Of a stretch of 64,000 bases of DNA, positions 1 to 64,000 are shown piece after piece; the stretch's first letter is position 1, and the number at the start of each line of letters is the position of its first letter. Origin of the DNA: Kaistia algarum (lineage in GTDB: Bacteria > Pseudomonadota > Alphaproteobacteria > Rhizobiales > Kaistiaceae). The notes beneath the pieces are model-generated. The model searched no databases. It saw nothing but the letters and a program-made list of their open reading frames with translations, and was not told where the DNA came from. Both the position numbers and the translations under genes were made by a program. Location of the stretch: assembly GCF_026343945.1 (NCBI RefSeq), contig NZ_JAPKNJ010000001.1:1550001-1614000 (forward strand). The letters are read 5' to 3'.

Positions 1-1469
1 GAGCCGCCGAGCGAGATCTGGTAAAATTCCTCGCCCTTCTTCTCGACGCCCAGAATGCCGATATGGCCGACATGGTGATGGCCGCAGGCATTGATGCAGC
101 CGGAGATCTTGATCTTCAATTCGCCGATTTCGCGCTGGCGGGCGGTATCGCCGAAACGCTGCGAGATGCGCTGGGCGAGCGGGATCGAGCGGGCATTGGC
201 GAGCGCGCAGTAATCGAGGCCCGGACAGGCGATGATGTCGGTGACGAGCCCGGCATTGGCGACGGCGAGATCGGCGGCGACAAGCGCATCGTAAATGGCG
301 CGAAGATCTGTCTCCGCCACATGCGGCAGGATCAGGTTCTGCTCATGGCTGACGCGGATCTCGTCATGGGCGAAACGCTCGGCGATGTCGGCAACGGCGT
401 CCATCTGGTCGGCGGTCGCGTCGCCCGGCGTGCCGCCGATCGCCTTCAGCGATATGGTCACGGACACATGGCCAGGCACACGATGCGGGAAGGTGTTGCG
501 GGTGACGAAGGCGTCGAATTCGGGATCGGCGCGGCGCGCTTTCGCGAGGTCCGCGCTCGGCGGTAGCGGGCGCAGAGCATCGGGGGCCGCGAAATAGGCG
601 CGGATGCGCTCGACCTCGTCGGCGGGCAGCTTGAGCGCGCCATGGCGGATGCGCTCCCACTCTTCCTCGACCTGGCGCCCGATCTCATCCGCGCCGGTTT
701 CGTGGACGAGGATCTTGATACGTGCCTTGTACTTGTTATCGCGCCTGCCGTTCAGATTATAAACGCGAAGGATCGCCTCGCTGTAGGAAAGAAGATCCTC
801 TTCCGGCAGGAAGTCGCGGATCTTCTTGGCGATCATCGGCGTGCGGCCCTGGCCGCCACCAATATAGACGGCGAAGCCGATGCGGCCGGCCTCGTCGCGC
901 TTCAGCTGCAGGCCGATGTCATGGACCTGGATCGCGGCGCGGTCGCGCTCGGCGCCGGTGACGGCGACCTTGAACTTCCTCGGCAGGAACAGGAATTCGG
1001 GGTGCAGCGAGGACCATTGCCGCAAGATCTCGGCATAGGGCCGCGGATCGGCGACCTCGTCGGCGGCGGCGCCGGCGAAATGATCCGCCGTGACGTTGCG
1101 GATGCAATTGCCCGAGGTCTGGATCGCGTGCATCTCGACCTCGGCCAGTTCGGCCAGGATATCGGGGATGTCCGAGAGCTTCGGCCAGTTGAACTGCAAA
1201 TTCTGCCGCGTTGTGAAATGACCATAGCCACGATCGTAGCGGCGCGCGATATGCGCCAGCTTGCGCATCTGCCGGCCATTCAGCGTGCCATAGGGCACGG
1301 CAATGCGCAGCATATAGGCATGGAGCTGCAGATAGACGCCGTTCTGCAGGCGCAGCGGCTTGAACTGGTCCTCGGTCAATTCGCCGGAAACGCGGCGCTC
1401 GACCTGGTCGCGGAACTGCGCGACGCGGGCCTGCACGAACTCATGGTCGAACTCGTCGTAGCGATACAT
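1..1469 (-). CDS. cysI: Nitrite/sulfite reductase, siroheme hemoprotein (C-terminal end beyond window)
   Basis: Assimilatory sulfite (or nitrite) reductase hemoprotein: six-electron reduction of sulfite to sulfide using siroheme and a 4Fe-4S cluster, in the cytoplasm. About 489 codons are visible and the frame runs open past position 1. The protein starts MYRYDEFDHEFVQARVAQF. The cluster/siroheme cysteines appear as CPGLDYC near residue 415 and CINAC near residue 456, in the order expected for the C-terminal half-domain. The ATG is 3 nt after the stop of the DUF2849 gene, so it is translated with the cysG operon. This operon order is typical of rhizobial sulfate assimilation, which favours sulfite over nitrite as substrate. 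That substrate call is inference. Confidence 0.92.
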   Translation of the reverse strand, partial: MYRYDEFDHEFVQARVAQFRDQVERRVSGELTEDQFKPLRLQNGVYLQLHAYMLRIAVPYGTLNGRQMRKLAHIARRYDRGYGHFTTRQNLQFNWPKLSDIPDILAELAEVEMHAIQTSGNCIRNVTADHFAGAAADEVADPRPYAEILRQWSSLHPEFLFLPRKFKVAVTGAERDRAAIQVHDIGLQLKRDEAGRIGFAVYIGGGQGRTPMIAKKIRDFLPEEDLLSYSEAILRVYNLNGRRDNKYKARIKILVHETGADEIGRQVEEEWERIRHGALKLPADEVERIRAYFAAPDALRPLPPSADLAKARRADPEFDAFVTRNTFPHRVPGHVSVTISLKAIGGTPGDATADQMDAVADIAERFAHDEIRVSHEQNLILPHVAETDLRAIYDALVAADLAVANAGLVTDIIACPGLDYCALANARSIPLAQRISQRFGDTARQREIGELKIKISGCINACGHHHVGHIGILGVEKKGEEFYQISLGG

Positions 1470-1472
1470 CAC

Positions 1473-1787
1473 TCAACTCGCTTGGTTGGCAGCGCGCTCG
1501 GCCAGTTCCGCCTCGCCATAGGCGACAGTCGGACCCTTGGCGGCGCGGATCCGCTCGCGAAGTCGCAGCGGTACCGGAATCCCTTCGGCAAGCTCGACGT
1601 CGATCTCATAGGGTTCGACGACGATCTGCGCGTCGCTCTGCGCCTTGGCATAGGCCAGCGCCTCGTCCAATTCGCCCGTGCCGATGATCCGCGAATGCGC
1701 CAGTTCGATCGACCAGCCGCCGGAAGGTGTCAGGAAGACGACAAGGCCGCCGCGCAAATCATTGGCCGTGATGATCTTCTGGCTCAT
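1473..1787 (-). CDS. DUF2849 family protein of the sulfite reductase operon
   Basis: Small 104-residue protein beginning MSQKIITANDLRGG. It matches the DUF2849 family, which in alphaproteobacteria sits between cysG and cysI. No catalytic motif is visible. It lies 9 nt after cysG and 3 nt before cysI, so the three genes form one operon. A role supporting sulfite reductase, for instance electron delivery or cofactor handling, is suggested only by position. Confidence 0.8.
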   Translation of the reverse strand: MSQKIITANDLRGGLVVFLTPSGGWSIELAHSRIIGTGELDEALAYAKAQSDAQIVVEPYEIDVELAEGIPVPLRLRERIRAAKGPTVAYGEAELAERAANQAS

Positions 1788-1796
1788 GCCGCTCCC

Positions 1797-3224
1797 TCAC
1801 GCCGCCATGGCCGCGAGCGGCAGCGGCGATACGCCCAGCGCGCTTTCCGCGATCACGCGGCCGACAATGATGACCACCGGGCCGTCCAGTTCGGGCTTGC
1901 CGGCGAGCGCGGCCAGTTCGTCCAGCCGGCCGGCATAGGCCTTGCGATCCTCGCGCGAGGCATTCTCGACGACGGCAACCGGGGTCGAGGGCGCGATGCC
2001 GGCATCGAGCAGCTTCGCCGCGACCTTGGCCGCGACGCTGCGGCCCATATAGACGGCGACGGTGGCGCCGGAAAGCATGAGCCCGGCCCATTCCGGCAGC
2101 GTGTCGCCGCGCATGTCGTGGCCGGTGGCGACGACGAAGGTCGAGGCGACATCGCGGAGCGTCAGCGGGATCTCGAAATCGGCGGCGGCGGCGATCGCGG
2201 CGGTGATGCCGGGGACGATGTCGAACGAAACGCCGGCAGCCCGCAGCGCCGCCATTTCCTCGCCGGCACGGCCGAAGATCAGCGGATCACCCGACTTCAG
2301 GCGCACGACGCGGCGGCCGTCACGGGCCTCGCGGATCAGGATATCGTTGATCTCGTCCTGGCTCGCGGCGTGAACCCCCTTGGACTTGCCGACATAGATG
2401 CGAAGGGCGTCGCGCCGGCCCATGGCGACCACGGCCTCCGGCACGAGCTTGTCATAGACGATGACGTCGGCCTCCTGCAGCAGGCGCTGGGCCCGCAGCG
2501 TCAGAAGATCCTCGGCGCCCGGACCGGCACCGACGAGACTGACATGACCGGCGAGCACGTTGTCCGCCGCCTCGTGAAGATCGGCGGAAGCCTCGGCGCG
2601 GCCTTCCGCGATCCGGCCGGCCAGCACCTTGGCGGCCGTCGGGCCGGAGAAGAAATGCGCCCAGAAGCGGCGGCGCGCGTCGCTGGCAGGTATCTGCGCC
2701 GCGACGCGCTCGCGCAGCGTTTCAGCCAGCGCCGCCAGATCGCCGAGCGCGGGGGCCAGCATGGCATCGATCCGCGCCCGCACATGGCGCGCCAGCACCG
2801 GGGCGGTGCCCTCCGTGGCGATCGCGACGGAAAGCGGCGCGCGGTTGACGATCGCCGGGACGTAGAAATCGCAAAGATCCGGCCGGTCGACGACATTGAC
2901 GGGAACGCCGGCCGTGCGGGCAAGGCCCGCCAGCGCGCGGTCGATCTCGACCTCGCCGCTCGCGGCGAAGAACAGCGCGGCGTCTTGAAGATCGCCGGCT
3001 TCGGGCCAGCGCGCCACATGGACGGCGCCGCTGGCGGCGATCTCGGCCGCCGCCTCGGCGTCAAGTTCCGGCGCGAACAGGAAGCAGACGGCGCTGGTCT
3101 CGCCAAGGAGCCGCAGCTTCGCCGCCGCTGCCTCGCCGCCGCCGGCAATCACGACCCGGCGTCCTTCCACCTTGTGGAAGGCGGGAAAGGTCGACAGCCT
3201 TCGATGGGCAGAAGCCATCGACAT
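1797..3224 (-). CDS. cysG: Siroheme synthase (dehydrogenase/ferrochelatase + uroporphyrinogen-III methyltransferase)
   Basis: Bifunctional 475-residue siroheme synthase supplying the cofactor of CysI. The N-terminal part (about residues 15-210) is the precorrin-2 dehydrogenase/ferrochelatase, with the dinucleotide-binding stretch VVIAGGGEAAAAK at residues 24-36. The C-terminal part (from about 227) is the SAM-dependent uroporphyrinogen-III methyltransferase, with VGAGPGAEDLL at 231-241 and RLKSGDPLIFGR further on. Length matches two-domain CysG. First gene of the cysG-DUF2849-cysI operon; a dyad about 75 bp upstream (3299-3324) may control it. Confidence 0.95.
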   Translation of the reverse strand: MSMASAHRRLSTFPAFHKVEGRRVVIAGGGEAAAAKLRLLGETSAVCFLFAPELDAEAAAEIAASGAVHVARWPEAGDLQDAALFFAASGEVEIDRALAGLARTAGVPVNVVDRPDLCDFYVPAIVNRAPLSVAIATEGTAPVLARHVRARIDAMLAPALGDLAALAETLRERVAAQIPASDARRRFWAHFFSGPTAAKVLAGRIAEGRAEASADLHEAADNVLAGHVSLVGAGPGAEDLLTLRAQRLLQEADVIVYDKLVPEAVVAMGRRDALRIYVGKSKGVHAASQDEINDILIREARDGRRVVRLKSGDPLIFGRAGEEMAALRAAGVSFDIVPGITAAIAAAADFEIPLTLRDVASTFVVATGHDMRGDTLPEWAGLMLSGATVAVYMGRSVAAKVAAKLLDAGIAPSTPVAVVENASREDRKAYAGRLDELAALAGKPELDGPVVIIVGRVIAESALGVSPLPLAAMAA

Positions 3225-3298
3225 CTCCGATCGCGGCGGGAACCTGGAACGCTTGGAAGCTATCTAAAGAAAGCAGGGCCGGAAGACGACGAAGGCCG

Positions 3299-3324
3299 TT
3301 CCAATCTAAGGGAGTGGATTGGAA
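3299..3324. promoter_or_regulatory. Inverted repeat upstream of the cysG operon
   Basis: TTCCAATC (3299-3306) and GATTGGAA (3317-3324) are perfect 8-bp arms separated by 10 bp. The dyad lies about 75 bp before the cysG start, in the only intergenic gap upstream of this operon. Spacing and symmetry suit a dimeric regulator site, perhaps for a sulfur or iron-sulfur regulator. The regulator is unknown. Confidence 0.4.
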
Positions 3325-3457
3325 AATAATACTGCGCACACGGAAAGTACCGCCCCGGCCCGGCAAAGCTCGCAAGCGGCGGCATGGCACGGCCCGCCTC
3401 GCTTTGCGCCCCGATCTGAGCCGCTTTCCAAATTCACGCGCCGACGATTCCCAAGGC

Positions 3458-3484
3458 AATACACGACAATATCAGTCGTGTATT
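3458..3484 (-). terminator. Hairpin downstream of edd
   Basis: AATACACGAC (3458-3467) and GTCGTGTATT (3475-3484) are perfect 10-bp arms with a 7-nt loop, 30 nt beyond the edd stop codon on the minus strand. A transcript would fold into a stable stem, but no long U-run follows. It may be a 3' stabilising hairpin or weak terminator, or alternatively an operator. Confidence 0.4.
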
Positions 3485-3514
3485 CGGAACGCCGTACCCG
3501 TTGCCGCCCTGGCC

Positions 3515-5329
3515 TCAGAACACGCCGGCTCCAAGCTCCGCCGCCTCGGCATGGGCGCGGAACATCGCGAACAATTCGCGGCCCATGCCATGCTCGTTCT
3601 CGGCGAGATCGGGTGTCGCCGGGCGGCGTGCCGCGAACTCCGCCGGGTCGACCAGAACGTCCAGCTCGCCGGTGACCGCGTCGAGGCGGAGGATATCGCC
3701 ATTGTGTATCCGGGCGATCGGGCCGCCGGCCACCGCCTCGGGCGTGACATGGATCGCCGCCGGCACCTTGCCCGACGCGCCCGACATGCGGCCATCGGTG
3801 AGCAGCGCGACGCGCTGGCCGCGGTCCTGAAGGATGCCGAGCGTCGGCGTCAGCTTGTGCAGTTCCGGCATGCCATTGGCTTTCGGGCCCTGGAAGCGGA
3901 TCACGGCGATGAAATCGCCGGTGAGTTCGCCGGCCTTGAAGGCGGCGAGCAAACCGTCCTGCGTGTCGAACACCTTGGCCGGTGCTTCGATGACATGGCG
4001 ATCCGGCTTCACCGCCGAGATCTTGATGACAGCCCTGCCGAGATTGCCATGGAGCAGCTTGAGGCCGCCGCTCGGTTGGAAGGCCTTAGTCACCGGCGCG
4101 AGCACCTTCTCATCAAGGCTCTCGCGCGCGCCCTCGGTCCAGACGACCGCCCCACCCTCGGAGAGCTTCGGCTCGCTCGTATAGGCGGCAAGGCCATGGC
4201 CCCAGACCGTCTTGACGTCCTCGTGCAGATAGCCGGCTTCCAGAAGCTCGCGGATCAGGAAGCTCATGCCGCCGGCGGCATGGAAATGATTTACGTCGGC
4301 AAGGCCGTTCGGATAGACGCGGGCCAGCAGCGGCACCGCGTCCGAGATGTCCGAGAAATCGTCCCAGGTGAGCTGGATGCCGGCCGCCTTGGCGATCGCG
4401 ACCATATGCATGGTGTGGTTGGTTGAGCCGCCGGTGGCGTTCAGCCCTACGACGCCATTGACGATCACCTTCTCGTCGACGATCTCGCCGATCGGCGTGA
4501 ACTCGTTGCCGAGCGCAGTGATGGCGAGTGCCCGCTTCGCCGCCGCCTTGGTCAGAGCCTCGCGCAGCGGCGTGTTGGGGTTGACGAAGGACGAGCCGGG
4601 CAGGTGTAGGCCCATGATCTCCATCATCATCTGGTTGGTGTTGGCCGTGCCGTAGAAGGTGCAGGTGCCCGGCCCGTGATAGGAGGCGCTCTCGGCCTCC
4701 AGCAGTTCGGCGCGGCCGACCTTGCCCTCGGCATAGAGCTGGCGGATGCGCGCCTTCTCGCCATTCGGCAGGCCGGTCGTCATCGGCCCGGCCGGCACGA
4801 ACACCGTCGGGATATGGCCAAAGGACAAGGCCGCGATCATTAGCCCCGGCACGATCTTGTCGCAGATGCCGAGAAACATCGCCGCGTCGAACATGTTGTG
4901 CGACAGGCCGATCGCCGCTGCCATGGCGATGGCGTCGCGGGAGAACAGCGACAGCTCCATGCCGGTCTGGCCCTGGGTGACGCCGTCGCACATGGCCGGG
5001 ACGCCACCAGCTACCTGCGCCACGCCGCCGGCCTCACGCGCCGCCTGACGGATGATCTCCGGATAGGTCTCATAGGGCTGATGCGCCGACAGCATGTCAT
5101 TATAGGCGGTGATGATGCCGATATTCGGCACCACATCGCCCTTCAGGGACGCCTTGTCATCGACCCCGCAGGCGGCGAAGCCATGGGCGAGGTTGCCGCA
5201 GGCAAGGCCGGCGCGGCGCACGCCCGCCTTCTTCGCCGCGTCGAGCCGGCGCAGATAGAGCGTACGCGAGTCGCGGCTGCGCTCGCGTATCCGCTCGGTG
5301 ACCTCGGCGATCTTGGGATGGATGGTCAT
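3515..5329 (-). CDS. edd: Phosphogluconate dehydratase
   Basis: Entner-Doudoroff dehydratase converting 6-phosphogluconate to 2-keto-3-deoxy-6-phosphogluconate, an iron-sulfur enzyme of the IlvD/Edd family. The 604 residues match the family length. Cluster cysteines are visible in the contexts [11 protein letters not shown] and [11 protein letters not shown], and the C-terminal half has the family stretch [20 protein letters not shown]. The ATG follows a GGAGACACC ribosome site. It lies 69 bp after zwf on the same strand, so both are probably cotranscribed. The pgl gene usually found between zwf and edd in rhizobia is missing here. Confidence 0.96.
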
Positions 5330-5398
5330 CGTGGTGTCTCCTGATCGCTGCGATCGATCGATCCGCCGCCGCCGGCCGAAACCGGAGTGGCAGCCGGC

Positions 5399-6880
5399 TC
5401 AAACGATCTCTTCGTGCCACGTGCGTCCGTCGCGCTCGATCAGGGCGATCGAGGCGGAAGGCCCCCAGGTGCCGGCGGTATAGGGCTTCGGCCCTTCGCG
5501 CGAAACGGACCAGCCCTCGAGGATCGGATCGATCCACTTCCAGGCCGCCTCGACCTCGTCGCGGCGCATGAACAAGGTCGCGTTGCCGCGGATCACGTCC
5601 ATGATCAGCCGCTCATAGGCCTCCGGGCTGCGGATCTTGAAGGTCTGCGCGAAGCTCATGTCGAGCGGGACATGGCGAAGGCGCATACCGCCCGGACCCG
5701 GATCCTTGATCATGAGCCAGAGGCGCACGCCCTCGTCCGGCTGCAGGCGCATGACGAGCTGATTCGAGGCGAGCTGGCCGGCCGCCTCGCCGAAGATGGA
5801 ATGCGGGATCGTCTTGAACGAGACAACGATCTCGGAGATACGCGAGGGCAGTCGTTTGCCGGTGCGGATATAGAAGGGCACGCCGGCCCAGCGCCAGTTC
5901 TCGATCTCTGCCTTAACCGCGACGAATGTTTCGGTCGACGAATCGCTGCGGCCCAGCTCTTCCAGATAACCCGGCACCGGGCCCCCGGCGGAGGCGCCGG
6001 CGCGATACTGTCCGCGCACGGTGACGAGATCGGTCGCACCTTCGCGGATCGGCTTCAGCGAACGCAGGACTTTGAGCTTCTCGTCGCGCATCGCATCGGC
6101 TTCAAACTGGCTCGGCGGCTCCATGGCGACGAGGCAGAGCAGCTGCATGATATGGTTCTGCACCATGTCGCGCAGCGCGCCGGCCGTATCGTAATAACCG
6201 GCGCGGCTCTCGACGCCGAGCGCCTCGGCGACCGTGATCTGCACATGGTCGATATGGGCGGCGTTCCAGAGCGGCTCGAACAGCGCATTGGCAAAGCGCA
6301 GCGCCATCAGGTTCTGCACCGTCTCCTTACCGAGATAGTGATCGATGCGGTAGATCTGGCTTTCCTTGAAAACCTTGCCGACCGTGTCGTTCAATTCGGT
6401 CGCCGATGCCAGGCTCTTCCCGATCGGCTTCTCGATGATGACGCGCGTCTGCGGCGTGACCAGGCCATGGGCGCCGATACCCTCGCACAGGACGCCGAAG
6501 AGATCAGGCGACACGGCGAGATAGAAGGCGCGGACGCGGTCCTCGCCCTCTTTCAGCACCTTGGCGAGATCCTTCCAGCCCGACTTCTCGGCCGTCGCAT
6601 CGACCGGCACATAGAAGACGCGCTTCAGAAAGCTCTCGACGAGTTCCGGCTCGCGCTCATGCTGCGGCACGAATTTCTCGAGCGCCTCCAGCGTCGCCTT
6701 GCGATAGGCCTCGTCGCTCAGCGGCCGGCGCGAGCAGCCGATGATGCGCGAGACATCCGGGATCTGGCCATCGCGGTGGCGATGATAAAGGGCGGGCAAC
6801 AGCTTGCGATAGGCAAGATCGCCCGTCGCTCCGAAAACCACGATATCGAATGGATCGACGGCAATGATCCGGCTGGTCAT
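5399..6880 (-). CDS. zwf: Glucose-6-phosphate 1-dehydrogenase
   Basis: Oxidises glucose-6-phosphate to 6-phosphogluconolactone with NAD(P)+, feeding the Entner-Doudoroff pathway through edd. The start at 6880 (MTSRIIAVDPFDIV) is preferred over a more upstream one because GAGAGAGGAAG stands just before it. The coenzyme motif GATGDLAYRKLLPAL follows within the first 30 residues, and the substrate/catalytic motif RIDHYLGKE is present. The length of 493 residues is normal. It is divergent from the SMP-30 lactonase gene, with a 190-bp shared promoter region. Confidence 0.96.
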   Translation of the reverse strand: MTSRIIAVDPFDIVVFGATGDLAYRKLLPALYHRHRDGQIPDVSRIIGCSRRPLSDEAYRKATLEALEKFVPQHEREPELVESFLKRVFYVPVDATAEKSGWKDLAKVLKEGEDRVRAFYLAVSPDLFGVLCEGIGAHGLVTPQTRVIIEKPIGKSLASATELNDTVGKVFKESQIYRIDHYLGKETVQNLMALRFANALFEPLWNAAHIDHVQITVAEALGVESRAGYYDTAGALRDMVQNHIMQLLCLVAMEPPSQFEADAMRDEKLKVLRSLKPIREGATDLVTVRGQYRAGASAGGPVPGYLEELGRSDSSTETFVAVKAEIENWRWAGVPFYIRTGKRLPSRISEIVVSFKTIPHSIFGEAAGQLASNQLVMRLQPDEGVRLWLMIKDPGPGGMRLRHVPLDMSFAQTFKIRSPEAYERLIMDVIRGNATLFMRRDEVEAAWKWIDPILEGWSVSREGPKPYTAGTWGPSASIALIERDGRTWHEEIV

Positions 6881-7070
6881 AAAGCTTCCTCTCTCCCGCG
6901 GGCGCGGTCCCAAGGCCGAGGACGGCCAATCCGTGTCGTAGACAATTCCGCTTCATATGTTGAGGGGAAAAGTTAGGACATCGAAATAAAACCTGTGCGA
7001 CGAGTTTCGGCTAGAATCGCCGCGCATCCGTTCGACACGAAGCAGGATACGGGCCAACAGGGGGGAAAAG

Positions 7071-7967
7071 ATGGCGGAACCGGTGTGTCTCGTCCCGGCG
7101 GGCGATCGTTGCGGCGAAGGCGTGGTGTGGAGCGAGAGCGAGCGGGCGGTCTATTGGACCGATATCAACCGCTTCCTGGTGCACCGCTACGACACAGAGG
7201 CCAAGAGCGTGCGCAACTGGTTCTTCGCCGAGCCGGTGACGACGCTCGGCCTCACCGACCGGCCAGGCACGCTGATCGTGGCGCTCGGCTCCAAGGTCAT
7301 CCTCTGGCAGCCGGGCAACGACGCCCGCGCCGATTTCGCCCATCCGGAGAAGAATACGCCCGCTGCGCGGCTGAATGACGGCCGGCCGGATCCTTCCGGC
7401 GCGCTCATCGTCGGTTCGATGTTCAACAATGTCGCACCGGACGGCAGCGGCATCGACATCACCGGCGGGCCGGTGGGCGGGCTCTACCGCGTGACCCGCG
7501 ATGGGCGCAGCCGGACTCTGCGAAGCCATATCGGCATTTCCAACACCATGTGCTGGGATCTTGGGCGAAAGCGCTTCTATACCGGCGACACGCTCAAGAA
7601 TGAGATCTGGGTCTATGACTATGACCCGGCGTCGGGCGAAATTGCCAAGGAGCGCGTCTTCTTCGCCGGCTTCGAACGCGGATCGCCGGATGGCTCGCAG
7701 ATCGACGCCGAGGGCCATCTCTGGAACACCCGCTATGGCGGCGGCTGCATCGTCCGCGTCTCGCCCGAGGGCAAGATCGCCTCGGTCCTCGACATGCCGG
7801 TCGGCAACATCACCAACTGCACCTTCGGCGGCGCGGATCTGAAGACGCTGTTCATCACCACGGCGCAGGGCGGCACGGGACCGCTGGAGCGCCTTGCGGG
7901 CGGGCTGTTCGCCTATCGCTCCGAGGTTCCGGGGCTGGCGGAGACGGTTTTCCGTATCGATGGGTAG
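7071..7967 (+). CDS. SMP-30/gluconolactonase family protein
   Basis: A 298-residue six-bladed beta-propeller lactonase of the SMP-30/regucalcin family (starting MAEPVCLVPAGDRCGEG). The first blade contains EGVVWSESERAVYWTDI, the usual metal-binding Glu region, and ARLNDGRPDPSG carries the Asn/Asp part of the metal site. A strong AGGGGGGAAAAG ribosome site precedes the ATG. These enzymes hydrolyse sugar lactones. The gene is divergent from zwf, and pgl is absent beside zwf-edd, so it may process a lactone linked to glucose oxidation. That link is inference. Confidence 0.85.
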   Translation: MAEPVCLVPAGDRCGEGVVWSESERAVYWTDINRFLVHRYDTEAKSVRNWFFAEPVTTLGLTDRPGTLIVALGSKVILWQPGNDARADFAHPEKNTPAARLNDGRPDPSGALIVGSMFNNVAPDGSGIDITGGPVGGLYRVTRDGRSRTLRSHIGISNTMCWDLGRKRFYTGDTLKNEIWVYDYDPASGEIAKERVFFAGFERGSPDGSQIDAEGHLWNTRYGGGCIVRVSPEGKIASVLDMPVGNITNCTFGGADLKTLFITTAQGGTGPLERLAGGLFAYRSEVPGLAETVFRIDG

Positions 7968-8137
7968 ACCGAAACGCCAGCTACTGATCGCCCCAGCGCT
8001 CCTCAGCACGTTGAAAGGGAAAGTCCGCGGCCGCCAATGTCGCCGGGACGAGGAGAAGGAGTGAGCAACGGTCTTTTGTCTGCGTTTTTTCAGCGTTTTG
8101 CGCAGGAATGCTCCTGTGGGGGCTGAAAAGTGGCGCT

Positions 8138-8272
8138 ATGCCAGGCACGTCATTTGGGCCATTTGACCGCTCCCGATCTCCGGTGCTCTTCTGGCTCGCG
8201 GGAGCTTGTTGGGCTGTGATGGCAGGAGCATGTTTCTGGTTGGCAATTGAAGCTGGATTGTCGAACCGATAA
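8138..8272 (+). CDS. Possible small membrane protein
   Basis: A 44-codon frame starting MPGTSFGPFDRSRSPVLFWL and containing one hydrophobic stretch (about residues 15-38, rich in Ala, Trp, Cys and Leu). It lies in the 345-bp gap between the lactonase and pdeM and stops 40 bp before pdeM. No clear ribosome site is seen. A second very short frame (GTG at about 8061, after GGAGAAGGA) precedes it. Either could be chance. Confidence 0.35.
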   Translation: MPGTSFGPFDRSRSPVLFWLAGACWAVMAGACFWLAIEAGLSNR

Positions 8273-8312
8273 CCGTCACGATTGACGGAGAACGAATCGA
8301 GAATCGGCGTTC

Positions 8313-9041
8313 ATGCCCCCTTCAGCCCCATTGATGCGAGACGTCGCGCCGAAGCCTATCCCCCAGCACATCGACCTCATGGTGGCGGGCACGCCGCTCG
8401 TGCCGCTCGCCGAAGGCGCGCTCTGGTGGAGCGCCGAAAGCACGCTGATCGTCGCGGACCTGCATCTGGAGAAGGGCTCGGCCTTCGCCGCGCGCGGCCA
8501 GATGCTGCCGCCCTATGACACCATCGCGACGCTTGCGCGGCTTGAGGCGCTCGTTTCGCGGCTGAGCCCCGAGCGGGTGATAGCGCTCGGCGACAGTTTT
8601 CATGACGGCCGCGCGGTCGGGCGCATGAATGAGGGCGACCGCGACCGTCTCGCCGAGCTGACCTCTGCGGCCGAATGGATATGGATCGCGGGCAATCACG
8701 ATCCGGATCCGCCGAAACATGTCGGCGGCTGGGCGACGAGCGAGCTTTCGATTGGGCCGCTGACCTTTCGCCACGAGCCGCGGCCCGGTGCGATCCTCGG
8801 CGAGATTGCCGGCCATCTCCACCCGGCGGCTCGCATTGTCGGCCGCGGCCGCTCGATCCGCCGCCGCTGCTTCGCCACCGATGCGAGGCGCCTCGTCATG
8901 CCGGCCTTCGGCGCCCTGGCCGGCGGCCTCAACGTCCTCGACGAGGCCTTCCGGCCGCTGTTCGACGGAAGGGCGTTCCACGCCTTCATGATCGGCGAGG
9001 CCGTGCACGCCGTGGCGGGCCGGCGGCTGGTGGGGGAGTGA
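8313..9041 (+). CDS. pdeM: Metallophosphoesterase PdeM (ligase-associated DNA damage response endonuclease)
   Basis: A 242-residue calcineurin-like phosphoesterase with all binuclear-metal motifs in order: ADLHLEKG, ALGDSFHDG, AGNHDPD and AGHLHP. The family was named from its association with LigD/Lhr-type repair genes and is a predicted DNA endonuclease. Here it stands alone: the DEXH helicase usually next to it is not in the neighbouring sequence. The ATG at 8313 is used; residues before about 18 are not conserved in feel, so a start at 8334 is possible. Confidence 0.88.
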   Translation: MPPSAPLMRDVAPKPIPQHIDLMVAGTPLVPLAEGALWWSAESTLIVADLHLEKGSAFAARGQMLPPYDTIATLARLEALVSRLSPERVIALGDSFHDGRAVGRMNEGDRDRLAELTSAAEWIWIAGNHDPDPPKHVGGWATSELSIGPLTFRHEPRPGAILGEIAGHLHPAARIVGRGRSIRRRCFATDARRLVMPAFGALAGGLNVLDEAFRPLFDGRAFHAFMIGEAVHAVAGRRLVGE

Positions 9042-9061
9042 GGGCGGACGGGGGCCGGGCA

Positions 9062-9619
9062 ATGTTTGGACGGACGAGGTTGCCCCGGATGATGATCGGT
9101 CCGAGAACCCGGTACGAACTGAGTTCAAGCATGTCCGCTGATGCGTTTTTCGCCAAGTTAGCCGGAATGCCCAAGCCCTTTGCGTTTGGACTATTTCCCT
9201 TTGGCTCCTCCACGTGTGTGAGTGTCAGGCTTGGGGCCAGCCGCTTTGCGGTGTACCGAAACGGCTTTTCCCAAGCGGGCCGGTTGGTCGGCGAACTCCA
9301 GTCAGGAACAGCACCACTACGAACGACGGTGACAGCGGATCTTCGCTGGAACGCGAAATATTCGGTAGTAATGTCTATTTTATTTTTGATACTTTTCTTT
9401 GTTATAGCGATTTTCGTAACTATTAATGGATTATTTTTATTTTCCGGATCTGTTTCAATTCTTGGAGGACTGGCGCTTTTCGTCGTTCCGGTCGCAATAA
9501 TGGTCGGGCAGCAGTCGATGGTGATCGCGATGGCGAGGCGCGATCACGACCAGCTGCTGGAATTTCTCGTCAACATCTCAGCCGGTGAAGTCCGGTCGAT
9601 CGATGCTGGCCACTCGTGA
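9062..9619 (+). CDS. Hypothetical membrane protein with two C-terminal TM segments
   Basis: A 185-residue protein of unknown family. The N-terminal half is soluble. Two adjacent hydrophobic segments follow (about residues 100-122 and 128-148), then a short charged tail. The transmembrane part is noticeably AT-rich compared with its neighbours (runs such as tttattttt near 9378 and 9430), which hints at acquired DNA. The ATG at 9062 is 20 nt after pdeM; a later ATG at 9131 (MSADAFFAKLAGM) is also possible. Confidence 0.6.
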   Translation: MFGRTRLPRMMIGPRTRYELSSSMSADAFFAKLAGMPKPFAFGLFPFGSSTCVSVRLGASRFAVYRNGFSQAGRLVGELQSGTAPLRTTVTADLRWNAKYSVVMSILFLILFFVIAIFVTINGLFLFSGSVSILGGLALFVVPVAIMVGQQSMVIAMARRDHDQLLEFLVNISAGEVRSIDAGHS

Positions 9620-9678
9620 GAGCCGCGACTCCCCAAGAGGCTGGACCGTTGCGATCCCCAGCGCGCCAGATGTGCTTT

Positions 9679-9702
9679 AGCTAATGCTAGAGCTAATGCT
9701 AG
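9679..9702. repeat. Perfect tandem duplication of a 12-mer
   Basis: AGCTAATGCTAG occurs twice back to back (9679-9690 and 9691-9702), followed by AC. The junctions create the palindromes CTAGAGCTAG-like and TGCTAGCA. It lies just upstream of a truncated toxin-like reading frame and could be the remains of a toxin-antitoxin operator. Confidence 0.6.
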
Positions 9703-9726
9703 CACTGAAGTGTCAGGCGATCACCG

Positions 9727-9888
9727 ATGGCGTACCGCTGGGAACGAGCGGATCATCCCTTGCAGGGCCATCGCGAATGCCATGTCGGCGGCGACTTCCT
9801 GCTCACCTATAGATTCGACTACAGAACCAAGCCCGGCGTGATTGTGTTCGTTCGAGCCGGAACCCATGCCGATCTATTCGACGAGTAG
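9727..9888 (+). pseudogene. Truncated RelE/YafQ-type toxin remnant
   Basis: A 53-codon frame whose whole length resembles the C-terminal half of YafQ: ADHPLQGHRECHVGGDFLL, then a YRF strand, then VFVRAGTHADLF, which matches the family's LVRxGSHSDLF end with its catalytic His. Full-length YafQ proteins are about 90 residues, so the N-terminal half is missing, and no antitoxin gene stands upstream. Probably a decayed type II toxin; whether it is still expressed is unknown. Confidence 0.6.
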
Positions 9889-9902
9889 TCGGCCCAACCG
9901 CC

Positions 9903-10256
9903 CTACAGCTCCACGAACGCTTCGAACCCGCCATAGATCAGCCGCTTGCCGTCGAAGGGCGGGTCTTCCATCGTGTCCTGCATGCGCGGGTCCTTCATCA
10001 CCAGCGCGCTGATCCGGTCGCGTTCGGCGCGCGAGGCATAGACGACCCAGGAGAAGACGACGATCTCGTCTTCCTTCGCCTGGACGGCGCGCGGGAACGA
10101 GGTCAGCTCGCCGTAAGGCACGTCATCCGCCAGCGCCTCGACATAGGCGAGCGCGCCATGCTCCTTCCAGACCGTGCCGGCGAGCTGCGCGAGCTCCCGG
10201 TATGCGTCCAGATTGGCCTTCGGCACGGCGAGCACAAATCCATCGACATAGGTCAT
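9903..10256 (-). CDS. DUF1428 family protein (YbaA-like)
   Basis: A 117-residue dimeric alpha/beta-barrel protein of the DUF1428 family, which resembles YbaA of E. coli. The family stretches MTYVDGFVLAVPKANLDAYR at the N-terminus and DPPFDGKRLIYGGFEAFV at the C-terminus are intact. The start at 10256 is chosen because AGGGAGGAAACG stands directly before it. No biochemical function is established. It is the last gene before the interrupted glycosyltransferase. Confidence 0.85.
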   Translation of the reverse strand: MTYVDGFVLAVPKANLDAYRELAQLAGTVWKEHGALAYVEALADDVPYGELTSFPRAVQAKEDEIVVFSWVVYASRAERDRISALVMKDPRMQDTMEDPPFDGKRLIYGGFEAFVEL

Positions 10257-10328
10257 TGGCGTTTCCTCCCTCATCGGCCCTTCAAGGCGCATTAGGTCGA
10301 CAACGCGGCTCCGGGCCGAAAGGTTCCC

Positions 10329-10846
10329 TCAACCTGGCGGCGGGGTTTCCGGCGCCGCCTCGATCGGGCTCTCCGGGCGTACAGGCCGGCGGGATTGCCG
10401 CTTCGCCTCGCGGCTGCGGCGGCCGATATGCGGGGTCTTGGCCCAGTGATGCGGAGCGACGACAAGCTGGAAGAAGGCGCGGTAGCACGCGAGCGACAAG
10501 AGAAGCCAATAGGCCGGCAGGAAGATCAGCGCGCCGGCGGGCCGACGGCTGCGGCGCATATGGAACGTCATCGAGGCGAGCAGGGCGAAGACGCAATAGG
10601 CCGCGACGAAATTGAAGAGGTTGATGATGATCATGCCGGCGACGAGCGGGCTGTTCCCCCGCCAGAGCAACGCCGGATCGAACAGCAGGAAGAGCGCGGT
10701 CACGAGATAGATCGGATACACCCCGGCAGCGACGATAGAGCCGAGCGAGGTCAGGACGAATCCGGCGAAACGCCGGGTGCCGATCTCGCGCCAGAGGCGG
10801 AGCGGCTGACGCATATGGACCAGGAAGGTCTGCATCCAGCCTTTCA
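10329..10846 (-). pseudogene. C-terminal piece of an interrupted family 2 glycosyltransferase
   Basis: The reading frame continues from KGWMQTFLVHMRQPLRLW, the segment that normally follows QxxRW in processive membrane glycosyltransferases. It then shows about three membrane spans (around residues 27-57, 65-92 and 103-125) and a basic, proline-rich tail. The N-terminal catalytic piece is at 25,758-27,122, so the 15 kb element has split one gene. A TTG at 10847 could in theory start translation of this piece, without catalytic residues. Confidence 0.9.
10832..10846. repeat. attL core of the 15 kb element
   Basis: GCATCCAGCCTTTCA at this end matches GCATCCAGCCCTTCA at 25790-25804 in 14 of 15 positions. 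In both copies the complementary strand reads Leu-Lys-Gly-Trp-Met in the glycosyltransferase frame. Recombination between them would rejoin QRTRWLKGWM to QTFLVHMRQP in frame. The 10-bp identical part (GCATCCAGCC) is the likely exchange region. Confidence 0.75.
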
Positions 10847-10980
10847 AGATCGCTTCCGCACGATGCGCGTAGATTCCTGATCGTTCCTCATCGATCGATA
10901 AATTGGCGAAAAATCAATTGATTACGAGGATTTTAGATTTCTAATAATTCTTTTTCGATCCGGGAATAGCCGCTATTTTT

Positions 10981-10999
10981 GTTGCGATGGTGTTGCGAT
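10981..10999 (+). repeat. Left arm-type integrase sites (two GTTGCGAT copies)
   Basis: GTTGCGAT at 10981-10988 and 10992-10999, an 11-bp period, lies between the core and the integrase start. The same pair in the same orientation and period is at the right end (25696-25714). One-helical-turn spacing suits arm-type sites of a tyrosine recombinase. Confidence 0.6.
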
Positions 11000-11042
11000 A
11001 GGATTGCTGCGGGCTCTAGCGCAACAGGTTCGGGAGGCCGGA

Positions 11043-12302
11043 ATGGTCGAAAAAGGTGGCTCGGGGAAGACGCGGCCGGCTCGGCCGCTGACTGGACCAA
11101 TCGTCGATAAATTGAAGGGCGAGGGCGAGGCGTACCGAGTTCCGGACACCCGTGCGCAAGGGCTGGCGATCCGGGTCGCAGTAGGAGGCACGAAGACCTG
11201 GGACCTTGCATTTCGAATACAGGGGACCGGTCGGACGCGCCGGATGTCGCTGGGCAAGTTTCCAGGCATCTCGGTCGAAGATGCGCGCCGACGCGCTCGC
11301 GAACTCGTCGAGGCGGGTCAGCAGGGTCGCGACCTCGTGGTTGAGGAGCGGGATCTGGCGCGCGAGGAGGCTCGTCAGCTCTCGGTCAGCGCGCTGATCG
11401 ACGAATACGTGAAGAGACGCGTGAAGGGCCGGCTGCGGACCGCGAAGGAGATCGAGGCGCGCCTGAAGCGCGGCCTCAATGATATTCTCGATATGCGCGC
11501 GAAGGACGTAAGACGACGGGACGTTCGCGATTTGCTGGACGCCTGCGCTGACGAAGGGCTCTTGCGGGAGGCGGAGAAGCGGCGACAGGTAAGTCGAGCG
11601 TTCTTCGGCTGGGCTCTCTCCGTCGACTATATCGAGATCGATCCTACCGCCGGTCTGAAGGCGTACGATCCCGGCACACCGCGAGATCGAGTGCTCTCCG
11701 CAAACGAGATCAAGGCGCTCTGGAACTGGCTCGGCGACCTGCCGCCTGACCATGCTGACGTTATGCGTCTTCAACTGCTCCTTGGCGCTCGTGTGGGCGA
11801 GATCGGCGGGATGCGGAAGGATGAGGTCGATGTAGAGGCATGGACCTGGACCCTGCCCGCGGCGAGATCGAAGAACAAAAAGGCCCGCATCACACCCCTC
11901 GTCGGCGCCGCTCGGGCTATCGTCGAGGTGCGGATTGGAAGCCGAGGCGCGCTGTTCACCACAGAAGGCGGGATTGCATTGAAGGCGACGCATATTGGGA
12001 CGGCGCTTAGCCACCGAAAGAACCGACTTCCAATCGCGCATTTCAGAACTCACGATCTTCGCCGAACCGTCGCCACCGGCCTCGCGGACCTAGGCATTTC
12101 GCTGGACCTCGTCGCGGCAGTTCTCGGGCATGAAGCTGGAAGTTCGAGCACGCGAACGCTCGCGCGGCACTATCTCCGAACCGACGCTGTCGACAGGAAG
12201 AAGGTTGCGCTGGAGGCGTGGGATGCGCGGGTCCGCGCGATCCTGGCGGGCGACGCTGATCTGCCGGCCAACGTGGTGTCGATCACCGCAAACGCCCGGT
12301 AG
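11043..12302 (+). CDS. int: Tyrosine integrase with N-terminal arm-binding domain
   Basis: A 419-residue site-specific recombinase that inserts and excises the element. The N-terminal arm-binding domain (about 1-90) has the phage/island signature GLAIRVAVGGTKTWDLAFR and MSLGKFPGISVEDARRRARE. The catalytic domain shows Arg in LLLGARVGEIGGM, Lys in ARSKNKKARITP, the HxxR pair in HFRTHDLRR, His in VLGHEAG and the tyrosine nucleophile in ARHYLR. The ATG at 11043 follows GGGAGG; a TTG at 11004 is in frame but overlaps the arm repeats. It is transcribed inward from attL. Confidence 0.95.
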   Translation: MVEKGGSGKTRPARPLTGPIVDKLKGEGEAYRVPDTRAQGLAIRVAVGGTKTWDLAFRIQGTGRTRRMSLGKFPGISVEDARRRARELVEAGQQGRDLVVEERDLAREEARQLSVSALIDEYVKRRVKGRLRTAKEIEARLKRGLNDILDMRAKDVRRRDVRDLLDACADEGLLREAEKRRQVSRAFFGWALSVDYIEIDPTAGLKAYDPGTPRDRVLSANEIKALWNWLGDLPPDHADVMRLQLLLGARVGEIGGMRKDEVDVEAWTWTLPAARSKNKKARITPLVGAARAIVEVRIGSRGALFTTEGGIALKATHIGTALSHRKNRLPIAHFRTHDLRRTVATGLADLGISLDLVAAVLGHEAGSSSTRTLARHYLRTDAVDRKKVALEAWDARVRAILAGDADLPANVVSITANAR

Positions 12303-12362
12303 TGGGGCCTTCGCATCGGAACGCTTACCGATGACGCGATTTTTCTTCTTGGGCAATACAAC

Positions 12363-12471
12363 ATTTTCCAACCCTAAAAACGCGATTAATATCAAAGATA
12401 AGGATACGGCGCTAAAATTATCTTCATTTCCTGCCATGTCGAATTTTGTCTCAATGTAATTTTCCAACCCT
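12363..12471. repeat. 13-bp direct repeat pair upstream of the regulator gene
   Basis: ATTTTCCAACCCT occurs at 12363-12375 and again at 12459-12471, 96 bp apart, in the AT-rich 234-bp gap between int and the AlpA-like gene. Both copies are identical. They may be operator sites for the AlpA-like protein or replication iterons recognised by the ATPase next door. Nothing else coding is seen in this gap. Confidence 0.5.
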
Positions 12472-12536
12472 TGCAACGGATTTACATCGAATTACGTTCG
12501 CGATTGTTCTTCTGCTTTCATTGAAGGAACCGCGAC

Positions 12537-12758
12537 ATGAACGAGCACGTCGACCGCCTTTTGCGTCCCGAGGAAGCTGCGCAAGAGTTGCAGAACACAG
12601 CCGGCACTTTGGCCAAATGGAGAATGCAAAGCGTCGGACCGAAGTTCGTCCGGGTCGGCCGGTCGATCCGTTACAGAAAAAGCGACATTGAACGGTGGCT
12701 CCAGTCGCGCACCGTCGCGACCGCGGAAGAGCCGATCGGTCAGCGGGCGAGTGCGTGA
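12537..12758 (+). CDS. AlpA/excisionase-like helix-turn-helix regulator
   Basis: A 73-residue protein of the MerR-like HTH_17 type: LLRPEEAAQELQNTAGTLAKW forms the helix-turn-helix and VRVGRSIRYRKSDIERWLQS the wing and last helix. Such proteins act as excisionases or as activators of int in satellites (AlpA). The ATG follows GAAGGA. It stands 12 nt before the RepA-like gene, so the pair is probably one early operon. Confidence 0.8.
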   Translation: MNEHVDRLLRPEEAAQELQNTAGTLAKWRMQSVGPKFVRVGRSIRYRKSDIERWLQSRTVATAEEPIGQRASA

Positions 12759-12770
12759 GGTCTTTTTGCT

Positions 12771-13823
12771 GTGGAGATCATCAGCGCCGTCGACTTGATG
12801 GCCCGGACGTTCCCTCCTGGCCGTTTCATCATTCCTGGCATCTTGCCTGCCGGCCTGACTTTGCTGGCAGGCCGACCAAAGATCGGAAAGTCGTGGCTCG
12901 CGCTGGGGATGTCGCTCGGCGTGTCGTCGGGCGACGACGTACTCGGCCGCCCGGTGGATGCTGGCCGCGTTCTGCACCTTGCCCTTGAAGACGGCCCAAG
13001 GCGACTTAAGGACCGCCTCGGTCGAATGCTCGGCGGGCGCCTGCCGAGCAAACGCCTCGACTTTGTGACCCAGATCGCGCCGCTCGACGCGGGTGGCACC
13101 GAAGCCATCCGCAAATGGATTGAGACCGCCCCGGAGCCGCGGTTGGTCGTTGTTGATGTGTTCGAGCGTGTCCGCCCGAAAGGGGATAGGTCCGGACGGC
13201 TCTATCAGGACGACTACGCTTCGGTCCTGCCGCTCAAGAAAATCGCTGACGACTACGGCGTGGCGGTTGTCGCAGTCACGCACACTCGCAAGTCGGACGC
13301 AGAGCTTGATCCGCTTGATGCGGTCAGCGCGACAACTGGACTAACCGGCGCGGCGGACAACGTGCTCATTCTTGCGCGCGGCCCCGAGGGCGCCGCCATC
13401 TATGGCCGAGGCCGTGATGTCGAGGAGATCGATCTTGCCCTCCGTTTCGAAGGAGCGCGCGGCCTGTGGCGCGCGCTCGGCGACCGGGAAGATGTCAACC
13501 GGTCCGACATTCGAAACGCGATCCTGAAAGTTCTCCGGGCGGCCGTGGAGCCGCTTGGCCCGGCGGAGATCGCAAAGCAGGCCGGTGCGGACCCTGGCAA
13601 TGTTCGTGTTCGGCTGGGAGCCATGGTCTCGGCCGGCGAGATCGAGAAGATTGGCCGGGGCCTATACTCTACCCCCGTAACACCCGATACATTAGATACC
13701 TTCCCCTCTCTCTCTGAAAGTAACGATAGTTACGAATGTAACGGGGGCGAGAGGGTCCCGCGCCCGCGCGCCAAGACGGCGCAGCGCGTTAGCGACGCGA
13801 TGCGCCCCGAGACCGCATCGTGA
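12771..13823 (+). CDS. RepA-like AAA ATPase (hexameric helicase family)
   Basis: A 350-residue P-loop ATPase of the RecA/RepA type. Walker A is LAGRPKIGKSWLAL near residue 34, and Walker B is RLVVVDVF near 126. The motif AVVAVTHTRK near 170 is the typical sensor His segment, and DNVLILAR follows. The last hundred residues hold a winged-helix segment (PAEIAKQAGADPGNVRVRL). Phage and satellite relatives act as replicative helicases. The GTG start is 12 nt after the regulator gene, and the stop overlaps the next start (GTGA). An acidic, proline-containing tail follows the winged helix. Confidence 0.85.
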   Translation: MEIISAVDLMARTFPPGRFIIPGILPAGLTLLAGRPKIGKSWLALGMSLGVSSGDDVLGRPVDAGRVLHLALEDGPRRLKDRLGRMLGGRLPSKRLDFVTQIAPLDAGGTEAIRKWIETAPEPRLVVVDVFERVRPKGDRSGRLYQDDYASVLPLKKIADDYGVAVVAVTHTRKSDAELDPLDAVSATTGLTGAADNVLILARGPEGAAIYGRGRDVEEIDLALRFEGARGLWRALGDREDVNRSDIRNAILKVLRAAVEPLGPAEIAKQAGADPGNVRVRLGAMVSAGEIEKIGRGLYSTPVTPDTLDTFPSLSESNDSYECNGGERVPRPRAKTAQRVSDAMRPETAS

Positions 13824-14182
13824 CCGCTCCAACTATTCTCGCCGAGGCCGTGCGCGAGCTTGCCGATGCGCAACGCGCCGAGGACGCCGCCACCGATTGT
13901 CGGCGTCGAGCATTCGAGCGGGTGCTCCAACTCGCCCTCGGTCAACCTGAGAACGCCGTAGACACCCCCGCGGCCTGGCCGCCCGATCCGGCCACGGTTG
14001 ATCTCAACGAGCGCGATGCTGGCGGAAGGAAGGTCTGGTTGACCGCAACCGAGGTCGGAGGCCTAGCGAAGGTCGACCAGTCAACCGTCCGCAAGTGGGC
14101 AAAGCACTGCGAAATTTCCGTCACCATCGGCGGCCGGGTCTATTTTCATCGCAGCCGGACCATGAACCGGACCGGCCGATAG
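13820..14182 (+). CDS. Small helix-turn-helix protein
   Basis: A 120-residue protein starting with GTG in a GTGA overlap with the ATPase gene, so translation is coupled. Residues 1-45 are a helical segment rich in Ala and Arg. The C-terminal part, VWLTATEVGGLAKVDQSTVRK followed by WAKHCEISVTIGGRVYFHRS, looks like a MerR-type DNA-binding domain. A regulator of the element is likely; no named family was recognised. Confidence 0.65.
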   Translation: MTAPTILAEAVRELADAQRAEDAATDCRRRAFERVLQLALGQPENAVDTPAAWPPDPATVDLNERDAGGRKVWLTATEVGGLAKVDQSTVRKWAKHCEISVTIGGRVYFHRSRTMNRTGR

Positions 14183-14258
14183 CCGCCCGTTTTGCCTCTT
14201 TTGCCCGGCGATTTCCGCGCCGCCGGGCGGCAAGATCGCAGTCCAATCGGAGCCTGCG

Positions 14259-15248
14259 ATGATCAGCCAACCCTTCCTCGAAATTCTGCCGCCCGCGAGC
14301 CGCGCCAAGATCGCGCGGCTCGACGAAGACCGCCGCGCCGCGGCATCGCTCGCGTTCGACGCCGCGGAGAATTTTCGCTCCGCTGCTCACGAATATTTGC
14401 GCGTCGATGCGGCGGTCCGCGCGAAGATCGCGGCTGCGTACCCCCGCGAACTCGAAGCTACCGCCGGCCCGGCGCCGGCTGGGACCATCGGCCGCCAGAT
14501 CGATTGGCGTGGCTATGAGCAGCAGCTCCGCAAGCTGCCCGATGCCTGGAACGCCAGCCCTTTCACATGGCGTCGCAGTGCGCTGCCCGAATTGGCTCGT
14601 CTTCAGGAGGCCGCTACGCGCCGCGCCGCGGAGCTTGAGGGCTTCGCCGTCCTCGGCGCCATCGAGAGCTGGCTGAGGCGCGCCGCCAATGCCGGCGAGG
14701 GACTGAAGAGCGCGAAGCCGGTCGCGGTTCCGGATGGCGATAAGCCCGGTGTCGTCGCCGCTTGCCGCCGCAAACTTGCCGAACTGGACGCTGGTTGGAT
14801 CGTCACTGAGGGCGCGCCACTGCCGGTGGCCGACATGCGGGCCGGCCTGTCCGCCGCGCTCGACCGCATCGCCGATCGCGGTGAGCCGGTGCTCGATCCG
14901 CGCCGCCGCGATGATGACGTGTTCGGCTTCACGGCGCTGTTCAGACAGCTCTATGTGTCGACCGGCGGCGGCAGGACCGCGGCGGTCGGTGACGGCGGTG
15001 TCTCGACGCTGGTTTGGCTCTTCCGAACCGAAATCGAAGAGAAACTCGTCGCGCTTCTGCCCCGCCAGGACGCGCCCGGCGCGCTGAACGAAAACCAACG
15101 CGAAGCGAACCTCGCCGAGATCGCTGCGGCGCGGCTCGAATGCGAACGGATCGAGGAAGCCGCGATCGTGAAGGCCGCCGCCGGTGGCCTCGTCATTTCG
15201 CGCCGACGCGACGCTGATCCGCGCGCCATCCTGGAGGTCGATGCCTGA
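14259..15248 (+). CDS. Hypothetical protein before the S49 protease gene
   Basis: A 329-residue, mostly helical protein of unknown family (start MISQPFLEILPPASR). It is rich in Ala, Arg and Glu, with no membrane segment or recognised motif. The position directly ahead of the S49/scaffold gene, whose start overlaps its stop codon (ATG 15241, stop 15246-15248), ties it to the assembly operon. In a phage this slot would hold portal or head-tail genes. I see no portal signature, and its size is too small. Confidence 0.7.
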   Translation: MISQPFLEILPPASRAKIARLDEDRRAAASLAFDAAENFRSAAHEYLRVDAAVRAKIAAAYPRELEATAGPAPAGTIGRQIDWRGYEQQLRKLPDAWNASPFTWRRSALPELARLQEAATRRAAELEGFAVLGAIESWLRRAANAGEGLKSAKPVAVPDGDKPGVVAACRRKLAELDAGWIVTEGAPLPVADMRAGLSAALDRIADRGEPVLDPRRRDDDVFGFTALFRQLYVSTGGGRTAAVGDGGVSTLVWLFRTEIEEKLVALLPRQDAPGALNENQREANLAEIAAARLECERIEEAAIVKAAAGGLVISRRRDADPRAILEVDA

Positions 15249-16545
15249 AATGCCGGGCCAGCTCGTCCATATCGCAGACCGGCTCTTCGGCCGGCCGCTC
15301 TTCGTGCATCCGCAGAAGGCGGAAGTGGCCGCAGCGGTTCTCCGCGAGCGGATCGGCACCGGCCTGACCATCGAGGCTCCGCATGGCGAGGTCGAGGCCG
15401 GGATCGAGGCGAGCCGGTTTAGCGGGACGCGGCGTGGCCCGGACGGGAACTACAGCGTCGTTCGCAAGCAAGACGGCGTGGCGATGATCCCCGTGATCGG
15501 ATCGCTGGTCAATCGCGGGCTCTGGCTCGACGCTTACAGCGGAATGACGAGCTACGAAGGCATCGCCGCCCAAGTCAAAGCCGCCGCTGCCGATCCCGAC
15601 GTGAAGGCGATCCTGCTGGACATCGACAGCCCCGGCGGTGAAGCGACGGGCATGTTCGGCCTTGCCGCTGCGATCCGGTCAGTCCGCGACGCCAAGCGGG
15701 TCGTGGCGGTGGTCAACGACATGGCGGCGAGCGCTGCCTTCGGCATCGCGGCCTCGGCCGACGAAATCGTGATCTCGCCGACCTCCATCGTGGGCTCGAT
15801 CGGCGTCGTTCTGCTTCATCTCGATCGATCCGCGGAAATGGCTCAAAAGGGCATCCGCGCCACGCTGATCCATGCCGGGGCGCACAAGGTTGATGGCCAC
15901 CCGTTCGGCCCGCTGAGCGCCGAGGTCGCGGCCGACATGCAGAAGAGCGTCATGACGTTCTACGACCGCTTCGTCGAAACGATCGCGGAGGGCCGCCAGG
16001 GCAGGCTCACCGCCGAGCAGGCGCGCGCCACCGAAGCGCGAACCTATATTGGTGCCGAGGCGATCAAGGCCCGGTTGGCCGATCGGATGGGCACGTTCGA
16101 CGCCGTGCTCGCCGAGCTGATCGCCCGGCCCAACAAGTCCCAGCGAACCACCCGGCACCGGCCCGCATCCGCGCCGCCCGCCCCTCAGAAAGGAAGCAGC
16201 ATGAACCAGAACTATCAGAACGACGAGAGCTTCGCCGCCGGCCGAGCCGCCGGTGTCGCCGAAGAGCGCCAGCGGATCAGCTCGATCTTGGCCCTTCCCG
16301 AGGCGGCGGGCCGCGAGAAGCAGGTCTCCGCGCTGATCGCCGCCGGCACCGACGCGGAAAACGCGAAGCTCGTCCTCGACGCCGCTGGCCCGGCCGCCCC
16401 GAAGCGGCCGAGCCTCACCGAGAGGATGGCCGAATACGAGCTCGAGAATAAAGCTCTCGGCGCCAGTGGAGGTAGAGGCCCCAACACGCCCTCGGCATCG
16501 TGGGACAAGCACGTCGAGCGCCAGAACGCGCGTCTCGGCGAGTGA
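15241..16545 (+). CDS. S49 family capsid protease with C-terminal scaffold domain
   Basis: A 434-residue protein in the lambda C/Nu3 layout. Residues about 80-290 are the S49 protease: VAMIPVIGSLVNRG, LLDIDSPGGEATG, the nucleophile Ser in NDMAASAAFGIA, TSIVGSIGVV and the Lys region HAGAHKVDGHPF. Residues from about 320 are the helical scaffold domain, which can also be made alone from 16201. The ATG at 15241 follows GGAGG and overlaps the previous stop. It is clearly homologous to the prophage protease at 61,549-63,024, with close agreement through the protease core. In phages the protease cleaves scaffold during head assembly. Here no capsid gene accompanies it. Confidence 0.9.
   Translation: MPEMPGQLVHIADRLFGRPLFVHPQKAEVAAAVLRERIGTGLTIEAPHGEVEAGIEASRFSGTRRGPDGNYSVVRKQDGVAMIPVIGSLVNRGLWLDAYSGMTSYEGIAAQVKAAAADPDVKAILLDIDSPGGEATGMFGLAAAIRSVRDAKRVVAVVNDMAASAAFGIAASADEIVISPTSIVGSIGVVLLHLDRSAEMAQKGIRATLIHAGAHKVDGHPFGPLSAEVAADMQKSVMTFYDRFVETIAEGRQGRLTAEQARATEARTYIGAEAIKARLADRMGTFDAVLAELIARPNKSQRTTRHRPASAPPAPQKGSSMNQNYQNDESFAAGRAAGVAEERQRISSILALPEAAGREKQVSALIAAGTDAENAKLVLDAAGPAAPKRPSLTERMAEYELENKALGASGGRGPNTPSASWDKHVERQNARLGE
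16201..16545 (+). CDS. Nested scaffold protein, internal in-frame start
   Basis: An in-frame ATG at 16201 (MNQNYQNDESFAAGRAAG) is preceded by AAAGGAAGCAGC, a good ribosome site inside the S49 gene. It would give a 114-residue, largely helical protein equal to the scaffold domain, as lambda Nu3 is made inside gene C. The prophage homologue shows the same arrangement at 62049. Confidence 0.65.
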   Translation: MNQNYQNDESFAAGRAAGVAEERQRISSILALPEAAGREKQVSALIAAGTDAENAKLVLDAAGPAAPKRPSLTERMAEYELENKALGASGGRGPNTPSASWDKHVERQNARLGE

Positions 16546-16892
16546 AGGACACCAACGCGATCGGCGGGGCGCTCCACCCCATGGACCCGGTCGCCGAAGC
16601 GGCGGTGCCGAACTCTTCGGCACCGCCAACCATCGCCACCAGGATCTCCGAGATGAGCAGCGACGACTTCGATCGAGGATATGCCGCTGGCCTCGCCGCC
16701 GCCCGCGCCTTCGCCGAAGCGCTAGCAGGGCAGCCGGAAAGCGTCGGACGCGAGCGGGTGGCACTTACGATGATGCGCCTAGACGTTTCGCTCCAGGTCG
16801 CCATCGCGGTACTCGCCGCGACGCCTGCGATCATACCCGACCCGTCTCTCCCGCTCGACATTCCCCACGTCCCCATCATCGCAATCCACTGA
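16542..16892 (+). CDS. Small hypothetical protein in the assembly operon
   Basis: A 116-residue frame starting with GTG in a GTGA overlap with the protease/scaffold stop. An internal ATG at 16653 (MSSDDFDRGYAAGLAAARA) is an alternative start. The segment DFDRGYAAGLAAARAFAEAL resembles the helical start of scaffold-type proteins. The end is hydrophobic and proline-rich. Function unknown; it sits between scaffold and tape measure. Confidence 0.55.
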   Translation: MKDTNAIGGALHPMDPVAEAAVPNSSAPPTIATRISEMSSDDFDRGYAAGLAAARAFAEALAGQPESVGRERVALTMMRLDVSLQVAIAVLAATPAIIPDPSLPLDIPHVPIIAIH

Positions 16893-16915
16893 CCTCCCAG
16901 ACCGAGGAGACGCCC

Positions 16916-19585
16916 GTGCCCAATCTCGTCAGCCAACTGATCATCCGCCTGAAGGATGAGATCACCGGCCCGGCCAAGGGCGCGGCGGGCTCGCTGAAGC
17001 AGATCGACGCAGCGGCAAAGTCCGCCGGCAAGGGCGCCTCCGCCGAGATCAACAAGCTCTCCGAAGCTCTGAACCGCGCGAAGGATGCCGGCGCCAAGGT
17101 CGATGTCTTCCAGCGTATGCGTCGTGAACTGCCGGCCGCCCGCTCCGCCTTCAATCAGGCGCAGGAGAGGGTCAAGGCGCTCGCCGCGGAAATGGCGGCG
17201 CTGGACAAGCCGACGCTTACGATGCAGCGCGCGCTTCAGCGAGCCCGCACCGACGTGAAGCGGGCCGCGGAGGCGTTCGACACGCAGAAGCGGGCGGTTC
17301 TGGAGGCGAAGGGTGCGCTCGCGGAGTTCGGGATCGGGATCGGCAATCTGGCCGGTGCTGAGGGGCGCTTGAAAGCCTCGATCGACCAGACCACCGGCGC
17401 CCTGACGCGCCAGGCCGAGGCCGAGCGGATCGCCGACCAGCGCAACCGGTCGCGAATGGACCGCATCCGGCAGCGCCGCGAGATCATCGGCAATGGCGCC
17501 GCCGTGGCAGGCGTCTATCTCGGCTACAAGGCCCGCGAGACGGGCCAGGAAGCGGTGGAGCAGGCCGCGTCGTTCGACATCGCTGTCCGGAAGCAGAAGG
17601 CGTTCACCGGGATCAGCGACGACGAGCAGAGCAACGTCCTCCTGCCGCAGGCGAAGCGGATCGCGCAGGCGACGCAGTTCACCAACATCGACCTCGTCGA
17701 AGCTCAGACCCGCACCCTTCAGGGCCTGCCGATGAACCTGCCCCGCGCCAAGGTGGCCGAGGCGATCACGGAGCAGGCCAAGAACTACGCGCTCGCGCTC
17801 GGCACCGATATGACGACGGCGGCCGAGGCGATCCGCGGCTATCTGGCGAGCACCGGTAAGGACATCTCGACCCAGGAGAAGGCGGTTCGCGAGGCGATGC
17901 GGGCCACGAACATGATGATCCGGGCCGCGAAGCTCGGCGGCATGGATGACGAGGACGTGCGGCAGTTCGCCAAGTATGGTGCGGCCTCGTCCACGGTTGC
18001 GGGCTTCTCCGATGAGACCCGCATGGCGATCGGTGCCGGGATGCGCCGCGCCGGTGTGCGCGGCGACGAGGCCGGCGTCTTCCTACGGTCGATCAGTTCG
18101 AAAATGGTCGCGCCGACCCCGAAAGGGCTCGCCGCACTGACCACAGCAGGGATCAACTATGACGACTTCACCACGATGCCGGGTGGTGGGCTCAACGCCG
18201 ACGCGCTGGAGAACAAGTTCAAGCTCGACTTCGGGCTGAAGTTCACGCCCGAAATTCGCGAAGCTTTGAAGGACGTTCTTGACGACGAAGACGTTATCAA
18301 CGATCGCGGCGAGTTTACCAAGGCGGTTATTGAGGCCACCTCCGATCTCTTCGTCAAGAAATCGAACGGAGACATGCGCGCCGCCGACGTGAACAAGCTC
18401 GTGAAGAAAATCGGCGAGTTCCACAAATTCTCGGTCGAGAGCGTGGATGTCGAAGGTCTCCTCACCACCATCATGAAGAAAGACCCCACGCTCGCGATCC
18501 TTAATGCCTTCTTCACGGACAAACAGGGTGGCCGTGCCGCAATCCTTGGGAAGGGGATGGAGAATTTCCTTTCCGACCGCGAGGCGCTGACCAACACGCC
18601 CGACAATTTCGGCGACCATATCGCGACCGAGATCATGGCCGGCCTGGGCGGCTCGCTGGAGCGGTTCAAGGGCTCGGTCGAGAACTCGATCCTCGCGATC
18701 GGGCAGGCCAATGAGGGGTTGATCCGCCTCGGTCTCGACGGTGTCGGGACCGCACTCGACGGTTTCTCTAGCCTCTCCGACAACGCCAAGCGCGCCGCGA
18801 CGGCGCTCGGTGCCGCAGCGGCGGGTTGGGTCTGGCTACGCGGAACGGGGAAGTTGCTGGCGACTTTCTCTGGCACCCGTTCTGCTGTCGCCCTGACGGG
18901 CTCGGCCGCAGCGCTCACCGGTTCGGCCGAGGCGCTCAACCTTGCCGCGGTGAGGCTATCCGGCGCGGCTGGCGTAGGCGCGGCTGGCAGGGGCGTGGGG
19001 GCTGGCGCTGCGGCAGCGGGTGGCGCCGCGGCGGGCGGGGCGTGGGCGGTAGCGAAGCGCTGGCTCGGTCCTATCGGGATCGGGCTGATCGCGAAGGAAG
19101 TCCTGGACAACACGGACCCAGGCGGAAACCTCTGGGGGATGACGGACGGGATCGATGGGTGGGTCGAGAAGAACCTCGGCTTCAATCCGTCGAAGGTGCC
19201 GGTCGGAGGAGGCGGTCCGCCCAAGCCGGAGCCACTTTCCGGGACGGGGACCCGCTCGAATATCGATCCGGCCACATGGGAGCGGTCGCAGCGCGCGACG
19301 GAGGAGTGGCGCTCCGATCCGGAAGCGGCGCGCGGCCGGGTCATGATGGAGATGGGCGCGAAGGCCGATGAGACCAAGGCGTCGCTCGAAGCGCTCGACG
19401 CGACGAAGGTTGCGCCCATTGTTGATACGACCTCGATCGACGAGGCGCAGAAGAAGGCGACGCGGCTCGCCGAAACGTTCCGGACCCTGAGCGCGCTCAG
19501 CCTGAGCGTGAAGGCGCCCTCCGCGCCGGTAGCTCCGGCCGGGGTGCGCGGGGTTCATGCCGACACGGGATTGGGAGTTGAGTGA
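16916..19585 (+). CDS. Phage tail tape measure protein
   Basis: An 889-residue tape measure protein. The N-terminus has long helical, coiled-coil-prone stretches (residues about 20-190). The family core follows, with FDIAVRKQKAFTGISDDEQS, ATQFTNIDLVEAQTRTLQGL and MDDEDVRQFAKYGAASSTVA, typical of the P2-type tape measure core domain. A Gly/Ala-rich hydrophobic segment lies near residues 640-730. The GTG start follows GAGGAG. No tail tube, chaperone or baseplate gene is near. It is a different family from the prophage tape measure at 55,112-57,076. An odd gene for a 15 kb element: it might modify or replace a helper's tail ruler. Confidence 0.88.
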   Translation: MPNLVSQLIIRLKDEITGPAKGAAGSLKQIDAAAKSAGKGASAEINKLSEALNRAKDAGAKVDVFQRMRRELPAARSAFNQAQERVKALAAEMAALDKPTLTMQRALQRARTDVKRAAEAFDTQKRAVLEAKGALAEFGIGIGNLAGAEGRLKASIDQTTGALTRQAEAERIADQRNRSRMDRIRQRREIIGNGAAVAGVYLGYKARETGQEAVEQAASFDIAVRKQKAFTGISDDEQSNVLLPQAKRIAQATQFTNIDLVEAQTRTLQGLPMNLPRAKVAEAITEQAKNYALALGTDMTTAAEAIRGYLASTGKDISTQEKAVREAMRATNMMIRAAKLGGMDDEDVRQFAKYGAASSTVAGFSDETRMAIGAGMRRAGVRGDEAGVFLRSISSKMVAPTPKGLAALTTAGINYDDFTTMPGGGLNADALENKFKLDFGLKFTPEIREALKDVLDDEDVINDRGEFTKAVIEATSDLFVKKSNGDMRAADVNKLVKKIGEFHKFSVESVDVEGLLTTIMKKDPTLAILNAFFTDKQGGRAAILGKGMENFLSDREALTNTPDNFGDHIATEIMAGLGGSLERFKGSVENSILAIGQANEGLIRLGLDGVGTALDGFSSLSDNAKRAATALGAAAAGWVWLRGTGKLLATFSGTRSAVALTGSAAALTGSAEALNLAAVRLSGAAGVGAAGRGVGAGAAAAGGAAAGGAWAVAKRWLGPIGIGLIAKEVLDNTDPGGNLWGMTDGIDGWVEKNLGFNPSKVPVGGGGPPKPEPLSGTGTRSNIDPATWERSQRATEEWRSDPEAARGRVMMEMGAKADETKASLEALDATKVAPIVDTTSIDEAQKKATRLAETFRTLSALSLSVKAPSAPVAPAGVRGVHADTGLGVE

Positions 19586-19878
19586 TGCACGACGAGAAAG
19601 CCCGTCAGGGCGCCGAGGTCTTGGTGGCGATTTCTCTGATGCTCGATCTCGTCAGCGCGGCGCTCCGCGCCGAACTGCTCGCCGTCCCCGCCCGCGTCAC
19701 GACCGATCAGAAACTTCAGCGCCACATCGAGATCGAGATGACACGCGCCGTGAACAAAATCGCCGAGAGCCTCGACCGCTCGGTCGCCTCGATCCGGGCG
19801 GGCGGCGATCCGGCCGACGAGATCGCCGCACTGCGAGGCGCCGAGATCGCGGCGCAGGCGCGGCCCAAAGCGCACTGA
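19585..19878 (+). CDS. Small helical hypothetical protein
   Basis: A 97-residue helical protein (MHDEKARQGAEVLVAISLML) whose ATG overlaps the tape measure stop (TGATG). No family recognised. The N-terminal third is hydrophobic enough to suggest helix packing but not a membrane span. It is part of the tape measure-small terminase operon, 19 nt before the next gene. Confidence 0.6.
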   Translation: MHDEKARQGAEVLVAISLMLDLVSAALRAELLAVPARVTTDQKLQRHIEIEMTRAVNKIAESLDRSVASIRAGGDPADEIAALRGAEIAAQARPKAH

Positions 19879-19897
19879 ACCCGAAGCGAGGCCCACC

Positions 19898-20407
19898 ATG
19901 CCGAACGACCCGCGCGCCGCCACGACCCTCACTGTCGCGCAGGCCGCGCGCCTCCTTGAGGTGTCTGAAACGTGGGTCCGCAGGCTGCGCCGCGATGGCT
20001 ATCTCCCGCGCCTGCCGGACGGTCGCCTCCCGATCGTCGCGGCGGTGCAGGGCTATATCCGCTTCCTCCAGGATGACGAGCGCCGCGCCTCGAAATCGGC
20101 CGCCACTCATCGCCTTCAGGAGGCGAAAGCTGAGGAGGTCCGCGCGCGGATCGCCCAGAAATACGATGAGCTGATGCCGATCGAGGACGCTGAAGCGGTG
20201 TTGGATGATCTCCTCACAACGGTCCGTGCGAGGCTCGCCGGCTTGCCGGCCAAGATCACGAGCGATCCAGCGACGCACAGCCGGATCAAGCAGGAGTTCC
20301 ACGACGCTCTGGCGGAAATGACCGCGGCCAGCAAGGCCATGGTCGAGGCTTTGCGAACAGGCGCCCCGTTTCCCTCTACGCCCGGCGGCGGCGCGCAGCG
20401 CGCCTGA
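19898..20407 (+). CDS. Nu1-like terminase small subunit
   Basis: A 169-residue protein in the lambda Nu1 layout. It has an N-terminal winged helix (VAQAARLLEVSETWVRRLR, then DGYLPRLPDGRLPI), a basic linker (RLQEAKAEEVRARIAQKYDE), and the conserved C-terminal segment MPIEDAEAVLDDLLTTVRAR followed by LAGLPAKI. Small terminases recognise cos/pac DNA and hand it to the large subunit. No large subunit exists in the element, so it would have to work with a helper's enzyme, as in known satellites that redirect packaging. Family assignment is good; role is inference. Confidence 0.78.
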   Translation: MPNDPRAATTLTVAQAARLLEVSETWVRRLRRDGYLPRLPDGRLPIVAAVQGYIRFLQDDERRASKSAATHRLQEAKAEEVRARIAQKYDELMPIEDAEAVLDDLLTTVRARLAGLPAKITSDPATHSRIKQEFHDALAEMTAASKAMVEALRTGAPFPSTPGGGAQRA

Positions 20408-20524
20408 GCATCGCGGCCGGCGGTGGCTCGCGATGGGTGGATCGAAGCCAAAATAGATCAACGACTTACCAGTTGCTCCGACCGGTCGTGACGCTAGTAC
20501 GGTCTCGCCAGGACGGAGACCTCC

Positions 20525-21157
20525 ATGCCCAAGCCTAGCCAGATCGATACCGCCGCCATCGCCCACGCGAAGCGCTTCGATGTCACGATCTTCCTCGGGA
20601 CGGGCCGCTACCACACCGCGAGCCGCGACACCTTGGAGCGCGCTCGCGCCATAGCGCCGGAGATCACCGCGGAGGTCGCCAACGGCCGCAAGGCGATGAT
20701 CTATGCGGTCGCGGAGGGCCGCTCGGTCTTCGTTCCTGACAGCTATCGACCGAGCAACGAAGGAGACCAGATCATGCCCGCTCTGAACCCCAAGCCGGCG
20801 CCCGCGGCGCGGAAGGGCCGCGCCAAAGCCGCCGTGGCGCCTGAGGAAGCCGCTCAGCCCGTTCAGCCTATCGCCGAGCCCGCCAAGGCGCCGAATGCCG
20901 CCAGCGGCGGCCGCAGGGCCGCCGCCGAAGCGGCGCAGCGCGGCGAGCTGCCGACACCGCCCGACTTCACTGCCGAGACGCACAAGCGTTTCCGCCCGAA
21001 GCTCGCACGCCTCGTCGAAATGGCGAAAGCCGGTGACATCGCAGCGCTCCGGGCCGAGCCGATCAATCCGGTCTCGTCCAGCCCGAAGGCGATGGAGCGC
21101 TACCGCGATCTCGCCGTCACCGCTCTCGAAGTGCGCGCCGCACGGGGCGCCGCCTGA
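20525..21157 (+). CDS. Hypothetical protein, two-part
   Basis: A 210-residue protein starting MPKPSQIDTAAIAHAKRFDV after GGAG. The first 80 residues look like a compact alpha/beta domain. A Pro/Ala-rich linker of about 50 residues and a C-terminal helical domain (TAETHKRFRPKLARLVEMAK) follow. The C-terminal part resembles small domains seen in rhizobial mobile-element proteins, but I cannot name a family. It is the first gene after a 117-bp gap downstream of the small terminase. Confidence 0.6.
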   Translation: MPKPSQIDTAAIAHAKRFDVTIFLGTGRYHTASRDTLERARAIAPEITAEVANGRKAMIYAVAEGRSVFVPDSYRPSNEGDQIMPALNPKPAPAARKGRAKAAVAPEEAAQPVQPIAEPAKAPNAASGGRRAAAEAAQRGELPTPPDFTAETHKRFRPKLARLVEMAKAGDIAALRAEPINPVSSSPKAMERYRDLAVTALEVRAARGAA

Positions 21158-21199
21158 TCCTCCTGCATCATCCCATCATCAGAGAAAATGGAGCCCAGC

Positions 21200-21490
21200 A
21201 TGATCAACATCGGCGGACGAGACTACCTCACCGAGGCGAACGCACCCGTGACCCTCCTCAACCTCATCGCCGACCTCACGCCGATCCGCGACCTCATCCG
21301 CGCCGGATGGAGCGCAGCGGCGGGAGGGAACGACGCGGTACAGACTACCCTCAGCATCGCGGAAGGGCTGCTCGATGACGTGATGGAGCGCATCAGCAGT
21401 GAGATTGCCGAGGCACGGCCGAAGCCGGAGGCGCCGATCAGTGGCACGCGGCCCGATCTCTGCGTCGATCCTGGAAGCGCAGTCGAATGA
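21200..21490 (+). CDS. Small hypothetical protein
   Basis: A 96-residue protein (MINIGGRDYLTEANAPVTLL). The start at 21200 is preferred because GGAG stands 6 nt before it; an in-frame ATG at 21188 exists. It looks helical. No family recognised. It lies in the same orientation between two other unknown genes of the element. Confidence 0.5.
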   Translation: MINIGGRDYLTEANAPVTLLNLIADLTPIRDLIRAGWSAAAGGNDAVQTTLSIAEGLLDDVMERISSEIAEARPKPEAPISGTRPDLCVDPGSAVE

Positions 21491-21593
21491 AGTCACTGAG
21501 CTGACACGCGAAACCCGGCTGGACCGCACAGCGCGCTCACCCTAGCGTCGAGAGCGTCTGGTGACCCGCCTGCTCCAACTGAAGGAAAACGAA

Positions 21594-21821
21594 ATGCCCG
21601 AAATTATCTTCGAAGAGCCTTCACCCGCCGCTGCCGCCGTCCAGCGCGAGGTCTTCATCGACCGGATGGCGGAGCACCTGATCGCTACCGATACGGACCC
21701 CAGCGACCGCGACGCGGTGCTGCGGACCCTCAAGGCCGGAACGTATCCGGTCCACGTCATCGACCCGCTCTCAGGCGAGGCAGCGCAGGAAGCAATCCGC
21801 AGAAGGCTGCCCGCGGTCTAG
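21594..21821 (+). CDS. Small acidic hypothetical protein
   Basis: A 75-residue acidic protein (MPEIIFEEPSPAAAAVQREV) preceded by GAAGGA. No family recognised. It is the last gene before a strong terminator, so it closes the structural operon of the element. Small acidic proteins at this place are often inhibitors or modulators, but nothing in the sequence shows that here. Confidence 0.5.
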   Translation: MPEIIFEEPSPAAAAVQREVFIDRMAEHLIATDTDPSDRDAVLRTLKAGTYPVHVIDPLSGEAAQEAIRRRLPAV

Positions 21822-21843
21822 CCCAATGCACCCACCGCCCAAG

Positions 21844-21874
21844 AAGGCCCGCCGCGCCACGCGGCGGGCCTTTT
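21844..21874 (+). terminator. Rho-independent terminator closing the assembly operon
   Basis: GGCCCGCCGCG (21846-21856), loop CCA and CGCGGCGGGCC (21860-21870) form a perfect 11-bp GC stem followed by TTTT. It lies 24 nt after the last small gene and separates the assembly operon from the toxin-antitoxin/cargo genes. Confidence 0.9.
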
Positions 21875-21929
21875 GCTATTTGCGAACCGCAGTATTGCGT
21901 CTATATTTGCAATTAGCTAACACGAGCCC

Positions 21930-22184
21930 ATGAAGCAGATCACCTTCCACAGCGAGGCGGTGAAGGCGCTGACACGGATGCCAGCCAACACGGCGAGGCT
22001 GATCCGGTCCAAGATCGCGCAATACGCCGCCGATCCGGCTTCGCTCGCCAACAATGTGAAGGCGCTGAAGGGCCGGGAGGGCTATCTCCGCCTTCGCGTC
22101 GGCGACTGGCGGGTGATCTTCACGGAAGATGGCGAGGTGATCGCCATCATCAGGATCGCGCCGCGCGGCGGCGCCTATGAATAG
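21930..22184 (+). CDS. RelE/ParE-family toxin
   Basis: An 84-residue RelE-fold protein: KQITFHSEAVKALTRMPANTA at the start, LRLRVGDWRVIFTEDGEVIA in the core, then IIRIAPRGGAYE. The central Arg residues and aromatic end suit an mRNA-cutting RelE type. It is followed 9 nt later by an XRE antitoxin, the toxin-first order of HigBA-like pairs. It probably stabilises the element or provides phage defence. Confidence 0.85.
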   Translation: MKQITFHSEAVKALTRMPANTARLIRSKIAQYAADPASLANNVKALKGREGYLRLRVGDWRVIFTEDGEVIAIIRIAPRGGAYE

Positions 22185-22193
22185 GAGGTCAGG

Positions 22194-22565
22194 ATGAGCG
22201 TGCAGACCATCACCGCCCCGAACGGGGACCGGCTCGTCGTCCTGCCCGAGGCCGATTATCTCGCCATGCAGGAGGCGCTGGAGGACGCTGCCGATATCGC
22301 GGCCGTCGACGCCTATGAGCGGCAGAAGGCGGCCGGCGAAGCGGTCATGATCCCGGCCGCGTTCGTCGACCGCATCCTCGACGGCGAGAGCAAGGTCCGC
22401 GTCTTCCGCGAGTTCCGCGGCCTGTCGGCGCGCGATCTCGCCGGCAAAGCGGAGATCAGCCCCTCCTATCTCTCGCAGATCGAAAGCGGCGCCCGTGACG
22501 GCAGCTTCGATACGATGAAGCGGATCGCCGCAGCCCTCGGCATCAGCGTCGATGATCTGGCGTAG
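22194..22565 (+). CDS. XRE-family antitoxin
   Basis: A 123-residue antitoxin partner. The first half (MSVQTITAPNGDRLVVLPEADY) resembles a Phd/YefM-like element. The second half is an XRE helix-turn-helix (LSARDLAGKAEISPSYLSQI) ending in GISVDDLA. The ATG follows AGGAGGTCAGG. It would bind the toxin and repress the pair's promoter. Confidence 0.85.
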   Translation: MSVQTITAPNGDRLVVLPEADYLAMQEALEDAADIAAVDAYERQKAAGEAVMIPAAFVDRILDGESKVRVFREFRGLSARDLAGKAEISPSYLSQIESGARDGSFDTMKRIAAALGISVDDLA

Positions 22566-22573
22566 GCTAGGCA

Positions 22574-23488
22574 TTGAGCGTCGCGCGCCGCCATCACTAT
22601 GTCCCGCGGTTTCTCTTGCGCCAGTGGGTCGTCCCATACGGCAATCATGGCAGCAAGCTCCTCGGTCACTATTGGGACCCTGCGCGGGAGCGCATGCGGT
22701 TGTTTCCGTGTAGCCCAAAGCAGGTCTGCTATCGCGAGGACCTGTTCGGCCTCCGCGGGAAAACTCTTCCACCGGACGCCATCGAGCGTCGCTTCTTTTC
22801 CGCGATAGACGACAGCGCGGCTGTCGCGCATCGGAAGCTTCTATCCGAAGGGGTCGCTTCGCTTACAGTCGATGAACGGAGCGATCTCGTCCGGCTGATT
22901 TTGTCATTGGAGGTTCGGCGGCCAGCCAATATCGAGAAACTAGTCTCGGATGGGGCTGAGAGTTTCCGCGACGGCCTAGATCGCGATCCTGAGATCGCTG
23001 CCGCCTTTGCGAAGCATGGACTATCGATGAGCCCCTCGGAGTACTACGAGCAGGGGTTGGGATATCCGCTTTCTGATCGAGCGATGCTCTTGGTGCAGCA
23101 TATAACAAATAGCCGAAACTCCGGACTGAAACTCGCGAGCTTTATCTGGAGGCTGCGCCGGCTCGACCCCCGACAGGGCTCTTTCGTCCTCAGCGATCGA
23201 CCACTGTACCGGTCGGCTGGGATCGACGCCCCGAACGCGCTTTGGTCCCTGCCGTGTAGTCCCTATTCGGTCCTGCTAATGTCGCCGAGCGAGCATGTGC
23301 TCCAGCACCTACTCGCTGTATCGGATAGTGCAATCGTGAGGGCGGTCAATGCCGACAGCGCCAACCAAGCGGACAAGTACTTGTTTGGCACTCGCCAGGA
23401 GGGCGAGTGGCTTGAGCGCCGACTTCGCGCGAAATATGAGCGCGAGGTAGCATCAGACGCCGGACCCAAAAGGGATGCCGCGCGCTGA
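22574..23488 (+). CDS. DUF4238 family protein
   Basis: A 304-residue DUF4238 protein, recognised by the N-terminal signature RRHHYVPRFLLRQWV; WRLRRLDPRQGSFVLSDRPL is in the middle. No start other than the TTG at 22574 fits the signature, so a TTG start is chosen. It begins 8 nt after the antitoxin stop. The biochemical role of the family is unknown. It occurs often in accessory regions, so a defence role is possible here. Convergent with the next gene (13 bp apart). Confidence 0.75.
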   Translation: MSVARRHHYVPRFLLRQWVVPYGNHGSKLLGHYWDPARERMRLFPCSPKQVCYREDLFGLRGKTLPPDAIERRFFSAIDDSAAVAHRKLLSEGVASLTVDERSDLVRLILSLEVRRPANIEKLVSDGAESFRDGLDRDPEIAAAFAKHGLSMSPSEYYEQGLGYPLSDRAMLLVQHITNSRNSGLKLASFIWRLRRLDPRQGSFVLSDRPLYRSAGIDAPNALWSLPCSPYSVLLMSPSEHVLQHLLAVSDSAIVRAVNADSANQADKYLFGTRQEGEWLERRLRAKYEREVASDAGPKRDAAR

Positions 23489-23501
23489 AGGTCGGGGAGC
23501 G

Positions 23502-24014
23502 CTAGACCGAGGCGTCTTCTTGGTACGACTTGCGACGGCGGTTCGCGTCATCAAACCATTGGCGGAGTGTCCGCGGAACCGGGGCGTCCATTCGCATATA
23601 GTGGTCAAGCAGCTTGGGGAGTTCCCTTTCAGTGGCCGAGATTTTGTCAAACTCGCGCCTGCGCTCCTTTATTGCCGCACCTCGCTCTTCGCCCCGTAGG
23701 CCGTCAAGCTCATTGGAGATCGAACCCAAGTTGACGATCGCGAGCCAGACATCGTCGAGATATTCATACACTTCCGTGCCGAACAGGAACCTGGCCTCGT
23801 CCAGAACTCGCAAGTAGGCTTTTTCGTCCTCCATTGTCGGCTTCCCGGAAGCGATTATCGGGCGAATTGCCGCTTGCGCATTTCGATAGAATTGAAATCG
23901 GTGCTCAAACAGATCGAGCGCCAGCTTGCGCCGAGCCGTGGTCCATTGGGCAAAAGCGATGTAGACGGCCACGATCGCAATGACCGGTGTCAGCAGTGCC
24001 GCGAACGTCTGCAT
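23502..24014 (-). CDS. Single-pass membrane protein with cytosolic helical domain
   Basis: A 170-residue protein starting MQTFAALLTPVIAIVAVYIA, one membrane span, followed by a charged helical domain (TTARRKLALDLFEHRFQFY onward). The start at 24014 has GGGAGG 7 nt upstream. The membrane anchor followed by a KLALDLFEHRF segment recurs in hypothetical proteins of accessory regions. Function unknown; together with DUF4238 it may be cargo. Confidence 0.65.
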   Translation of the reverse strand: MQTFAALLTPVIAIVAVYIAFAQWTTARRKLALDLFEHRFQFYRNAQAAIRPIIASGKPTMEDEKAYLRVLDEARFLFGTEVYEYLDDVWLAIVNLGSISNELDGLRGEERGAAIKERRREFDKISATERELPKLLDHYMRMDAPVPRTLRQWFDDANRRRKSYQEDASV

Positions 24015-25029
24015 TTGGGCCTCCCGCGCCGCGCATCGTGCGTGCGCCGTGTGAAGAGTGCAAGTAAAAGGAACCTCTCTCTGGCTCTGAGAGAGCGGCC
24101 TTCGATTTCGAAATTGTTGGCCCTCTGCTGTAGCGCAAGGCATCACGTGGGCGGGTTGATCGGCGGGACCTCGACGGACGAGGGCGCTCCTCCCGCGCCG
24201 TCCGGCTGGAGCCGCAGTCAGACCAGTCCATTCCTGATTGCCCTCGTCCTGAACCTGGGGCGCATTCGTACGCCGGATCGCTGCTCGGTCCGCCTCGGCG
24301 GCCCTGGCGTCCGGATCAAAGCCGAGCGCGTGCGCCCCACGCCGAAGTTCGAGCCGAATTCTCACGCCGAGCCTGGAAACGCTTCGCCCTTGCAACGACC
24401 GCAGCACATCATCCGTCTCCGTACGCCATGTTGTCACCGTCCCCGAGGGGCCAAGAACCTATAGCTCGGGGAGGGCGGGGCGCCCCGCCCAGCGGGGGCG
24501 CCCCGCATCGCCGGCCACAGCTCATCCCGCAATCGCCATTGGCAATCGAGCCTTTGACAATCGGCCGATCGATCGATCTCCGCCCTTGATCAAATGCGGC
24601 GGGGAACGCTTCCGATGCATATCGGGCCGCCTTCCGCTAAATCCGCAATCCCCAAGCCAAAGCCCGCCTATAGCCTTCGCCCGCAATCGCCTTTGGAAAG
24701 GGAGCCGATATCGCCAATTGGCCGATCGATAGCAGGCTTCATCAAATCCGGCAGAGAAGGCCGCCAAGGCCGATCCGATCGCCTTGGCCTCGATCCCTAT
24801 CACGAAGCGGCAAGCCGGCCATTGGCCTTCTCCCGCGATCCATCGCGCCTTCTCGATCGAAGGGCAGCCTACCCCCCCTCCCCCCCTTGGTTCCTTTCGG
24901 GCCGATTGCCTGCCTTGCGGGGCCGCCGCCCCCGATCTTCGAGCGTTTTTCGGCTTTTCGATTTCGCAGTTTGGTTTGGCCTCGTGAGGGCTTAAATGGC
25001 CGATCTCAGCCAATCCGGCCGGGGATCAG
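24015..25029. other. Non-coding block with GC palindrome and repeats
   Basis: About 1 kb between two minus-strand genes, with no convincing gene. 24473-24490 is a perfect 18-bp palindrome (GGGCGGGGCGCCCCGCCC), followed at 24492-24506 by a second near-palindrome of the same type. From 24530 on, degenerate copies of a unit with CGCAATCGCC...TTGG, GCCGATCGAT and CATCAAAT-like words recur near 24530-24600 and 24680-24750, and GCCAATTGGC is a 10-bp palindrome at 24713-24722. A pyrimidine run stands near 24870-24890. This could be an origin, a packaging (cos) site or a structured RNA. Confidence 0.5.
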
Positions 25030-25722
25030 CTAGTTCCCCCAGCGTGGCGCCCGCCATCCCGCGGCGAGCGCCTCGCCTTCGGTGCAGAACCACCGCTCCC
25101 CGTGCGCCTCGTCGATCTTGGTGCGCGTATACCAAGGCGACCACGGCGCGTGATAGATGCGCTCGTCGTCCCGATTGATGTTCCCCTTGATCGGGCACCC
25201 CTTCGGCGCGACCTGCTGCTCCACATCCCAGCGATGCGCCCGGAAGTCCCACGGGGCCTCCGTCTCGGCCTGCCACACCCCGACGCGCTTCGCGTGAGCC
25301 GCATCCTCGGCGCCGGCATAGTCGAGGCTGTATTTGCGGAACGACCACGCCAAGCCCTTATCGACAAGAGAGCCGCCGATGTCGACGCCATCGGCGAAGC
25401 ACACCGCCAAGGTGCGCCCGTAGTCGTCGAGGCCGCGGCTGTCACACCTCACCTCGCCGGACCCTGCCAGATCCTGCATCGCCCCGACTGCAGCCTTCCC
25501 GCACGGCCACGTCCCGCCTCCCGCCTTCGCGCATTTCTGGCCGGCCTCGGGTGCGTCAATCCCCGCGATGCGATAGGTGGTCCCGTCGATCCATAGCGTA
25601 TCGCCATCAACGACGTGAACCTTGGTCGAGGCCGCTGCTGTGGCGAAGCCGAACAAGGCCGCGAGACAGGACAGCACGGCCGCGATGGATTGCGTGTTGC
25701 GATAGCGTTGCGATATCAGCAT
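25030..25722 (-). CDS. Secreted thermonuclease-family (SNase) protein
   Basis: About 230 residues. A signal peptide-like segment (SIAAVLSCLAALFGFATAAA) is followed by the staphylococcal nuclease domain: VHVVDGDTLWIDG, IAGIDAPEAGQKC, CDSRGLDDYGRTLAVC and VDKGLAWSFRKY, with the Asp, Arg and Glu-type active-site positions largely kept. A unique C-terminal extension of about 60 residues ends at the stop. The start is uncertain (ATG 25722, or GTG 25734). The first codons contain the right arm repeats of the integrase, so its promoter is close to attR. Exonuclease-like cargo at the end of the element. Confidence 0.85.
   Translation of the reverse strand: MLISQRYRNTQSIAAVLSCLAALFGFATAAASTKVHVVDGDTLWIDGTTYRIAGIDAPEAGQKCAKAGGGTWPCGKAAVGAMQDLAGSGEVRCDSRGLDDYGRTLAVCFADGVDIGGSLVDKGLAWSFRKYSLDYAGAEDAAHAKRVGVWQAETEAPWDFRAHRWDVEQQVAPKGCPIKGNINRDDERIYHAPWSPWYTRTKIDEAHGERWFCTEGEALAAGWRAPRWGN
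25696..25714 (+). repeat. Right arm-type integrase sites (two GTTGCGAT copies)
   Basis: GTTGCGAT at 25696-25703 and 25707-25714, an 11-bp period identical to the left pair. They overlap the first codons of the nuclease gene and lie about 75 bp inside attR. Confidence 0.6.
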
Positions 25723-25757
25723 TAACTCACCCACGAATTTCTAATATCTAATTGATA

Positions 25758-27122
25758 TTATTGACTAAATATCGGACTAGCGCCAAGGCGCATCCAGCCC
25801 TTCAGCCAGCGCGTGCGCTGGGCGAGCCAGAGCTTCGTGGAAAGCGGCGCCTCCTCATAGGTCGGGCGCGTTATCGTCTTCGCCTTCAGGCCGAACCGGG
25901 CGAGGCGGATGCCCATGTCGGCATCCTCGGTGACGTTGTAGGGGTCCCATCCGCCGATTCGTTCCAGTGCCTCGCGGCGGAAATGATTGGAGGTGCCGCC
26001 GAGTGGCAGAGGCAGGTCAAGCGCGGCGAGGAAAGGCAGCAGCGCGTCGAACAGGATCGCATATTCCATGGCGAAGAGCCCGGCCAGGCCGTTCATCTCG
26101 CCATTGTCGATGAGGAGCGGTGCCTGGACGCAGGCGAGCCGCGCGTCGCCCGCGCGAAACGCCGCATAGGCCTCTATCAGCTGTCCCGGATCCGGCCGAT
26201 CCTCGGCGTCATAGACCGTGACGAACTCGCCGCGCACCAGCGGCAGCGCGAAGGCGAGCGCCTTCGGCTTGGTTCGCGGCGCCGCGTCCGGAACGACGAT
26301 CACCTCGAAGGGCGTGGTGAGCGAGAGCTTCTCCAAAGCTCTCGCCGTCGCCCGGTCTCGCGCCTCGATCAGGAACTTGATGTCGAGCCGGTCTCGCGGC
26401 CAGTCGAGCCGGTTCATGGCGCGGACCAGTTCGGGCACCATATGCGCTTCGTCATAAAGCGGCAGCAGGATCGTATAGACCGGCAGGCGGGCAGGGTCTG
26501 GAGCCGGCAGCGCCGACGGCGGATTGACCGTGTAATCGAGCACGAGGCTGAGCGCCATCATGCGCAGGACGATCAGTGTGGAGAACAGCGCTCCGGCCAC
26601 GAGGTCGAGCGGCACGAGCGCGTGCCATCCGCTGGTCGCCACGGCGAGGAGGAGCGCCAGCGCCAGCCCGGCGAAGACACATGCCTGCGCGGGCGTCAGC
26701 AGCCGGCGTGCCGAAAAGGCCGCATCCAGCCTCTCGAGCCGGCGAAGGGCCTCGTCCAACAACCGCGTCGAGCCGGTCGAGAACAGCATGCGGCGGATCG
26801 CGTCGGGCGTCGACACGACAAGGCGCTCGCGCAGCTCCGGCATCTTTTCGAACGCCGCCGCAAGGCTTTCCATCTCGGCCTCATCCGGCGCGATCACCAG
26901 ACGGCCGGCACCTTTCCCGCGCACCATCGCCGCGCGACCGACTTGTATCGCCGCCACGAGCGCCTTGCTCTCGCCGTCTACCGCCTCCTGCGGCAGCACG
27001 ACGCGGCCGAGGCTTTCCGGCGCCGGCTCGAAGGGCAGGCCAAGCCGGAAGGCGCGAAGCGCAAAGGGGCGCTCCGCCTCGGGCTCGTCCTCGGCAAGGA
27101 GGTAATTTCCGAGTATCCCCAC
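25758..27122 (-). pseudogene. N-terminal catalytic piece of the interrupted glycosyltransferase
   Basis: A processive family 2 glycosyltransferase (cellulose synthase-like) cut by the element. A GspE-N-like domain occupies about residues 50-150, two membrane spans lie near 158-200, and the GT2 domain follows with TILLPLYDEAHMVPELVRA, the first Asp region VVPDAAPRTKPKAL, YDAEDRPDPGQL, the TED motif NVTEDADMGIRL and QRTRW. The host frame ends inside the attR core (25790-25804); a short foreign tail (RLGASPIFSQ) then leads to a stop. The GTG at 27122, after GGCGGGGG, is the likely start. All catalytic residues but none of the C-terminal membrane spans remain, so it is probably inactive. Confidence 0.88.
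25790..25804. repeat. attR core of the 15 kb element
   Basis: GCATCCAGCCCTTCA, matching the left core with one mismatch. Glycosyltransferase coding sequence lies to its right, element sequence to its left. Confidence 0.75.
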
Positions 27123-27231
27123 GAATGCCCCCGCCGTCCGGCTTCGCGCCGGGTCGGCATCTCGTCTATAGTGCCCGTTGTCGAAAGGTCGCGGTGGCCG
27201 CCGCCCCGGACCGCAACCGAGAGTTAGCCAG

Positions 27232-28113
27232 ATGCCGCGGCGCATTGCAATTCGGACCACGTCGCGCCTTGCCGCATTCGTGCTATCCGCCTTCGCGATC
27301 TGCCTTGCCGGGGCACCGGCGGCGGAAGCCGCGTCGGTCGGCGGCGACGGCACGCCGATCCCGAATTTCTTCGACCCGAACCGCCGGCTCGACCGTCCAG
27401 CACCCGGATCGATCGGCTCGATCCGCTTCACGACGACCGACGATTTTCCACCCTTCAGCTTCTCCGGCCCCGATGGTCAGCCGGCCGGCTTCAATGTCGA
27501 TCTAGCCCGGGCGATCTGCGTGGAGCTCGCCGTCCCCTGCACGATCCAGGTGCGCCCGTTCGACGGCCTCCTCGACACGGTCGCGGCGGGACGGGTCGAC
27601 GCGGCGATCGCCGGCATCGCGATCTCGCCGGCATCGCGCGCGAAAATTGAGTTCTCCGATGTCTATCTTCGCCCTGCGGCCCGCTTCGTCGCCCGGCGAG
27701 GCGAGGCGCCTGCCGCGATCTCGCCGGAAGGGCTAACCGGCAAGACGATCGCGGTCGTGAAGGGAAGCGCGCACGAAGCCTATCTCGCCGCCTTCTTTCC
27801 CAAGGCGGAACGGACGCTGTTCGACAAGGCCGCCGACATGGAAGCAGCGCTCAAAGCCGGCAAGGCCGATCTCGCCTTCGGCGATGGCGGGCAGCTTGCC
27901 TTCTGGCTGCAATCAGCAACGGCAGGGGGATGCTGCGGCTTCGCCGGCGGCCCCTATCTGGATCCGGGCTTCTTCGGCGAAGGCCTCGCCATCGCCCTCC
28001 CGCCCGGCCGGACGGATCTACGCCAGGCGATCAACTGGGCGCTCGACAGCCTCTCCGACAAGGGCGCGCTGGCGGAACTCTATCTGCGGTATTTTCCGGT
28101 CGGGTATTTTTGA
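27232..28113 (+). CDS. Periplasmic amino-acid-type solute-binding protein
   Basis: A 293-residue ABC-transporter substrate-binding protein of family 3. A signal peptide (about residues 1-32, ending APAAEAA) is followed by the domain starting IRFTTTDDFPPFSF, with PAGFNVDLARAICVEL, AAIAGIAISPASRAK and the second lobe from KTIAVVKGSAHEAYLA. No permease or ATPase gene is adjacent. The ATG at 27232 is chosen because it starts the signal peptide. It is divergent from the interrupted glycosyltransferase, and 110 bp separate the two starts. Confidence 0.88.
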   Translation: MPRRIAIRTTSRLAAFVLSAFAICLAGAPAAEAASVGGDGTPIPNFFDPNRRLDRPAPGSIGSIRFTTTDDFPPFSFSGPDGQPAGFNVDLARAICVELAVPCTIQVRPFDGLLDTVAAGRVDAAIAGIAISPASRAKIEFSDVYLRPAARFVARRGEAPAAISPEGLTGKTIAVVKGSAHEAYLAAFFPKAERTLFDKAADMEAALKAGKADLAFGDGGQLAFWLQSATAGGCCGFAGGPYLDPGFFGEGLAIALPPGRTDLRQAINWALDSLSDKGALAELYLRYFPVGYF

Positions 28114-28126
28114 GGCGGCGTTCGCC

Positions 28127-28558
28127 TCACAACGTCCGGTAGCGCGCCCTCGCGCCGCGCTCGATTGCGGCGGCCGTGAGTGAATCGACATCCAGCACGT
28201 CGCGCAGCAATTCGAGGAAGCGCAGTTCCTCCTGCTCGACATGGAGATCGGCGGCGGCAACCTCGACGGCCAGCGCATAGGCGGTTTCGTGCAGGCGCTT
28301 CGGCAGCGAGGTCGCGATGATGGCGAGCACGGCGTGGAGCCCGTCATCCTCCTTGGCGATGGCGCCGCAGGCCTCGGCGACGGCGACGAGGCGATCCGTG
28401 TCGAAACCGCCGAAGATCGGCAGCGTGTTGACGACATCGCCGATCTTGCGAAGCTCGCGATCCGTCATCTGGCGATCGACGGCCGAGAGCGTGACCATCG
28501 CATAGATCAAGGCCTCCTGCGGGGAGACCGTGCTGCCGGTGGCCTTGTCCATCTTCAT
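28127..28558 (-). CDS. TerB-family tellurite-resistance-like protein
   Basis: A 143-residue all-helical TerB-like protein: SPQEALIYAMVTLSAVDRQM and AVEVAAADLHVEQEELRFLE are the two helical repeats with the acidic metal-binding positions (Asp and Glu pairs). The start at 28558 follows GGAG. Convergent with the solute-binding gene. The physiological role of isolated TerB proteins is unclear. Confidence 0.8.
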   Translation of the reverse strand: MKMDKATGSTVSPQEALIYAMVTLSAVDRQMTDRELRKIGDVVNTLPIFGGFDTDRLVAVAEACGAIAKEDDGLHAVLAIIATSLPKRLHETAYALAVEVAAADLHVEQEELRFLELLRDVLDVDSLTAAAIERGARARYRTL

Positions 28559-28756
28559 CGCTCCAGGGTCGTGAGGACCCACAAGGTCCGCGGTTTCATG
28601 GTGCCGAAGCTAGGGGTTCTGACGGCGCGGTTCAACCGGGGACGGGGAGGGCGTGTTCCGCGAACCCGAAAACAAGCCGGCCATTGACGCAAACCTCGGC
28701 TCTCCCTAGGGTCCGCGCGCCTTTCGAATAGGCATTTTTCCCTGAAGAGGTTCGCC

Positions 28757-30415
28757 ATGTCCGCCGCGCTTCCCGTTCTCGATCTCGCCCCTTCGCTCGT
28801 CGAGGCGGCGCGGGCTTCGAAAGCGTGGCCGTTCGAGGAGGCCAGGCGGATCGTCGCGCGGCTGGAAAAGCGTGGCGCCAAGTCGCCGGTATTGTTCGAG
28901 ACCGGCTATGGGCCGTCGGGGCTGCCGCATATCGGCACGTTCGGCGAGGTCGCGCGCACGACGATGGTGCGCACCGCTTTCCGCCTGATCACCGAAGACA
29001 GAATAGAGACGCGCCTGCTCTCCTTCTCGGACGACATGGACGGCCTCCGCAAGGTACCGACCAATGTGCCAAACCAGGAGATGATGAAGGCGCATCTGGG
29101 CATGCCGCTGACGCGCGTGCCAGATCCGTTCTCGAACGAATATCCCTCCTTCGGCGCCGCCAACAATGCGCGGCTGCGGGCGTTTCTGGACGGCTTCGGC
29201 TTTGCCTATGAGTTCGCCTCGGCCACCGATTACTACGCTTCGGGCCGGTTCGACGGCGCGCTGCGTCGCATGCTCGAAGTCTATGACCAGGTAATGGAGA
29301 TCATCCTGCCGACGCTCGGGCCTGAGCGCCGCGCCACCTATTCGCCGTTCCTGCCGATCTCGAAGAAGACCGGCATCGTGCTGCAGGTGCCGATGATAGG
29401 CCGCGACGTCGCCGCCGGCACGATCACCTATATCGACCCGGAGGACGGCGAGACCGTCACGACCGAGGTCACCGGCGGCGCCGTCAAGTGCCAGTGGAAG
29501 GCCGACTGGGCCATGCGCTGGTTCGCGCTCGGCGTCGATTACGAGATGAGCGGCAAGGATTTGATCGACAGCGTCAAGCTCTCGACGCAGATCTGTCGCG
29601 CGCTCGGGACCGAGCCGCCGGAGTGCTTCACTTATGAGCATTTCCTCGACGAGAACGGCGAGAAGATCTCGAAGTCGAAGGGTAACGGCCTCACCATCGA
29701 GCAGTGGCTGACCTATGCCTCACCCGAGAGCCTGTCTCTGCTCATGTACACCAAGCCGAAGACGGCAAAGCGCCTCGCCTTCGAAGTGATCCCGCGCCAT
29801 GTCGACGAATATGCGTCGTTCCTCGGCGCTTATCCGCGCCAGGAGATCGACCAGCAGCTCGGCAACCCGGTCTGGCACATCCACACCGGCCATCCGCCGG
29901 CGGCCGACCAGCCGATCCTCTTCGCCATGCTGCTCAACCTAGCCTCGGTCGCGGATGCCAGCGACAAGAGCGTGCTCTGGGCCTATATCTCGCGCTACAT
30001 GCCGGAGCTTTCGGCCGCGACGCATCCGGGACTCGACGCCCTCGTCGGCTATGCGATCCGCTATTACAACGACGTCCTGAAGCTGAAGAAGCACTTCATC
30101 GTGCCGGAGGGTACGATCCGCGACGCGCTCGCCGCGCTCGATGCGGCACTGGCAGCGCTACCGGCGGATACCGATGCCGACGGCATCCAGACCATCGTGT
30201 TCGATGTCGGCCGCGCCTTCTTCCCCGATCCGGCCAAGAAGGGGCCGGACGGCAACCCACCGGGCGTCTCGCTGGACTGGTTCCGCGGCCTCTACCAGAG
30301 CCTGCTCGGCCAGGACCAGGGTCCGCGCTTCGGTTCGTTCGTGGCGATCTACGGCATTCCCGAAACGCGCGAGCGGATCGAGAGGGCGCTGAAGGGCGAG
30401 TTGGCGGGCGAGTAG
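28757..30415 (+). CDS. lysK: Lysyl-tRNA synthetase, class I
   Basis: A 552-residue class I lysyl-tRNA synthetase, the archaeal-type enzyme found also in many alphaproteobacteria. The HIGH-type motif is [16 protein letters not shown] near residue 50, and the KMSKS-type motif is [12 protein letters not shown] near residue 300. The C-terminal anticodon-binding helical part follows. It charges tRNA-Lys with lysine. Isolated transcription unit; the ATG is preceded by GAAGAGG. Confidence 0.96.
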
Positions 30416-30422
30416 GCCGGCG

Positions 30423-31595
30423 CTACGGTATTGCCCTCTTCATGAAGTCGTCGAAGAGCGGCACGGTGAATTCCGTCTGGCCGTGGCGCGGCGAGAAGAT
30501 CATGCCCTTCTGGATCAGCTTCTGACGAACCGGCGCCACAGTGGTGACGCTGGTCTTGAGATGGGCCGCGACCTCGCCGGAGCCATGCGGGCCCCGGCCG
30601 AGCGCGGCGAGCGCTCGCAGGTAATTCTGCTCGGCCGGCGTGCAGCGATCGAGGCGGACGCGGAAAAAGCTCTCGTCGAGGGCCCTGACGGCGGAAAGCG
30701 TCGCCTTGTCGACATCGGCGCGCGTGATCGGCGAGCTTGTCGCGGCATTCCACGCCTCATAACCCCATTGCTGCAGATAATAGGGATAGCCCTCGGTGAC
30801 GCGGAGAATTTCATCGAGCGCAGCGTCGTCGAAGCGGGCGCCTTCCGCTTCCGCCGGCCCCTGCAGCGCGGCGCGGGCATCGGCATCGGCGAGCGCGCCG
30901 ATCGGCTGGAAATCGAACAACCGCTCGGCATAGGACTTCGATTCGCCCGCGAGACCCTGGATCTGCGGCAGGCCGGCGCCGATCAGCACCAGCGGCAGGT
31001 TCTCCTGCGCGACACGGTGCAGCGCCATGATCAGCGCGCCGAACTCCGCCTCGCTCAGATATTGCAGTTCATCCACCAGCAGGGCGACGGCCGTGTCTCC
31101 AGCCTTCGCGGCCTCGCCGACAGCGAGGAAGAGCTCGCCGAGATCGAGGCCGAGATTGCCGCTATCGCCGACACCGCGCTCCGGATCGATCGAGAGGCCG
31201 ATATCGACATCGCCGACCGTGACCTTGAGACCCGAGACGAAGCTTCTGAGAACGCGCAGGCCACGTCGCGCCTTCTCCTTGGCGCCGGAGAGCGCGTCGA
31301 GCGAGAACAGCACCTGCCGCAGGACCGGCACGATCAGCGCGGCGAGCGATCGGCCCTCCTGCGCCTCGACCAGCACGGCACGGTAGCCGGCCTCCTCGGC
31401 GATGGCGCGGATACGCACCAGCAGCACCGTCTTGCCGACGCCGCGCAGACCGACCAGGATCAGGCTCTTGGCCGGGCGGCCGATGCGCACGCGTTTCAGC
31501 GCCAGCTCGGCCTTGGCGAGCACGCCAGCGCGGCCGCTGAGCTCGGGCGGCGGCGTGCCGGCGCCGGGGACGAAGGGGTTGAAGACGGGATCCAT
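30423..31595 (-). CDS. AAA ATPase with C-terminal winged helix
   Basis: A 390-residue P-loop ATPase of the AAA_16/Orc1-Cdc6-like type. Walker A is LVGLRGVGKTVLL near residue 46, and Walker B is VALLVDELQYLSE near 162. A C-terminal winged helix (SGEVAAHLKTSVTTVAPVRQ then KLIQKGMIF) completes it. Relatives occur as stand-alone bacterial ATPases of unknown role. It is convergent with lysK (8 bp apart) and divergent from the LysE gene. Several inverted repeats lie in its promoter region. Confidence 0.8.
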   Translation of the reverse strand: MDPVFNPFVPGAGTPPPELSGRAGVLAKAELALKRVRIGRPAKSLILVGLRGVGKTVLLVRIRAIAEEAGYRAVLVEAQEGRSLAALIVPVLRQVLFSLDALSGAKEKARRGLRVLRSFVSGLKVTVGDVDIGLSIDPERGVGDSGNLGLDLGELFLAVGEAAKAGDTAVALLVDELQYLSEAEFGALIMALHRVAQENLPLVLIGAGLPQIQGLAGESKSYAERLFDFQPIGALADADARAALQGPAEAEGARFDDAALDEILRVTEGYPYYLQQWGYEAWNAATSSPITRADVDKATLSAVRALDESFFRVRLDRCTPAEQNYLRALAALGRGPHGSGEVAAHLKTSVTTVAPVRQKLIQKGMIFSPRHGQTEFTVPLFDDFMKRAIP

Positions 31596-31602
31596 TCGGA
31601 GT

Positions 31603-31737
31603 TTATCGAGTTTAACGTCAGTTCGATAATATGGGATAATATGTGCTAAGAAGGATAAAGCCCCTCAGATCGCGATGCTGAGATGCGCCATCCAGTGACC
31701 TTATCGGACTTATCCGAATCCTGCTATAACTCGATAA
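31603..31737. promoter_or_regulatory. Paired inverted repeats between the ATPase and LysE genes
   Basis: TTATCGA (31603-31609) pairs with TCGATAA (31623-31629), and TTATCGG (31701-31707) pairs with TCGATAA (31731-31737). The block is AT-rich compared with flanking genes and serves two divergent promoters. A regulator binding TTATCGA-type half-sites is plausible; it could be the ATPase's own winged-helix domain. Confidence 0.35.
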
Positions 31738-31781
31738 CCTCGCTATAAACGCAATCCGTAGATCCGGGAGCCGTGATCATC

Positions 31782-32408
31782 ATGACCTTCGAACATTGGC
31801 TGGCCTTCGCGGCCGCCTCGGCCGTCATGCTGGCGATCCCCGGACCGACGGTGCTGCTGGTCATTTCCTATGCGCTCGGCCATGGCCGCAAATCGGCGGT
31901 CGCCACGGTGGCCGGCGTGGCGCTCGGCGATTTCACGGCGATGACCGCCTCGATGCTCGGTCTCGGCGCGCTGCTCGCGACGTCGGCGGCGCTATTCACG
32001 GCCCTGAAATGGATCGGCGCCGCCTATCTGATCTATCTCGGCATCAAGCTCTGGCGCGCCCCGGTCGGCGGCCTCGAGGCGGCGAGTGCCCCGGAGATGA
32101 AGCCGCGGCGCATCTTCCTGCACGCCTATGCCGTGACGGCGCTGAACCCGAAGAGCCTCGTGTTCTTCGTCGCCTTCCTTCCGCAATTCCTGGTTGCCTC
32201 GGCGCCGCTTGCCCCGCAGATGGTGCTGTTCGAGACGACGTTCCTGATCCTTGCCACGATCAACGCCGCAAGCTATGCGCTGCTCGCCTCGGCCGCGCGC
32301 GGAACGATCCGAAAGCCTTCCGTGCAACGGATCGTCAACCGCGTCGGCGGCTCGCTCCTGATCGGCGCCGGGCTCGTGGCCGCCGGTTGGCGTCGTGCGG
32401 CGAACTGA
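31782..32408 (+). CDS. LysE/RhtB-family amino acid exporter
   Basis: A 208-residue inner-membrane exporter with six predicted membrane segments. The family signature AIPGPTVLLVISYALGHGRK is at residues 18-37, and LGIKLWRAP follows the second span. Substrates of this family are homoserine, threonine, lysine or similar amino acids. The ATG at 31782 is chosen (GGGAG about 11 nt upstream); GTG at 31773 is in frame but too close to the ribosome site. Confidence 0.9.
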   Translation: MTFEHWLAFAAASAVMLAIPGPTVLLVISYALGHGRKSAVATVAGVALGDFTAMTASMLGLGALLATSAALFTALKWIGAAYLIYLGIKLWRAPVGGLEAASAPEMKPRRIFLHAYAVTALNPKSLVFFVAFLPQFLVASAPLAPQMVLFETTFLILATINAASYALLASAARGTIRKPSVQRIVNRVGGSLLIGAGLVAAGWRRAAN

Positions 32409-33224
32409 TCAGCGGCCGGGGCAATCAGAGGGCGGCGTCGCCTCCAGCCACAGGCCTTTCCGGGCACAGCGGGCCGCCTTCTCCGCTTGCTGGTAGCTCG
32501 CCGGCGCATCGACGTCCGGCTCGGCCCAGCCCTGGCCGACAAGCCAAAGCGACAGATCCGTCTTGCCGATCCGGCAGGGAATAGTGGGAGAATCGGCTCC
32601 CCCATCCTTCGAGAGCAGGCATTCGACGCCGAGACCGCGAATGCGCTGGCGCATGGCCTGGAGCGCCAGAAAGGCGCAGGGCTGCTCCGCCGCTCCAACG
32701 GCAACGCGGCAGCGCCGGTCCGGATCGGCCGACACCAATCCGGCAAGCGTGACGCTCCGCTTGCCGAGATCAAGCCGGCCCGCCTCGACGACGGTGACGC
32801 GGCGAAAGGCGGTCCAGCGCGGCAATTCCGGCGCCGGGGGCTCGGGCGGCGGCGTGGCTTCGCGGGGCAGGTCCTCCCGGCTGACCGGTCCCGGGGTGAT
32901 CCCGGCGCCGCCGACGATGCGCGGCGCGCTGGCCACAGGTTCGGGATCGGTAGCTGGCTCCGGGTCCGGCGGCGAAGGTGGCGGAGGAGGCGGCGATGGC
33001 GTGACGATCCGGATTGGAGGCGCGGGCTCCGGCTCGGCCATGGGCGGGGCATCCGGCCCATCGGCCACGGGGGCGGATTCTTCGCTGGTGACGGGGGCAG
33101 CAACGGTGCGCGGCGGGGCGGCATCGCCGAACTCCACCCGGACATAGCCGAGGATATAGGACGCGCCGATAACCGCGAGCGTCGCGACGGCCACGAACAG
33201 GAGGACCGCGATCATCGTCCTCAT
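32409..33224 (-). CDS. Membrane-anchored protein with SNase-like C-terminal domain
   Basis: A 271-residue protein. One N-terminal membrane span (MIAVLLFVAVATLAVIGASY) is followed by about 115 residues of low-complexity Pro/Glu/Ala linker and a periplasmic C-terminal domain. The latter contains LAGLVSADPDRRCRVAVGA, PCRIGKTDLSLWLVGQGWAE and CARKGLWLE, which resemble the thermonuclease fold without its active-site residues. The ATG overlaps the stop of the S24 regulator (ATGA), so the two form an operon. Confidence 0.7.
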   Translation of the reverse strand: MRTMIAVLLFVAVATLAVIGASYILGYVRVEFGDAAPPRTVAAPVTSEESAPVADGPDAPPMAEPEPAPPIRIVTPSPPPPPPSPPDPEPATDPEPVASAPRIVGGAGITPGPVSREDLPREATPPPEPPAPELPRWTAFRRVTVVEAGRLDLGKRSVTLAGLVSADPDRRCRVAVGAAEQPCAFLALQAMRQRIRGLGVECLLSKDGGADSPTIPCRIGKTDLSLWLVGQGWAEPDVDAPASYQQAEKAARCARKGLWLEATPPSDCPGR

Positions 33225-33874
33225 TGGCTGGCCCAGATGATGCGCGCCATCCACTCTATCTCCGCAGCCTGGACGATACGGACCGGATGGCCGGGGCTCA
33301 AGGAAGAGAGTTCTACCGCGGTCTCGCTGCGGCAGGCGAACACCTTGGCCATTACCTCGCCGTCCTGGGTACGCAGCACGACACGATCGCCCGGCCTGCA
33401 GGCCGCCGTCGGCGAGACGATGATGACGTCGCCCTCGCGATAGAGCGGCAGCATCGAATCGCCGGAGACCTCAAGCGCATAGACGCCATCGGCGCTCACC
33501 CGCCGCGAGGAGGCGACCTCGTCCCAGCCTTGCCCGGCGGGAAGGCCGCCATCGTCGAAGAAGCCGCCGACGCCGGCCTTCGCAAAGCCGATCAGCGGCA
33601 TCTGGCTGAGCGGACGGTGGAATTCGGCGGAATCGACATCCACCTCCCGCGCAAGAAGGCTCAGAAAACGGTCAATCGGCTCGCCAGTCGCCTCCAGCAC
33701 CTTCGCGATGCTCTCGGTCGAGGGCCAGCGCAGCCTGCCGTCGCTGGCGACGCGCTTCGAGCGATTGAAGGTAGTCGGGTCGAGGCCGGCTTTCCTGGCG
33801 AGGCCCGAGGCCGTCAGCGCGTTGCGCTCCGCCAGCCGGTCGATCGCCGCCCAGATCCTCTCGTGTGACAGCAT
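33221..33874 (-). CDS. Helix-turn-helix regulator with S24 (LexA-like) peptidase domain
   Basis: A 217-residue regulator. The N-terminal HTH (LTASGLARKAGLDPTTFNRS) is followed by an S24 peptidase domain with the nucleophile Ser in EVSGDSMLPLYREGD and the Lys in DGEVMAKVF. It is LexA/CI-like and may self-cleave in response to stress, but is chromosomal and linked to no phage genes. The start at 33874 has a GGGGGG ribosome site. It is translated with the downstream membrane protein. Confidence 0.85.
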   Translation of the reverse strand: MLSHERIWAAIDRLAERNALTASGLARKAGLDPTTFNRSKRVASDGRLRWPSTESIAKVLEATGEPIDRFLSLLAREVDVDSAEFHRPLSQMPLIGFAKAGVGGFFDDGGLPAGQGWDEVASSRRVSADGVYALEVSGDSMLPLYREGDVIIVSPTAACRPGDRVVLRTQDGEVMAKVFACRSETAVELSSLSPGHPVRIVQAAEIEWMARIIWASQ

Positions 33875-34087
33875 CGGCGGAACCCCCCGTCCGCAAAGCG
33901 GCGCGACGGCCCGGGCCGGGCGCGTTTCCTCGAATCGCACGGAAGGAATATATTCCCGTGCCTCCCGATTTATCCCCGTGAACGGATCGTGTCCAGAAGG
34001 ACCCACCCCGGGGCCGCAACCCGCCGCGCCAGCTCTTGCCGGGGTCCCCCGCCGCCGATAGGGTCCCATCATTCCTCGGGGAAAATC

Positions 34088-34432
34088 ATGACGCTTATCT
34101 ACAAGATCGTGCCGGAGACGCTCTGGCGTGAGGCGGAGATCGCCGGCAGCTTCACCGGCGCGCCGATCGATCTCGCCGACGGCTACATCCATTTCTCCAC
34201 CGCGGCGCAGATGCGCGAGACAGCGGCGAAATATTTCGCCGGGCAAGAAGGGCTGCTGCTGGCGGCGATCGATGCCGAGGCGCTGGGCGAGGCACTTCGC
34301 TACGAGGTCTCGCGCGGCGGCGACCTGTTTCCGCATCTCTATCTGCCGCTCGACCTGGCCCATGTCGTCTTCGTGGAGACACTGCCGCTCGGGCCGGATG
34401 GAGCCCACCGCTTCCCGGAGCGGGCGGTTTGA
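34088..34432 (+). CDS. DUF952 family protein
   Basis: A 114-residue protein with the DUF952 features YKIVPETLWREAE, DLADGYIHFSTAAQM and DLFPHLYLPLDLAHVV. DUF952 belongs to the ADP-ribosyltransferase-like fold group by published structures, without proven activity. Its stop overlaps the TTG start of pyrD (TTGA), so they are translationally coupled. Confidence 0.88.
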   Translation: MTLIYKIVPETLWREAEIAGSFTGAPIDLADGYIHFSTAAQMRETAAKYFAGQEGLLLAAIDAEALGEALRYEVSRGGDLFPHLYLPLDLAHVVFVETLPLGPDGAHRFPERAV

Positions 34433-35505
34433 GCGCCTTCACCAACCTCTTGCGGCCCGTCCTGTTCCGGATCGATCCGGAGACGGCGCATGGCCTTTCC
34501 CTCAAGGTCCTGGCTTCCGGTCTTTCGCCGCATGTTCGCCCTGACCGCGACAAGCGGCTCGCCCGGCGGCTGATGGGGCTCGACTTCCCCAATCCGCTCG
34601 GCCTCGCCGCCGGGCTCGACAAGAATGCCGAGGTCGCCGATCCGCTGCTGTCGCTGGGCTTTGGCTTCGTCGAGATCGGCACGGTGACGCCACGCCCTCA
34701 GGCCGGCAACCCGAAGCCGCGCCTTTTCCGACTCGTAGAGGACGGCGCCGTCATCAACCGGCTCGGCTTCAACAACCAGGGCCACGCCGCGGCGCTAGCG
34801 CGGCTGGAGGCCCGACGCGGACGCGGCGGCATCGTCGGCGTCAATATCGGCGCCAACAAGGATTCGGCCGATCGCATTGCCGATTATGTCGCGGCGATCC
34901 GGGCGTTTTCCGGCCTTGCCTCCTATTTCACGGTCAATGTCTCCTCGCCCAACACGCCGGGCTTGCGCGATCTGCAGGGCAAGGCGGCGCTGGATGAACT
35001 CCTCGCCCGTGTGGTCGAAGCTCGCGATAGCGAGCCGCGCCGCGTGCCGCTCGTCATCAAGATCGCCCCCGACATGGACGAGCATGGCCGGGCCGACATC
35101 GCCGAAGTCGTGCTGTCCCGGCGTATCGACGGCGCGATCATCTCGAACACGACCGTTTCCCGGCCGAAGCTCGCCGATGCCGCCACGGCCAAAGAGACAG
35201 GCGGCCTGTCCGGACGGCCGCTCTTCCGCATGTCGACCATCGCGCTGGCGCAATTTCGCCAGATGGTCGGGCCCGATCTCCCGCTGATCGGCGCGGGCGG
35301 CATCGATTCGGCGGAGACCGCTTTTGCCAAGATCGCGGCGGGCGCCGACCTCGTGCAGTTCTATACGGGGCTCGTCTACCAGGGGCCGGGGCTGGTCGGC
35401 GAGATCCTCGCCGGCCTATCGCGCATCCTCGACCGACGCGGGCTCGCCTCAATCGCGGATGCAGTGGGCATAGAGACGGACAAATGGGCGAAAGAGACGC
35501 CCTGA
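34429..35505 (+). CDS. pyrD: Dihydroorotate dehydrogenase (quinone), class 2
   Basis: Membrane-associated FMN enzyme oxidising dihydroorotate to orotate with quinone, in pyrimidine synthesis. The 358 residues match class 2. An N-terminal helical membrane-contact segment comes first. Motifs are PLGLAAGLDKNAE, NRLGFNNQGH, VNVSSPNTPGLRDLQ (with catalytic Ser) and PLIGAGGIDSAE for FMN phosphate binding. The start is TTG, overlapping the DUF952 stop. Confidence 0.95.
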   Translation: MSAFTNLLRPVLFRIDPETAHGLSLKVLASGLSPHVRPDRDKRLARRLMGLDFPNPLGLAAGLDKNAEVADPLLSLGFGFVEIGTVTPRPQAGNPKPRLFRLVEDGAVINRLGFNNQGHAAALARLEARRGRGGIVGVNIGANKDSADRIADYVAAIRAFSGLASYFTVNVSSPNTPGLRDLQGKAALDELLARVVEARDSEPRRVPLVIKIAPDMDEHGRADIAEVVLSRRIDGAIISNTTVSRPKLADAATAKETGGLSGRPLFRMSTIALAQFRQMVGPDLPLIGAGGIDSAETAFAKIAAGADLVQFYTGLVYQGPGLVGEILAGLSRILDRRGLASIADAVGIETDKWAKETP

Positions 35506-36846
35506 TCAGCCAAAGGCCGTCTCCATCCGCTTCCGCATCCGCCAGAACAGGCTGATGCCACGCGCCGAAAGAAACACCAGCAGGGCGAACCAGAGCCCAT
35601 GCGCGCCGAAGGCTGGCTCCGCCACTGCCCAAACCGCCAGATAGAGGGCCAGCGACAGCAGCATCATGTTGCGCATGTCGGCTGACCAGGTCGCGCCGAT
35701 GAAGACGCCGTCCATCTCGAAGGCCAGCACACCGGCAATCGGCGTCAGCACAGCCCAGATCAGATAGGTCCGCGCCGCCGCGCGCACCGCTTCATTGGTG
35801 GTCATGAAATCGATCAGCGGCGGCCCGCCGAACCAGAAGCCAAGCGCGGCCAGAAACGCCAGGCAATAGCCCCAGAACAGCGTGAGCTTGACCGAACGGA
35901 CGAAGGCGGGCCGGTAGCGGGCGCCGATGGCCCGGCCGGCATATTGCTCCGCGGCGGCGGCGAAACCGTCGAGAAAATAGCCGCCGACCAGATAGAGGTT
36001 CATCAGGATCGCATTGGCCGCCAGCACGGCATCGCCCATCCTGGCGCCGCGCGCGGTGAAGAAGGCGAAGGCAAAGAGCAGCGTGAACGAGCGGATCATG
36101 ATGTCGCGATTGACCGCGACCATGCGCAGGATCGCCATTCGATCGAGGACCTGCGACCAGCGAGGACGGGACGACGCATGCAGCGCACGAAAGGCGATGG
36201 CAAGACCCAGCAACGCCGTCACCGCTTCGCCAATCGTAGTCCCCCAAGCGACGCCGGCAACGCCCCAGCCGAGGCCCATCACGAAGAGAATGCTTAGCCC
36301 GATATTGAGACCGTTCAGGAAGGTCTGCAGAAAGAGGCCGACACCGGATCGGCCGAGACCGATCAGCCAGCCGAGCATGACGTAGTTCATGAGGGCGAAG
36401 GGCGTCGAGAGAATACGGACATCGTAATAGGTCGATGCCGCCTCGCGGACGTCCTCGCTTCCGCCGAGCAGGGAGAGGCCGACGACGAGGACAGGCTTCG
36501 ACATCAGGATGACGGCAAGACCGATTGCAACAGCAACAATCAGGGCGCGGAAGAAGGTAGCCTGGATTTCCCGCCGGTCATCGGCGCCGAGCGCCTGCGC
36601 CGTCAGGCCAGTGGTGCCGGAGCGCAGGAAATTGAATGTCGCGAAGATGAAATCAAAGATGAGCGCGCCGAAGGCGACCCCGCCAAGCAGCGATGCATCG
36701 CCGAGACGGCCGATCACCGTCATCCCGGTGATGCCGAGCAGCGGCGTCGACAGATAGGCGAGCGTCATCGGTACGGCGATGGCAAGGATGCCGCGATGGG
36801 TGACGGCGAAGGGGCGGATGATCGGATCGGACAACGGCGAGGCCAT
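35506..36846 (-). CDS. MATE-family multidrug efflux transporter
   Basis: A ~446-residue inner-membrane transporter of the MatE/DinF type with twelve hydrophobic segments: two MatE halves, the first starting AIAVPMTLAYLSTPLLGITG and the second near residue 240. It exports toxic cations using a Na+ or H+ gradient. The start at 36846 (MASPLSDPIIRPF) is chosen over an upstream ATG at 36933, which would overlap the divergent deacetylase start. It is convergent with pyrD: its stop codon begins at the base after the pyrD stop. Confidence 0.88.
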   Translation of the reverse strand: MASPLSDPIIRPFAVTHRGILAIAVPMTLAYLSTPLLGITGMTVIGRLGDASLLGGVAFGALIFDFIFATFNFLRSGTTGLTAQALGADDRREIQATFFRALIVAVAIGLAVILMSKPVLVVGLSLLGGSEDVREAASTYYDVRILSTPFALMNYVMLGWLIGLGRSGVGLFLQTFLNGLNIGLSILFVMGLGWGVAGVAWGTTIGEAVTALLGLAIAFRALHASSRPRWSQVLDRMAILRMVAVNRDIMIRSFTLLFAFAFFTARGARMGDAVLAANAILMNLYLVGGYFLDGFAAAAEQYAGRAIGARYRPAFVRSVKLTLFWGYCLAFLAALGFWFGGPPLIDFMTTNEAVRAAARTYLIWAVLTPIAGVLAFEMDGVFIGATWSADMRNMMLLSLALYLAVWAVAEPAFGAHGLWFALLVFLSARGISLFWRMRKRMETAFG

Positions 36847-36931
36847 GGGGCGGGGCTTCGGGGAGCCGAGCGATAGCGCGTTTCGCCCGCCCCGTCGACG
36901 CGCCGCGATGTCCGCCCTATCCTTCTCGGTC

Positions 36932-37837
36932 ATGAAGCTGCCGATCGTCCATCATCCTGCCTATACGGCCGAAATCCCGGCCGATCACCGCTTTCCGATG
37001 GGCAAATATCGCCGTCTCGCCGAGGTGCTCCTAGAGGCTGGACTGGCACCGGATGGCTTCATCACGCCCGAACCGGCGAGCGCGGCGCAATTGTCGCTCG
37101 CCCATGACGCGGCCTATGTCGATCAGGTGCTGTCGCTCGCCGTCCCCCGCGAGATCGAGCGCGAGATCGGACTGCCGATGAACGAGACGGTGATGCACCG
37201 CGCCCGGGCGGCGACCGGCGGCACCCTCCTCGCCGCAAGGCTGGCGCTCGAGGCCGGCATTGCCTGCAACACGGCCGGCGGCAGCCACCATGCGCGCAGC
37301 CGGCAGGGCGCAGGGTTCTGCACGTTCAACGACGTCGCTGTGGCGATCCGTGTGCTGATGCGCGAAGGGCGGATCGGCACGGCGCTCGTCGTCGATTGCG
37401 ACGTGCATCAGGGCGACGGCACGGCGGAAATCTTCGAGCACGATGCCAATGTCACGACGCTGTCGCTGCATGCGGCGCGGAACTATCCGGTCCGCAAGCG
37501 CCGCTCGACGCTCGATGTCGCACTTGATGACGATCTCGGCGATGCCGACTATCTGGCGGCGCTTTCAGGCGTTCTGCCGGCGCTGCTGGACCGTACCCAT
37601 CCCGACATCGTGTTCTACAATGCCGGTGTCGATCCGCATGCGGGCGACCGGCTCGGGCGCCTCGCGCTCTCGGACGCTGGCCTCGCCGAACGCGACCGCT
37701 TCGTCTTCAAAACCGTCGCCTCGCGCGGCATTCCGGTCGCAGGCGTCATCGGCGGCGGCTATGGCAGCGATATCGACGCGATCGCCCGGCGTCACGCGCT
37801 CATGTTCCGCGCGGCGAGCGAGCAGCTTGGGAGCTGA
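36932..37837 (+). CDS. Histone deacetylase-family amidohydrolase
   Basis: A ~301-residue zinc deacetylase of the arginase/HDAC superfamily. GGSHHARSRQGAGFCTFND holds the paired His, VVDCDVHQGDGTAEIF the zinc Asp and His, and AGVDPHAGDRLG the second Asp. Such bacterial enzymes act on acetylated polyamines, lysines or other amides. No substrate clue is seen. The start at 36932 (MKLPIVHHPAY) matches the family N-terminus; an ATG at 36908 is also in frame. Confidence 0.9.
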   Translation: MKLPIVHHPAYTAEIPADHRFPMGKYRRLAEVLLEAGLAPDGFITPEPASAAQLSLAHDAAYVDQVLSLAVPREIEREIGLPMNETVMHRARAATGGTLLAARLALEAGIACNTAGGSHHARSRQGAGFCTFNDVAVAIRVLMREGRIGTALVVDCDVHQGDGTAEIFEHDANVTTLSLHAARNYPVRKRRSTLDVALDDDLGDADYLAALSGVLPALLDRTHPDIVFYNAGVDPHAGDRLGRLALSDAGLAERDRFVFKTVASRGIPVAGVIGGGYGSDIDAIARRHALMFRAASEQLGS

Positions 37838-37841
37838 GCGC

Positions 37842-38096
37842 TCAGATGCGCCGATCGGCCTTGGTGGTGACGATGCCGGAGGGCTGCAGGCATTCCGGCG
37901 CGATATAGGGCCAGGACTGGACCTCGCAGCCATGGCGGCCGCCGACCGACGCCTTCTCAAAGGTGCCAAGCGCGGTCGGGTCCGGCGCACCATTGCCGCT
38001 GGAAACGGCCTGATTGCCGTAGGCCGTGACGGCGAACGCAACCATCGCCGCGGTAGCAATCACACTAGCCTTGGTCTTCAGATTGAAAATAGCCAT
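37842..38096 (-). CDS. Small secreted protein with conserved C-terminal motif
   Basis: An 84-residue protein: a signal peptide-like N-terminus (KASVIATAAMVAFAVTAYG), then a short mature part with GCEVQSWPYIAPECL. The two cysteines could form a disulfide. Small rhizobial secreted proteins with this ending are common, of unknown role. GGAGAAAAGG precedes the ATG. Confidence 0.75.
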   Translation of the reverse strand: MAIFNLKTKASVIATAAMVAFAVTAYGNQAVSSGNGAPDPTALGTFEKASVGGRHGCEVQSWPYIAPECLQPSGIVTTKADRRI

Positions 38097-38398
38097 TTTG
38101 CCTTTTCTCCGCTGGGCGGAGCCCCTTGTCTCTGGCGACCTGTTAACGCCGCTCGTCATGGATTGGTTCAACCACTTTCGAGATTTGGGTGAAGTGATGG
38201 GGGTCACTCCTCGCCTGTGACCGGGATCACGCGGCCGATAGCGGCTGAGCCTCGGCATCGCTGCCGATCGGCGGTGGCAGGAAATCGCCATGAACGGCGC
38301 CTGCCGCGGCCGATCGTCCGCCAAGGCGGATTTCCATTACAGCGGCCCAGGATCGGTTTAGAATAATTCCAGATTTACAAGGCCGAGGAGATTTCTCC

Positions 38399-38899
38399 GT
38401 GACGCGTCCCGTTTCCGGCGGCTATTCGGCTGCCCAGATATCGCTGCACTGGCTCATCGTCGTGCTGGTCTTCTTCCAGCTCATCTTCGGCGAGAGCATG
38501 TCGACGAGCTTCCGCGCCGCCTCCCGCGGCACGGCGGTCGATCCGGCTGACGCGACGCTGGCGACGGCCCATCTCTGGGTTGGCTTCGCCATTCTGGCGC
38601 TGGTCGTCATCCGCCTCGCACTCCGGCTTCGCGACGGCGCGCCACTGCCGCCGGCGGGTGAATCGCCAGCCCTGGTCCTCGCCGCCAAGGCGACGCATGC
38701 GCTGTTCTACATCCTGCTCTTCGTCGTCCCGATCTCCGGTATCGTCGCCTATTACTGGGTCCCGGCGGCCGGCGAGGTGCATGAACTCGGCAAGCCCGCC
38801 TTCATCATCCTGATCGTGCTGCACGTTGCGGCCGCGCTTTGGCACCAGTTCTGGCTGCGCGACGGGCTTTTGATGCGTATGCTGAAGCCCGGCGCCTGA
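38399..38899 (+). CDS. Cytochrome b561 family protein
   Basis: A 166-residue four-helix di-haem membrane protein. His residues in ISLHWLIV, ATAHLWVGF, ATHALFYILLF and VLHVAAALWHQF are the expected haem ligands. It transfers electrons from the quinone pool, probably to periplasmic oxidants such as superoxide. The GTG start follows GAGGAG. Divergent from the small secreted gene across a 302-bp gap in which I see only sequence of no recognised kind. Confidence 0.92.
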   Translation: MTRPVSGGYSAAQISLHWLIVVLVFFQLIFGESMSTSFRAASRGTAVDPADATLATAHLWVGFAILALVVIRLALRLRDGAPLPPAGESPALVLAAKATHALFYILLFVVPISGIVAYYWVPAAGEVHELGKPAFIILIVLHVAAALWHQFWLRDGLLMRMLKPGA

Positions 38900-38979
38900 A
38901 CGCCGAAGCATCGCGGCGAACGCACAAGGACGGGTGGCCGTGACGCGATGCAGCGGGACGATCCGGGACGACGCGGCAA

Positions 38980-39165
38980 CTAGCCGGCGCGGCGCAGGAG
39001 CACGCTGATCGCGATGGCGAGCAAAACGGCCGCAAGCATCGCCGCGGCAACCCAGCGAGGATCGCGGCTCAGCAGGCGGATCGGTTTGGCGCCGAAATCG
39101 AAGCGGCGGGCGAGCAGTGCGAAGGCAAGAGACAGCGTGGCGGCGATAAACATGTCTTCCGGCAT
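38980..39165 (-). CDS. Small membrane protein
   Basis: A 61-residue protein with two hydrophobic stretches (MFIAATLSLAFALLA and AAAMLAAVLLAIAISVLL) joined by a basic loop (DFGAKPIRLLSRDPRW). The ATG at 39153 has a closer ribosome site (GGAAG) and may be the true start. No family recognised. Confidence 0.45.
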   Translation of the reverse strand: MPEDMFIAATLSLAFALLARRFDFGAKPIRLLSRDPRWVAAAMLAAVLLAIAISVLLRRAG

Positions 39166-39689
39166 CAAAGGTTAGGCCGCAACACCTTTGAGCTAATCAC
39201 AGCCGGGCGGCGCCGCCTAGATGTCAGCGCGACGCCCGTGAAGAATTTTCCCGCCGCGCGGCATGCAATGCCTCTGTCCGGGTGGGATCAACTCCCGGGG
39301 AACCCTGACAATCCGGTCCTCCCGCAGCTTCGACATAGCTACTCTTACCTTATCTTTGCAGCCGCAGAAAAGTGCTTGGCCAGTCCGTGCGCGGATCAGT
39401 GCCGTCCGATTTTTGGCGCAAATACAATTAATTGCCGGTCGGCGCCTATAGATGCATCGCCACTCGACTATCTAACGCGTTCATTATTATCGCCGTAGAC
39501 ACCGGTATAAATCCAAGGAGAGTGCCGCTTCATTCCAGTCATCACCCAACCTTGCCTTTGACAGATGTCAGGAAAAGGCGCGCGTTGTTATGGTGGTATG
39601 CACTCCGGCTAGCCGGATGGGGCGGCAGCCTCTTGTGGCCATCCCCGCTTCCACCCCGACCGCAAATCCCAAGACCTGGACGAGCCAGA
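39166..39689. other. Gene-free stretch before the arylsulfatase remnant
   Basis: About 520 bp with only short, incoherent frames. It is less GC-rich than the flanks, consistent with degraded or acquired DNA. I see no gene, RNA or repeat. Confidence 0.5.
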
Positions 39690-40390
39690 CAATGTCTTTT
39701 GGCGCTAGTCGCAGCCACGACCCTGACGGTCGGCCTCGCCGGAACGGCAACGATTGCAGAGGCGCAGGCCAAGAAGCCCAACATTGTCGTCATCACGGGC
39801 AACGACATCGGCTGGTTCAACATCGGGGTCTACAACCAGGCAAAATGGCGGGGCGGGCGCCCGATCTCGGCAAGCTCGCCAAGGAAGGCATGAGTTTGAC
39901 GGATTGTTATTCTGAAGCGAACTATACCGCAGTCCGCGCCCATTTCATCACCGGCGAGCTGTCGATCCGTATCGGCCTCACCCGTCGGCCAGGCCAGCTC
40001 GTCGATCGGCGTGCCGGCGCAGGCGCCGATGATCGCGACTGCACTCCAATCGATGGGCCAGGCCATGGGCCCGTTCGGCAGGAACCATCTCGGCGATCTC
40101 AACGAGTCGCTGCCGACCGTGCCGGCTTCGACGAGTTCTTCCGCTGTATCTAACATCCGCGGGAACGCACGGGCCTGCAGGCAGGCGCCAATGGTTCGCT
40201 CGCCTTCTACAACTGGTTTGCCTACCAGTTCTGGCGGTTCGTATTCGTGCAGCAGGAAGTCGCCAAGCTCGGCCCGACCGCGATCGATTTCCCGCCCACG
40301 CAGGCTGGCGCCAGCTTCAACCTCGAAGCGGCGAAGGCGCAGATCGCCAAGGCCCAGGCGAGCCACGTCGGCGACGGATCACGCCCGCTG
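39690..40390 (+). pseudogene. Decayed arylsulfatase
   Basis: Pieces of one arylsulfatase lie in several frames. The first holds a signal-like segment then KKPNIVVITGNDIGWFNIGV. The next frame holds KLAKEGMSLTDCYSEANYTA and AHFITGELSIRIGLTR; another frame continues SSIGVPAQAPMIATALQSMG and GPFGRNHLGDLNESLPT, and GFDEFF is in yet another. A final piece (40,165-40,380) gives FYNWFAYQFWRFVFVQQEV and DFPPTQAGASFNLEAAK, the family's C-terminus. The middle of about 300 residues is missing. The formylglycine Cys expected in CTAGR reads YTAVR. At least three frameshifts and one large deletion. Confidence 0.85.
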
Positions 40391-40582
40391 CCGGCATCGC
40401 CAAACGCAACAAGCCCCCGCGCCCTCGGGTCCAGGGTGCGGCGGCTCCATTTGGAGCGTCCGCTCGCGATGCGACGCCTTGATCAAGCAAGGCCGATGCG
40501 GCTACAAGAAGTCCAGACCGGAACGGTGCTCGCCGAACCGGCCTGACGTTTCAAGCCAGCCTTCCAGTGGTTGGCTTGCGGC

Positions 40583-40608
40583 GCGGGTGTAGTTCAGAGG
40601 TAAACTAC
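40583..40608 (+). other. 5' fragment resembling tRNA-Gly
   Basis: GCGGGTGTAGTTCAGAGGTA followed by AACTACA resembles the acceptor strand, D-arm and anticodon-stem start of an alphaproteobacterial tRNA-Gly, with one base missing. Nothing resembling the anticodon loop or 3' half follows, so it is not a functional tRNA. It could be scar DNA from integration at a tRNA gene. The surrounding 40,396-40,909 contains no gene I can support. Confidence 0.4.
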
Positions 40609-40909
40609 ATTTAGTCAAATATTTCAGATCGTTAGCCCTGCGTTGGACGCGATGGGCGGCTATTGACCGACAATCACTTTTTCCAGTTCAGTCCAACGAT
40701 CAATCCCTACTCGCGCCATCAACCCAGAGCGCTACCGTCGATACGATGATCCATGCCGCGAAGCCCGCGGCGAGCCATTGGCCGATCGTCATAGGTCCGG
40801 CACCATTGGCGGATCAGATGGATGATGAAGACGGCGGACCTCGTCAGCCGCCGCAGCCAAGCGGCGGTGCAGCTCTCCCAATTCGGGTGCATCGGTGAGA
40901 ACCAGAAGC

Positions 40910-41098
40910 TCAGCCAGCTTGTGATCCAACCGATCGAGCACGTCGGCTCTTGGGTACTCGGCCATCCGGGGAGATGCCTCCTGCCGCTTCTAGCTCTGCT
41001 AGCTTGAGTAGATAGGCCAGGAACGCAAGTCCGGCAACGTCGGCCATTTCGGCCAGTTCATGGGCCATCTTCGCCACATAGACAGCTGTTTCGTGCAT
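40910..41098 (-). CDS. Small hypothetical protein
   Basis: A 62-residue protein whose first 36 residues (MHETAVYVAKMAHELAEMAD and AGLAFLAYLLKLAELEA) form an amphipathic helix pattern, of a type I have seen in short rhizobial proteins near prophage or island regions. The tail is basic. GGGAGGGTTGA lies before the ATG. Role unknown. Confidence 0.5.
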   Translation of the reverse strand: MHETAVYVAKMAHELAEMADVAGLAFLAYLLKLAELEAAGGISPDGRVPKSRRARSVGSQAG

Positions 41099-41184
41099 TC
41101 AACCCTCCCCAAATCGCACATTGTCAGCGCTCGGGTTGTAACACGATTTCTGTTCAACTTAATGTGTTTCTAAAGTGAACGAGT

Positions 41185-41280
41185 TTAGCCGTCATTCTTC
41201 GCGCTCCGGGCCACGATCTTGAGCGCGTTGTCGGGTAAAGGGCGCTGCAGCGCCAGGGCGATATAGGCGGGCGCGTCCAG
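41185..41280 (-). pseudogene. C-terminal fragment of a second SRAP (YedK-like) gene
   Basis: On the minus strand the frame reads LDAPAYIALALQRPLPDNAL then KIVARSAKNDG and a stop. It matches the C-terminus of the intact SRAP protein at 41,940-42,692 (LDAPADIALALQRPLRDDAL). Only about 31 codons remain; the upstream part is replaced by the DUF768 gene, whose ribosome site begins almost at the break. Confidence 0.8.
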
Positions 41281-41300
41281 CTTCGATCAAGGAGGCGCAC

Positions 41301-41591
41301 ATGTCCGCCCGAGCGAAAACCTTTATGAAATCGTGGTCAAGAGATAGTGCGCCTCTAGGGCACGCGATGACGGGCGCCAACCCCTCGGCCGAAGCTATGC
41401 TCGCCGAGCTACTCGCCGAAGCTTCGTTCTTTGGAATCTCGCGCCGAGACATCGAAGATGAAGTCGGCAACGTTACTTCCTTTATCGCCGCCCAAATAGG
41501 CCACGGGCGCATGTTCGAGCCCCTGCTGCCGGACGAGGCCAGTGGCGCGCCTTCGCCGCGCAAAACCAAGCGGTCGATTGAAGGCGGATAG
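41301..41591 (+). CDS. DUF768-like protein (copy 1)
   Basis: A 96-residue helical protein resembling the rhizobial DUF768 family: AKTFMKSWSRD, then AEAMLAELLAEASFFGISRR followed by a D-I-E-D helix. A paralogue is at 43,948-44,178 with the matching segment GECVGEASFIGIDRAEL. AAGGAGGCGCAC precedes the ATG. Function unknown; the family is abundant in rhizobial accessory DNA. The tail (SPRKTKRSIEGG) is basic. Confidence 0.65.
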   Translation: MSARAKTFMKSWSRDSAPLGHAMTGANPSAEAMLAELLAEASFFGISRRDIEDEVGNVTSFIAAQIGHGRMFEPLLPDEASGAPSPRKTKRSIEGG

Positions 41592-41674
41592 TTTGCAGCG
41601 CGCCGAACTTCTATCTTGATTCGCTATACTTCTGATTGCTAGTGAAACGTCACAGGCGTGCTAGTGTCGTGATC

Positions 41675-41869
41675 ATGTATATCCTTGTCATCATTTCGAT
41701 CGTCTACGGGACAACCGAAAAAACCAAGCACCAAGCGGTTTCGTCGTCAGTCTCCGCCGTGGGCGGGTTCGGATCTCTGGAAGCGTGTCAAAGAGCGGGA
41801 CAACGTCTCCTGGCAGCACCGCGTCCAGGTAATCTTGAGCTGCGCTATAGCTGTGAGCTATCCGACTAG
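41675..41869 (+). CDS. Small protein with N-terminal hydrophobic segment
   Basis: A 64-residue frame: MYILVIISIVYGTTEKTKHQ, then GGFGSLEACQRAGQRLLA and RYSCELSD. The hydrophobic start and the paired Cys suggest a secreted or membrane-anchored peptide of a type seen in short rhizobial ORFs. No ribosome site is obvious, and a 13-codon upstream extension exists. Confidence 0.4.
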   Translation: MYILVIISIVYGTTEKTKHQAVSSSVSAVGGFGSLEACQRAGQRLLAAPRPGNLELRYSCELSD

Positions 41870-41939
41870 CCTTCCAGGTATGGAAAGCTTTGAGATCGCC
41901 CTTTCAGCGTGGAAGGTGAAGATCGTTTGGCATTGACCG

Positions 41940-42692
41940 TCACGGAAGGCCCACCCCGTCGCTGGCCGGCATCCCTTGGGGGCCGTCCTGTCTGCTCCCC
42001 CGAGCCACGATCTTGAGCGCGTCATCCCGCAGCGGCCGCTGCAGCGCGAGCGCGATGTCGGCCGGCGCGTCGAGCCACATGTCGACTTCGTCCTGAGTCG
42101 TCAGGATAACGGGCATCGCCTTCGGGTGAATCGGGCCGACCACGGCGTTCGGCTCTGTCGTCAGGAAGGCGAACAGGTCGGTCGTCTCGACGCCCGTCCT
42201 GGCCTTGCGGACGCTGGTCCAGTGCGGCGTCCATATGCCGGCGAAGAAGGCCAGCGGGCGACTGTCGTCGAGCGCGAACCAGGCGGGTGCCTTGATGGCG
42301 GCATCCCATTCCGAAAAGCTGGTGAAGGGAACGACGCAGCGGCTCTCGACGCCGAGCCATCGGCGCCAGTGCGGCGACTTCACATTGCGGACGTTGGTCA
42401 CGCCAGCGTCGGGCTCGGATCGCCGCAGAGCTTCGCGATCGGCGAGCTTACCCTTGGCCTCGAGCTTATCGGCGCGGGCGTCGGCCGCCTTGTGCAGGAT
42501 CGACGTCGGCGTTGGCATGCCCCACCGGACCATGGCCAGCTCGCGCCCGTCAGGCGTGTTGCGCACGACCGGCGCCGCATAGTCGGGAAAGATCCCCGGC
42601 AGCGGCGGAAGATTGCCGGTCGCGTCACGCATCGCACGGGCGAAGAACCGGATCGCCTCCTGCGTCGATGTCATGCTGTAGAGGTTGCACAT
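41940..42692 (-). CDS. SOS response-associated peptidase (SRAP/HMCES, YedK-like)
   Basis: A 250-residue SRAP protein that shields abasic sites in single-stranded DNA by a covalent bond through Cys2. The start at 42692 gives MCNLYSMTS, with Cys2 exposed after Met removal. The core has GMPTPTSIL, NVRNVKSPHWRRWL, RCVVPFTSFSEW and the catalytic His in IHPKAMPVIL. A LexA-type box lies 67-81 bp upstream (42759-42773), so it is probably SOS-induced. A truncated second copy is at 41,185-41,280. Confidence 0.93.
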   Translation of the reverse strand: MCNLYSMTSTQEAIRFFARAMRDATGNLPPLPGIFPDYAAPVVRNTPDGRELAMVRWGMPTPTSILHKAADARADKLEAKGKLADREALRRSEPDAGVTNVRNVKSPHWRRWLGVESRCVVPFTSFSEWDAAIKAPAWFALDDSRPLAFFAGIWTPHWTSVRKARTGVETTDLFAFLTTEPNAVVGPIHPKAMPVILTTQDEVDMWLDAPADIALALQRPLRDDALKIVARGSRQDGPQGMPASDGVGLP

Positions 42693-42758
42693 GATCCACA
42701 GCCTGCCATAGGCGCGACCGCCGCTCAATCGACGGTCGATTGACTCCCGCTCCAATGA

Positions 42759-42773
42759 GAACAAAATAGGAAC
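42759..42773. promoter_or_regulatory. Alphaproteobacterial LexA box
   Basis: GAACAAAATAGGAAC is GAAC-N7-GAAC, the reverse of the alphaproteobacterial consensus GTTC-N7-GTTC. It stands between the divergent SRAP gene (start 42692) and the 42795 gene (21 bp away), so it can control both. Confidence 0.75.
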
Positions 42774-42794
42774 ATATGAGCAAGGGAGATCGCG

Positions 42795-42989
42795 ATGGGC
42801 CAGCCGGCGCGGACGGCAGGAGAGGAGCATTTTGCGGCCGAACAGGCGGCGCTGGACGCGCGAATCGACCGCCTTGTCGAGGCGCATGGCGGTGACTGGC
42901 GCGCCGCGATAGAGGTGATGCTGATCGCGCTCGATTATCGTACCGAACAGATCGCCTATGGCTTCGTGCGCGGCCGGCTGCAGCGATGA
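42795..42989 (+). CDS. Small protein, probably SOS-regulated
   Basis: A 64-residue helical protein (MGQPARTAGEEHFAAEQAAL, then RVALDY-like region and QIAYGFVRGRLQR). AAGGGAGATCGCG precedes the ATG. The LexA box is 21 bp upstream, and its stop overlaps the next start (ATGA). Homology unknown; the context suggests a role in DNA damage or mobile element control. Confidence 0.6.
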   Translation: MGQPARTAGEEHFAAEQAALDARIDRLVEAHGGDWRAAIEVMLIALDYRTEQIAYGFVRGRLQR

Positions 42990-43309
42990 AGGAGATCGAG
43001 AAGCCCCCTCCTGAAATGACGCCCTGGCGGCTGCGCGACCTGATCGAGAAGCGTGTCATCAAAGGCCTTGGCGCACGGCTGACGCCCGACACCTGCGTCG
43101 TCGTGCTGCGGGCACTGCGGGCCTATGCCGCCGTGCCGAAGCGCGACCGGATCGCCGCGATCGTCTGCTGCCGGGCGCATGTTCGCCGGGAGCCATGCAA
43201 GCCGCTCTGCAGGCGATGCCTCGAGACTGCCTATGAGATCAAGCTGGAACTGCTTGCCGAGCCGGACTGGTTCGGCGACCGCGGGCGGTACGATGGTGGC
43301 GGACGTTGA
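42986..43309 (+). CDS. Hypothetical protein cotranscribed with the previous gene
   Basis: A 107-residue basic protein (MKEIEKPPPEMTPWRLRDLI) overlapping the previous stop. CCRAHVRREPCKPLCRRCLE has five Cys in 18 residues and may bind zinc. The rest is helical. No family recognised. It belongs with the LexA-linked pair; nucleic-acid binding is a guess from the Cys/Arg content. Confidence 0.6.
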   Translation: MKEIEKPPPEMTPWRLRDLIEKRVIKGLGARLTPDTCVVVLRALRAYAAVPKRDRIAAIVCCRAHVRREPCKPLCRRCLETAYEIKLELLAEPDWFGDRGRYDGGGR

Positions 43310-43397
43310 CAAGGGAATTGGGCATCGCGCGCAGTTTGATGTTGCCGATGGCGCCCGCGCGGGAACAGACGCGGGTCGTCCGGTTCATCGGAGTCGG

Positions 43398-43811
43398 CTA
43401 AGGCGCCCTGGGCAAGCCGCGTTCGGCCCTCTCTTTGTGAGTTCTGTCGAGAATCGCGTTCGCGCTTTCAGCCGCGCGAACGCATTGGGTGTGCAGTCGC
43501 TCCAGCTCGGCGTCTGAGAGCTTTTCGATCCCCATGAACTCATTCCCTGCCGCCGATGCGCGGATGAGTTCGTCGAGCTTCGTCTGCAAGGCAGAGCCGT
43601 CGCGGTTCTGGGAGTTCTGAATGACGAACACCATTAGGAAGGTGATAATCGTCGTGCCGGTGTTGATGACGAGCTGCCAGGTTTCCGAAAAGCCGAACAA
43701 GGGCCCAGTGACGGCCCAGAGTACCACCAGCCCGACCGCGCCGAAGAAGGCTGCAGGGGTGCCGGCGGTTCGCGAAACGAAGTTGGCAAATTTCGAAAAC
43801 AGCCGGTTCAT
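43398..43811 (-). CDS. Low-affinity iron permease-family membrane protein
   Basis: A 137-residue Fet4-type (PF04120) protein: FANFVSRTAGTPAAFFGAVG, then GPLFGFSETWQLVINTGTT and ITFLMVFVIQNSQNRDG, which is a family hallmark. Two membrane spans; the C-terminal helical tail is cytosolic. These short bacterial relatives are of uncertain transport function. No neighbours relate to metals. Confidence 0.85.
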   Translation of the reverse strand: MNRLFSKFANFVSRTAGTPAAFFGAVGLVVLWAVTGPLFGFSETWQLVINTGTTIITFLMVFVIQNSQNRDGSALQTKLDELIRASAAGNEFMGIEKLSDAELERLHTQCVRAAESANAILDRTHKERAERGLPRAP

Positions 43812-43947
43812 GTGAGCGCTCCCTAGATCCAGCGGATCAACGGCAGCCGCGTGGTCTATGTTCCATTCGAGGGCTGCCGATATTGACCCTTCCGGACAGG
43901 ATGATTAAATCTCTGGCGTCCTATCGAGCCGCAGACCACGGTTGAGC

Positions 43948-44178
43948 ATGAGCGAACGTGCCCGGGCCTTTCTCGATGTCTGGACGACCGATTTACTGGA
44001 TCGGTCGCCCCTATTGATGTCTCAGGAAGCCGACATCCACGCACTGATAGGGGAATGTGTCGGGGAGGCTTCATTTATCGGCATTGACCGTGCAGAACTC
44101 GATCAGGCGGCAGGTGACCTTGCGGAATTTCTGAACCAGCGGCTCAAATCCTGTCCCGGCATTCACACGATCGGTTGA
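43948..44178 (+). CDS. DUF768-like protein (copy 2)
   Basis: A 76-residue helical protein: SERARAFLDVWTTDLLDR, then GECVGEASFIGIDRAELDQA. It is a divergent paralogue of the protein at 41,301-41,591. The ATG at 43948 is used. A perfect 9-bp inverted repeat follows at 44198-44217. Confidence 0.65.
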   Translation: MSERARAFLDVWTTDLLDRSPLLMSQEADIHALIGECVGEASFIGIDRAELDQAAGDLAEFLNQRLKSCPGIHTIG

Positions 44179-44197
44179 CGTGTTCCGCTTCCCATCT

Positions 44198-44217
44198 AGG
44201 TATCCGTTCGGATACCT
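44198..44217. repeat. Short perfect hairpin after the DUF768 gene
   Basis: AGGTATCCG and CGGATACCT are perfect 9-bp arms with a TT loop, 20 nt after the DUF768 stop. No T-run follows, so it is a weak terminator candidate or a binding site. Confidence 0.4.
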
Positions 44218-44278
44218 GACAATTCGGAAGGTCACATAGTCCGATCAGACTGGCCGTTGTCAAAGCCTGCCAATATCT

Positions 44279-44445
44279 CTACGGCCTCGTCTTCTCCAAT
44301 AGCCGGTCGAGCTTGCCGTTGATGTCCTTCAGCGAGTCCTGGACGCCTTCCATCTCGTCTCGAGGCGGACGATCTTGGACGGCTGGTCGACCTGCTGCGT
44401 CCGCTCGTTTTCGAGCTGCACGACGCGCGCATCCAGCTTGGCAAC
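44279..44445 (-). pseudogene. Frameshifted coiled-coil protein remnant
   Basis: One frame reads VAKLDARVVQLENERTQQVD then SKIVRLET, and the next frame continues EMEGVQDSLKDINGKLDRLL then EKTRP and a stop. Together they form a heptad-patterned coiled coil typical of small phage or plasmid proteins. The frame break lies near 44,355. No start is visible (a TGA precedes the Val), so only a remnant remains. Confidence 0.55.
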
Positions 44446-44712
44446 TCACCAGACGAAGGCGGCGGACGGTGAGCGGATTCGGGACCATGAAGCAGATTGG
44501 TGAATATTCGCCGGCCAAAACCATACGGCAATCGAGCCGCCATCCTGCTCAGCGGCGCATAGCTCTGTTGAACATGGGAACCACTCGCATGTAAACTGGC
44601 ACTCACGTGAGCAACCTTCGAACCTTCGGCCGAATTAGACCTCGGCTGAAGAAGGACGGGCGATCTCGCTCCTTGCCCCCCCTAGACCCAGGGTGAGATC
44701 GTCCGTCGCATT

Positions 44713-44916
44713 TCACTGAGGGTTGGGCGAGGATTGCGGTTGCCACGAGGAAATCTGGACCTGCTGCGATCCGGTTGCGTCGCCTGTGAGCTCGGCTTTC
44801 AGCAGCCCGGCGATAGTAAGGCTCGACACGACCATGACGACGCAAGCCAATGGCAAGGCCCAGGGCGACGGCGGTGACGGCCTATAGGAGCGGGTTCTTT
44901 GCCAGCCGGAAGTCAT
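44713..44916 (-). CDS. Possible small membrane protein
   Basis: A 67-codon frame with one span (PLACVVMVVSSLTIAGLL) between a basic N-terminus and a Gln/Ser-rich tail. No ribosome site is clear, and homology is unknown. It could be real because the hydrophobic core is well formed, but the region is otherwise eroded. Confidence 0.35.
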   Translation of the reverse strand: MTSGWQRTRSYRPSPPSPWALPLACVVMVVSSLTIAGLLKAELTGDATGSQQVQISSWQPQSSPNPQ

Positions 44917-45143
44917 GGCTCTACCGACGGTGGTTAATGCGTTGGAGCAACTGTATCAGGGTTTCGGCTAAACTTTATGCGAAATATATAAAGACTGTTC
45001 GAAAAACGCCATTCTTTCGATATGAGACGAACATGACAGGGACAGATGCGCGGGTTCCGTGCTAAAAACCTCGGGTCTTTGGCGCCATCATCGCAAGGTC
45101 GCATGGCCTCAACTCTCGATAAACGTCTATTTCATCTGGTTAA

Positions 45144-45338
45144 ATGAAGCAAATATCAGCCTTGTCACAAGACAACTTGGTCATTACAATTATCAATTCC
45201 GATGCCCGTGAGGGACGGCCCTACGATGTTTTTCGATTTATTAGGATAGTCGATTTGGAACAGATGTATGCACTTGGCCTTGTCGCAATCTTCGTACTCG
45301 CTGTGCTTGTTTATTTCGGATTTCATATCTCACAGTAG
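45144..45338 (+). CDS. Possible small membrane protein at the prophage edge
   Basis: A 64-codon frame ending in one membrane span (YALGLVAIFVLAVLVYFGF). The DNA is AT-richer than its surroundings. Convergent with the prophage lysis genes. No homology recognised; a weak candidate. Confidence 0.35.
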   Translation: MKQISALSQDNLVITIINSDAREGRPYDVFRFIRIVDLEQMYALGLVAIFVLAVLVYFGFHISQ

Positions 45339-45507
45339 TGTGGTCGGCCATAAGCGCGCTCGCCGATCCGCGCGAGCTTGGCGTCGATCTGGTCCCACTG
45401 AAAATAGACCCCGGCCCGGAGCGCGCTGCCGGCGAGCCAGCCCGCGTCATTAGTTTCGCTCGATTTGCAACCTGCATTCCGAGATCGGAATGTTCCCCGC
45501 GAGTTGC

Positions 45508-45873
45508 CTACCGCCTCTGAACCTTCAGCGCCTCGATCGTGGCCGTAAGCGCCGCAATCTGCTGCCCCTGAAGCACGATGACATCGGTCAGCTTGCCGAT
45601 GGCACGAGAGAGATCATCCTGAGCCTTGATGCGCTCTTCGCGGCCTCGCGTTTGGTTGCCCTCGATCGTCGAGGCACGGGCTTCGAGAGACGTCGTGCGG
45701 ATGTTGAGCGACGCGGCGGACTCAGCAGCTGTGCTGGCGTCGGCCCTGATCTCGCCAATATAGGTCCAGAAGAGTAGCCCGAGCGCCCCGAGCATGACCG
45801 GGGTCACGAGCATGGCGAGCCTCGAAAGGACGAGGATCATCGTGCTTTGGGCGATTTTATCCGTCGTCGTCAT
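45508..45873 (-). CDS. Membrane-anchored coiled-coil phage protein
   Basis: A 121-residue protein with one N-terminal span (LAMLVTPVMLGALGLLFWTY) and a long helical tail (AAESAASLNIRTTSLEARAS onward). Start ATG 45873 overlaps the o-spanin stop (ATGA). Probably the last gene of the lysis cassette; role unknown. Confidence 0.65.
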   Translation of the reverse strand: MTTTDKIAQSTMILVLSRLAMLVTPVMLGALGLLFWTYIGEIRADASTAAESAASLNIRTTSLEARASTIEGNQTRGREERIKAQDDLSRAIGKLTDVIVLQGQQIAALTATIEALKVQRR

Positions 45874-46205
45874 TTACCAGCCAGCCCCTTTCTCAGGTCG
45901 TTCCCAGCGAGTACCGCCGCCAGATCGTCGCCATGAGCGACGGCATGTGCCTTGCGGACATCGCAGGTACGCAGCGCGCCCTTCAGGATCTCGGTATTGA
46001 CATAGGGGCTCTTGCCCAGCTTCGCGGCGATGCCGGCCGTGCAGCTCGCGCGATCGGCCTCGGCAAGCTGTGGCGCCGTGACGGTCACGGGTGTTGGCGG
46101 CGCTGGCCTATTGGAGGCCCCGACGCAACCCGCCAAGCTCGTCAGGAGTGAGATCGCAAGAACGGGGACGATGCTGCGAATTGGCAGCGGCGGCGGCGAC
46201 GGCAT
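45870..46205 (-). CDS. Outer-membrane spanin lipoprotein (Rz1-like)
   Basis: A 111-residue protein beginning MPSPPPLPIRS with a lipobox LAGC (SLLTSLAGC) for lipid anchoring, then a Pro-rich segment (NRPAPPTPVTV). It overlaps the i-spanin gene out of frame by about 100 nt, the classic nested Rz/Rz1 layout. It links to the i-spanin across the periplasm to disrupt the outer membrane. Confidence 0.7.
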   Translation of the reverse strand: MPSPPPLPIRSIVPVLAISLLTSLAGCVGASNRPAPPTPVTVTAPQLAEADRASCTAGIAAKLGKSPYVNTEILKGALRTCDVRKAHAVAHGDDLAAVLAGNDLRKGLAGK

Positions 46206-46491
46206 CGTCTGTCTCCTTCTGGACGACATCGATAGAGACTTGGGCAAAGCGGGCGCGCTGGCGCTCCGCAAGCTCTAGCGAAGCGGACTGAGCCGCGGCG
46301 CGCTGCAGGGCCGAGATCGTCGCGTCCTGGTCATCGATCGTCTTCTGCGCGATCTGTGCCTTGAGCTTGAGGGTGTCGACCTCGAACCAGCGATGCGCCG
46401 CATAGCCGCCGGCTGCGCTGCCGACTGCAAAGCCGATGACGCCGACAATCGCCATGCCCTTCAGGCCGAAGACAGATGGGAGAAGGCTCAC
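46108..46491 (-). CDS. Inner-membrane spanin (Rz-like)
   Basis: A 127-residue protein with an N-terminal signal anchor (MAIVGVIGFAVGSAAGGYAA) and a helical periplasmic domain (KAQIAQKTIDDQDATISALQ). The GTG start at 46491 forms GTGA with the preceding stop; an ATG at 46455 is an alternative. It pairs with the lipoprotein at 45,870-46,205. Confidence 0.7.
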   Translation of the reverse strand: MSLLPSVFGLKGMAIVGVIGFAVGSAAGGYAAHRWFEVDTLKLKAQIAQKTIDDQDATISALQRAAAQSASLELAERQRARFAQVSIDVVQKETDDAVAAAAANSQHRPRSCDLTPDELGGLRRGLQ

Positions 46492-46673
46492 GTTAGCAAC
46501 GCCCAAACGAGCCAAGCAGCGAGCGAGGCGATCAGGGCGGAGCCCATAAACAGCGCCGGCCCAATGTCGAACGCGCCACGACTGTTAGAGGACTTCGCAA
46601 ACGCCCACAGCCAAACACCGATCGTGATCGCGAGCGGGGCCAGCCACCAGCCGGCCGTGATGGTGAACGTCAT
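46488..46673 (-). CDS. Small two-span phage membrane protein
   Basis: A 61-residue protein with two membrane segments (WWLAPLAITIGVWLWAFA and FMGSALIASLAAWLVWALL), in the lysis cassette. It may be an antiholin or second holin. Start and stop overlap neighbouring frames. Confidence 0.6.
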   Translation of the reverse strand: MTFTITAGWWLAPLAITIGVWLWAFAKSSNSRGAFDIGPALFMGSALIASLAAWLVWALLT

Positions 46674-46735
46674 TGCTTGGGCTCCGGCTCTAGACAGGGA
46701 AACGGCTCAACGGGAGGGAGAGGCTTGGGGGTCAC
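46670..46735 (-). CDS. Possible 21-residue peptide bridging endolysin and membrane gene
   Basis: GTG at 46735 overlaps the endolysin stop (GTGA), and the frame reads TPKPLPPVEPFPCLEPEPKQ before a TGA that overlaps the next ATG. GGGAGG is not directly before it. It may serve only to carry ribosomes on to the next start. Confidence 0.35.
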   Translation of the reverse strand: MTPKPLPPVEPFPCLEPEPKQ

Positions 46736-47307
46736 AGCCCGCTCACGCAAAGTTCGCCCTCGCCGATCCGGGTCGCGTCGCCCATCTCGCGGCGTTTGAC
46801 GAGGCCGATGAAGATGCGACCGGCGGCTTTGTTGAAGGCGGTCGCGGCGTTGCAGCTTTCGAGATACCGCCCGGCGATGCCGAGACGCACCGCCGTCGAT
46901 TTGCAGACGCCCGCCGGGCCGATGTTCCAGCCGAGCGAATTGATCATCGCGCGCCACGACAGAGGCTTTTGGTCGAAGCCGGGGACGCAGGCCACATACT
47001 GCGCGCGGTACTGCATCATTCGGCGCACGAGACGCTTGTCGCAGCCGGCGGACGTCTCGATCATGCCGGGTGTCACGCCTTCCGTGTCCCCGTCGCAGAT
47101 CGTCCACGGTTTGCCACCGGTTGCCGGGTCGGGATAGGCGCGCAGCTCGCGCCCCTCCCATGGCTTGTTGAGGAAGGTCGCGGCGAGCGCCACGTCGTCA
47201 GGGACGCGCGTGCCAGCGAGCATGGCGAAACCGGCAATGGAAGCCGCGACGATGGCGCCGATCGCCGCCTTGCCGCGCGCTGAAGAGCGGAGCTTATTGA
47301 TCGGCAT
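46732..47307 (-). CDS. Phage endolysin, GH24 lysozyme with signal anchor
   Basis: A 191-residue muramidase of the T4/P21 lysozyme family. Weakly hydrophobic N-terminal helix (KAAIGAIVAASIAGFAMLAG) of the signal-anchor-release kind. The catalytic Glu lies in LNKPWEGRELRAYPD, and the active-site Asp/Thr context is CDGDTEGVTPGM. Length and fold motifs (NSLGWNIGPAGVC) match. GGAGG precedes the start; it overlaps the holin end by 14 nt. Confidence 0.9.
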   Translation of the reverse strand: MPINKLRSSARGKAAIGAIVAASIAGFAMLAGTRVPDDVALAATFLNKPWEGRELRAYPDPATGGKPWTICDGDTEGVTPGMIETSAGCDKRLVRRMMQYRAQYVACVPGFDQKPLSWRAMINSLGWNIGPAGVCKSTAVRLGIAGRYLESCNAATAFNKAAGRIFIGLVKRREMGDATRIGEGELCVSGL

Positions 47308-47515
47308 CGCCGCCTCCACTGATCTTCTTCTGGGGGATGAGCCTCGACAGCGCCGCACCAAGGCAGATTGCGATGACAACCCACGGCGGGATCGGCACGG
47401 CATAGCCGATGACCGCCACTGCCGAATCGAGCCCTTGCAGGAGCGCGGCGAGCAGCGATAGGCGGATGGCCCACGAGTGCCGAAGCACGACGTGCCAATC
47501 GTCGATCAGACGCAT
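47294..47515 (-). CDS. Holin
   Basis: A 73-residue protein (MRLIDDWHVVLRHSWAIRLS) with two membrane segments and a charged tail (LIPQKKISGGGDADQ). This N-terminus is typical of small holins next to GH24 endolysins. GGAGATATCCC precedes the start; it overlaps the endolysin start. Confidence 0.82.
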   Translation of the reverse strand: MRLIDDWHVVLRHSWAIRLSLLAALLQGLDSAVAVIGYAVPIPPWVVIAICLGAALSRLIPQKKISGGGDADQ

Positions 47516-47541
47516 GGGATATCTCCGATGGATGGGGTGGG

Positions 47542-48948
47542 CTAGCGGATGTTCGGCAGCGCGAGACGCTTGATCTCGCGGGCGACATAGTCGGAAAGGA
47601 TGCCGGTGCCGATCTCGGCGGGGTGGGTGCCGTCGCCGCCGATCGCCATCGCCGAATTGTCGATCGAGGAGAAGGCCGAGTTGTTCCAGGAACCGGCGAC
47701 GATCGGCAGGAACGGCGCCCGGAAGAGCGGGATAAAGGTGGTCAGACCGAGAGGGTCCGCCGCCTGCGTCACGCCGGCAAGCACCGCATCCTCGGTCGTC
47801 GCTACATTGGCGTCGTTGCGAGGCCATGCGCCGAGAACGATGATCGGCTTCAGATAGCCGGCCGACCTGGCGGCCTGCAGGGCTGCCTTGACGGCCGCCG
47901 TGACGGCCGCCGCGGTATAGCCGGTGTCATTGGTCGGACAGCCGAAGACGAGGATGTCCGGGCTGAGCGCCACAGCCTGGGCGACGCGCTGACCATAGGT
48001 GTAGTAGCTGGCTCCAGCATCGTTGATCCAGCCGGTACCGCCATGGGAGAGGTTCCACGGATCGGTCCAACCAAGCCACCGGGCGATCCGATTTGGGACT
48101 GTGTTTCCCGCAACCCAGGGGCCGTAGCCTGATCCATCGAAGAGACTATCACCCGCGAAGACGGCGCGGATATCGTTCTCGGTCGAAGGCGGCCGGATCA
48201 TGGAGGCGTTGTTGATGACAACACCTTGGAAAGCCCACTGGTCCTTCGGCCCCTCGATCTCGATCAAGCGGTTGCGGCGTAGCCCGGCGAAGGTCAGCGT
48301 GTGATAGGTCAGCGATGCCGATCGCGGCAGGCATGCCATTGACAGATAGCGGCCGTCGATGAGCACGCGCGGCGCCGGCGATCCGCCCGGAACCGGGATC
48401 GTGATGACCGGACTATCCGTCACACACGCGATGCGGATGCCCTGACCGTACTCCCTGGTAGCTGCCTTCGCGTCGCCGACATAGGGATACCAGTTGGTCG
48501 CCGAGACCGTCTCGCCATAGCCACCATAGATCCGATAGAGGCTCGGATAGGTCGCCGGATAGATCGCGATATTGTTGGGGCTCGACGGTGCCGATGTGCT
48601 CGACGAATAGGATGGCGCCCCCGCCTCGTCTGCCGTGATCGGCGCCGGGCCGAGATATGTCCACAGCACAGCACCGTCAGTGACCGCCTGCCCATTGGTA
48701 TGCGTTGGGGCCGTCGCGCCGGACGTGCCGGCACCGGTTGCGACATACCAGCCACCAGCATTGGAAACGACCGTGCCCGATGCATAGGCGGTGCCCGTCA
48801 CCCATGCCGCGACATTGCGCCAGGGGTTGAGGATCAGCGGATTGTTGATTTCCGCTGCGCGCGCCAGTCGCCGCAATTTGGCGCCGAGCGTCTCGCGAAG
48901 TGTAATGGGCGGGAAGACGCCGAGGCCGATCAGTTGGGCGAGGTTCAT
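47542..48948 (-). CDS. Tail fibre-type protein with SGNH hydrolase domain
   Basis: A 468-residue protein. The N-terminal region has carbohydrate-binding-like repeats (NPWRNVAAWVTGTAYASGTV, a fibre motif). From about residue 255 an SGNH/GDSL esterase domain follows, with AVFAGDSLFDG (Ser nucleophile), FGCPTNDTG (Asn) and GGDGTHPAE with the Asp and His at the end. It probably deacetylates host surface polysaccharide. The start overlaps the next gene by ATGA. Confidence 0.85.
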   Translation of the reverse strand: MNLAQLIGLGVFPPITLRETLGAKLRRLARAAEINNPLILNPWRNVAAWVTGTAYASGTVVSNAGGWYVATGAGTSGATAPTHTNGQAVTDGAVLWTYLGPAPITADEAGAPSYSSSTSAPSSPNNIAIYPATYPSLYRIYGGYGETVSATNWYPYVGDAKAATREYGQGIRIACVTDSPVITIPVPGGSPAPRVLIDGRYLSMACLPRSASLTYHTLTFAGLRRNRLIEIEGPKDQWAFQGVVINNASMIRPPSTENDIRAVFAGDSLFDGSGYGPWVAGNTVPNRIARWLGWTDPWNLSHGGTGWINDAGASYYTYGQRVAQAVALSPDILVFGCPTNDTGYTAAAVTAAVKAALQAARSAGYLKPIIVLGAWPRNDANVATTEDAVLAGVTQAADPLGLTTFIPLFRAPFLPIVAGSWNNSAFSSIDNSAMAIGGDGTHPAEIGTGILSDYVAREIKRLALPNIR

Positions 48949-49163
48949 TGCTTCACCCACAGACTGATGCCGGTCAGATTGTCCGAGCCGTCATAGGTGA
49001 AGGTCTGCACCCATATGCCGCCCGGATCTCCCCCGACGGCCGGACGCGTCGCGGTGATCGTCGAGACCTTGCCGGTGCCGGTATAGGCGATCGCCTGTTG
49101 GCAGCTTTCGAGGCTGAAGATGTTGCCGACCGAATCGACGATCCCTTCAGGCGCCTGCGTCAT
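48945..49163 (-). CDS. Small tail fibre-associated protein
   Basis: A 72-residue protein (MTQAPEGIVDSVGNIFSLES) with WVQTFTYDGSDNLTGISLWV at its end, a beta-rich pattern found in small phage fibre accessories. The stop overlaps the next gene's ATG (ATGA). Function unknown. Confidence 0.65.
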   Translation of the reverse strand: MTQAPEGIVDSVGNIFSLESCQQAIAYTGTGKVSTITATRPAVGGDPGGIWVQTFTYDGSDNLTGISLWVKQ

Positions 49164-49212
49164 GATCTTCTCCCAAGCTTCCAGCTATTGACCGCCGAAC
49201 ATGAAGGCCGCG

Positions 49213-51348
49213 TCAGGCAGCCCGCGTGATTTCGACGGTCGTGTAGATTTCGATGCCGAAGTTGGACGCAATGCCGAAGCCGTCGGACGCCTCGGTCGAG
49301 GTGGCGCGGTGACGGATCTCGAACTCGGTATCGTCCTTGACGATGACCGAAACTTCGCCATCGCTTCGGGTCATGGTCGTGTCCGCCGTGCCGGCCGCGG
49401 CGACCCCGCCACGCTTGATCTCCAGCGAGTGGGTGTAGTCGTAGAGGAAGCTGCGATGCGCCCCGACCTTGTAGGCTGGCGCCGACCATTTCACGATCCA
49501 CGTGCCGGCCGGCAACATGAACCGGTTTGAGGCGATCGAGATTCCGGACGGGTTGGGAGCCGGCGGCCATAGGGTGTTCAGCGTGCGGGTCTGATCAGCG
49601 CCGGAGGTGAACGTCCCGCCTGCCGTGTTCGCCAGCTTCTCATCGGTGATGATCGCGTGCGGACCGTGGCGCTCCTGTTGACGCAGATCGATGAGGCTGC
49701 CGATCACCCCGCCGGCAAAGCCGGTGATCGAGGATTGAGCCAATGACGTCAGATGCGTGCCATCCGGTGAAATGAATGGATTGCTCATGTCCTGAAAGGC
49801 TGGCCATGCCGCGAGGTCCAGGAGCCGCAGATAGTCGGTACCGAGACCTCCGCGAATAGAGGTATTGAGTGTGCCGAGAGCCGTCGTTTGGCCGCCCGTA
49901 AAGCTCAGAATCGGATAGGCCGTCGCGGCGACGGTAAGGAAGCCAAGCGCGGTAGCGGCCGCGAGCGCGCTCTGCATGGCGGCCCATGTCGTGGCTGCAG
50001 AGGCCCCGTTGTTGATGTCGTTGACCCCCAGCAGGTTCATATAAATGCAGGGGATGTCCGGCCGGTACATCGGCGCGATGACCGTTGCGAAGTCGGCCGC
50101 CGAGACCGACGCCAGCTTGCCGGCGAACGACATATTGTAGATTTCGATGGTCCGACCGAGCGTGGCTTCCAGGCCACGCGACCACGTCTGAAGGGCTGTC
50201 GTCATCGCCAGCGTTTCGCGGCTGGTACCGTCGACTACAATACGCGCGATCGGATCCTTCGGGCGGCGGACGATGTTGCTCATCGTGCGGTCCACTGCAC
50301 GCGCGTCGGCGTCGCTGAGAGCGGTGTTGAAGATCGCCAGGCCGTAGTGGAAGAATGAACCGAACAGCCCGTCGCCAAGCGTGGTCAGGCTCAACCCGGC
50401 GCCGACGATCGCGCCGGTGGCAAGGTTCGCCAGCGTGTTCGAGCGGCCGTCCAGCCAATGCTTGAAAGCAGAAGCGGAGGACGTGAAGCCGACGACGCAT
50501 GGCTCGATCGGCGGCACGAGGCCGGCCGATACGCGAGGGCCGGTAAAGCTGCCGTCGATGGTGGTGTAGAGGCCAACATTGGCAGTGGTGCCGAGTGTCC
50601 CGAAGGTCATGAGGTTGAAGCTCTCCGTCAGCGGAGAGTTTGCCGACAGAAAGGTCAGGATGGCCCCGCCCTCCAGCGACGACGGGAATGCCGCGGCCTC
50701 GAACGCCGAAATGGACTGGCGGCTCAAGGAAAGCACAGAATCCGGGACCAGGGACGTGAAGCCGCCCGCCACATAGCCGTAGAGCGAGTTATCCATGATC
50801 ATCGGCAGAACGCCGTCGCGCACCACGTCCAGATTGACCGGCGGCACGACGCTATGGCCCGGATAAGCTATCCAATAGCCGCCGCGCGTGCCCTGATCAT
50901 AGATGCGGGTGATCGTTCCCGAGGAACCGGCGCCGCCATTGCCCAGAGCCAGCCAATCCCGGATGGCAGCGAGGTCGACCCCCTTGGTGGACGCGTCCCA
51001 GCCGAAATCAACCTCCTCCGCATCGGAGGCTCGCTTCACGCGCACCGAATACCCTGAATATCCAGCGAGCAGCCGACCCGAAACGAACGAGTAGGGCTCG
51101 ACCGGAAACGCGATCGGCACGCGCGAATTGGAGACATACGGGTCGTTCGAGGTCTTGGGATTGATCAGGGTCAGTCCGGTGACCGCCGCCTGGATCTCGC
51201 CGAGCGGGGACCCGGCGATGGCGGCTTCGATGACCGGGCCGATCTGCTGAATCAATGTCTTCGACGGGTTGTTCAACCCGGAGGACGGGACGCCATCGGT
51301 CACATATTTGCGAAACGCGTATGCGAACGCGCTGGCGATCGTGCCCAT
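49213..51348 (-). CDS. Tail fibre protein with lectin-like and SGNH-like domains
   Basis: A 711-residue protein. An N-terminal AbfB/LamG-like region (about 80-180) includes FVSGRLLAGYSGYSVRVKRA. The centre (about 365-560) is SGNH-like: RIVVDGTSRE stands where GDS is usual, LLGVNDIN carries the Asn, and SPDGTHLTSLA the Asp and His. The C-terminal 130 residues are a beta-domain (FMLPAGTWIVKWSAPAY). It is likely a receptor-binding protein with a modified or weakened esterase. Confidence 0.8.
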   Translation of the reverse strand: MGTIASAFAYAFRKYVTDGVPSSGLNNPSKTLIQQIGPVIEAAIAGSPLGEIQAAVTGLTLINPKTSNDPYVSNSRVPIAFPVEPYSFVSGRLLAGYSGYSVRVKRASDAEEVDFGWDASTKGVDLAAIRDWLALGNGGAGSSGTITRIYDQGTRGGYWIAYPGHSVVPPVNLDVVRDGVLPMIMDNSLYGYVAGGFTSLVPDSVLSLSRQSISAFEAAAFPSSLEGGAILTFLSANSPLTESFNLMTFGTLGTTANVGLYTTIDGSFTGPRVSAGLVPPIEPCVVGFTSSASAFKHWLDGRSNTLANLATGAIVGAGLSLTTLGDGLFGSFFHYGLAIFNTALSDADARAVDRTMSNIVRRPKDPIARIVVDGTSRETLAMTTALQTWSRGLEATLGRTIEIYNMSFAGKLASVSAADFATVIAPMYRPDIPCIYMNLLGVNDINNGASAATTWAAMQSALAAATALGFLTVAATAYPILSFTGGQTTALGTLNTSIRGGLGTDYLRLLDLAAWPAFQDMSNPFISPDGTHLTSLAQSSITGFAGGVIGSLIDLRQQERHGPHAIITDEKLANTAGGTFTSGADQTRTLNTLWPPAPNPSGISIASNRFMLPAGTWIVKWSAPAYKVGAHRSFLYDYTHSLEIKRGGVAAAGTADTTMTRSDGEVSVIVKDDTEFEIRHRATSTEASDGFGIASNFGIEIYTTVEITRAA

Positions 51349-51386
51349 GCGGACCTCGATTGATCAGGGATGAAGATGAAGGGGTG

Positions 51387-53450
51387 TCAGGTGACGGTGA
51401 CGGAGCCCGTCGCGACCTCGGAACTCTCGATGCCCGAGAAGTTCGCGGAGGTCAGCCAATAGTAATAGGTGCCCACGGTGAGGCCGGTATCGACATAACT
51501 GCGCGGCGACGATGCTGCCGAATAGATCGCGTCCACCAGCGAGGCGGTACCGAAACTGTTCGTCGTGTTGCGATAGACCCGGGTCGAGGCGAAGTTGGCC
51601 GAGTTCGGCGTCGTCCAGTCGACCGTCGCCTGCCCCACACCACCCGTTGCGGACGCCGATGTCGGAAGACCGGGAGCGGTCGGATCAGCCGTCGCCGTCG
51701 CATCGATATAGGCGGTATAGGCCGACGAACTGGCCGCCGACCATGTCCGGAGCCGGAACTGATATTCGACGCCATCGGAGAGATAGCCGGTCGAGACCTC
51801 GTCCTGTCCGGCCGTGGAAAGCACGCTTTGCGCCACGCCGCCCGCCGTCGGCGACCATTCCAGCTCATAGGTCAGCGCGTCGGAGACGTGATCCCAGGTG
51901 CCCTTGGCATAGGCCGCGGTCTGGCCTCCGCCAAGATCCGCCGTCTCGATCGATATCCCGAAATTCACCGGGTCCGGGATATCGCCACGCGCCAGGATCG
52001 TACCGACCGTGCCGGCGACACCCTCTTCCGTTGCCGCCACGAAATCATAGAGATTGGCCGGAACGACGATGCCGCTGATCTCATAAGTCAGGGTCGCCAG
52101 CGACAGCTTGGGGCGGTCAAGGATCTCGATGATGGCTTCGACCATCAGCGGCGGGCGATGCACCTTGATGAAGCGCCGATAGGGTGCATTCCGCGCCGCC
52201 TCATAGGTCGCGACCAGCGTGACGCGCGGCGCGTTGGCGCGGATAAAGGCGAGCTTCTGCAATCGGGCACTGTGGTTGTGCACCTGCACGACCTGATTAT
52301 CGAGCGTCTTGGTGCGCTGGTCATCCAGCGACAGATAGGGATTGCCATAGGTCGCGGCGTCGACCGTGTTGTAGTTGCTTGCGGGGTCGGTGAAACGCCC
52401 GCGCACCGCCAGCACCGTCGATGCCTTGGACCGGTTCGCCTTGAAGCTCACCGACAGCAGATCGGTTTCAGTCAGGCGAATGTCCGGCGCGACATACTCG
52501 CCGGCATGGACGGCGACCTTGCCCTCGGCCGTTTCGTAGATCACCAGCTCGGCGGCCTGATCGATCAGCCGGCCGACCTGAACCTGATCGTTCGAATAGC
52601 GATACCATAGCCCGCCATGGTAGCGGCGATCATAGCCACCAGCCCGGTTCAGAACATATTCGTCGCAGACATCGGCGGCGCGCGCCCAACTCGCCATGTC
52701 CATGTCGGCAGCCGAGAGCTTGGCGCCGCCCGATGGATGCATCAGATGATCGAGCCGGATCAGGGCGAGGTTTTGCGAATAGGCGGTGACGCCGCTGCGA
52801 GGGTCATAGACCTCCGCGCCCTCGATGATCGCCGTGTGTACGGGCATCTGCTGCGGATAGACGGTCTGGTAGTCTTCCGCCGCAACGGTAGCGCAGGACA
52901 ACAGCACGGTTGCCAGTCCGTCGCCGCGATGGGCCGTTGTCCAGATCGAAGGAAAAGCCGAGACGATCGCGCCATAGGCGGTGCTGGCATCGGCGCCCAG
53001 CCGTTTGTCGAGATAGACGTACGGGTAGAAATGGCCGGGACCGACAACCTGCCCCGTGCCGGAATTCAATGTGATTTCCTCATCATGTAGCCAGTGCGAC
53101 ACAACGCTATGGATCTTGTGCGCCGCGATGCAGATGATGTGGAAGGCGACGCCGCCAACCTCCTCGAGGAAGAGGTAGTCGCCGCCCTTCTTGACCCTGC
53201 CATAGACCCGGCAAAGATCGGGAACGTTCTGCTTGAGATTGTACTTGCCGTCCGAGGATTTCGGGACGGCGGGTTGATTCGATGCACTGAGCAGATAGTT
53301 CGCGCCGATAGACAGCGCCGCGACACCAAGCCCGCCAATAAGAGAGGCCGCAATCGAGGAAGTGACGATCCACGTCGCGATACCGCCGAAATTGCCGATC
53401 GCCGCGAAGACAAGAAGACCAATGGCCTGCGGCATCAGATCCTCCAGCAA
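51387..53450 (-). CDS. Tail tip protein (J-like) with fibronectin type III domain
   Basis: A 687-residue tail tip/central fibre protein. Two hydrophobic N-terminal segments (LLVFAAIGNFGGIATW, then a second near residue 30-50). The middle has the J-like phage tail domain (ADVCDEYVLNRAGGYDRRYH). The C-terminus has fibronectin type III-like modules (ASATGGVGQATVDWTTPN and VGTYYYWLTSANFSG). It recognises the host. It overlaps the next gene by 16 nt. Confidence 0.85.
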   Translation of the reverse strand: MLEDLMPQAIGLLVFAAIGNFGGIATWIVTSSIAASLIGGLGVAALSIGANYLLSASNQPAVPKSSDGKYNLKQNVPDLCRVYGRVKKGGDYLFLEEVGGVAFHIICIAAHKIHSVVSHWLHDEEITLNSGTGQVVGPGHFYPYVYLDKRLGADASTAYGAIVSAFPSIWTTAHRGDGLATVLLSCATVAAEDYQTVYPQQMPVHTAIIEGAEVYDPRSGVTAYSQNLALIRLDHLMHPSGGAKLSAADMDMASWARAADVCDEYVLNRAGGYDRRYHGGLWYRYSNDQVQVGRLIDQAAELVIYETAEGKVAVHAGEYVAPDIRLTETDLLSVSFKANRSKASTVLAVRGRFTDPASNYNTVDAATYGNPYLSLDDQRTKTLDNQVVQVHNHSARLQKLAFIRANAPRVTLVATYEAARNAPYRRFIKVHRPPLMVEAIIEILDRPKLSLATLTYEISGIVVPANLYDFVAATEEGVAGTVGTILARGDIPDPVNFGISIETADLGGGQTAAYAKGTWDHVSDALTYELEWSPTAGGVAQSVLSTAGQDEVSTGYLSDGVEYQFRLRTWSAASSSAYTAYIDATATADPTAPGLPTSASATGGVGQATVDWTTPNSANFASTRVYRNTTNSFGTASLVDAIYSAASSPRSYVDTGLTVGTYYYWLTSANFSGIESSEVATGSVTVT

Positions 53451-53824
53451 GCCAAGAGCGGGGCCGAAAACTGAACCATTCCGCCCTTCAGGCGCACCTG
53501 CCAGCGAACGCCGTCAAAGATGGCGCCCCATTGGCGATGAATGTTGGATCGGTCGCCGATGACGCCGACTGAGCCCGCATCGGGGGTGCTGGACAGCTCC
53601 AGCGGAATGAGTGCGAAGCACGCCTTCACGATCGGCAGAACCCCGCCAGCAGCGTCGAGGATCGTGTTGAGGTCCGCTTCCGTGCGATAGGTGCCACGCA
53701 GATGCGCCGCGCAATCCTGGTACCCGTTCTCGATCAGCCAGTCGGCCATGACCAGGCAGCAATCGACTTCGCCCCATACCCATGGGCGGGCGCCATACTC
53801 GGTCAAAAAACCTTGCAGCTTCAC
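53435..53824 (-). CDS. DUF6950-like tail protein
   Basis: A 129-residue protein with the DUF6950/tail-peptidase-like pattern WGEVDCCLVMADWL, where the Asp-Cys-Cys resembles an NlpC-type active site. GTG start in a GTGA overlap with the previous stop. It is typically found between the tail-base protein and the tail tip protein. Confidence 0.75.
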   Translation of the reverse strand: MKLQGFLTEYGARPWVWGEVDCCLVMADWLIENGYQDCAAHLRGTYRTEADLNTILDAAGGVLPIVKACFALIPLELSSTPDAGSVGVIGDRSNIHRQWGAIFDGVRWQVRLKGGMVQFSAPLLACWRI

Positions 53825-54393
53825 GTCGTGAACCGAGGCCAGACGATGGTGTGGTCGAGCAGCAACGGCACCCGTTCCGCGATCTCGTCTGCCGCCGCGC
53901 CCGGATTGAGGATCGCTGACCGCGCCTTCTGATCGACATCGGACAGAACGGCGCCATTGGTGAGGTTGCGAAGCGTGAACCGGTTCGTCACTGCGATCGA
54001 GACCGATGCAACATAGCTCTCGCCCTGCCCGCCATCGTCGAAGCTGATATCGTCGATCGCGCCGGTGAATTTCACGTCCGGGGCGCCATCCGGCTGGTCA
54101 TATTCGTCGCAGGGCTGGATCAGGATCTGCACGACCGACCCGACCACGTCGCCGGCCGCATCATCCTGCCAGGCGAGATCGATCAGTTCCGGTATTGGCG
54201 CCGACAAAGAGAGACCCAGCGTCGCCGCCTCGCCGTTCAGCGCCTGCTCGATCTGATCGAGCCCGACCAGGGCACCCGCCCCCGACCAGATATCGCCATT
54301 CACGTCCATGTAGGGGCCGGCACCATCTACCAGCCGAACGGCACCACTCGGAAAATCGAGCCTGACGAGGATCTTGATCGAGCAGATCGGCAT
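53821..54393 (-). CDS. Tail baseplate-type protein (distal)
   Basis: A 190-residue protein beginning MPICSIKILVRLDFPSGAVR. It has the pattern of small baseplate/tail hub proteins in this phage group (DVKFTGAIDDISFDDGG). Family name uncertain; the position between the 237-residue protein and DUF6950 is conserved in similar phages. Confidence 0.65.
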   Translation of the reverse strand: MPICSIKILVRLDFPSGAVRLVDGAGPYMDVNGDIWSGAGALVGLDQIEQALNGEAATLGLSLSAPIPELIDLAWQDDAAGDVVGSVVQILIQPCDEYDQPDGAPDVKFTGAIDDISFDDGGQGESYVASVSIAVTNRFTLRNLTNGAVLSDVDQKARSAILNPGAAADEIAERVPLLLDHTIVWPRFTT

Positions 54394-54394
54394 G

Positions 54395-55108
54395 TCAGAG
54401 CAACCCGTTGGCAAGATCGGACCAGTAATCGACCGCCTCGACGCAGTTGACGGCAACCTTGTCGGCGCCGGCCCTGGTCAGGCCCCCGTCCATTTCCCGG
54501 TCGCTCGCCAGATGGACCAGGCATGTGGGATTATCGCATTCGAGAATGGCGCCGGCGGGAATGGTGGCCCGGATCGCCGGAAAAACGGAGACACGCCACA
54601 GATCCCCATCAATCGTGAGGGCATTGCCCGTCTCATAGAGCGCGTGATTATAGGAAAAGCGGATCCCGGACAGATCGGGTGACGCCTCGATCCGACGCAA
54701 GGTGACAATCGTTGCTCCGATCGTTGCCAGGGTCTCCATCGATATCTGCAGCTTGGGCGACGCGTAGAGTGCGCCGTCATCCAGCGGCGTGCCGTCATCA
54801 TGCGGCACCAGGCTTTGCGCCGGACCGTCGTCATCCACCCAGGGCGACGTGTCGCGTGAATAGACGGGCACCACCAGAAAGCCGGCGCGCCCGACCAACG
54901 TACTGCGCAGCGCGTTCCATGCGCGCCGGGTCGCCGGGTCGTAGAGCGCGATCTGCTGCAACGCGATCGCCCAATAGCCCCGATCGGATCGGATCGTGCG
55001 TTCGATGCCGCCGAGCGTGCGACCGCCCGAGCGGGACATCGGCGACGGCGCGGCGACAATCTGCCCCGGCTTCAAATTTTCCGGCCAATAGACGATGGAC
55101 GTTGTCAT
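54395..55108 (-). CDS. Distal tail-type protein after the tape measure
   Basis: A 237-residue protein (MTTSIVYWPENLKPGQIVAA) with YWAIALQQIALYDPATRRAW. Position directly downstream of the tape measure is where distal tail proteins usually sit. The stop is 1 nt before the next ATG. No enzymatic motif is seen. Confidence 0.65.
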   Translation of the reverse strand: MTTSIVYWPENLKPGQIVAAPSPMSRSGGRTLGGIERTIRSDRGYWAIALQQIALYDPATRRAWNALRSTLVGRAGFLVVPVYSRDTSPWVDDDGPAQSLVPHDDGTPLDDGALYASPKLQISMETLATIGATIVTLRRIEASPDLSGIRFSYNHALYETGNALTIDGDLWRVSVFPAIRATIPAGAILECDNPTCLVHLASDREMDGGLTRAGADKVAVNCVEAVDYWSDLANGLL

Positions 55109-55111
55109 CGG

Positions 55112-57076
55112 TCATCCCGTCCGATAGTCGCCGCCGCCCTGCGAGCGGGCGTTGACCAGGGTTGGCACGACGGCTTTGACGGCGCTGTTATAAGCCGCCG
55201 CGCCAGCGCGACTGGCAGCCGTGACGGCATGGGCCTTCAGATCCTCGGACGCCTCGACCTTGACCGATACCTCGACCTGCTGCGGCGGCGCGCGATCCGG
55301 ACCGCCGCGACCCGAGCCCACCGCCGCGCGGACATCCTCGTTGGTGACCACGGTTCCCGATGTCGTCGGCATGAAGAATTCGGTGTTCGGGGTGTTTTCA
55401 TTGACGGCATAGAGCTTGCCAGCGGAGACGCTGCCGCCGCTGGCCCGGCCACCGCCGAATACCGCCGACAGCAGGCTTCCGATCAGCCCGCCAGTCCCGC
55501 CGGAGCCGCTCTTGGTGCCGAGCAACCCGGCCAACGGACCCTCTCCCAGCAACGCCGCCTGCAGCGCCGCCTGCGCGATCGCCTTGGCGAGGCTGGTGAA
55601 TGTATCCTCCAGGCTGTTGCCCTGGATCAGCAGCCCATCGAAGGCGTCATAGAGCGTGCTGGCGAAGAATTGCTGCTGCTCGGCGATCGCCGCCATGGCC
55701 TCCTTCTGGTCATAGATCTTACCCGTGAGCGCGACGATCTTCTGGCCGGCCTTGGTTGTCTCGTCGGTCCCAGAGCGCAGCAGATTGTTGTAGATCTCGC
55801 GCTGGCGATTGCTCATACCGAGCATGCCCAGCTCATTGTCGAGGCTGTTGGTCAGATCCTGCACGGCCTTGGCCGCGCGCGCCGTCTCATCCCAATCCAC
55901 CGTACCGCCATCCCAGGCGGCGCCGCCCCGGGACCCGCTTGCCTTGCCTTTGCTCTGCCCGGCGCGCCAGGCACGAATCTCATCCATATTGGCAGGGTCG
56001 GTGACCGTAAGCTCAAGCGGCTTCCGCTTTTTCCTGACGGGGTGGAGCGGGGAAGCCGATGGATCCGGCTCGTATTCACTGGTATCCAGATTGACGATGT
56101 TATTGAAGCCCGTGGCGAGCTCAGGCGCATTGTAGCCAGCGACACCGCCGACGATCATTCCCATCGCGCCACCGCTCTTGCCGAGCTTGGCACCTTCAAA
56201 CGCCAGGGCAAGCCGACCAAACGTTTCGACCTGCTTGAGCAGCTTATCCGAGTCCTGAAGGGCAGCCTGAATGAACTCGGAAATTCCAGCTGCAGCATCC
56301 CTCACGCCCTGCTGGAAATTCTGCGACGTGACGATCCCTTCGATCGTCTTGATGGCTGGGAGGAACCCGGCCGACATGTTCATGCCCGCCGCCTGCAGCG
56401 CTGTGGAAATCGTGTCGAACGAATCTCCCGCGTCCTGGTTCTTCCGGATCACGTCATTCGAGACGATGACGCCGATCTTCTTGTACTTCTCGACCAGTTC
56501 GTCGACATGGCCGCCGACGTCGGCCAGCATCGCCGAAAGCTGGACGCCAGACCTGCCGAAGATCTGCGCCAGCAGCGCGTTGCGGCGCAGCGGAGCCTCG
56601 ATTTTCCCGATGCGCGCCGCGATCTGGTTGAAGAGTTCGGCCGGGCTCTTGTCGCGAATATCAGCGATCCCAAAACCCAGTTCGCCAAGCGCCTTGCGGG
56701 CACTGCCGAGGCCCATCTGCGCTTGGCCGAGATTGCGTGTGAACACCAGCATGGCGCTGTCGAGCGTCTCGGTCTCGACGCCAGCGAGCTTGCCGGCATA
56801 GCGCAGCGCCTGGAGCTCCTCCGCCGTGACGCCGATCTTGTCGGCGGTATCGCCGATGGCCGAACCCAGATCGACGAAGCGCTTTTCCAGATAGACGATC
56901 GCCGCCGCCGAGGCGCCGATCGCCAGGAACGACGTCATCTCGCCGCGAATATTCGAGAAGCCGGTCTTCAGCTTGTTGGCGCCGGCCAGCGTGCGGTTCA
57001 GGCTATTGTCGATCGAGCGGAAGGCTTGCGTGGTCTTGTCATAGGCCGTGATATCGAAGCGGATGTTTTCGGCCAT
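55112..57076 (-). CDS. Tail tape measure protein (prophage)
   Basis: A 654-residue tape measure. Helical N-terminus (DITAYDKTTQAFRSIDNSLN), then the family core (TAEELQALRYAGKLAGVETE, FGRSGVQLSAMLADVG), and a C-terminal part with FFASTLYDAFDGLLIQGNSL. The ATG comes directly after the stop of the chaperone-T frame (TAGATG). It is a different family from the satellite tape measure. Confidence 0.85.
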   Translation of the reverse strand: MAENIRFDITAYDKTTQAFRSIDNSLNRTLAGANKLKTGFSNIRGEMTSFLAIGASAAAIVYLEKRFVDLGSAIGDTADKIGVTAEELQALRYAGKLAGVETETLDSAMLVFTRNLGQAQMGLGSARKALGELGFGIADIRDKSPAELFNQIAARIGKIEAPLRRNALLAQIFGRSGVQLSAMLADVGGHVDELVEKYKKIGVIVSNDVIRKNQDAGDSFDTISTALQAAGMNMSAGFLPAIKTIEGIVTSQNFQQGVRDAAAGISEFIQAALQDSDKLLKQVETFGRLALAFEGAKLGKSGGAMGMIVGGVAGYNAPELATGFNNIVNLDTSEYEPDPSASPLHPVRKKRKPLELTVTDPANMDEIRAWRAGQSKGKASGSRGGAAWDGGTVDWDETARAAKAVQDLTNSLDNELGMLGMSNRQREIYNNLLRSGTDETTKAGQKIVALTGKIYDQKEAMAAIAEQQQFFASTLYDAFDGLLIQGNSLEDTFTSLAKAIAQAALQAALLGEGPLAGLLGTKSGSGGTGGLIGSLLSAVFGGGRASGGSVSAGKLYAVNENTPNTEFFMPTTSGTVVTNEDVRAAVGSGRGGPDRAPPQQVEVSVKVEASEDLKAHAVTAASRAGAAAYNSAVKAVVPTLVNARSQGGGDYRTG

Positions 57077-57552
57077 CTATTTCTTCCTCGCCAGGATGCG
57101 CCGATAGGCGACCCATTCGATCATTTCTTTGCGCGAAAGCTTCACTTCCAGCTCGGCGACGGTGCAGTGCAATTGATCCGCGAGCGAAAACAGGAACATC
57201 CGCTCGGGATCGCCGGTCAGTTTTTTTCCGTGTCCTCCACCGAGGCGTCGCCGATGATCGCCATGGCGATCCGCCGAAGCACATGCACGTCGGCCTGCCC
57301 CATCAACGCCGGACGGTCGCCTTCGTCGAAGAGCGGTTTGCCCGCCCTATCCTGCGCCTTCAGGATCACCGCCGAGACGAACAGGCGGGCGGAAAGCCCA
57401 TCATTGGCGCCGGTGATCTTGCGATGTTCCTGCGCGGTCAGCGGCGTCCAATAGATGACGAGCGGCGCATCCGGCTCACCCCATTCCGGCACCGAGAGCT
57501 GCTTGGAACCGAGGTCGTGATAGTGCTGCTTGACGCGATCGATGGCGCTCAT
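57077..57552 (-). CDS. Tail-assembly chaperone long form (G-T, -1 frameshift)
   Basis: The upstream frame (57217-57552, 111 residues starting MSAIDRVKQHYHDLGSKQLS) ends with VEDTEKN. It overlaps a second frame that continues LTGDPERMFLFSLADQLHCT and ends AYRRILARKK at 57077, just before the tape measure ATG. The heptamer A AAA AAC at 57226-57220 is the classic slippery site, two codons before the first stop. Slipping gives a 158-residue product, as in lambda G/GT. It acts as chaperone of the tape measure during tail assembly. Confidence 0.8.
57217..57552 (-). CDS. Tail-assembly chaperone short form (G-like)
   Basis: The 111-residue product made when no frameshift occurs. It has a helical pattern (LTAQEHRKITGANDGLSARL) and lies between the tail tube-type genes and the tape measure, the standard place for this chaperone. 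Start at 57552. Confidence 0.82.
   Translation of the reverse strand: MSAIDRVKQHYHDLGSKQLSVPEWGEPDAPLVIYWTPLTAQEHRKITGANDGLSARLFVSAVILKAQDRAGKPLFDEGDRPALMGQADVHVLRRIAMAIIGDASVEDTEKN
57220..57226 (-). promoter_or_regulatory. Programmed -1 frameshift heptamer
   Basis: On the minus strand the codons GAA AAA AAC TGA hold A AAA AAC at 57226-57220. A 7-A run and the closely following stop are typical of phage tail chaperone slip sites. Confidence 0.75.
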
Positions 57553-57598
57553 GGTGGTCCTGACGATGGAAAGAAGGGAGAAGGCGGGCGCCGGCGCG

Positions 57599-58012
57599 CT
57601 ACAGCGCGACGCCCGAATATTGCGGACGGAAGGCCAGCACGGTCGTCGACTTGGCGAGCCCGAGCAGGCCGACATATTCGCCTGCGCCGATGTCTGCCAC
57701 CGGGCAGATACCGCCGGGCGTGTCGGAGAGATAATAGGCGAGACCGGCCGTGAACACGGCACCAAACGTGATGTCGCTGCCGGACTTCGCCACCGAGACC
57801 GGCTGGTTGGCGCTCGCGCCATTCAGCGCGATACCGGTCGCCTGCCGCGCTTCCGCCGTCGCGGCGTTCGAGTCGGCAAGCATCCATTTTTCCGTGGCCG
57901 CCGCCTTGTAGACGGCCTTGCCGGCTACGATCGCCTCGCCGGCAAAGCCGGATTCGAGGGGGGCGCCGGTGGCTGCCAGTACGTTGGCAGCCGTGATCAC
58001 AAGATCGGTCAT
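57599..58012 (-). CDS. Hypothetical virion protein
   Basis: A 137-residue beta-rich protein (MTDLVITAANVLAATGAPLE), with FGAVFTAGLAYYLSDTPGGI in the core, resembling small capsid-cement or fibre-like domains. It lies between the tail tube and chaperone genes, so a tail accessory is also possible. Family not recognised. Confidence 0.65.
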   Translation of the reverse strand: MTDLVITAANVLAATGAPLESGFAGEAIVAGKAVYKAAATEKWMLADSNAATAEARQATGIALNGASANQPVSVAKSGSDITFGAVFTAGLAYYLSDTPGGICPVADIGAGEYVGLLGLAKSTTVLAFRPQYSGVAL

Positions 58013-58057
58013 GATCGAATTCCTTGATGGGTGGAGAGACCGCCGGGCGGTGCCGGA

Positions 58058-58450
58058 TCAGATGGTCAATCGGTTCAGCGCTCCGTTGCCGGTGGCCTGG
58101 AACGATGCGGTCACGGTCTGGTTGCGCGTATTCTGCCGGCTCACCTGCGTCACCGTCGCAGCGCCGGAGAAATAGACATCCCCGGAATCGGAGCCGCCGC
58201 AATAAAGGTTCAGCAACGCGATCGCGGCGCCGACGACCAGCACGTTCTGGCCATTGGTATCCCCCTCGTCCCACCACGCCTCGATCTGCGCCGTCCAGCT
58301 CTTCGAGCCGACGTGGTGCTCATCCCATTCGTCGCCGAGCGCCGATTTGTCGGCGACCGCCGCCGTCTCGGTGATCTGGAACGAGGTCACCTCGCCGACG
58401 ATGTTGGCGCCGAGCTTGACCTGGCCTTCATTGCCGATATGCGTGCCCAT
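58058..58450 (-). CDS. Major tail (tube) protein
   Basis: A 130-residue protein starting MGTHIGNEGQVKLGANIVGE, with SFQITETAAVADKSALGDEW and WTAQIEAWWDEGDTNGQNVL. The beta-sandwich pattern and the place between connector-type proteins and the chaperone fit a short siphovirus tail-tube protein. Confidence 0.75.
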   Translation of the reverse strand: MGTHIGNEGQVKLGANIVGEVTSFQITETAAVADKSALGDEWDEHHVGSKSWTAQIEAWWDEGDTNGQNVLVVGAAIALLNLYCGGSDSGDVYFSGAATVTQVSRQNTRNQTVTASFQATGNGALNRLTI

Positions 58451-58461
58451 CCGGGACTCCT

Positions 58462-58902
58462 TCAGGCTGTCGTTTGCGTCGGATCGGAATTCTTGGTCCG
58501 GTAATGGACATTGAAGCTGAGCCGGATCTCACCGGCACGCTTCTTGGCATCGCCGGTGATCGCGACCGCGGTGCCTTGGTACTCGATCAGTTTGACCAGG
58601 CCGCCGAGATTGCCGCTGGCGGCGAGTGCCGTCTCGACCTCCGCCGCGATCGTATCGAGCGTACCGTCGACCAGGACGCCCTCGGCATAGCCGACGACGA
58701 ACAGCGACAGCGTCCGGCCCTGAATCGTGAGCGAGGAAAATCTGTCGTTCGGCTGCTCCGACGGCGTGAACACAATCAGCGAAGGCAACCCGCCGGGCGG
58801 TTCCGGATAGGGCGAGGAATCCTTCACGCGAGAGCCCGTGGTCACAAGCGGGGTGAGCGCGGCGACAACGGCATCGCGGATCTGCTCGCGCGCATGGCTC
58901 AC
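58462..58902 (-). CDS. Tail terminator-type protein (gpU-like)
   Basis: A 146-residue protein (MSHAREQIRDAVVAALTPLV) with FSSLTIQGRTLSLFVVGYAE. The layout and position match gpU-like tail terminators. GTG start in a GTGA overlap with the previous stop. Confidence 0.68.
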   Translation of the reverse strand: MSHAREQIRDAVVAALTPLVTTGSRVKDSSPYPEPPGGLPSLIVFTPSEQPNDRFSSLTIQGRTLSLFVVGYAEGVLVDGTLDTIAAEVETALAASGNLGGLVKLIEYQGTAVAITGDAKKRAGEIRLSFNVHYRTKNSDPTQTTA

Positions 58903-59213
58903 GGATCGATCTCCTCGAGGCGCAACCGCGTCATACCCGTGCCATCCGGCTCGATGACGCGGACGGCATAGGTCACACCCTCGACATCAATTTCATCTTC
59001 CTCCGCTGCCCCGGCAGGCAGGTCGGCCGAGCGCAACGTGACGGAGGGCGAGCCGGTCGCCATGCCAGGATCGGAGAACGCCATGGCGAAGGGCAGATCG
59101 CGCATGACCGCAATATCAGCCGACCCGCCCGCCGCCAGCCGATAGGTCGCGACCGTACCGAAATCGTCAGGATTGACGAAGACGGCGCGATCGGCATCGC
59201 TCTCGACAGCCAT
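58899..59213 (-). CDS. Head-tail connector-type protein
   Basis: A 104-residue protein starting MAVESDADRAVFVNPDDFGT with a DEIDVEGVTYAVRVIEPDGT segment like small head-tail connector proteins (gpFII/ATPase-free type). The ATG overlaps the stop of the preceding gene (TGATG). Confidence 0.65.
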   Translation of the reverse strand: MAVESDADRAVFVNPDDFGTVATYRLAAGGSADIAVMRDLPFAMAFSDPGMATGSPSVTLRSADLPAGAAEEDEIDVEGVTYAVRVIEPDGTGMTRLRLEEIDP

Positions 59214-59608
59214 CAGGTGGCGGGATCGTCGCCGGCCGCGACCGGCTTGCCGTCGCCGTCGGTCAGGTGCTCGGTGCTGAGTTGCAGCCCGGGCGTCGGC
59301 TTCTTGGCCACAGGACCGCGGGCCCGCTTCTCGGCCTTGACGGCGACCGCCGGAGCATCGCGCTCGGGAGCCGGCTCGCCGAGCGGCACGATCAGCCCGC
59401 CCATTGCCTTCGGCGGCGCATAGTCAAGCATGATTTCCTCGCCGGACTTGAACTGCAGCACGGCATTGGACTTGCCGACGAACAGTTTGCCGCGCTTCTC
59501 GACGTCATCGAGCATGTGCTCGCGGCCAGCATATTGCCGATCGGTCAGGCCGATGATCTCGCCGGCTCCGATATGCCCGGCGCCGCCTTCGATACGATAG
59601 GGTTTCAT
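59213..59608 (-). CDS. Hypothetical protein after the major capsid gene
   Basis: A 131-residue protein (MKPYRIEGGAGHIGAGEIIG) with ERDAPAVAVKAEKRARGPVA in a basic tail. CAGGAGAACCTC precedes the ATG. In similar phages this position holds a small connector. No named family recognised. Confidence 0.6.
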   Translation of the reverse strand: MKPYRIEGGAGHIGAGEIIGLTDRQYAGREHMLDDVEKRGKLFVGKSNAVLQFKSGEEIMLDYAPPKAMGGLIVPLGEPAPERDAPAVAVKAEKRARGPVAKKPTPGLQLSTEHLTDGDGKPVAAGDDPAT

Positions 59609-59679
59609 GAGGTTCTCCTGGTCGACGGTTCGGCGATCCAGCCGACCGAAGCCGGCTGGACTGGCGGAAACGTCGATCG

Positions 59680-60633
59680 TCAGGTCAACGTCACCAGGCA
59701 GGCGCGCTGCCAGTAGCCGTTGCCACCATTGCGCCAGGCATCGAGGCCGAACTTGTAGGAGTCGTTGTCCTTGAAGTGGTCGCTGTTCTCGTCCCAGACC
59801 TTGACGTCGACCGGCGTCTCCTCCTGCAGGATGAAGGGCTTGATCGCCGAGTCCGTGCGGAACACCGCGAACTTGTCGGTCCAAGCACCCAGCCGGACAC
59901 TGCTCTGCACCTGGAGGCTGTTTCCGGCCTTGATCGCCGGGTTGAGGTTCTGCGCCAAGGCGCCGAGCGCCGCCGGCGCGATGGCATTGCCAGCGACGAT
60001 CGACAGGCTGGGCGGCACCAGGACAAGAAAGCTGTTCGCATTCTCGTTCATGGGCTCGCCCTGATCGTCCTTGAACGTACCGATCTGAGTGATGCCGGAG
60101 ACGATCGCCTGCTGCATTTCCTCGATCGAGGGCGCCGTGGTCGAGCCATGCAGCGTTGCCGGAAGAGTGGAGATGTCGACGCTGATCGAGTTCGACTGCG
60201 TTCCGGAATTGCCTTCCGAATGATCCGTGTCGAAGAAGTACTGACCATCATAGCAAACGGTCGTCTGGCCGTTGAGGATCAGCGTCGCGAGCAGGCTCGC
60301 CCAGTGCTGGTCGGCACGATCCGCATGCTCGTTGACGCGGGCCATGATCTGCCCGGTCTTGTCGCGACGCATGTCGCGGGCGCGGATCTCGATCGTCGAT
60401 TCGAAGTGCTTGTTGACGATCGTGAAGCCGTTGTCGCGGAACCCCTTCGCCTGGCGCCCACCGACCCATTCGCGCATGGCCGGCGAGAAGCCGAGCATGG
60501 CATAGGTTTCGGAGGCCATATCGGAATTGAAGCGATTGGCGATGAGATCGACCCAGGCAGGAATGGCGGGCTGCTCGAGCCGGGCATAGTACATGCCACG
60601 GACGCCGGCGACCCCGAGTGCGGACTGGTCCAT
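59680..60633 (-). CDS. Major capsid protein (Mu gpT-like family)
   Basis: A 317-residue major head subunit of the Mu-like gpT family: PAWVDLIANRFNSDMASETY, then GFTIVNKHFESTIEIRARDM and YFFDTDHSEG. The family layout is retained to the end (YKFGLDAWRNGGNGYWQRAC). It follows the S49-scaffold and decoration genes, the usual head-module order. Confidence 0.9.
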   Translation of the reverse strand: MDQSALGVAGVRGMYYARLEQPAIPAWVDLIANRFNSDMASETYAMLGFSPAMREWVGGRQAKGFRDNGFTIVNKHFESTIEIRARDMRRDKTGQIMARVNEHADRADQHWASLLATLILNGQTTVCYDGQYFFDTDHSEGNSGTQSNSISVDISTLPATLHGSTTAPSIEEMQQAIVSGITQIGTFKDDQGEPMNENANSFLVLVPPSLSIVAGNAIAPAALGALAQNLNPAIKAGNSLQVQSSVRLGAWTDKFAVFRTDSAIKPFILQEETPVDVKVWDENSDHFKDNDSYKFGLDAWRNGGNGYWQRACLVTLT

Positions 60634-60713
60634 ATTGGTCCCTTTCGAGAGAAGTTGAGATCAGGATGCCGGCGGCGGAGCTCGGCTCCGCCGACCGCGT
60701 CGAGCCGGAAGGC

Positions 60714-61478
60714 TTACGCCTCGCGGGCCCAGGTGCCGCGCTTGCGGGTCACCGACCAGCCGTTGGCGTCGCCATAGCCGATCTCGACGAAGTCGCCGCG
60801 ACGGGCCGTCGCCTTCGTGTTGATCAGGTCCTTGTTGTCGGCGGCAGTGATGTCCGGCCCTTCGATCATGTCGGCCGCAGCCGGGCTGATCGCGACGCCC
60901 GAGACGCCATAGGCCGCGATGTTGCCGATGCGCAGGCCGCCGATACCCTCGACCGCCGGCAGCGTGATCACCACGGCGTCGGTGTCGACCCAGATCCACT
61001 TGCCGGCATCCTCGGCATCGACCGTGTAGTTGGCCGACTTGAGCTCGTGCACGAAGCCGCCATAGGGATCGACGAGCACCGGAGCATCGAAATGCACGAT
61101 GCCGTAGCCCGCCGAGACGAAGCGGTGAACGATGCCGATGAAGACGCCGCCGACCGGCGAGAGCGAGAAGGTGTCGTCGTCGCTGGCATAGACCGGCAGG
61201 CCGATATCGGTGATGACGAGACCGGTGACCGGAAGCTCGATCTTGCCGGACTCAACGAGTTCGACACGGATCGCCGCGGCGGCACCGGACGCATTGTCGG
61301 CCTTGGCTTCGGCGAAGCCGGCGAAGACATCGCCGGCGGCCAGCGGGCGAGCGTGGCCGGATGCCGGAACGACGCCGACCGCCGCCCCTTCATAGATGAT
61401 ATCCGCGGCGATCATCAGCAGAGCATTGCGGCTGCCGAACTCATAGGCGCGCGGCTTGTTGGCTGCGAGAGTGGTCAT
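60714..61478 (-). CDS. Head decoration-type protein with C-terminal beta domain
   Basis: A 254-residue protein. The N-terminal part (AYEFGSRNALLMIAADIIYE, then ASGHARPLAAGDVFAGFAEA) is cement/decoration-like. The second half (about 150-254) is an extra beta domain (GKWIWVDTDAVVITLPAVEG). Located between scaffold and major capsid, the lambda gpD position. Confidence 0.72.
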   Translation of the reverse strand: MTTLAANKPRAYEFGSRNALLMIAADIIYEGAAVGVVPASGHARPLAAGDVFAGFAEAKADNASGAAAAIRVELVESGKIELPVTGLVITDIGLPVYASDDDTFSLSPVGGVFIGIVHRFVSAGYGIVHFDAPVLVDPYGGFVHELKSANYTVDAEDAGKWIWVDTDAVVITLPAVEGIGGLRIGNIAAYGVSGVAISPAAADMIEGPDITAADNKDLINTKATARRGDFVEIGYGDANGWSVTRKRGTWAREA

Positions 61479-61548
61479 GACAATGGTCTCCCAAGCCGCG
61501 GCCCGGCGGGCGGCGGAGGTTCAGGATAGGAGGGCGGTGAAATGCGGC

Positions 61549-62049
61549 TCAGGCCGCCGCGGCGTGCTGGCGGCGCCAGGTCGCCGCATAGTGCTGCCAC
61601 TGGACGAACTGCGCCTTCAGGATGGAAGAGGCCTCCCATTCCGCCTTCAACTGCTCGTCGTTCTTCGGACCTTCGGCCCCCGCCAGCGGCGCAGCGGCCG
61701 TCGCGGCCGGGGCGACGACGCCCTGGGCGCCCAGAGCCTTCAGACGGCCGACACCGCCGCCCTTCGACTTGAGATCGGCCATCAGCGCAATCGCGGCGTC
61801 ACCGACATTGGCATTGGTCTCGATCAGCTGCGCCGTAAGCGCCTCCTGCCCGTCCGACGCAAGGCCCTGGATGGCCGCGATGCGGGTTCGTTCCGCCGTG
61901 ACAGCAGCAGTGACGGCCGCTTCCTGGCCGGCACGAGCTTCGGTCACGCCGGCGGCATGACCTTCGGCGCGAGCCGCGCCGACCGCCGCATCATGATCGG
62001 CCCGCGAAATGCCCGCATCGGTCGCGGGCTGCCGTTCCTCATTTGCCAT
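61549..62049 (-). CDS. Nested scaffold protein (prophage)
   Basis: The in-frame ATG at 62049 (MANEERQPATDAGISRADHD) is preceded by GAAAGGAGCCAAA, a strong ribosome site within the protease gene. The product of 166 residues is helical (AVGAARAEGHAAGVTEARAG). Parallel to lambda Nu3. Confidence 0.75.
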   Translation of the reverse strand: MANEERQPATDAGISRADHDAAVGAARAEGHAAGVTEARAGQEAAVTAAVTAERTRIAAIQGLASDGQEALTAQLIETNANVGDAAIALMADLKSKGGGVGRLKALGAQGVVAPAATAAAPLAGAEGPKNDEQLKAEWEASSILKAQFVQWQHYAATWRRQHAAAA

Positions 62050-63024
62050 TTTGGCTCCTTTCGGCTGAGGGGATGAAGGGCTCCGGCCCGACGTGGCGCG
62101 GGTCGCGAGTTCAGAAAGAACGTCTTCGAACGTTCCGATCCGGTCGACGAGGCCGAGATCGACCGCCTCGCTGCCGAGGAACATCTTGGCTTCGGTGGCA
62201 CGGATCATCGCCGGCGAAAGTGCCCGGCGACCGGCTGCGACCGTTTCGACGAACTGGTCATAGAATCCGTCGACCCAGCGCTGCATGTCTTCGCGAACAG
62301 CCTCCGGCAACGGCTCGAACGGATTGCCGTCGACCTTGTGAGCCCCGGCGAAGATCATGGTCGGGGTCACGCCGGCCTTGTCCATCTGCCGGGAATAGTC
62401 GGCATGCACCATCACGACGCCGATGGATCCTGAAATGCCAGATGGCGTCGTGACGATTTCACTGGCGCCGGACGCGATCGCATAGGCGGCAGAGGCGGCC
62501 ATGCCGTTGACCACGGCGACGACGCGCTTCTGCGAGGCGGCCCGACGAACGGCCGCTGCCGCTTCGAACGCACCGACACCCTCGCCGCCGGGGCTCGATA
62601 TATCGAGCAGGATCGACGTTGCCCGGGCGTCGGCTAGCGCCGCATCCAACTGATACTTGATGCCCTCATAGGACGTCTGACCGGTCGACATATCCTGCCC
62701 GAGCCAAGCGCCGCGATCGACCAGGGCGCCGATCACCGGGATGACGGCGACGCCATTGGCCCGACGATATGGCAGGCGCCGGGATGCGCCCGTGATCGGA
62801 TCCTGTTCGATCGCGTCCCCGGCAAAACGGGATGCTTCGACCCCGGCAACGGATAGTTGCCGCATGCCGCTTTCCGGCAAGCTCTCGTCGATCTGCCGCG
62901 AAACCGGCAGGGCGCTGATCGGCAGGCGCCCCTGCAACACCGAAAGCAGGATCGGGATCTTGTCCGGATGGACCAGGAGCGGCGTGTTGAGCACCCGCTC
63001 GGCAATTCGCAAGAGCATCGTCAT
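61549..63024 (-). CDS. S49 family capsid protease with C-terminal scaffold domain (prophage)
   Basis: A 491-residue protein in the lambda C/Nu3 layout. S49 motifs: VAVIPVIGALVDRG, LLDISSPGGEGVG, the Ser in NGMAASAAYAIA, GISGSIGVV and FAGAHKVDGNPF. The scaffold part starts near residue 326. It overlaps the portal stop by ATGA. The satellite-like element encodes a clear homologue at 15,241-16,545. Confidence 0.92.
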   Translation of the reverse strand: MTMLLRIAERVLNTPLLVHPDKIPILLSVLQGRLPISALPVSRQIDESLPESGMRQLSVAGVEASRFAGDAIEQDPITGASRRLPYRRANGVAVIPVIGALVDRGAWLGQDMSTGQTSYEGIKYQLDAALADARATSILLDISSPGGEGVGAFEAAAAVRRAASQKRVVAVVNGMAASAAYAIASGASEIVTTPSGISGSIGVVMVHADYSRQMDKAGVTPTMIFAGAHKVDGNPFEPLPEAVREDMQRWVDGFYDQFVETVAAGRRALSPAMIRATEAKMFLGSEAVDLGLVDRIGTFEDVLSELATRATSGRSPSSPQPKGAKMANEERQPATDAGISRADHDAAVGAARAEGHAAGVTEARAGQEAAVTAAVTAERTRIAAIQGLASDGQEALTAQLIETNANVGDAAIALMADLKSKGGGVGRLKALGAQGVVAPAATAAAPLAGAEGPKNDEQLKAEWEASSILKAQFVQWQHYAATWRRQHAAAA

Positions 63025-64000
63025 GTCTGCGCGTCCTGCTGATCGTTCTGATCCGGCTGCGGGTCCGTCATTCCGGGCTGCGCCGGGGGCGGATCGACCG
63101 ATCCGCCTAATCCGGCGCGTTCGCGTGCCGCTTTTTCACGGCCGAGCTGTTCGGTGACGGTGTCGAAATCCGAGCCGCTGCCACCCGTCCGCTCGTCGAT
63201 TACGTCCTGCCGGGTCCTGACGCCGAGTTCGATATCCTGCTTGTCGGCATCCGATTCCTTTTTCGGATCGAGATTGATCCGAACCGGACCGTTCCAGCGT
63301 GACCGAAGCCATGCCTGCCGGATCAGCGGATCTTCGAAGAAGCCAGCAGCCTCGATCCGGCCGCGGGCAATCGCTTCCTCGATCGCCCATTCATAGATGA
63401 CCTGGCAGAAGTTCCAGGCGAGCCAGGATCGCTTCACCCGGAAGAACTGCCACGCCATTTCCAGCGAGGCCCGGCTTGCCGAATAGGATGCCGTGAAGTG
63501 CTTCACCAGCATCTCGTGACCGATGCCGAGCGCCGCGCCGACCTGCCGGCACAAGGCCATCACGAAACCGTCAAAGGCCTCGTTCGGGCGGCCAGGATTG
63601 GCAATCTTGACGTCCTGCCCGCTGCCGAGCTCGACAATCGCACCCGCATCCTCGAGCGCGATTTCCTTGCGCCGATCGATGACGGGCGACGGATCATCGG
63701 TTCCGACGACGGGCACATCATCGCCGCTGTCGGCATTGGTGACGAACACCGTGAACATTGCCGAGATCAGGGCAGCGGTTGCCTCATAATCCGTGTAGTC
63801 GCCGATCTTCTTCAGCGTCTCGATCACCGGCGCCAGATAGGGGACGCCGCGCACCAGGTCTGGGCGCAGGCGTTCGGCCAGCAGGAAGGCGATCACATCG
63901 CCGCTTGCGGCGTCTCGCGCGGGCTGCGCCTGCCAGGTCAACGGCCCGACACCAAAATCGTCCGGATGCCGACTGGCGACATGGAAGGCCTTCGCCTGCC
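63021..64000 (-). CDS. Portal protein, lambda family (N-terminal part beyond window)
   Basis: About 326 codons of a lambda-type portal protein, open past 64,000. The frame near the edge reads AFHVASRHPDDFGVGP, and the family stretches GVPYLAPVIETLKKIGDYTD, AALGIGHEMLVKHFTASYSA and SRASLEMAWQFFRVKRSWLA are clear. The C-terminal tail is Pro/Asp/Gln-rich. It forms the vertex through which DNA is packed. Confidence 0.92.
   Translation of the reverse strand, partial: QAKAFHVASRHPDDFGVGPLTWQAQPARDAASGDVIAFLLAERLRPDLVRGVPYLAPVIETLKKIGDYTDYEATAALISAMFTVFVTNADSGDDVPVVGTDDPSPVIDRRKEIALEDAGAIVELGSGQDVKIANPGRPNEAFDGFVMALCRQVGAALGIGHEMLVKHFTASYSASRASLEMAWQFFRVKRSWLAWNFCQVIYEWAIEEAIARGRIEAAGFFEDPLIRQAWLRSRWNGPVRINLDPKKESDADKQDIELGVRTRQDVIDERTGGSGSDFDTVTEQLGREKAARERAGLGGSVDPPPAQPGMTDPQPDQNDQQDAQT

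What the first reader, a model, noticed from the sequence alone, without database searches (positions are those of the whole stretch)
10832..25804. Candidate undescribed alphaproteobacterial phage satellite
One 15 kb element holds integrase, AlpA-like regulator, RepA-like ATPase, S49 protease/scaffold, tape measure and Nu1-like small terminase. It has no large terminase, portal, major capsid, tail tube or lysis genes. The genes from 12.5 to 20.4 kb are mostly overlapping or closely spaced and show no frameshift, unlike a decaying prophage. Known satellites (P4, PICI, cfPICI) combine integration, replication and packaging redirection with few structural genes. A tape measure plus S49-scaffold set in such an element is not a combination I recognise as described.
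Basis: partly seen in the sequence, partly recalled or inferred. Interest (0 to 1): 0.88.

Follow-up and report, generated by a model that had tools for sequence, protein, structure and literature searches.

The report
Phage satellite carrying virion assembly rulers
A 15 kb parasite of bacterial viruses sits in this genome and, instead of a full virus kit, carries mainly genes that decide how a virus particle is sized and filled; related elements in other bacteria point to a new satellite family.

Summary
A 14,958 bp element (10832-25802) splits a glycosyltransferase gene that is joined in 12 of 13 congeners. It has int, AlpA-like, AAA_25 ATPase, S49 protease/scaffold, tape measure (TMP) and small terminase (TerS) genes; no large terminase, portal, major capsid, tail tube or lysis gene was detected. 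It is no lone deletion product. An unknown 329 aa protein, X, marks a family: 29 further loci, 27 from the same order. Of 30 loci, 15 have a TMP, 16 an S49 or scaffold gene, 13 a TerS, 7 all three; a large terminase was detected in 1, a major capsid in 1, a portal in 2. Eighteen are delimited, all under 15 kb. X was not found in phage collections. In a genome with five copies, integrases differ while TMP, TerS and scaffold, where present, are under purifying selection. Best reading: a satellite family that supplies assembly-determining proteins and takes bulk virion proteins from a helper. A TMP in a satellite is already known (Vibrio PLEs, PMC12987554); this family, X and the combined kit appear new. 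No induction or particle data exist.

The parts
10832..10844 (.). left attachment core (13 bp)
   Evidence: Flanks align to the unbroken glycosyltransferase gene of G020 with a 13 bp overlap
10329..10847 (-). C-terminal piece of the split glycosyltransferase gene (outside the element but for its first bases)
11004..12302 (+). tyrosine integrase
   Evidence: PF00589 2.2e-18, Arm-DNA-bind_3 1.1e-13
12537..12758 (+). AlpA-like excisionase/regulator
   Evidence: HTH_17 3.3e-9; phrog_66 6.9e-8
12771..13823 (+). AAA_25 RepA/helicase-like ATPase
   Evidence: PF13481 8.9e-29; related in 5 other X loci by phmmer
13820..14182 (+). small HTH protein
   Evidence: HTH_17 2.8e-4, below Pfam cut-off
14259..15248 (+). 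X: 329 aa marker protein of the family, unknown function, helical
   Evidence: No Pfam or PHROG family at E<=0.1; 13 proteins, itself included, by profile in a 5.8-billion-protein set; model pLDDT 87; no confident fold match
15247..16545 (+). S49 head maturation protease with scaffold-like C-terminus
   Evidence: PF01343 9.2e-32; phrog_53 2.6e-112
16500..16892 (+). 130 aa protein of unknown function just before the TMP
   Evidence: ORF position only
16919..19585 (+). tail tape measure protein, 888 aa
   Evidence: PF10145 1.4e-14; phrog_28 4.1e-40; relatives
19582..19878 (+). 98 aa protein, overlaps the TMP stop
   Evidence: ORF position only
19898..20407 (+). small terminase (Nu1-type by recall; phrog_57)
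   Evidence: phrog_57 1.6e-18
20525..21157 (+). 210 aa protein shared with one other X element (L135)
   Evidence: phrog_24512 3.3e-10; L135 8e-30
21188..21490 (+). 100 aa protein near the operon end
   Evidence: ORF
21561..21821 (+). 86 aa protein at the operon end
   Evidence: ORF
21844..21872 (+). terminator-like hairpin after the operon
   Evidence: 13 bp perfect inverted repeat followed by TTTT; not listed by the consensus terminator scan
21930..22565 (+). ParE/RelE-like toxin and HTH antitoxin (cargo)
   Evidence: PF05016 2.6e-8; phrog_7241 1.3e-30
22574..23488 (+). DUF4238 protein (cargo)
   Evidence: PF14022 2.5e-24
24526..24752 (.). direct repeats of 12-27 bp, several pairs at 152-157 bp spacing; candidate replication origin
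   Evidence: function inferred
25030..25734 (-). staphylococcal-nuclease-like protein (cargo)
   Evidence: PF00565 4.2e-11
25790..25802 (.). right attachment core (13 bp)
25758..27431 (-). N-terminal piece of the split glycosyltransferase gene (its frame reaches about 30 bp into the element)
   Evidence: 13 of 13 congeners align only to residue 548-549; 12 of 13 carry both pieces in one frame

Best explanation
The element is a phage satellite of a so far unnamed alphaproteobacterial family marked by protein X. SHOWN: site-specific insertion, intact genes in one co-directed run, recurrence in other genomes, usual lack of bulk virion genes, purifying selection in a related genome. INFERRED: on helper induction or infection, AlpA and Int excise it and the AAA_25 protein starts its replication. 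It then makes only proteins that decide how a particle is built: S49 protease/scaffold (procapsid nucleation and size, perhaps with X, which lies near head genes in most members), TerS (directs packaging to satellite DNA) and TMP (sets tail length and nucleates the tail). Major capsid protein, portal, large terminase, tail tube, baseplate and lysis proteins come from the helper, so that chimeric particles hold about 15 kb.
For: Insertion and joined site: 12 of 13 congeners. X profile: 16 of 397 order genomes, 8 of 149 of G257's family, 4 of 385 class genomes, already known genomes included. Of 30 loci, 15 TMP, 16 S49/scaffold, 13 TerS, 7 all three. TMPs match unlike families (PF10145, TMP_3, and best or leading PHROGs 794, 8462, 10574), so TMP was probably recruited more than once. 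In 4 of 5 G257 copies a free 124 aa gene matches only the scaffold end of S49 fusions. dN/dS between G257 copies: TMP 0.12-0.15 (3 copies), TerS 0.07-0.35 (4), scaffold 0.15-0.37 (4), X 0.19-0.44 (5), while integrases are 25-66% identical. X not found in INPHARED by tblastn, in IMG/VR by pattern scan or, for the window's X, in PHROGs. Eighteen delimited elements are 7.1-14.97 kb; seven lie within 126 bp (14,845-14,971), from four lineages; p about 0.006 after thinning, under my uniform 7-17 kb null. A resident prophage of about 44 kb gives a ratio of 0.34; known satellites are typically about one third of the helper (PMC10803314, passages). PLE TMPs enter chimeric tails and are needed for full transfer (PMC12987554, passages).
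Against: No induction, particle or read data. L099 has a large terminase, L104 a major capsid, L141 and L171 a portal. 7 of 30 loci show no TMP, S49/scaffold or TerS by my models; 3 of those 7 carry another head gene (L096, L099, L104). Counts are conditional on X, the search bait. The S49 frames of L140 and L141 are short (about 160-170 aa). The window's att core is 13 bp with one mismatch; six of the 18 delimiting repeats are only 14-17 bp. Element TMP and TerS are not like those of the resident prophage, so the helper is not identified. X's role is guessed from neighbourhood. Between G257 copies the primase-like gene shows weaker constraint (dN/dS 0.31-0.70).
Confidence: 0.85

Rival explanations
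1. Deletion-derived prophage remnant: a lambda-like prophage lost its terminase-capsid-tail block and is decaying.
For: S49, TMP and TerS each have relatives in phages or phage-like loci; a survey found that incomplete prophages of non-animal-associated Hyphomicrobiales are enriched for integrase, tail, transposase and protease and poor in head and terminase genes (PMC11080155, passages).
Against: Same kit with X recurs in other genomes at the same size; TerS lies downstream of TMP, unlike the order in Mae-JY30; frames are intact; purifying selection in a related genome; X not found in phages.
Confidence: 0.08
2. Capsid-forming satellite (cf-PICI-like) or small phage whose capsid and portal are too divergent to detect.
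For: L104 carries a major capsid and L141/L171 a portal, so the family borders on capsid-forming types.
Against: In the window no leftover operon protein is long enough for a usual portal or large terminase, and X models as helices.
Confidence: 0.05
3. Domesticated anti-phage island: TMP, TerS and scaffold act as dominant decoys that poison invading phage assembly, without the island being packaged itself.
For: Tail-assembly interference is a known defence (PMC11364771, PMC10884400; search listings only); the element carries a toxin-antitoxin pair.
Against: Intact integrase/AlpA/replication genes, many integration sites and unlike integrases in one genome suggest ongoing mobility. Satellites can do both.
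Confidence: 0.1
4. The X family is a satellite family but TMP and S49 serve another purpose (e.g. exclusion of other phages), and particles use wholly helper-made heads and tails.
For: 15 of 30 loci lack a detected TMP and 14 of 30 lack S49/scaffold.
Against: Recruitment of unlike TMPs and low dN/dS; PLE precedent.
Confidence: 0.25

Closest known systems
[quoted passage not shown]
   Same: Satellite with its own TMP (with tail chaperone, some with a hub) that builds chimeric tails (PMC12987554, passages); PLEs also remodel capsids (PMC10945586, abstract start in a listing)
   Different: Different host class; here the TMP sits with an S49 protease/scaffold, a TerS and X. PLE proteins were not compared
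PICI of Gram-negative bacteria
   Same: Integrase, AlpA, replication ATPase, TerS, about 15 kb, no large terminase or capsid (PICI features recalled)
   Different: S49 protease/scaffold, TMP and X; PICI proteins were not compared
cf-PICI
   Same: Carries some morphogenesis genes; predicted tmp genes exist in some (PMC12987554, passages)
   Different: cf-PICIs (recalled) make their own capsid and packaging machine and take tails; here no capsid, portal or large terminase was detected
P4-like satellites
   Same: Integrase, AlpA, about one third of helper size (recalled)
   Different: No Psu/Sid/Delta family among Pfam hits (names recalled); carries TerS and TMP
PICMI
   Same: int, alpA, replication gene
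   Different: The prototype is about 6 kb, next to fis, without capsid remodelling genes (PMC10803314, passages)
Phages with a related head module, e.g. Mae-JY30 (PP438422)
   Same: Top-listed phage match for both TerS (40%) and S49 (54%)
   Different: 61.7 kb phage with large terminase and portal between those genes and capsid after; it is not among the TMP matches at E 1e-10

Membership tests
Phage satellite (general) | Site-specific integrated element with own integrase/excisionase | tested here: met
Phage satellite (general) | Lacks a complete set of virion genes | tested here: met
   HMM absence plus a size argument
Phage satellite (general) | Recurs as an element distinct from full prophages | tested here: met
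   X in 0 of 66 TMP-related loci
Phage satellite (general) | Packaged and moved by a helper phage | not testable with these tools
   Needs induction or infection
Phage satellite (general) | About one third of helper genome size | tested here: inconclusive
   0.34 of a resident prophage of about 44 kb; that helper is unproven and its left end rests on one 21 bp repeat
PICI | AlpA and TerS with a replication gene (recalled definition) | tested here: met
   the replication gene is an AAA_25 ATPase, no primase domain seen in the window
PICI | Homology to known PICI replication or capsid-redirecting proteins | not tested
   No PICI reference proteins were compared
cf-PICI | Own major capsid, portal and large terminase (recalled definition) | tested here: not met
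P4-like | Psu/Sid/Delta and alpha primase (recalled definition) | tested here: inconclusive
   No such name among Pfam hits at E<=0.1; P4 proteins were not compared directly
PLE | Own TMP built into chimeric tails | tested here: inconclusive
   TMP gene present; incorporation untested
PLE | Homology to PLE proteins | not tested
   No PLE reference fetched
PICMI | int-alpA-prim (DUF3987/DUF5906), no capsid remodelling genes, typically next to fis | tested here: not met
   In a glycosyltransferase gene, carries S49/TerS/TMP, neither primase domain in the window's AAA_25 gene

The most novel reading that the evidence does not exclude
A satellite class built on one rule: carry only the rulers and nucleators of virion assembly (scaffold/protease, sometimes portal, TerS, TMP, sometimes neck or hub) and steal the bulk polymers and motors, making particles chimeric in both head and tail; X is its hallmark capsid-size or head-nucleation factor, with no relative found in sequenced phages.
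Probability: 0.4. Interest if true: 0.88.

Novelty: new variant of a known kind. Interest (0 to 1): 0.74.

Why it matters
Satellites are known for manipulating heads and packaging; PMC12987554 calls PLEs the first family known to alter tail assembly. An alphaproteobacterial family with a TMP in half of 30 loci, from several TMP families, would make tail-ruler piracy a recurrent strategy and allow a comparative test of what a satellite must bring and what it can take. Some 'incomplete prophages' counted in Hyphomicrobiales surveys might be such satellites.

Tried and rejected

Rejected: plain decaying prophage; full phage with hidden head genes (see rivals). Integrase comparisons involving L092 used a wrong frame and are replaced. 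A first wording that all 13 congeners have an unbroken gene was checked and dropped: 12 do, and in G022 the gene departs at the same point, with no C-terminal piece found in the next 40 kb.

Limits of the head-gene search: 121 unassigned proteins of 100 aa or more were listed from 24 loci; 106 went into a set scan whose answers print 25 of 81 PHROG and 25 of 33 Pfam families, so weak hits could be hidden; 14 of the other 15 were scanned singly, and one (L093, 513 aa, helicase-like by eye) was not. In L170-L174 only selected proteins were scanned.
Full report
WHAT IS THERE. The window lies at G000:C1:1550001-1614000 of a 5.26 Mb genome. Between 10832 and 25802 an element interrupts a glycosyltransferase gene read on the minus strand. 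All 13 congeners align to the N-terminal piece only up to residue 548-549. In 12 of 13 the two pieces lie in one frame. In the 13th, G022, the gene departs at the same point and the C-terminal piece was not found in the next 40 kb; an integrase-like frame lies 2.3 kb on, so the site may be a shared integration target.

ANATOMY. Integrase (11004-12302), AlpA-like HTH (12537-12758), AAA_25 ATPase (12771-13823), a small HTH protein, X (14259-15248), S49 head maturation protease with scaffold-like tail (15247-16545), a 130 aa protein, tape measure protein (16919-19585), a 98 aa protein, TerS (19898-20407), a 210 aa protein and two small ones, followed by a hairpin at 21844-21872. From the AlpA-like gene on, these are on one strand, overlapping or at most about 120 bp apart. 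The right arm carries a ParE/RelE-type toxin with HTH antitoxin, DUF4238, an uncertain ORF and an SNase-like gene, plus direct repeats at 24.5-24.75 kb that might be an origin.

WHAT IS MISSING. Of 18 genes scanned, none hit a large terminase, portal, major capsid, tail tube or convincing lysis family. The longest unassigned operon product is X, whose AlphaFold model (mean pLDDT 87, four-sequence alignment) is almost wholly helical, so a usual portal or large terminase does not fit.

RELATIVES OF SINGLE GENES. The TMP search returned 41 proteins, itself included. Of 66 loci around TMP relatives (19 from genome contigs, 47 from IMG/VR, some of them the same contig), 12 hold an S49 match, 5.5-8.5 kb upstream of the TMP (0.4 kb in the window), 2 hold a TerS match and none holds X. 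In annotated phages the top match for both TerS and S49 is Mae-JY30, where they flank terminase and portal genes. The window's TMP had only 4 phage records at E 1e-10, none of them Mae-JY30. So the morphogenesis genes look borrowed from phages, and the TMP from a different source than the head genes.

A FAMILY OF ELEMENTS. X alone finds 4 proteins and its wider profile 13, itself included, all unnamed or 'hypothetical', five of them named as Bradyrhizobium. In whole genomes the X profile rings in 16 of 397 genomes of the order (11 of 397 with the first, narrower profile at a looser cut-off), 8 of 149 of G257's family and 4 of 385 drawn from the class, two of them new. The order is Hyphomicrobiales by inference: an X relative named Bradyrhizobium daqingense lies on a contig as long as that of G061 (7,998,085 bases), and the TMP's named relatives are in Kaistia, Bosea, Methylobacterium and Xanthobacter. 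I fetched every place found other than the window's own: 15 + 9 + 5 loci, 30 with the window. Over those 30: integrase in 26 (not in L090, L138, L141, L143; all but L141 are cut by contig ends), TMP 15, S49 or scaffold 16, TerS 13, at least one of the three 23, all three 7 (window, L091, L094, L095, L103, L138, L140). Against the simple picture: large terminase in L099, major capsid in L104, portal in L141 and L171, a ClpP-type head protease in L096. No locus showed a complete head or tail set in the scans made; their limits are given under Tried and rejected. The five loci were fetched after the idea was formed: L170 has AlpA-X-TerS-TMP, L171 X-portal-S49-TMP-AlpA, L172 X-scaffold, L173 X-S49-TerS, L174 X-TMP with an integrase in two frames.

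MOBILITY AND SELECTION. Eighteen of the 30, the window included, are delimited: eleven by repeats of 19-55 bp, six by 14-17 bp repeats of which four lie at tRNA genes, and the window by the joined-site comparison. G257 holds five copies at five sites. Their integrases are 25-66% identical, while the TMP of three copies is 96-99% identical with dN/dS 0.12-0.15; TerS (4 copies) 0.07-0.35, scaffold (4) 0.15-0.37, X (5) 0.19-0.44, the AAA_25 gene (5) at most 0.08, the primase-like gene (4) 0.31-0.70. Several pairs differ by few changes, so single values are rough.

SIZE. The 18 lengths run from 7,078 to 14,971 bp; seven lie between 14,845 and 14,971, reached by 0 of 20,000 uniform draws from 7-17 kb. 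Keeping one of the six elements of G257's genus, four of 13 still lie within 130 bp, as in 0.6% of draws. The null and the choice of representative are mine, L140 rests on a 17 bp repeat, and 20 kb fetch windows limit what could be seen above about 17 kb. This fits a packaging ceiling near 15 kb.

A POSSIBLE HELPER. A prophage lies in the same contig, from window 40582 to 85021 if a 21 bp repeat of a tRNA-Gly gene marks its ends (44.4 kb); its leftmost 5 kb shows no gene that I recognise as phage. It has a GpA-type large terminase and, by position and size only, portal, capsid and tail genes; its S49 is 45% identical to the element's over 368 columns, but TerS and TMP are unrelated. The element is 0.34 of that size. 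That it is the helper is a guess. GpA-type terminases were found in 8 of 21 genomes examined, G022 (no X) among them.

MECHANISM. The genes kept most often in this family are those that choose: scaffold/protease (head size and maturation), TerS (which DNA), TMP (tail length and nucleation), now and then portal, neck or hub (L138). The genes mostly absent are those used in many copies or as motors. The most likely mode is a satellite that brings the moulds and takes the bricks. In PLEs the satellite TMP is in the virion, tails are chimeric, and tmp deletion cut transfer by 96 and 99% in PLE1 and PLE4 (PMC12987554, passages found by term search). By my reading of the gene tables, X lies within two genes of S49, scaffold, TerS, portal, ClpP-type protease or capsid in 18 of 30 loci, so I suggest it acts in head assembly; this is inference from position and helical shape only.

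NOVELTY. Searches of an open-access library (most answers list only the top 9-25 papers) listed no paper on satellites of Hyphomicrobiales or on a satellite with this gene set; subscription papers and preprints are mostly not held, and the de Sousa 2023 survey could not be read. The kind (phage satellite) is known and satellite TMPs are known since 2026; the family, its marker X and the S49/scaffold-TerS-TMP kit appear new.

Noticed in passing
window 40582-64000, continuing to about 85076 (G000:C1 about 1590582-1635076): A prophage of about 44 kb at tRNA-Gly with a GpA-type large terminase at window 64868-66850, S49 at 61549-63024 and integrase at 83753-84910.
   Followed up: partly
L176 1-1428: In congener G022 the same glycosyltransferase gene departs at the same point as in the window, and an integrase-like frame lies nearby: a second, different insertion at this site is possible.
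   Followed up: partly
L007 1536-14141: In congener G022 a short locus from integrase to tail-like genes with a TMP match and terminase-like genes by eye, no capsid or portal seen by eye, and no X: possibly another kind of satellite.
   Followed up: no
L141 7596-9164 and L171 7310-8887: X is followed by a portal gene, S49 and TMP; no major capsid or large terminase was detected: a portal-carrying variant.
   Followed up: partly
L104 8600-9646: X is followed by a major capsid gene (phrog_29): a capsid-carrying variant.
   Followed up: partly
L094 8918-9292: 124 aa gene matching only the scaffold part of S49 protease/scaffold fusions; the protease domain is not seen in the G257 elements.
   Followed up: partly
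window 12363-12382 and 12459-12478: Two 20 bp repeats (85% alike) between int and the AlpA-like gene, possible regulator sites.
   Followed up: no
L097 16034-17710: Transposase-like gene in a G257 copy that has scaffold but no TerS or TMP.
   Followed up: no
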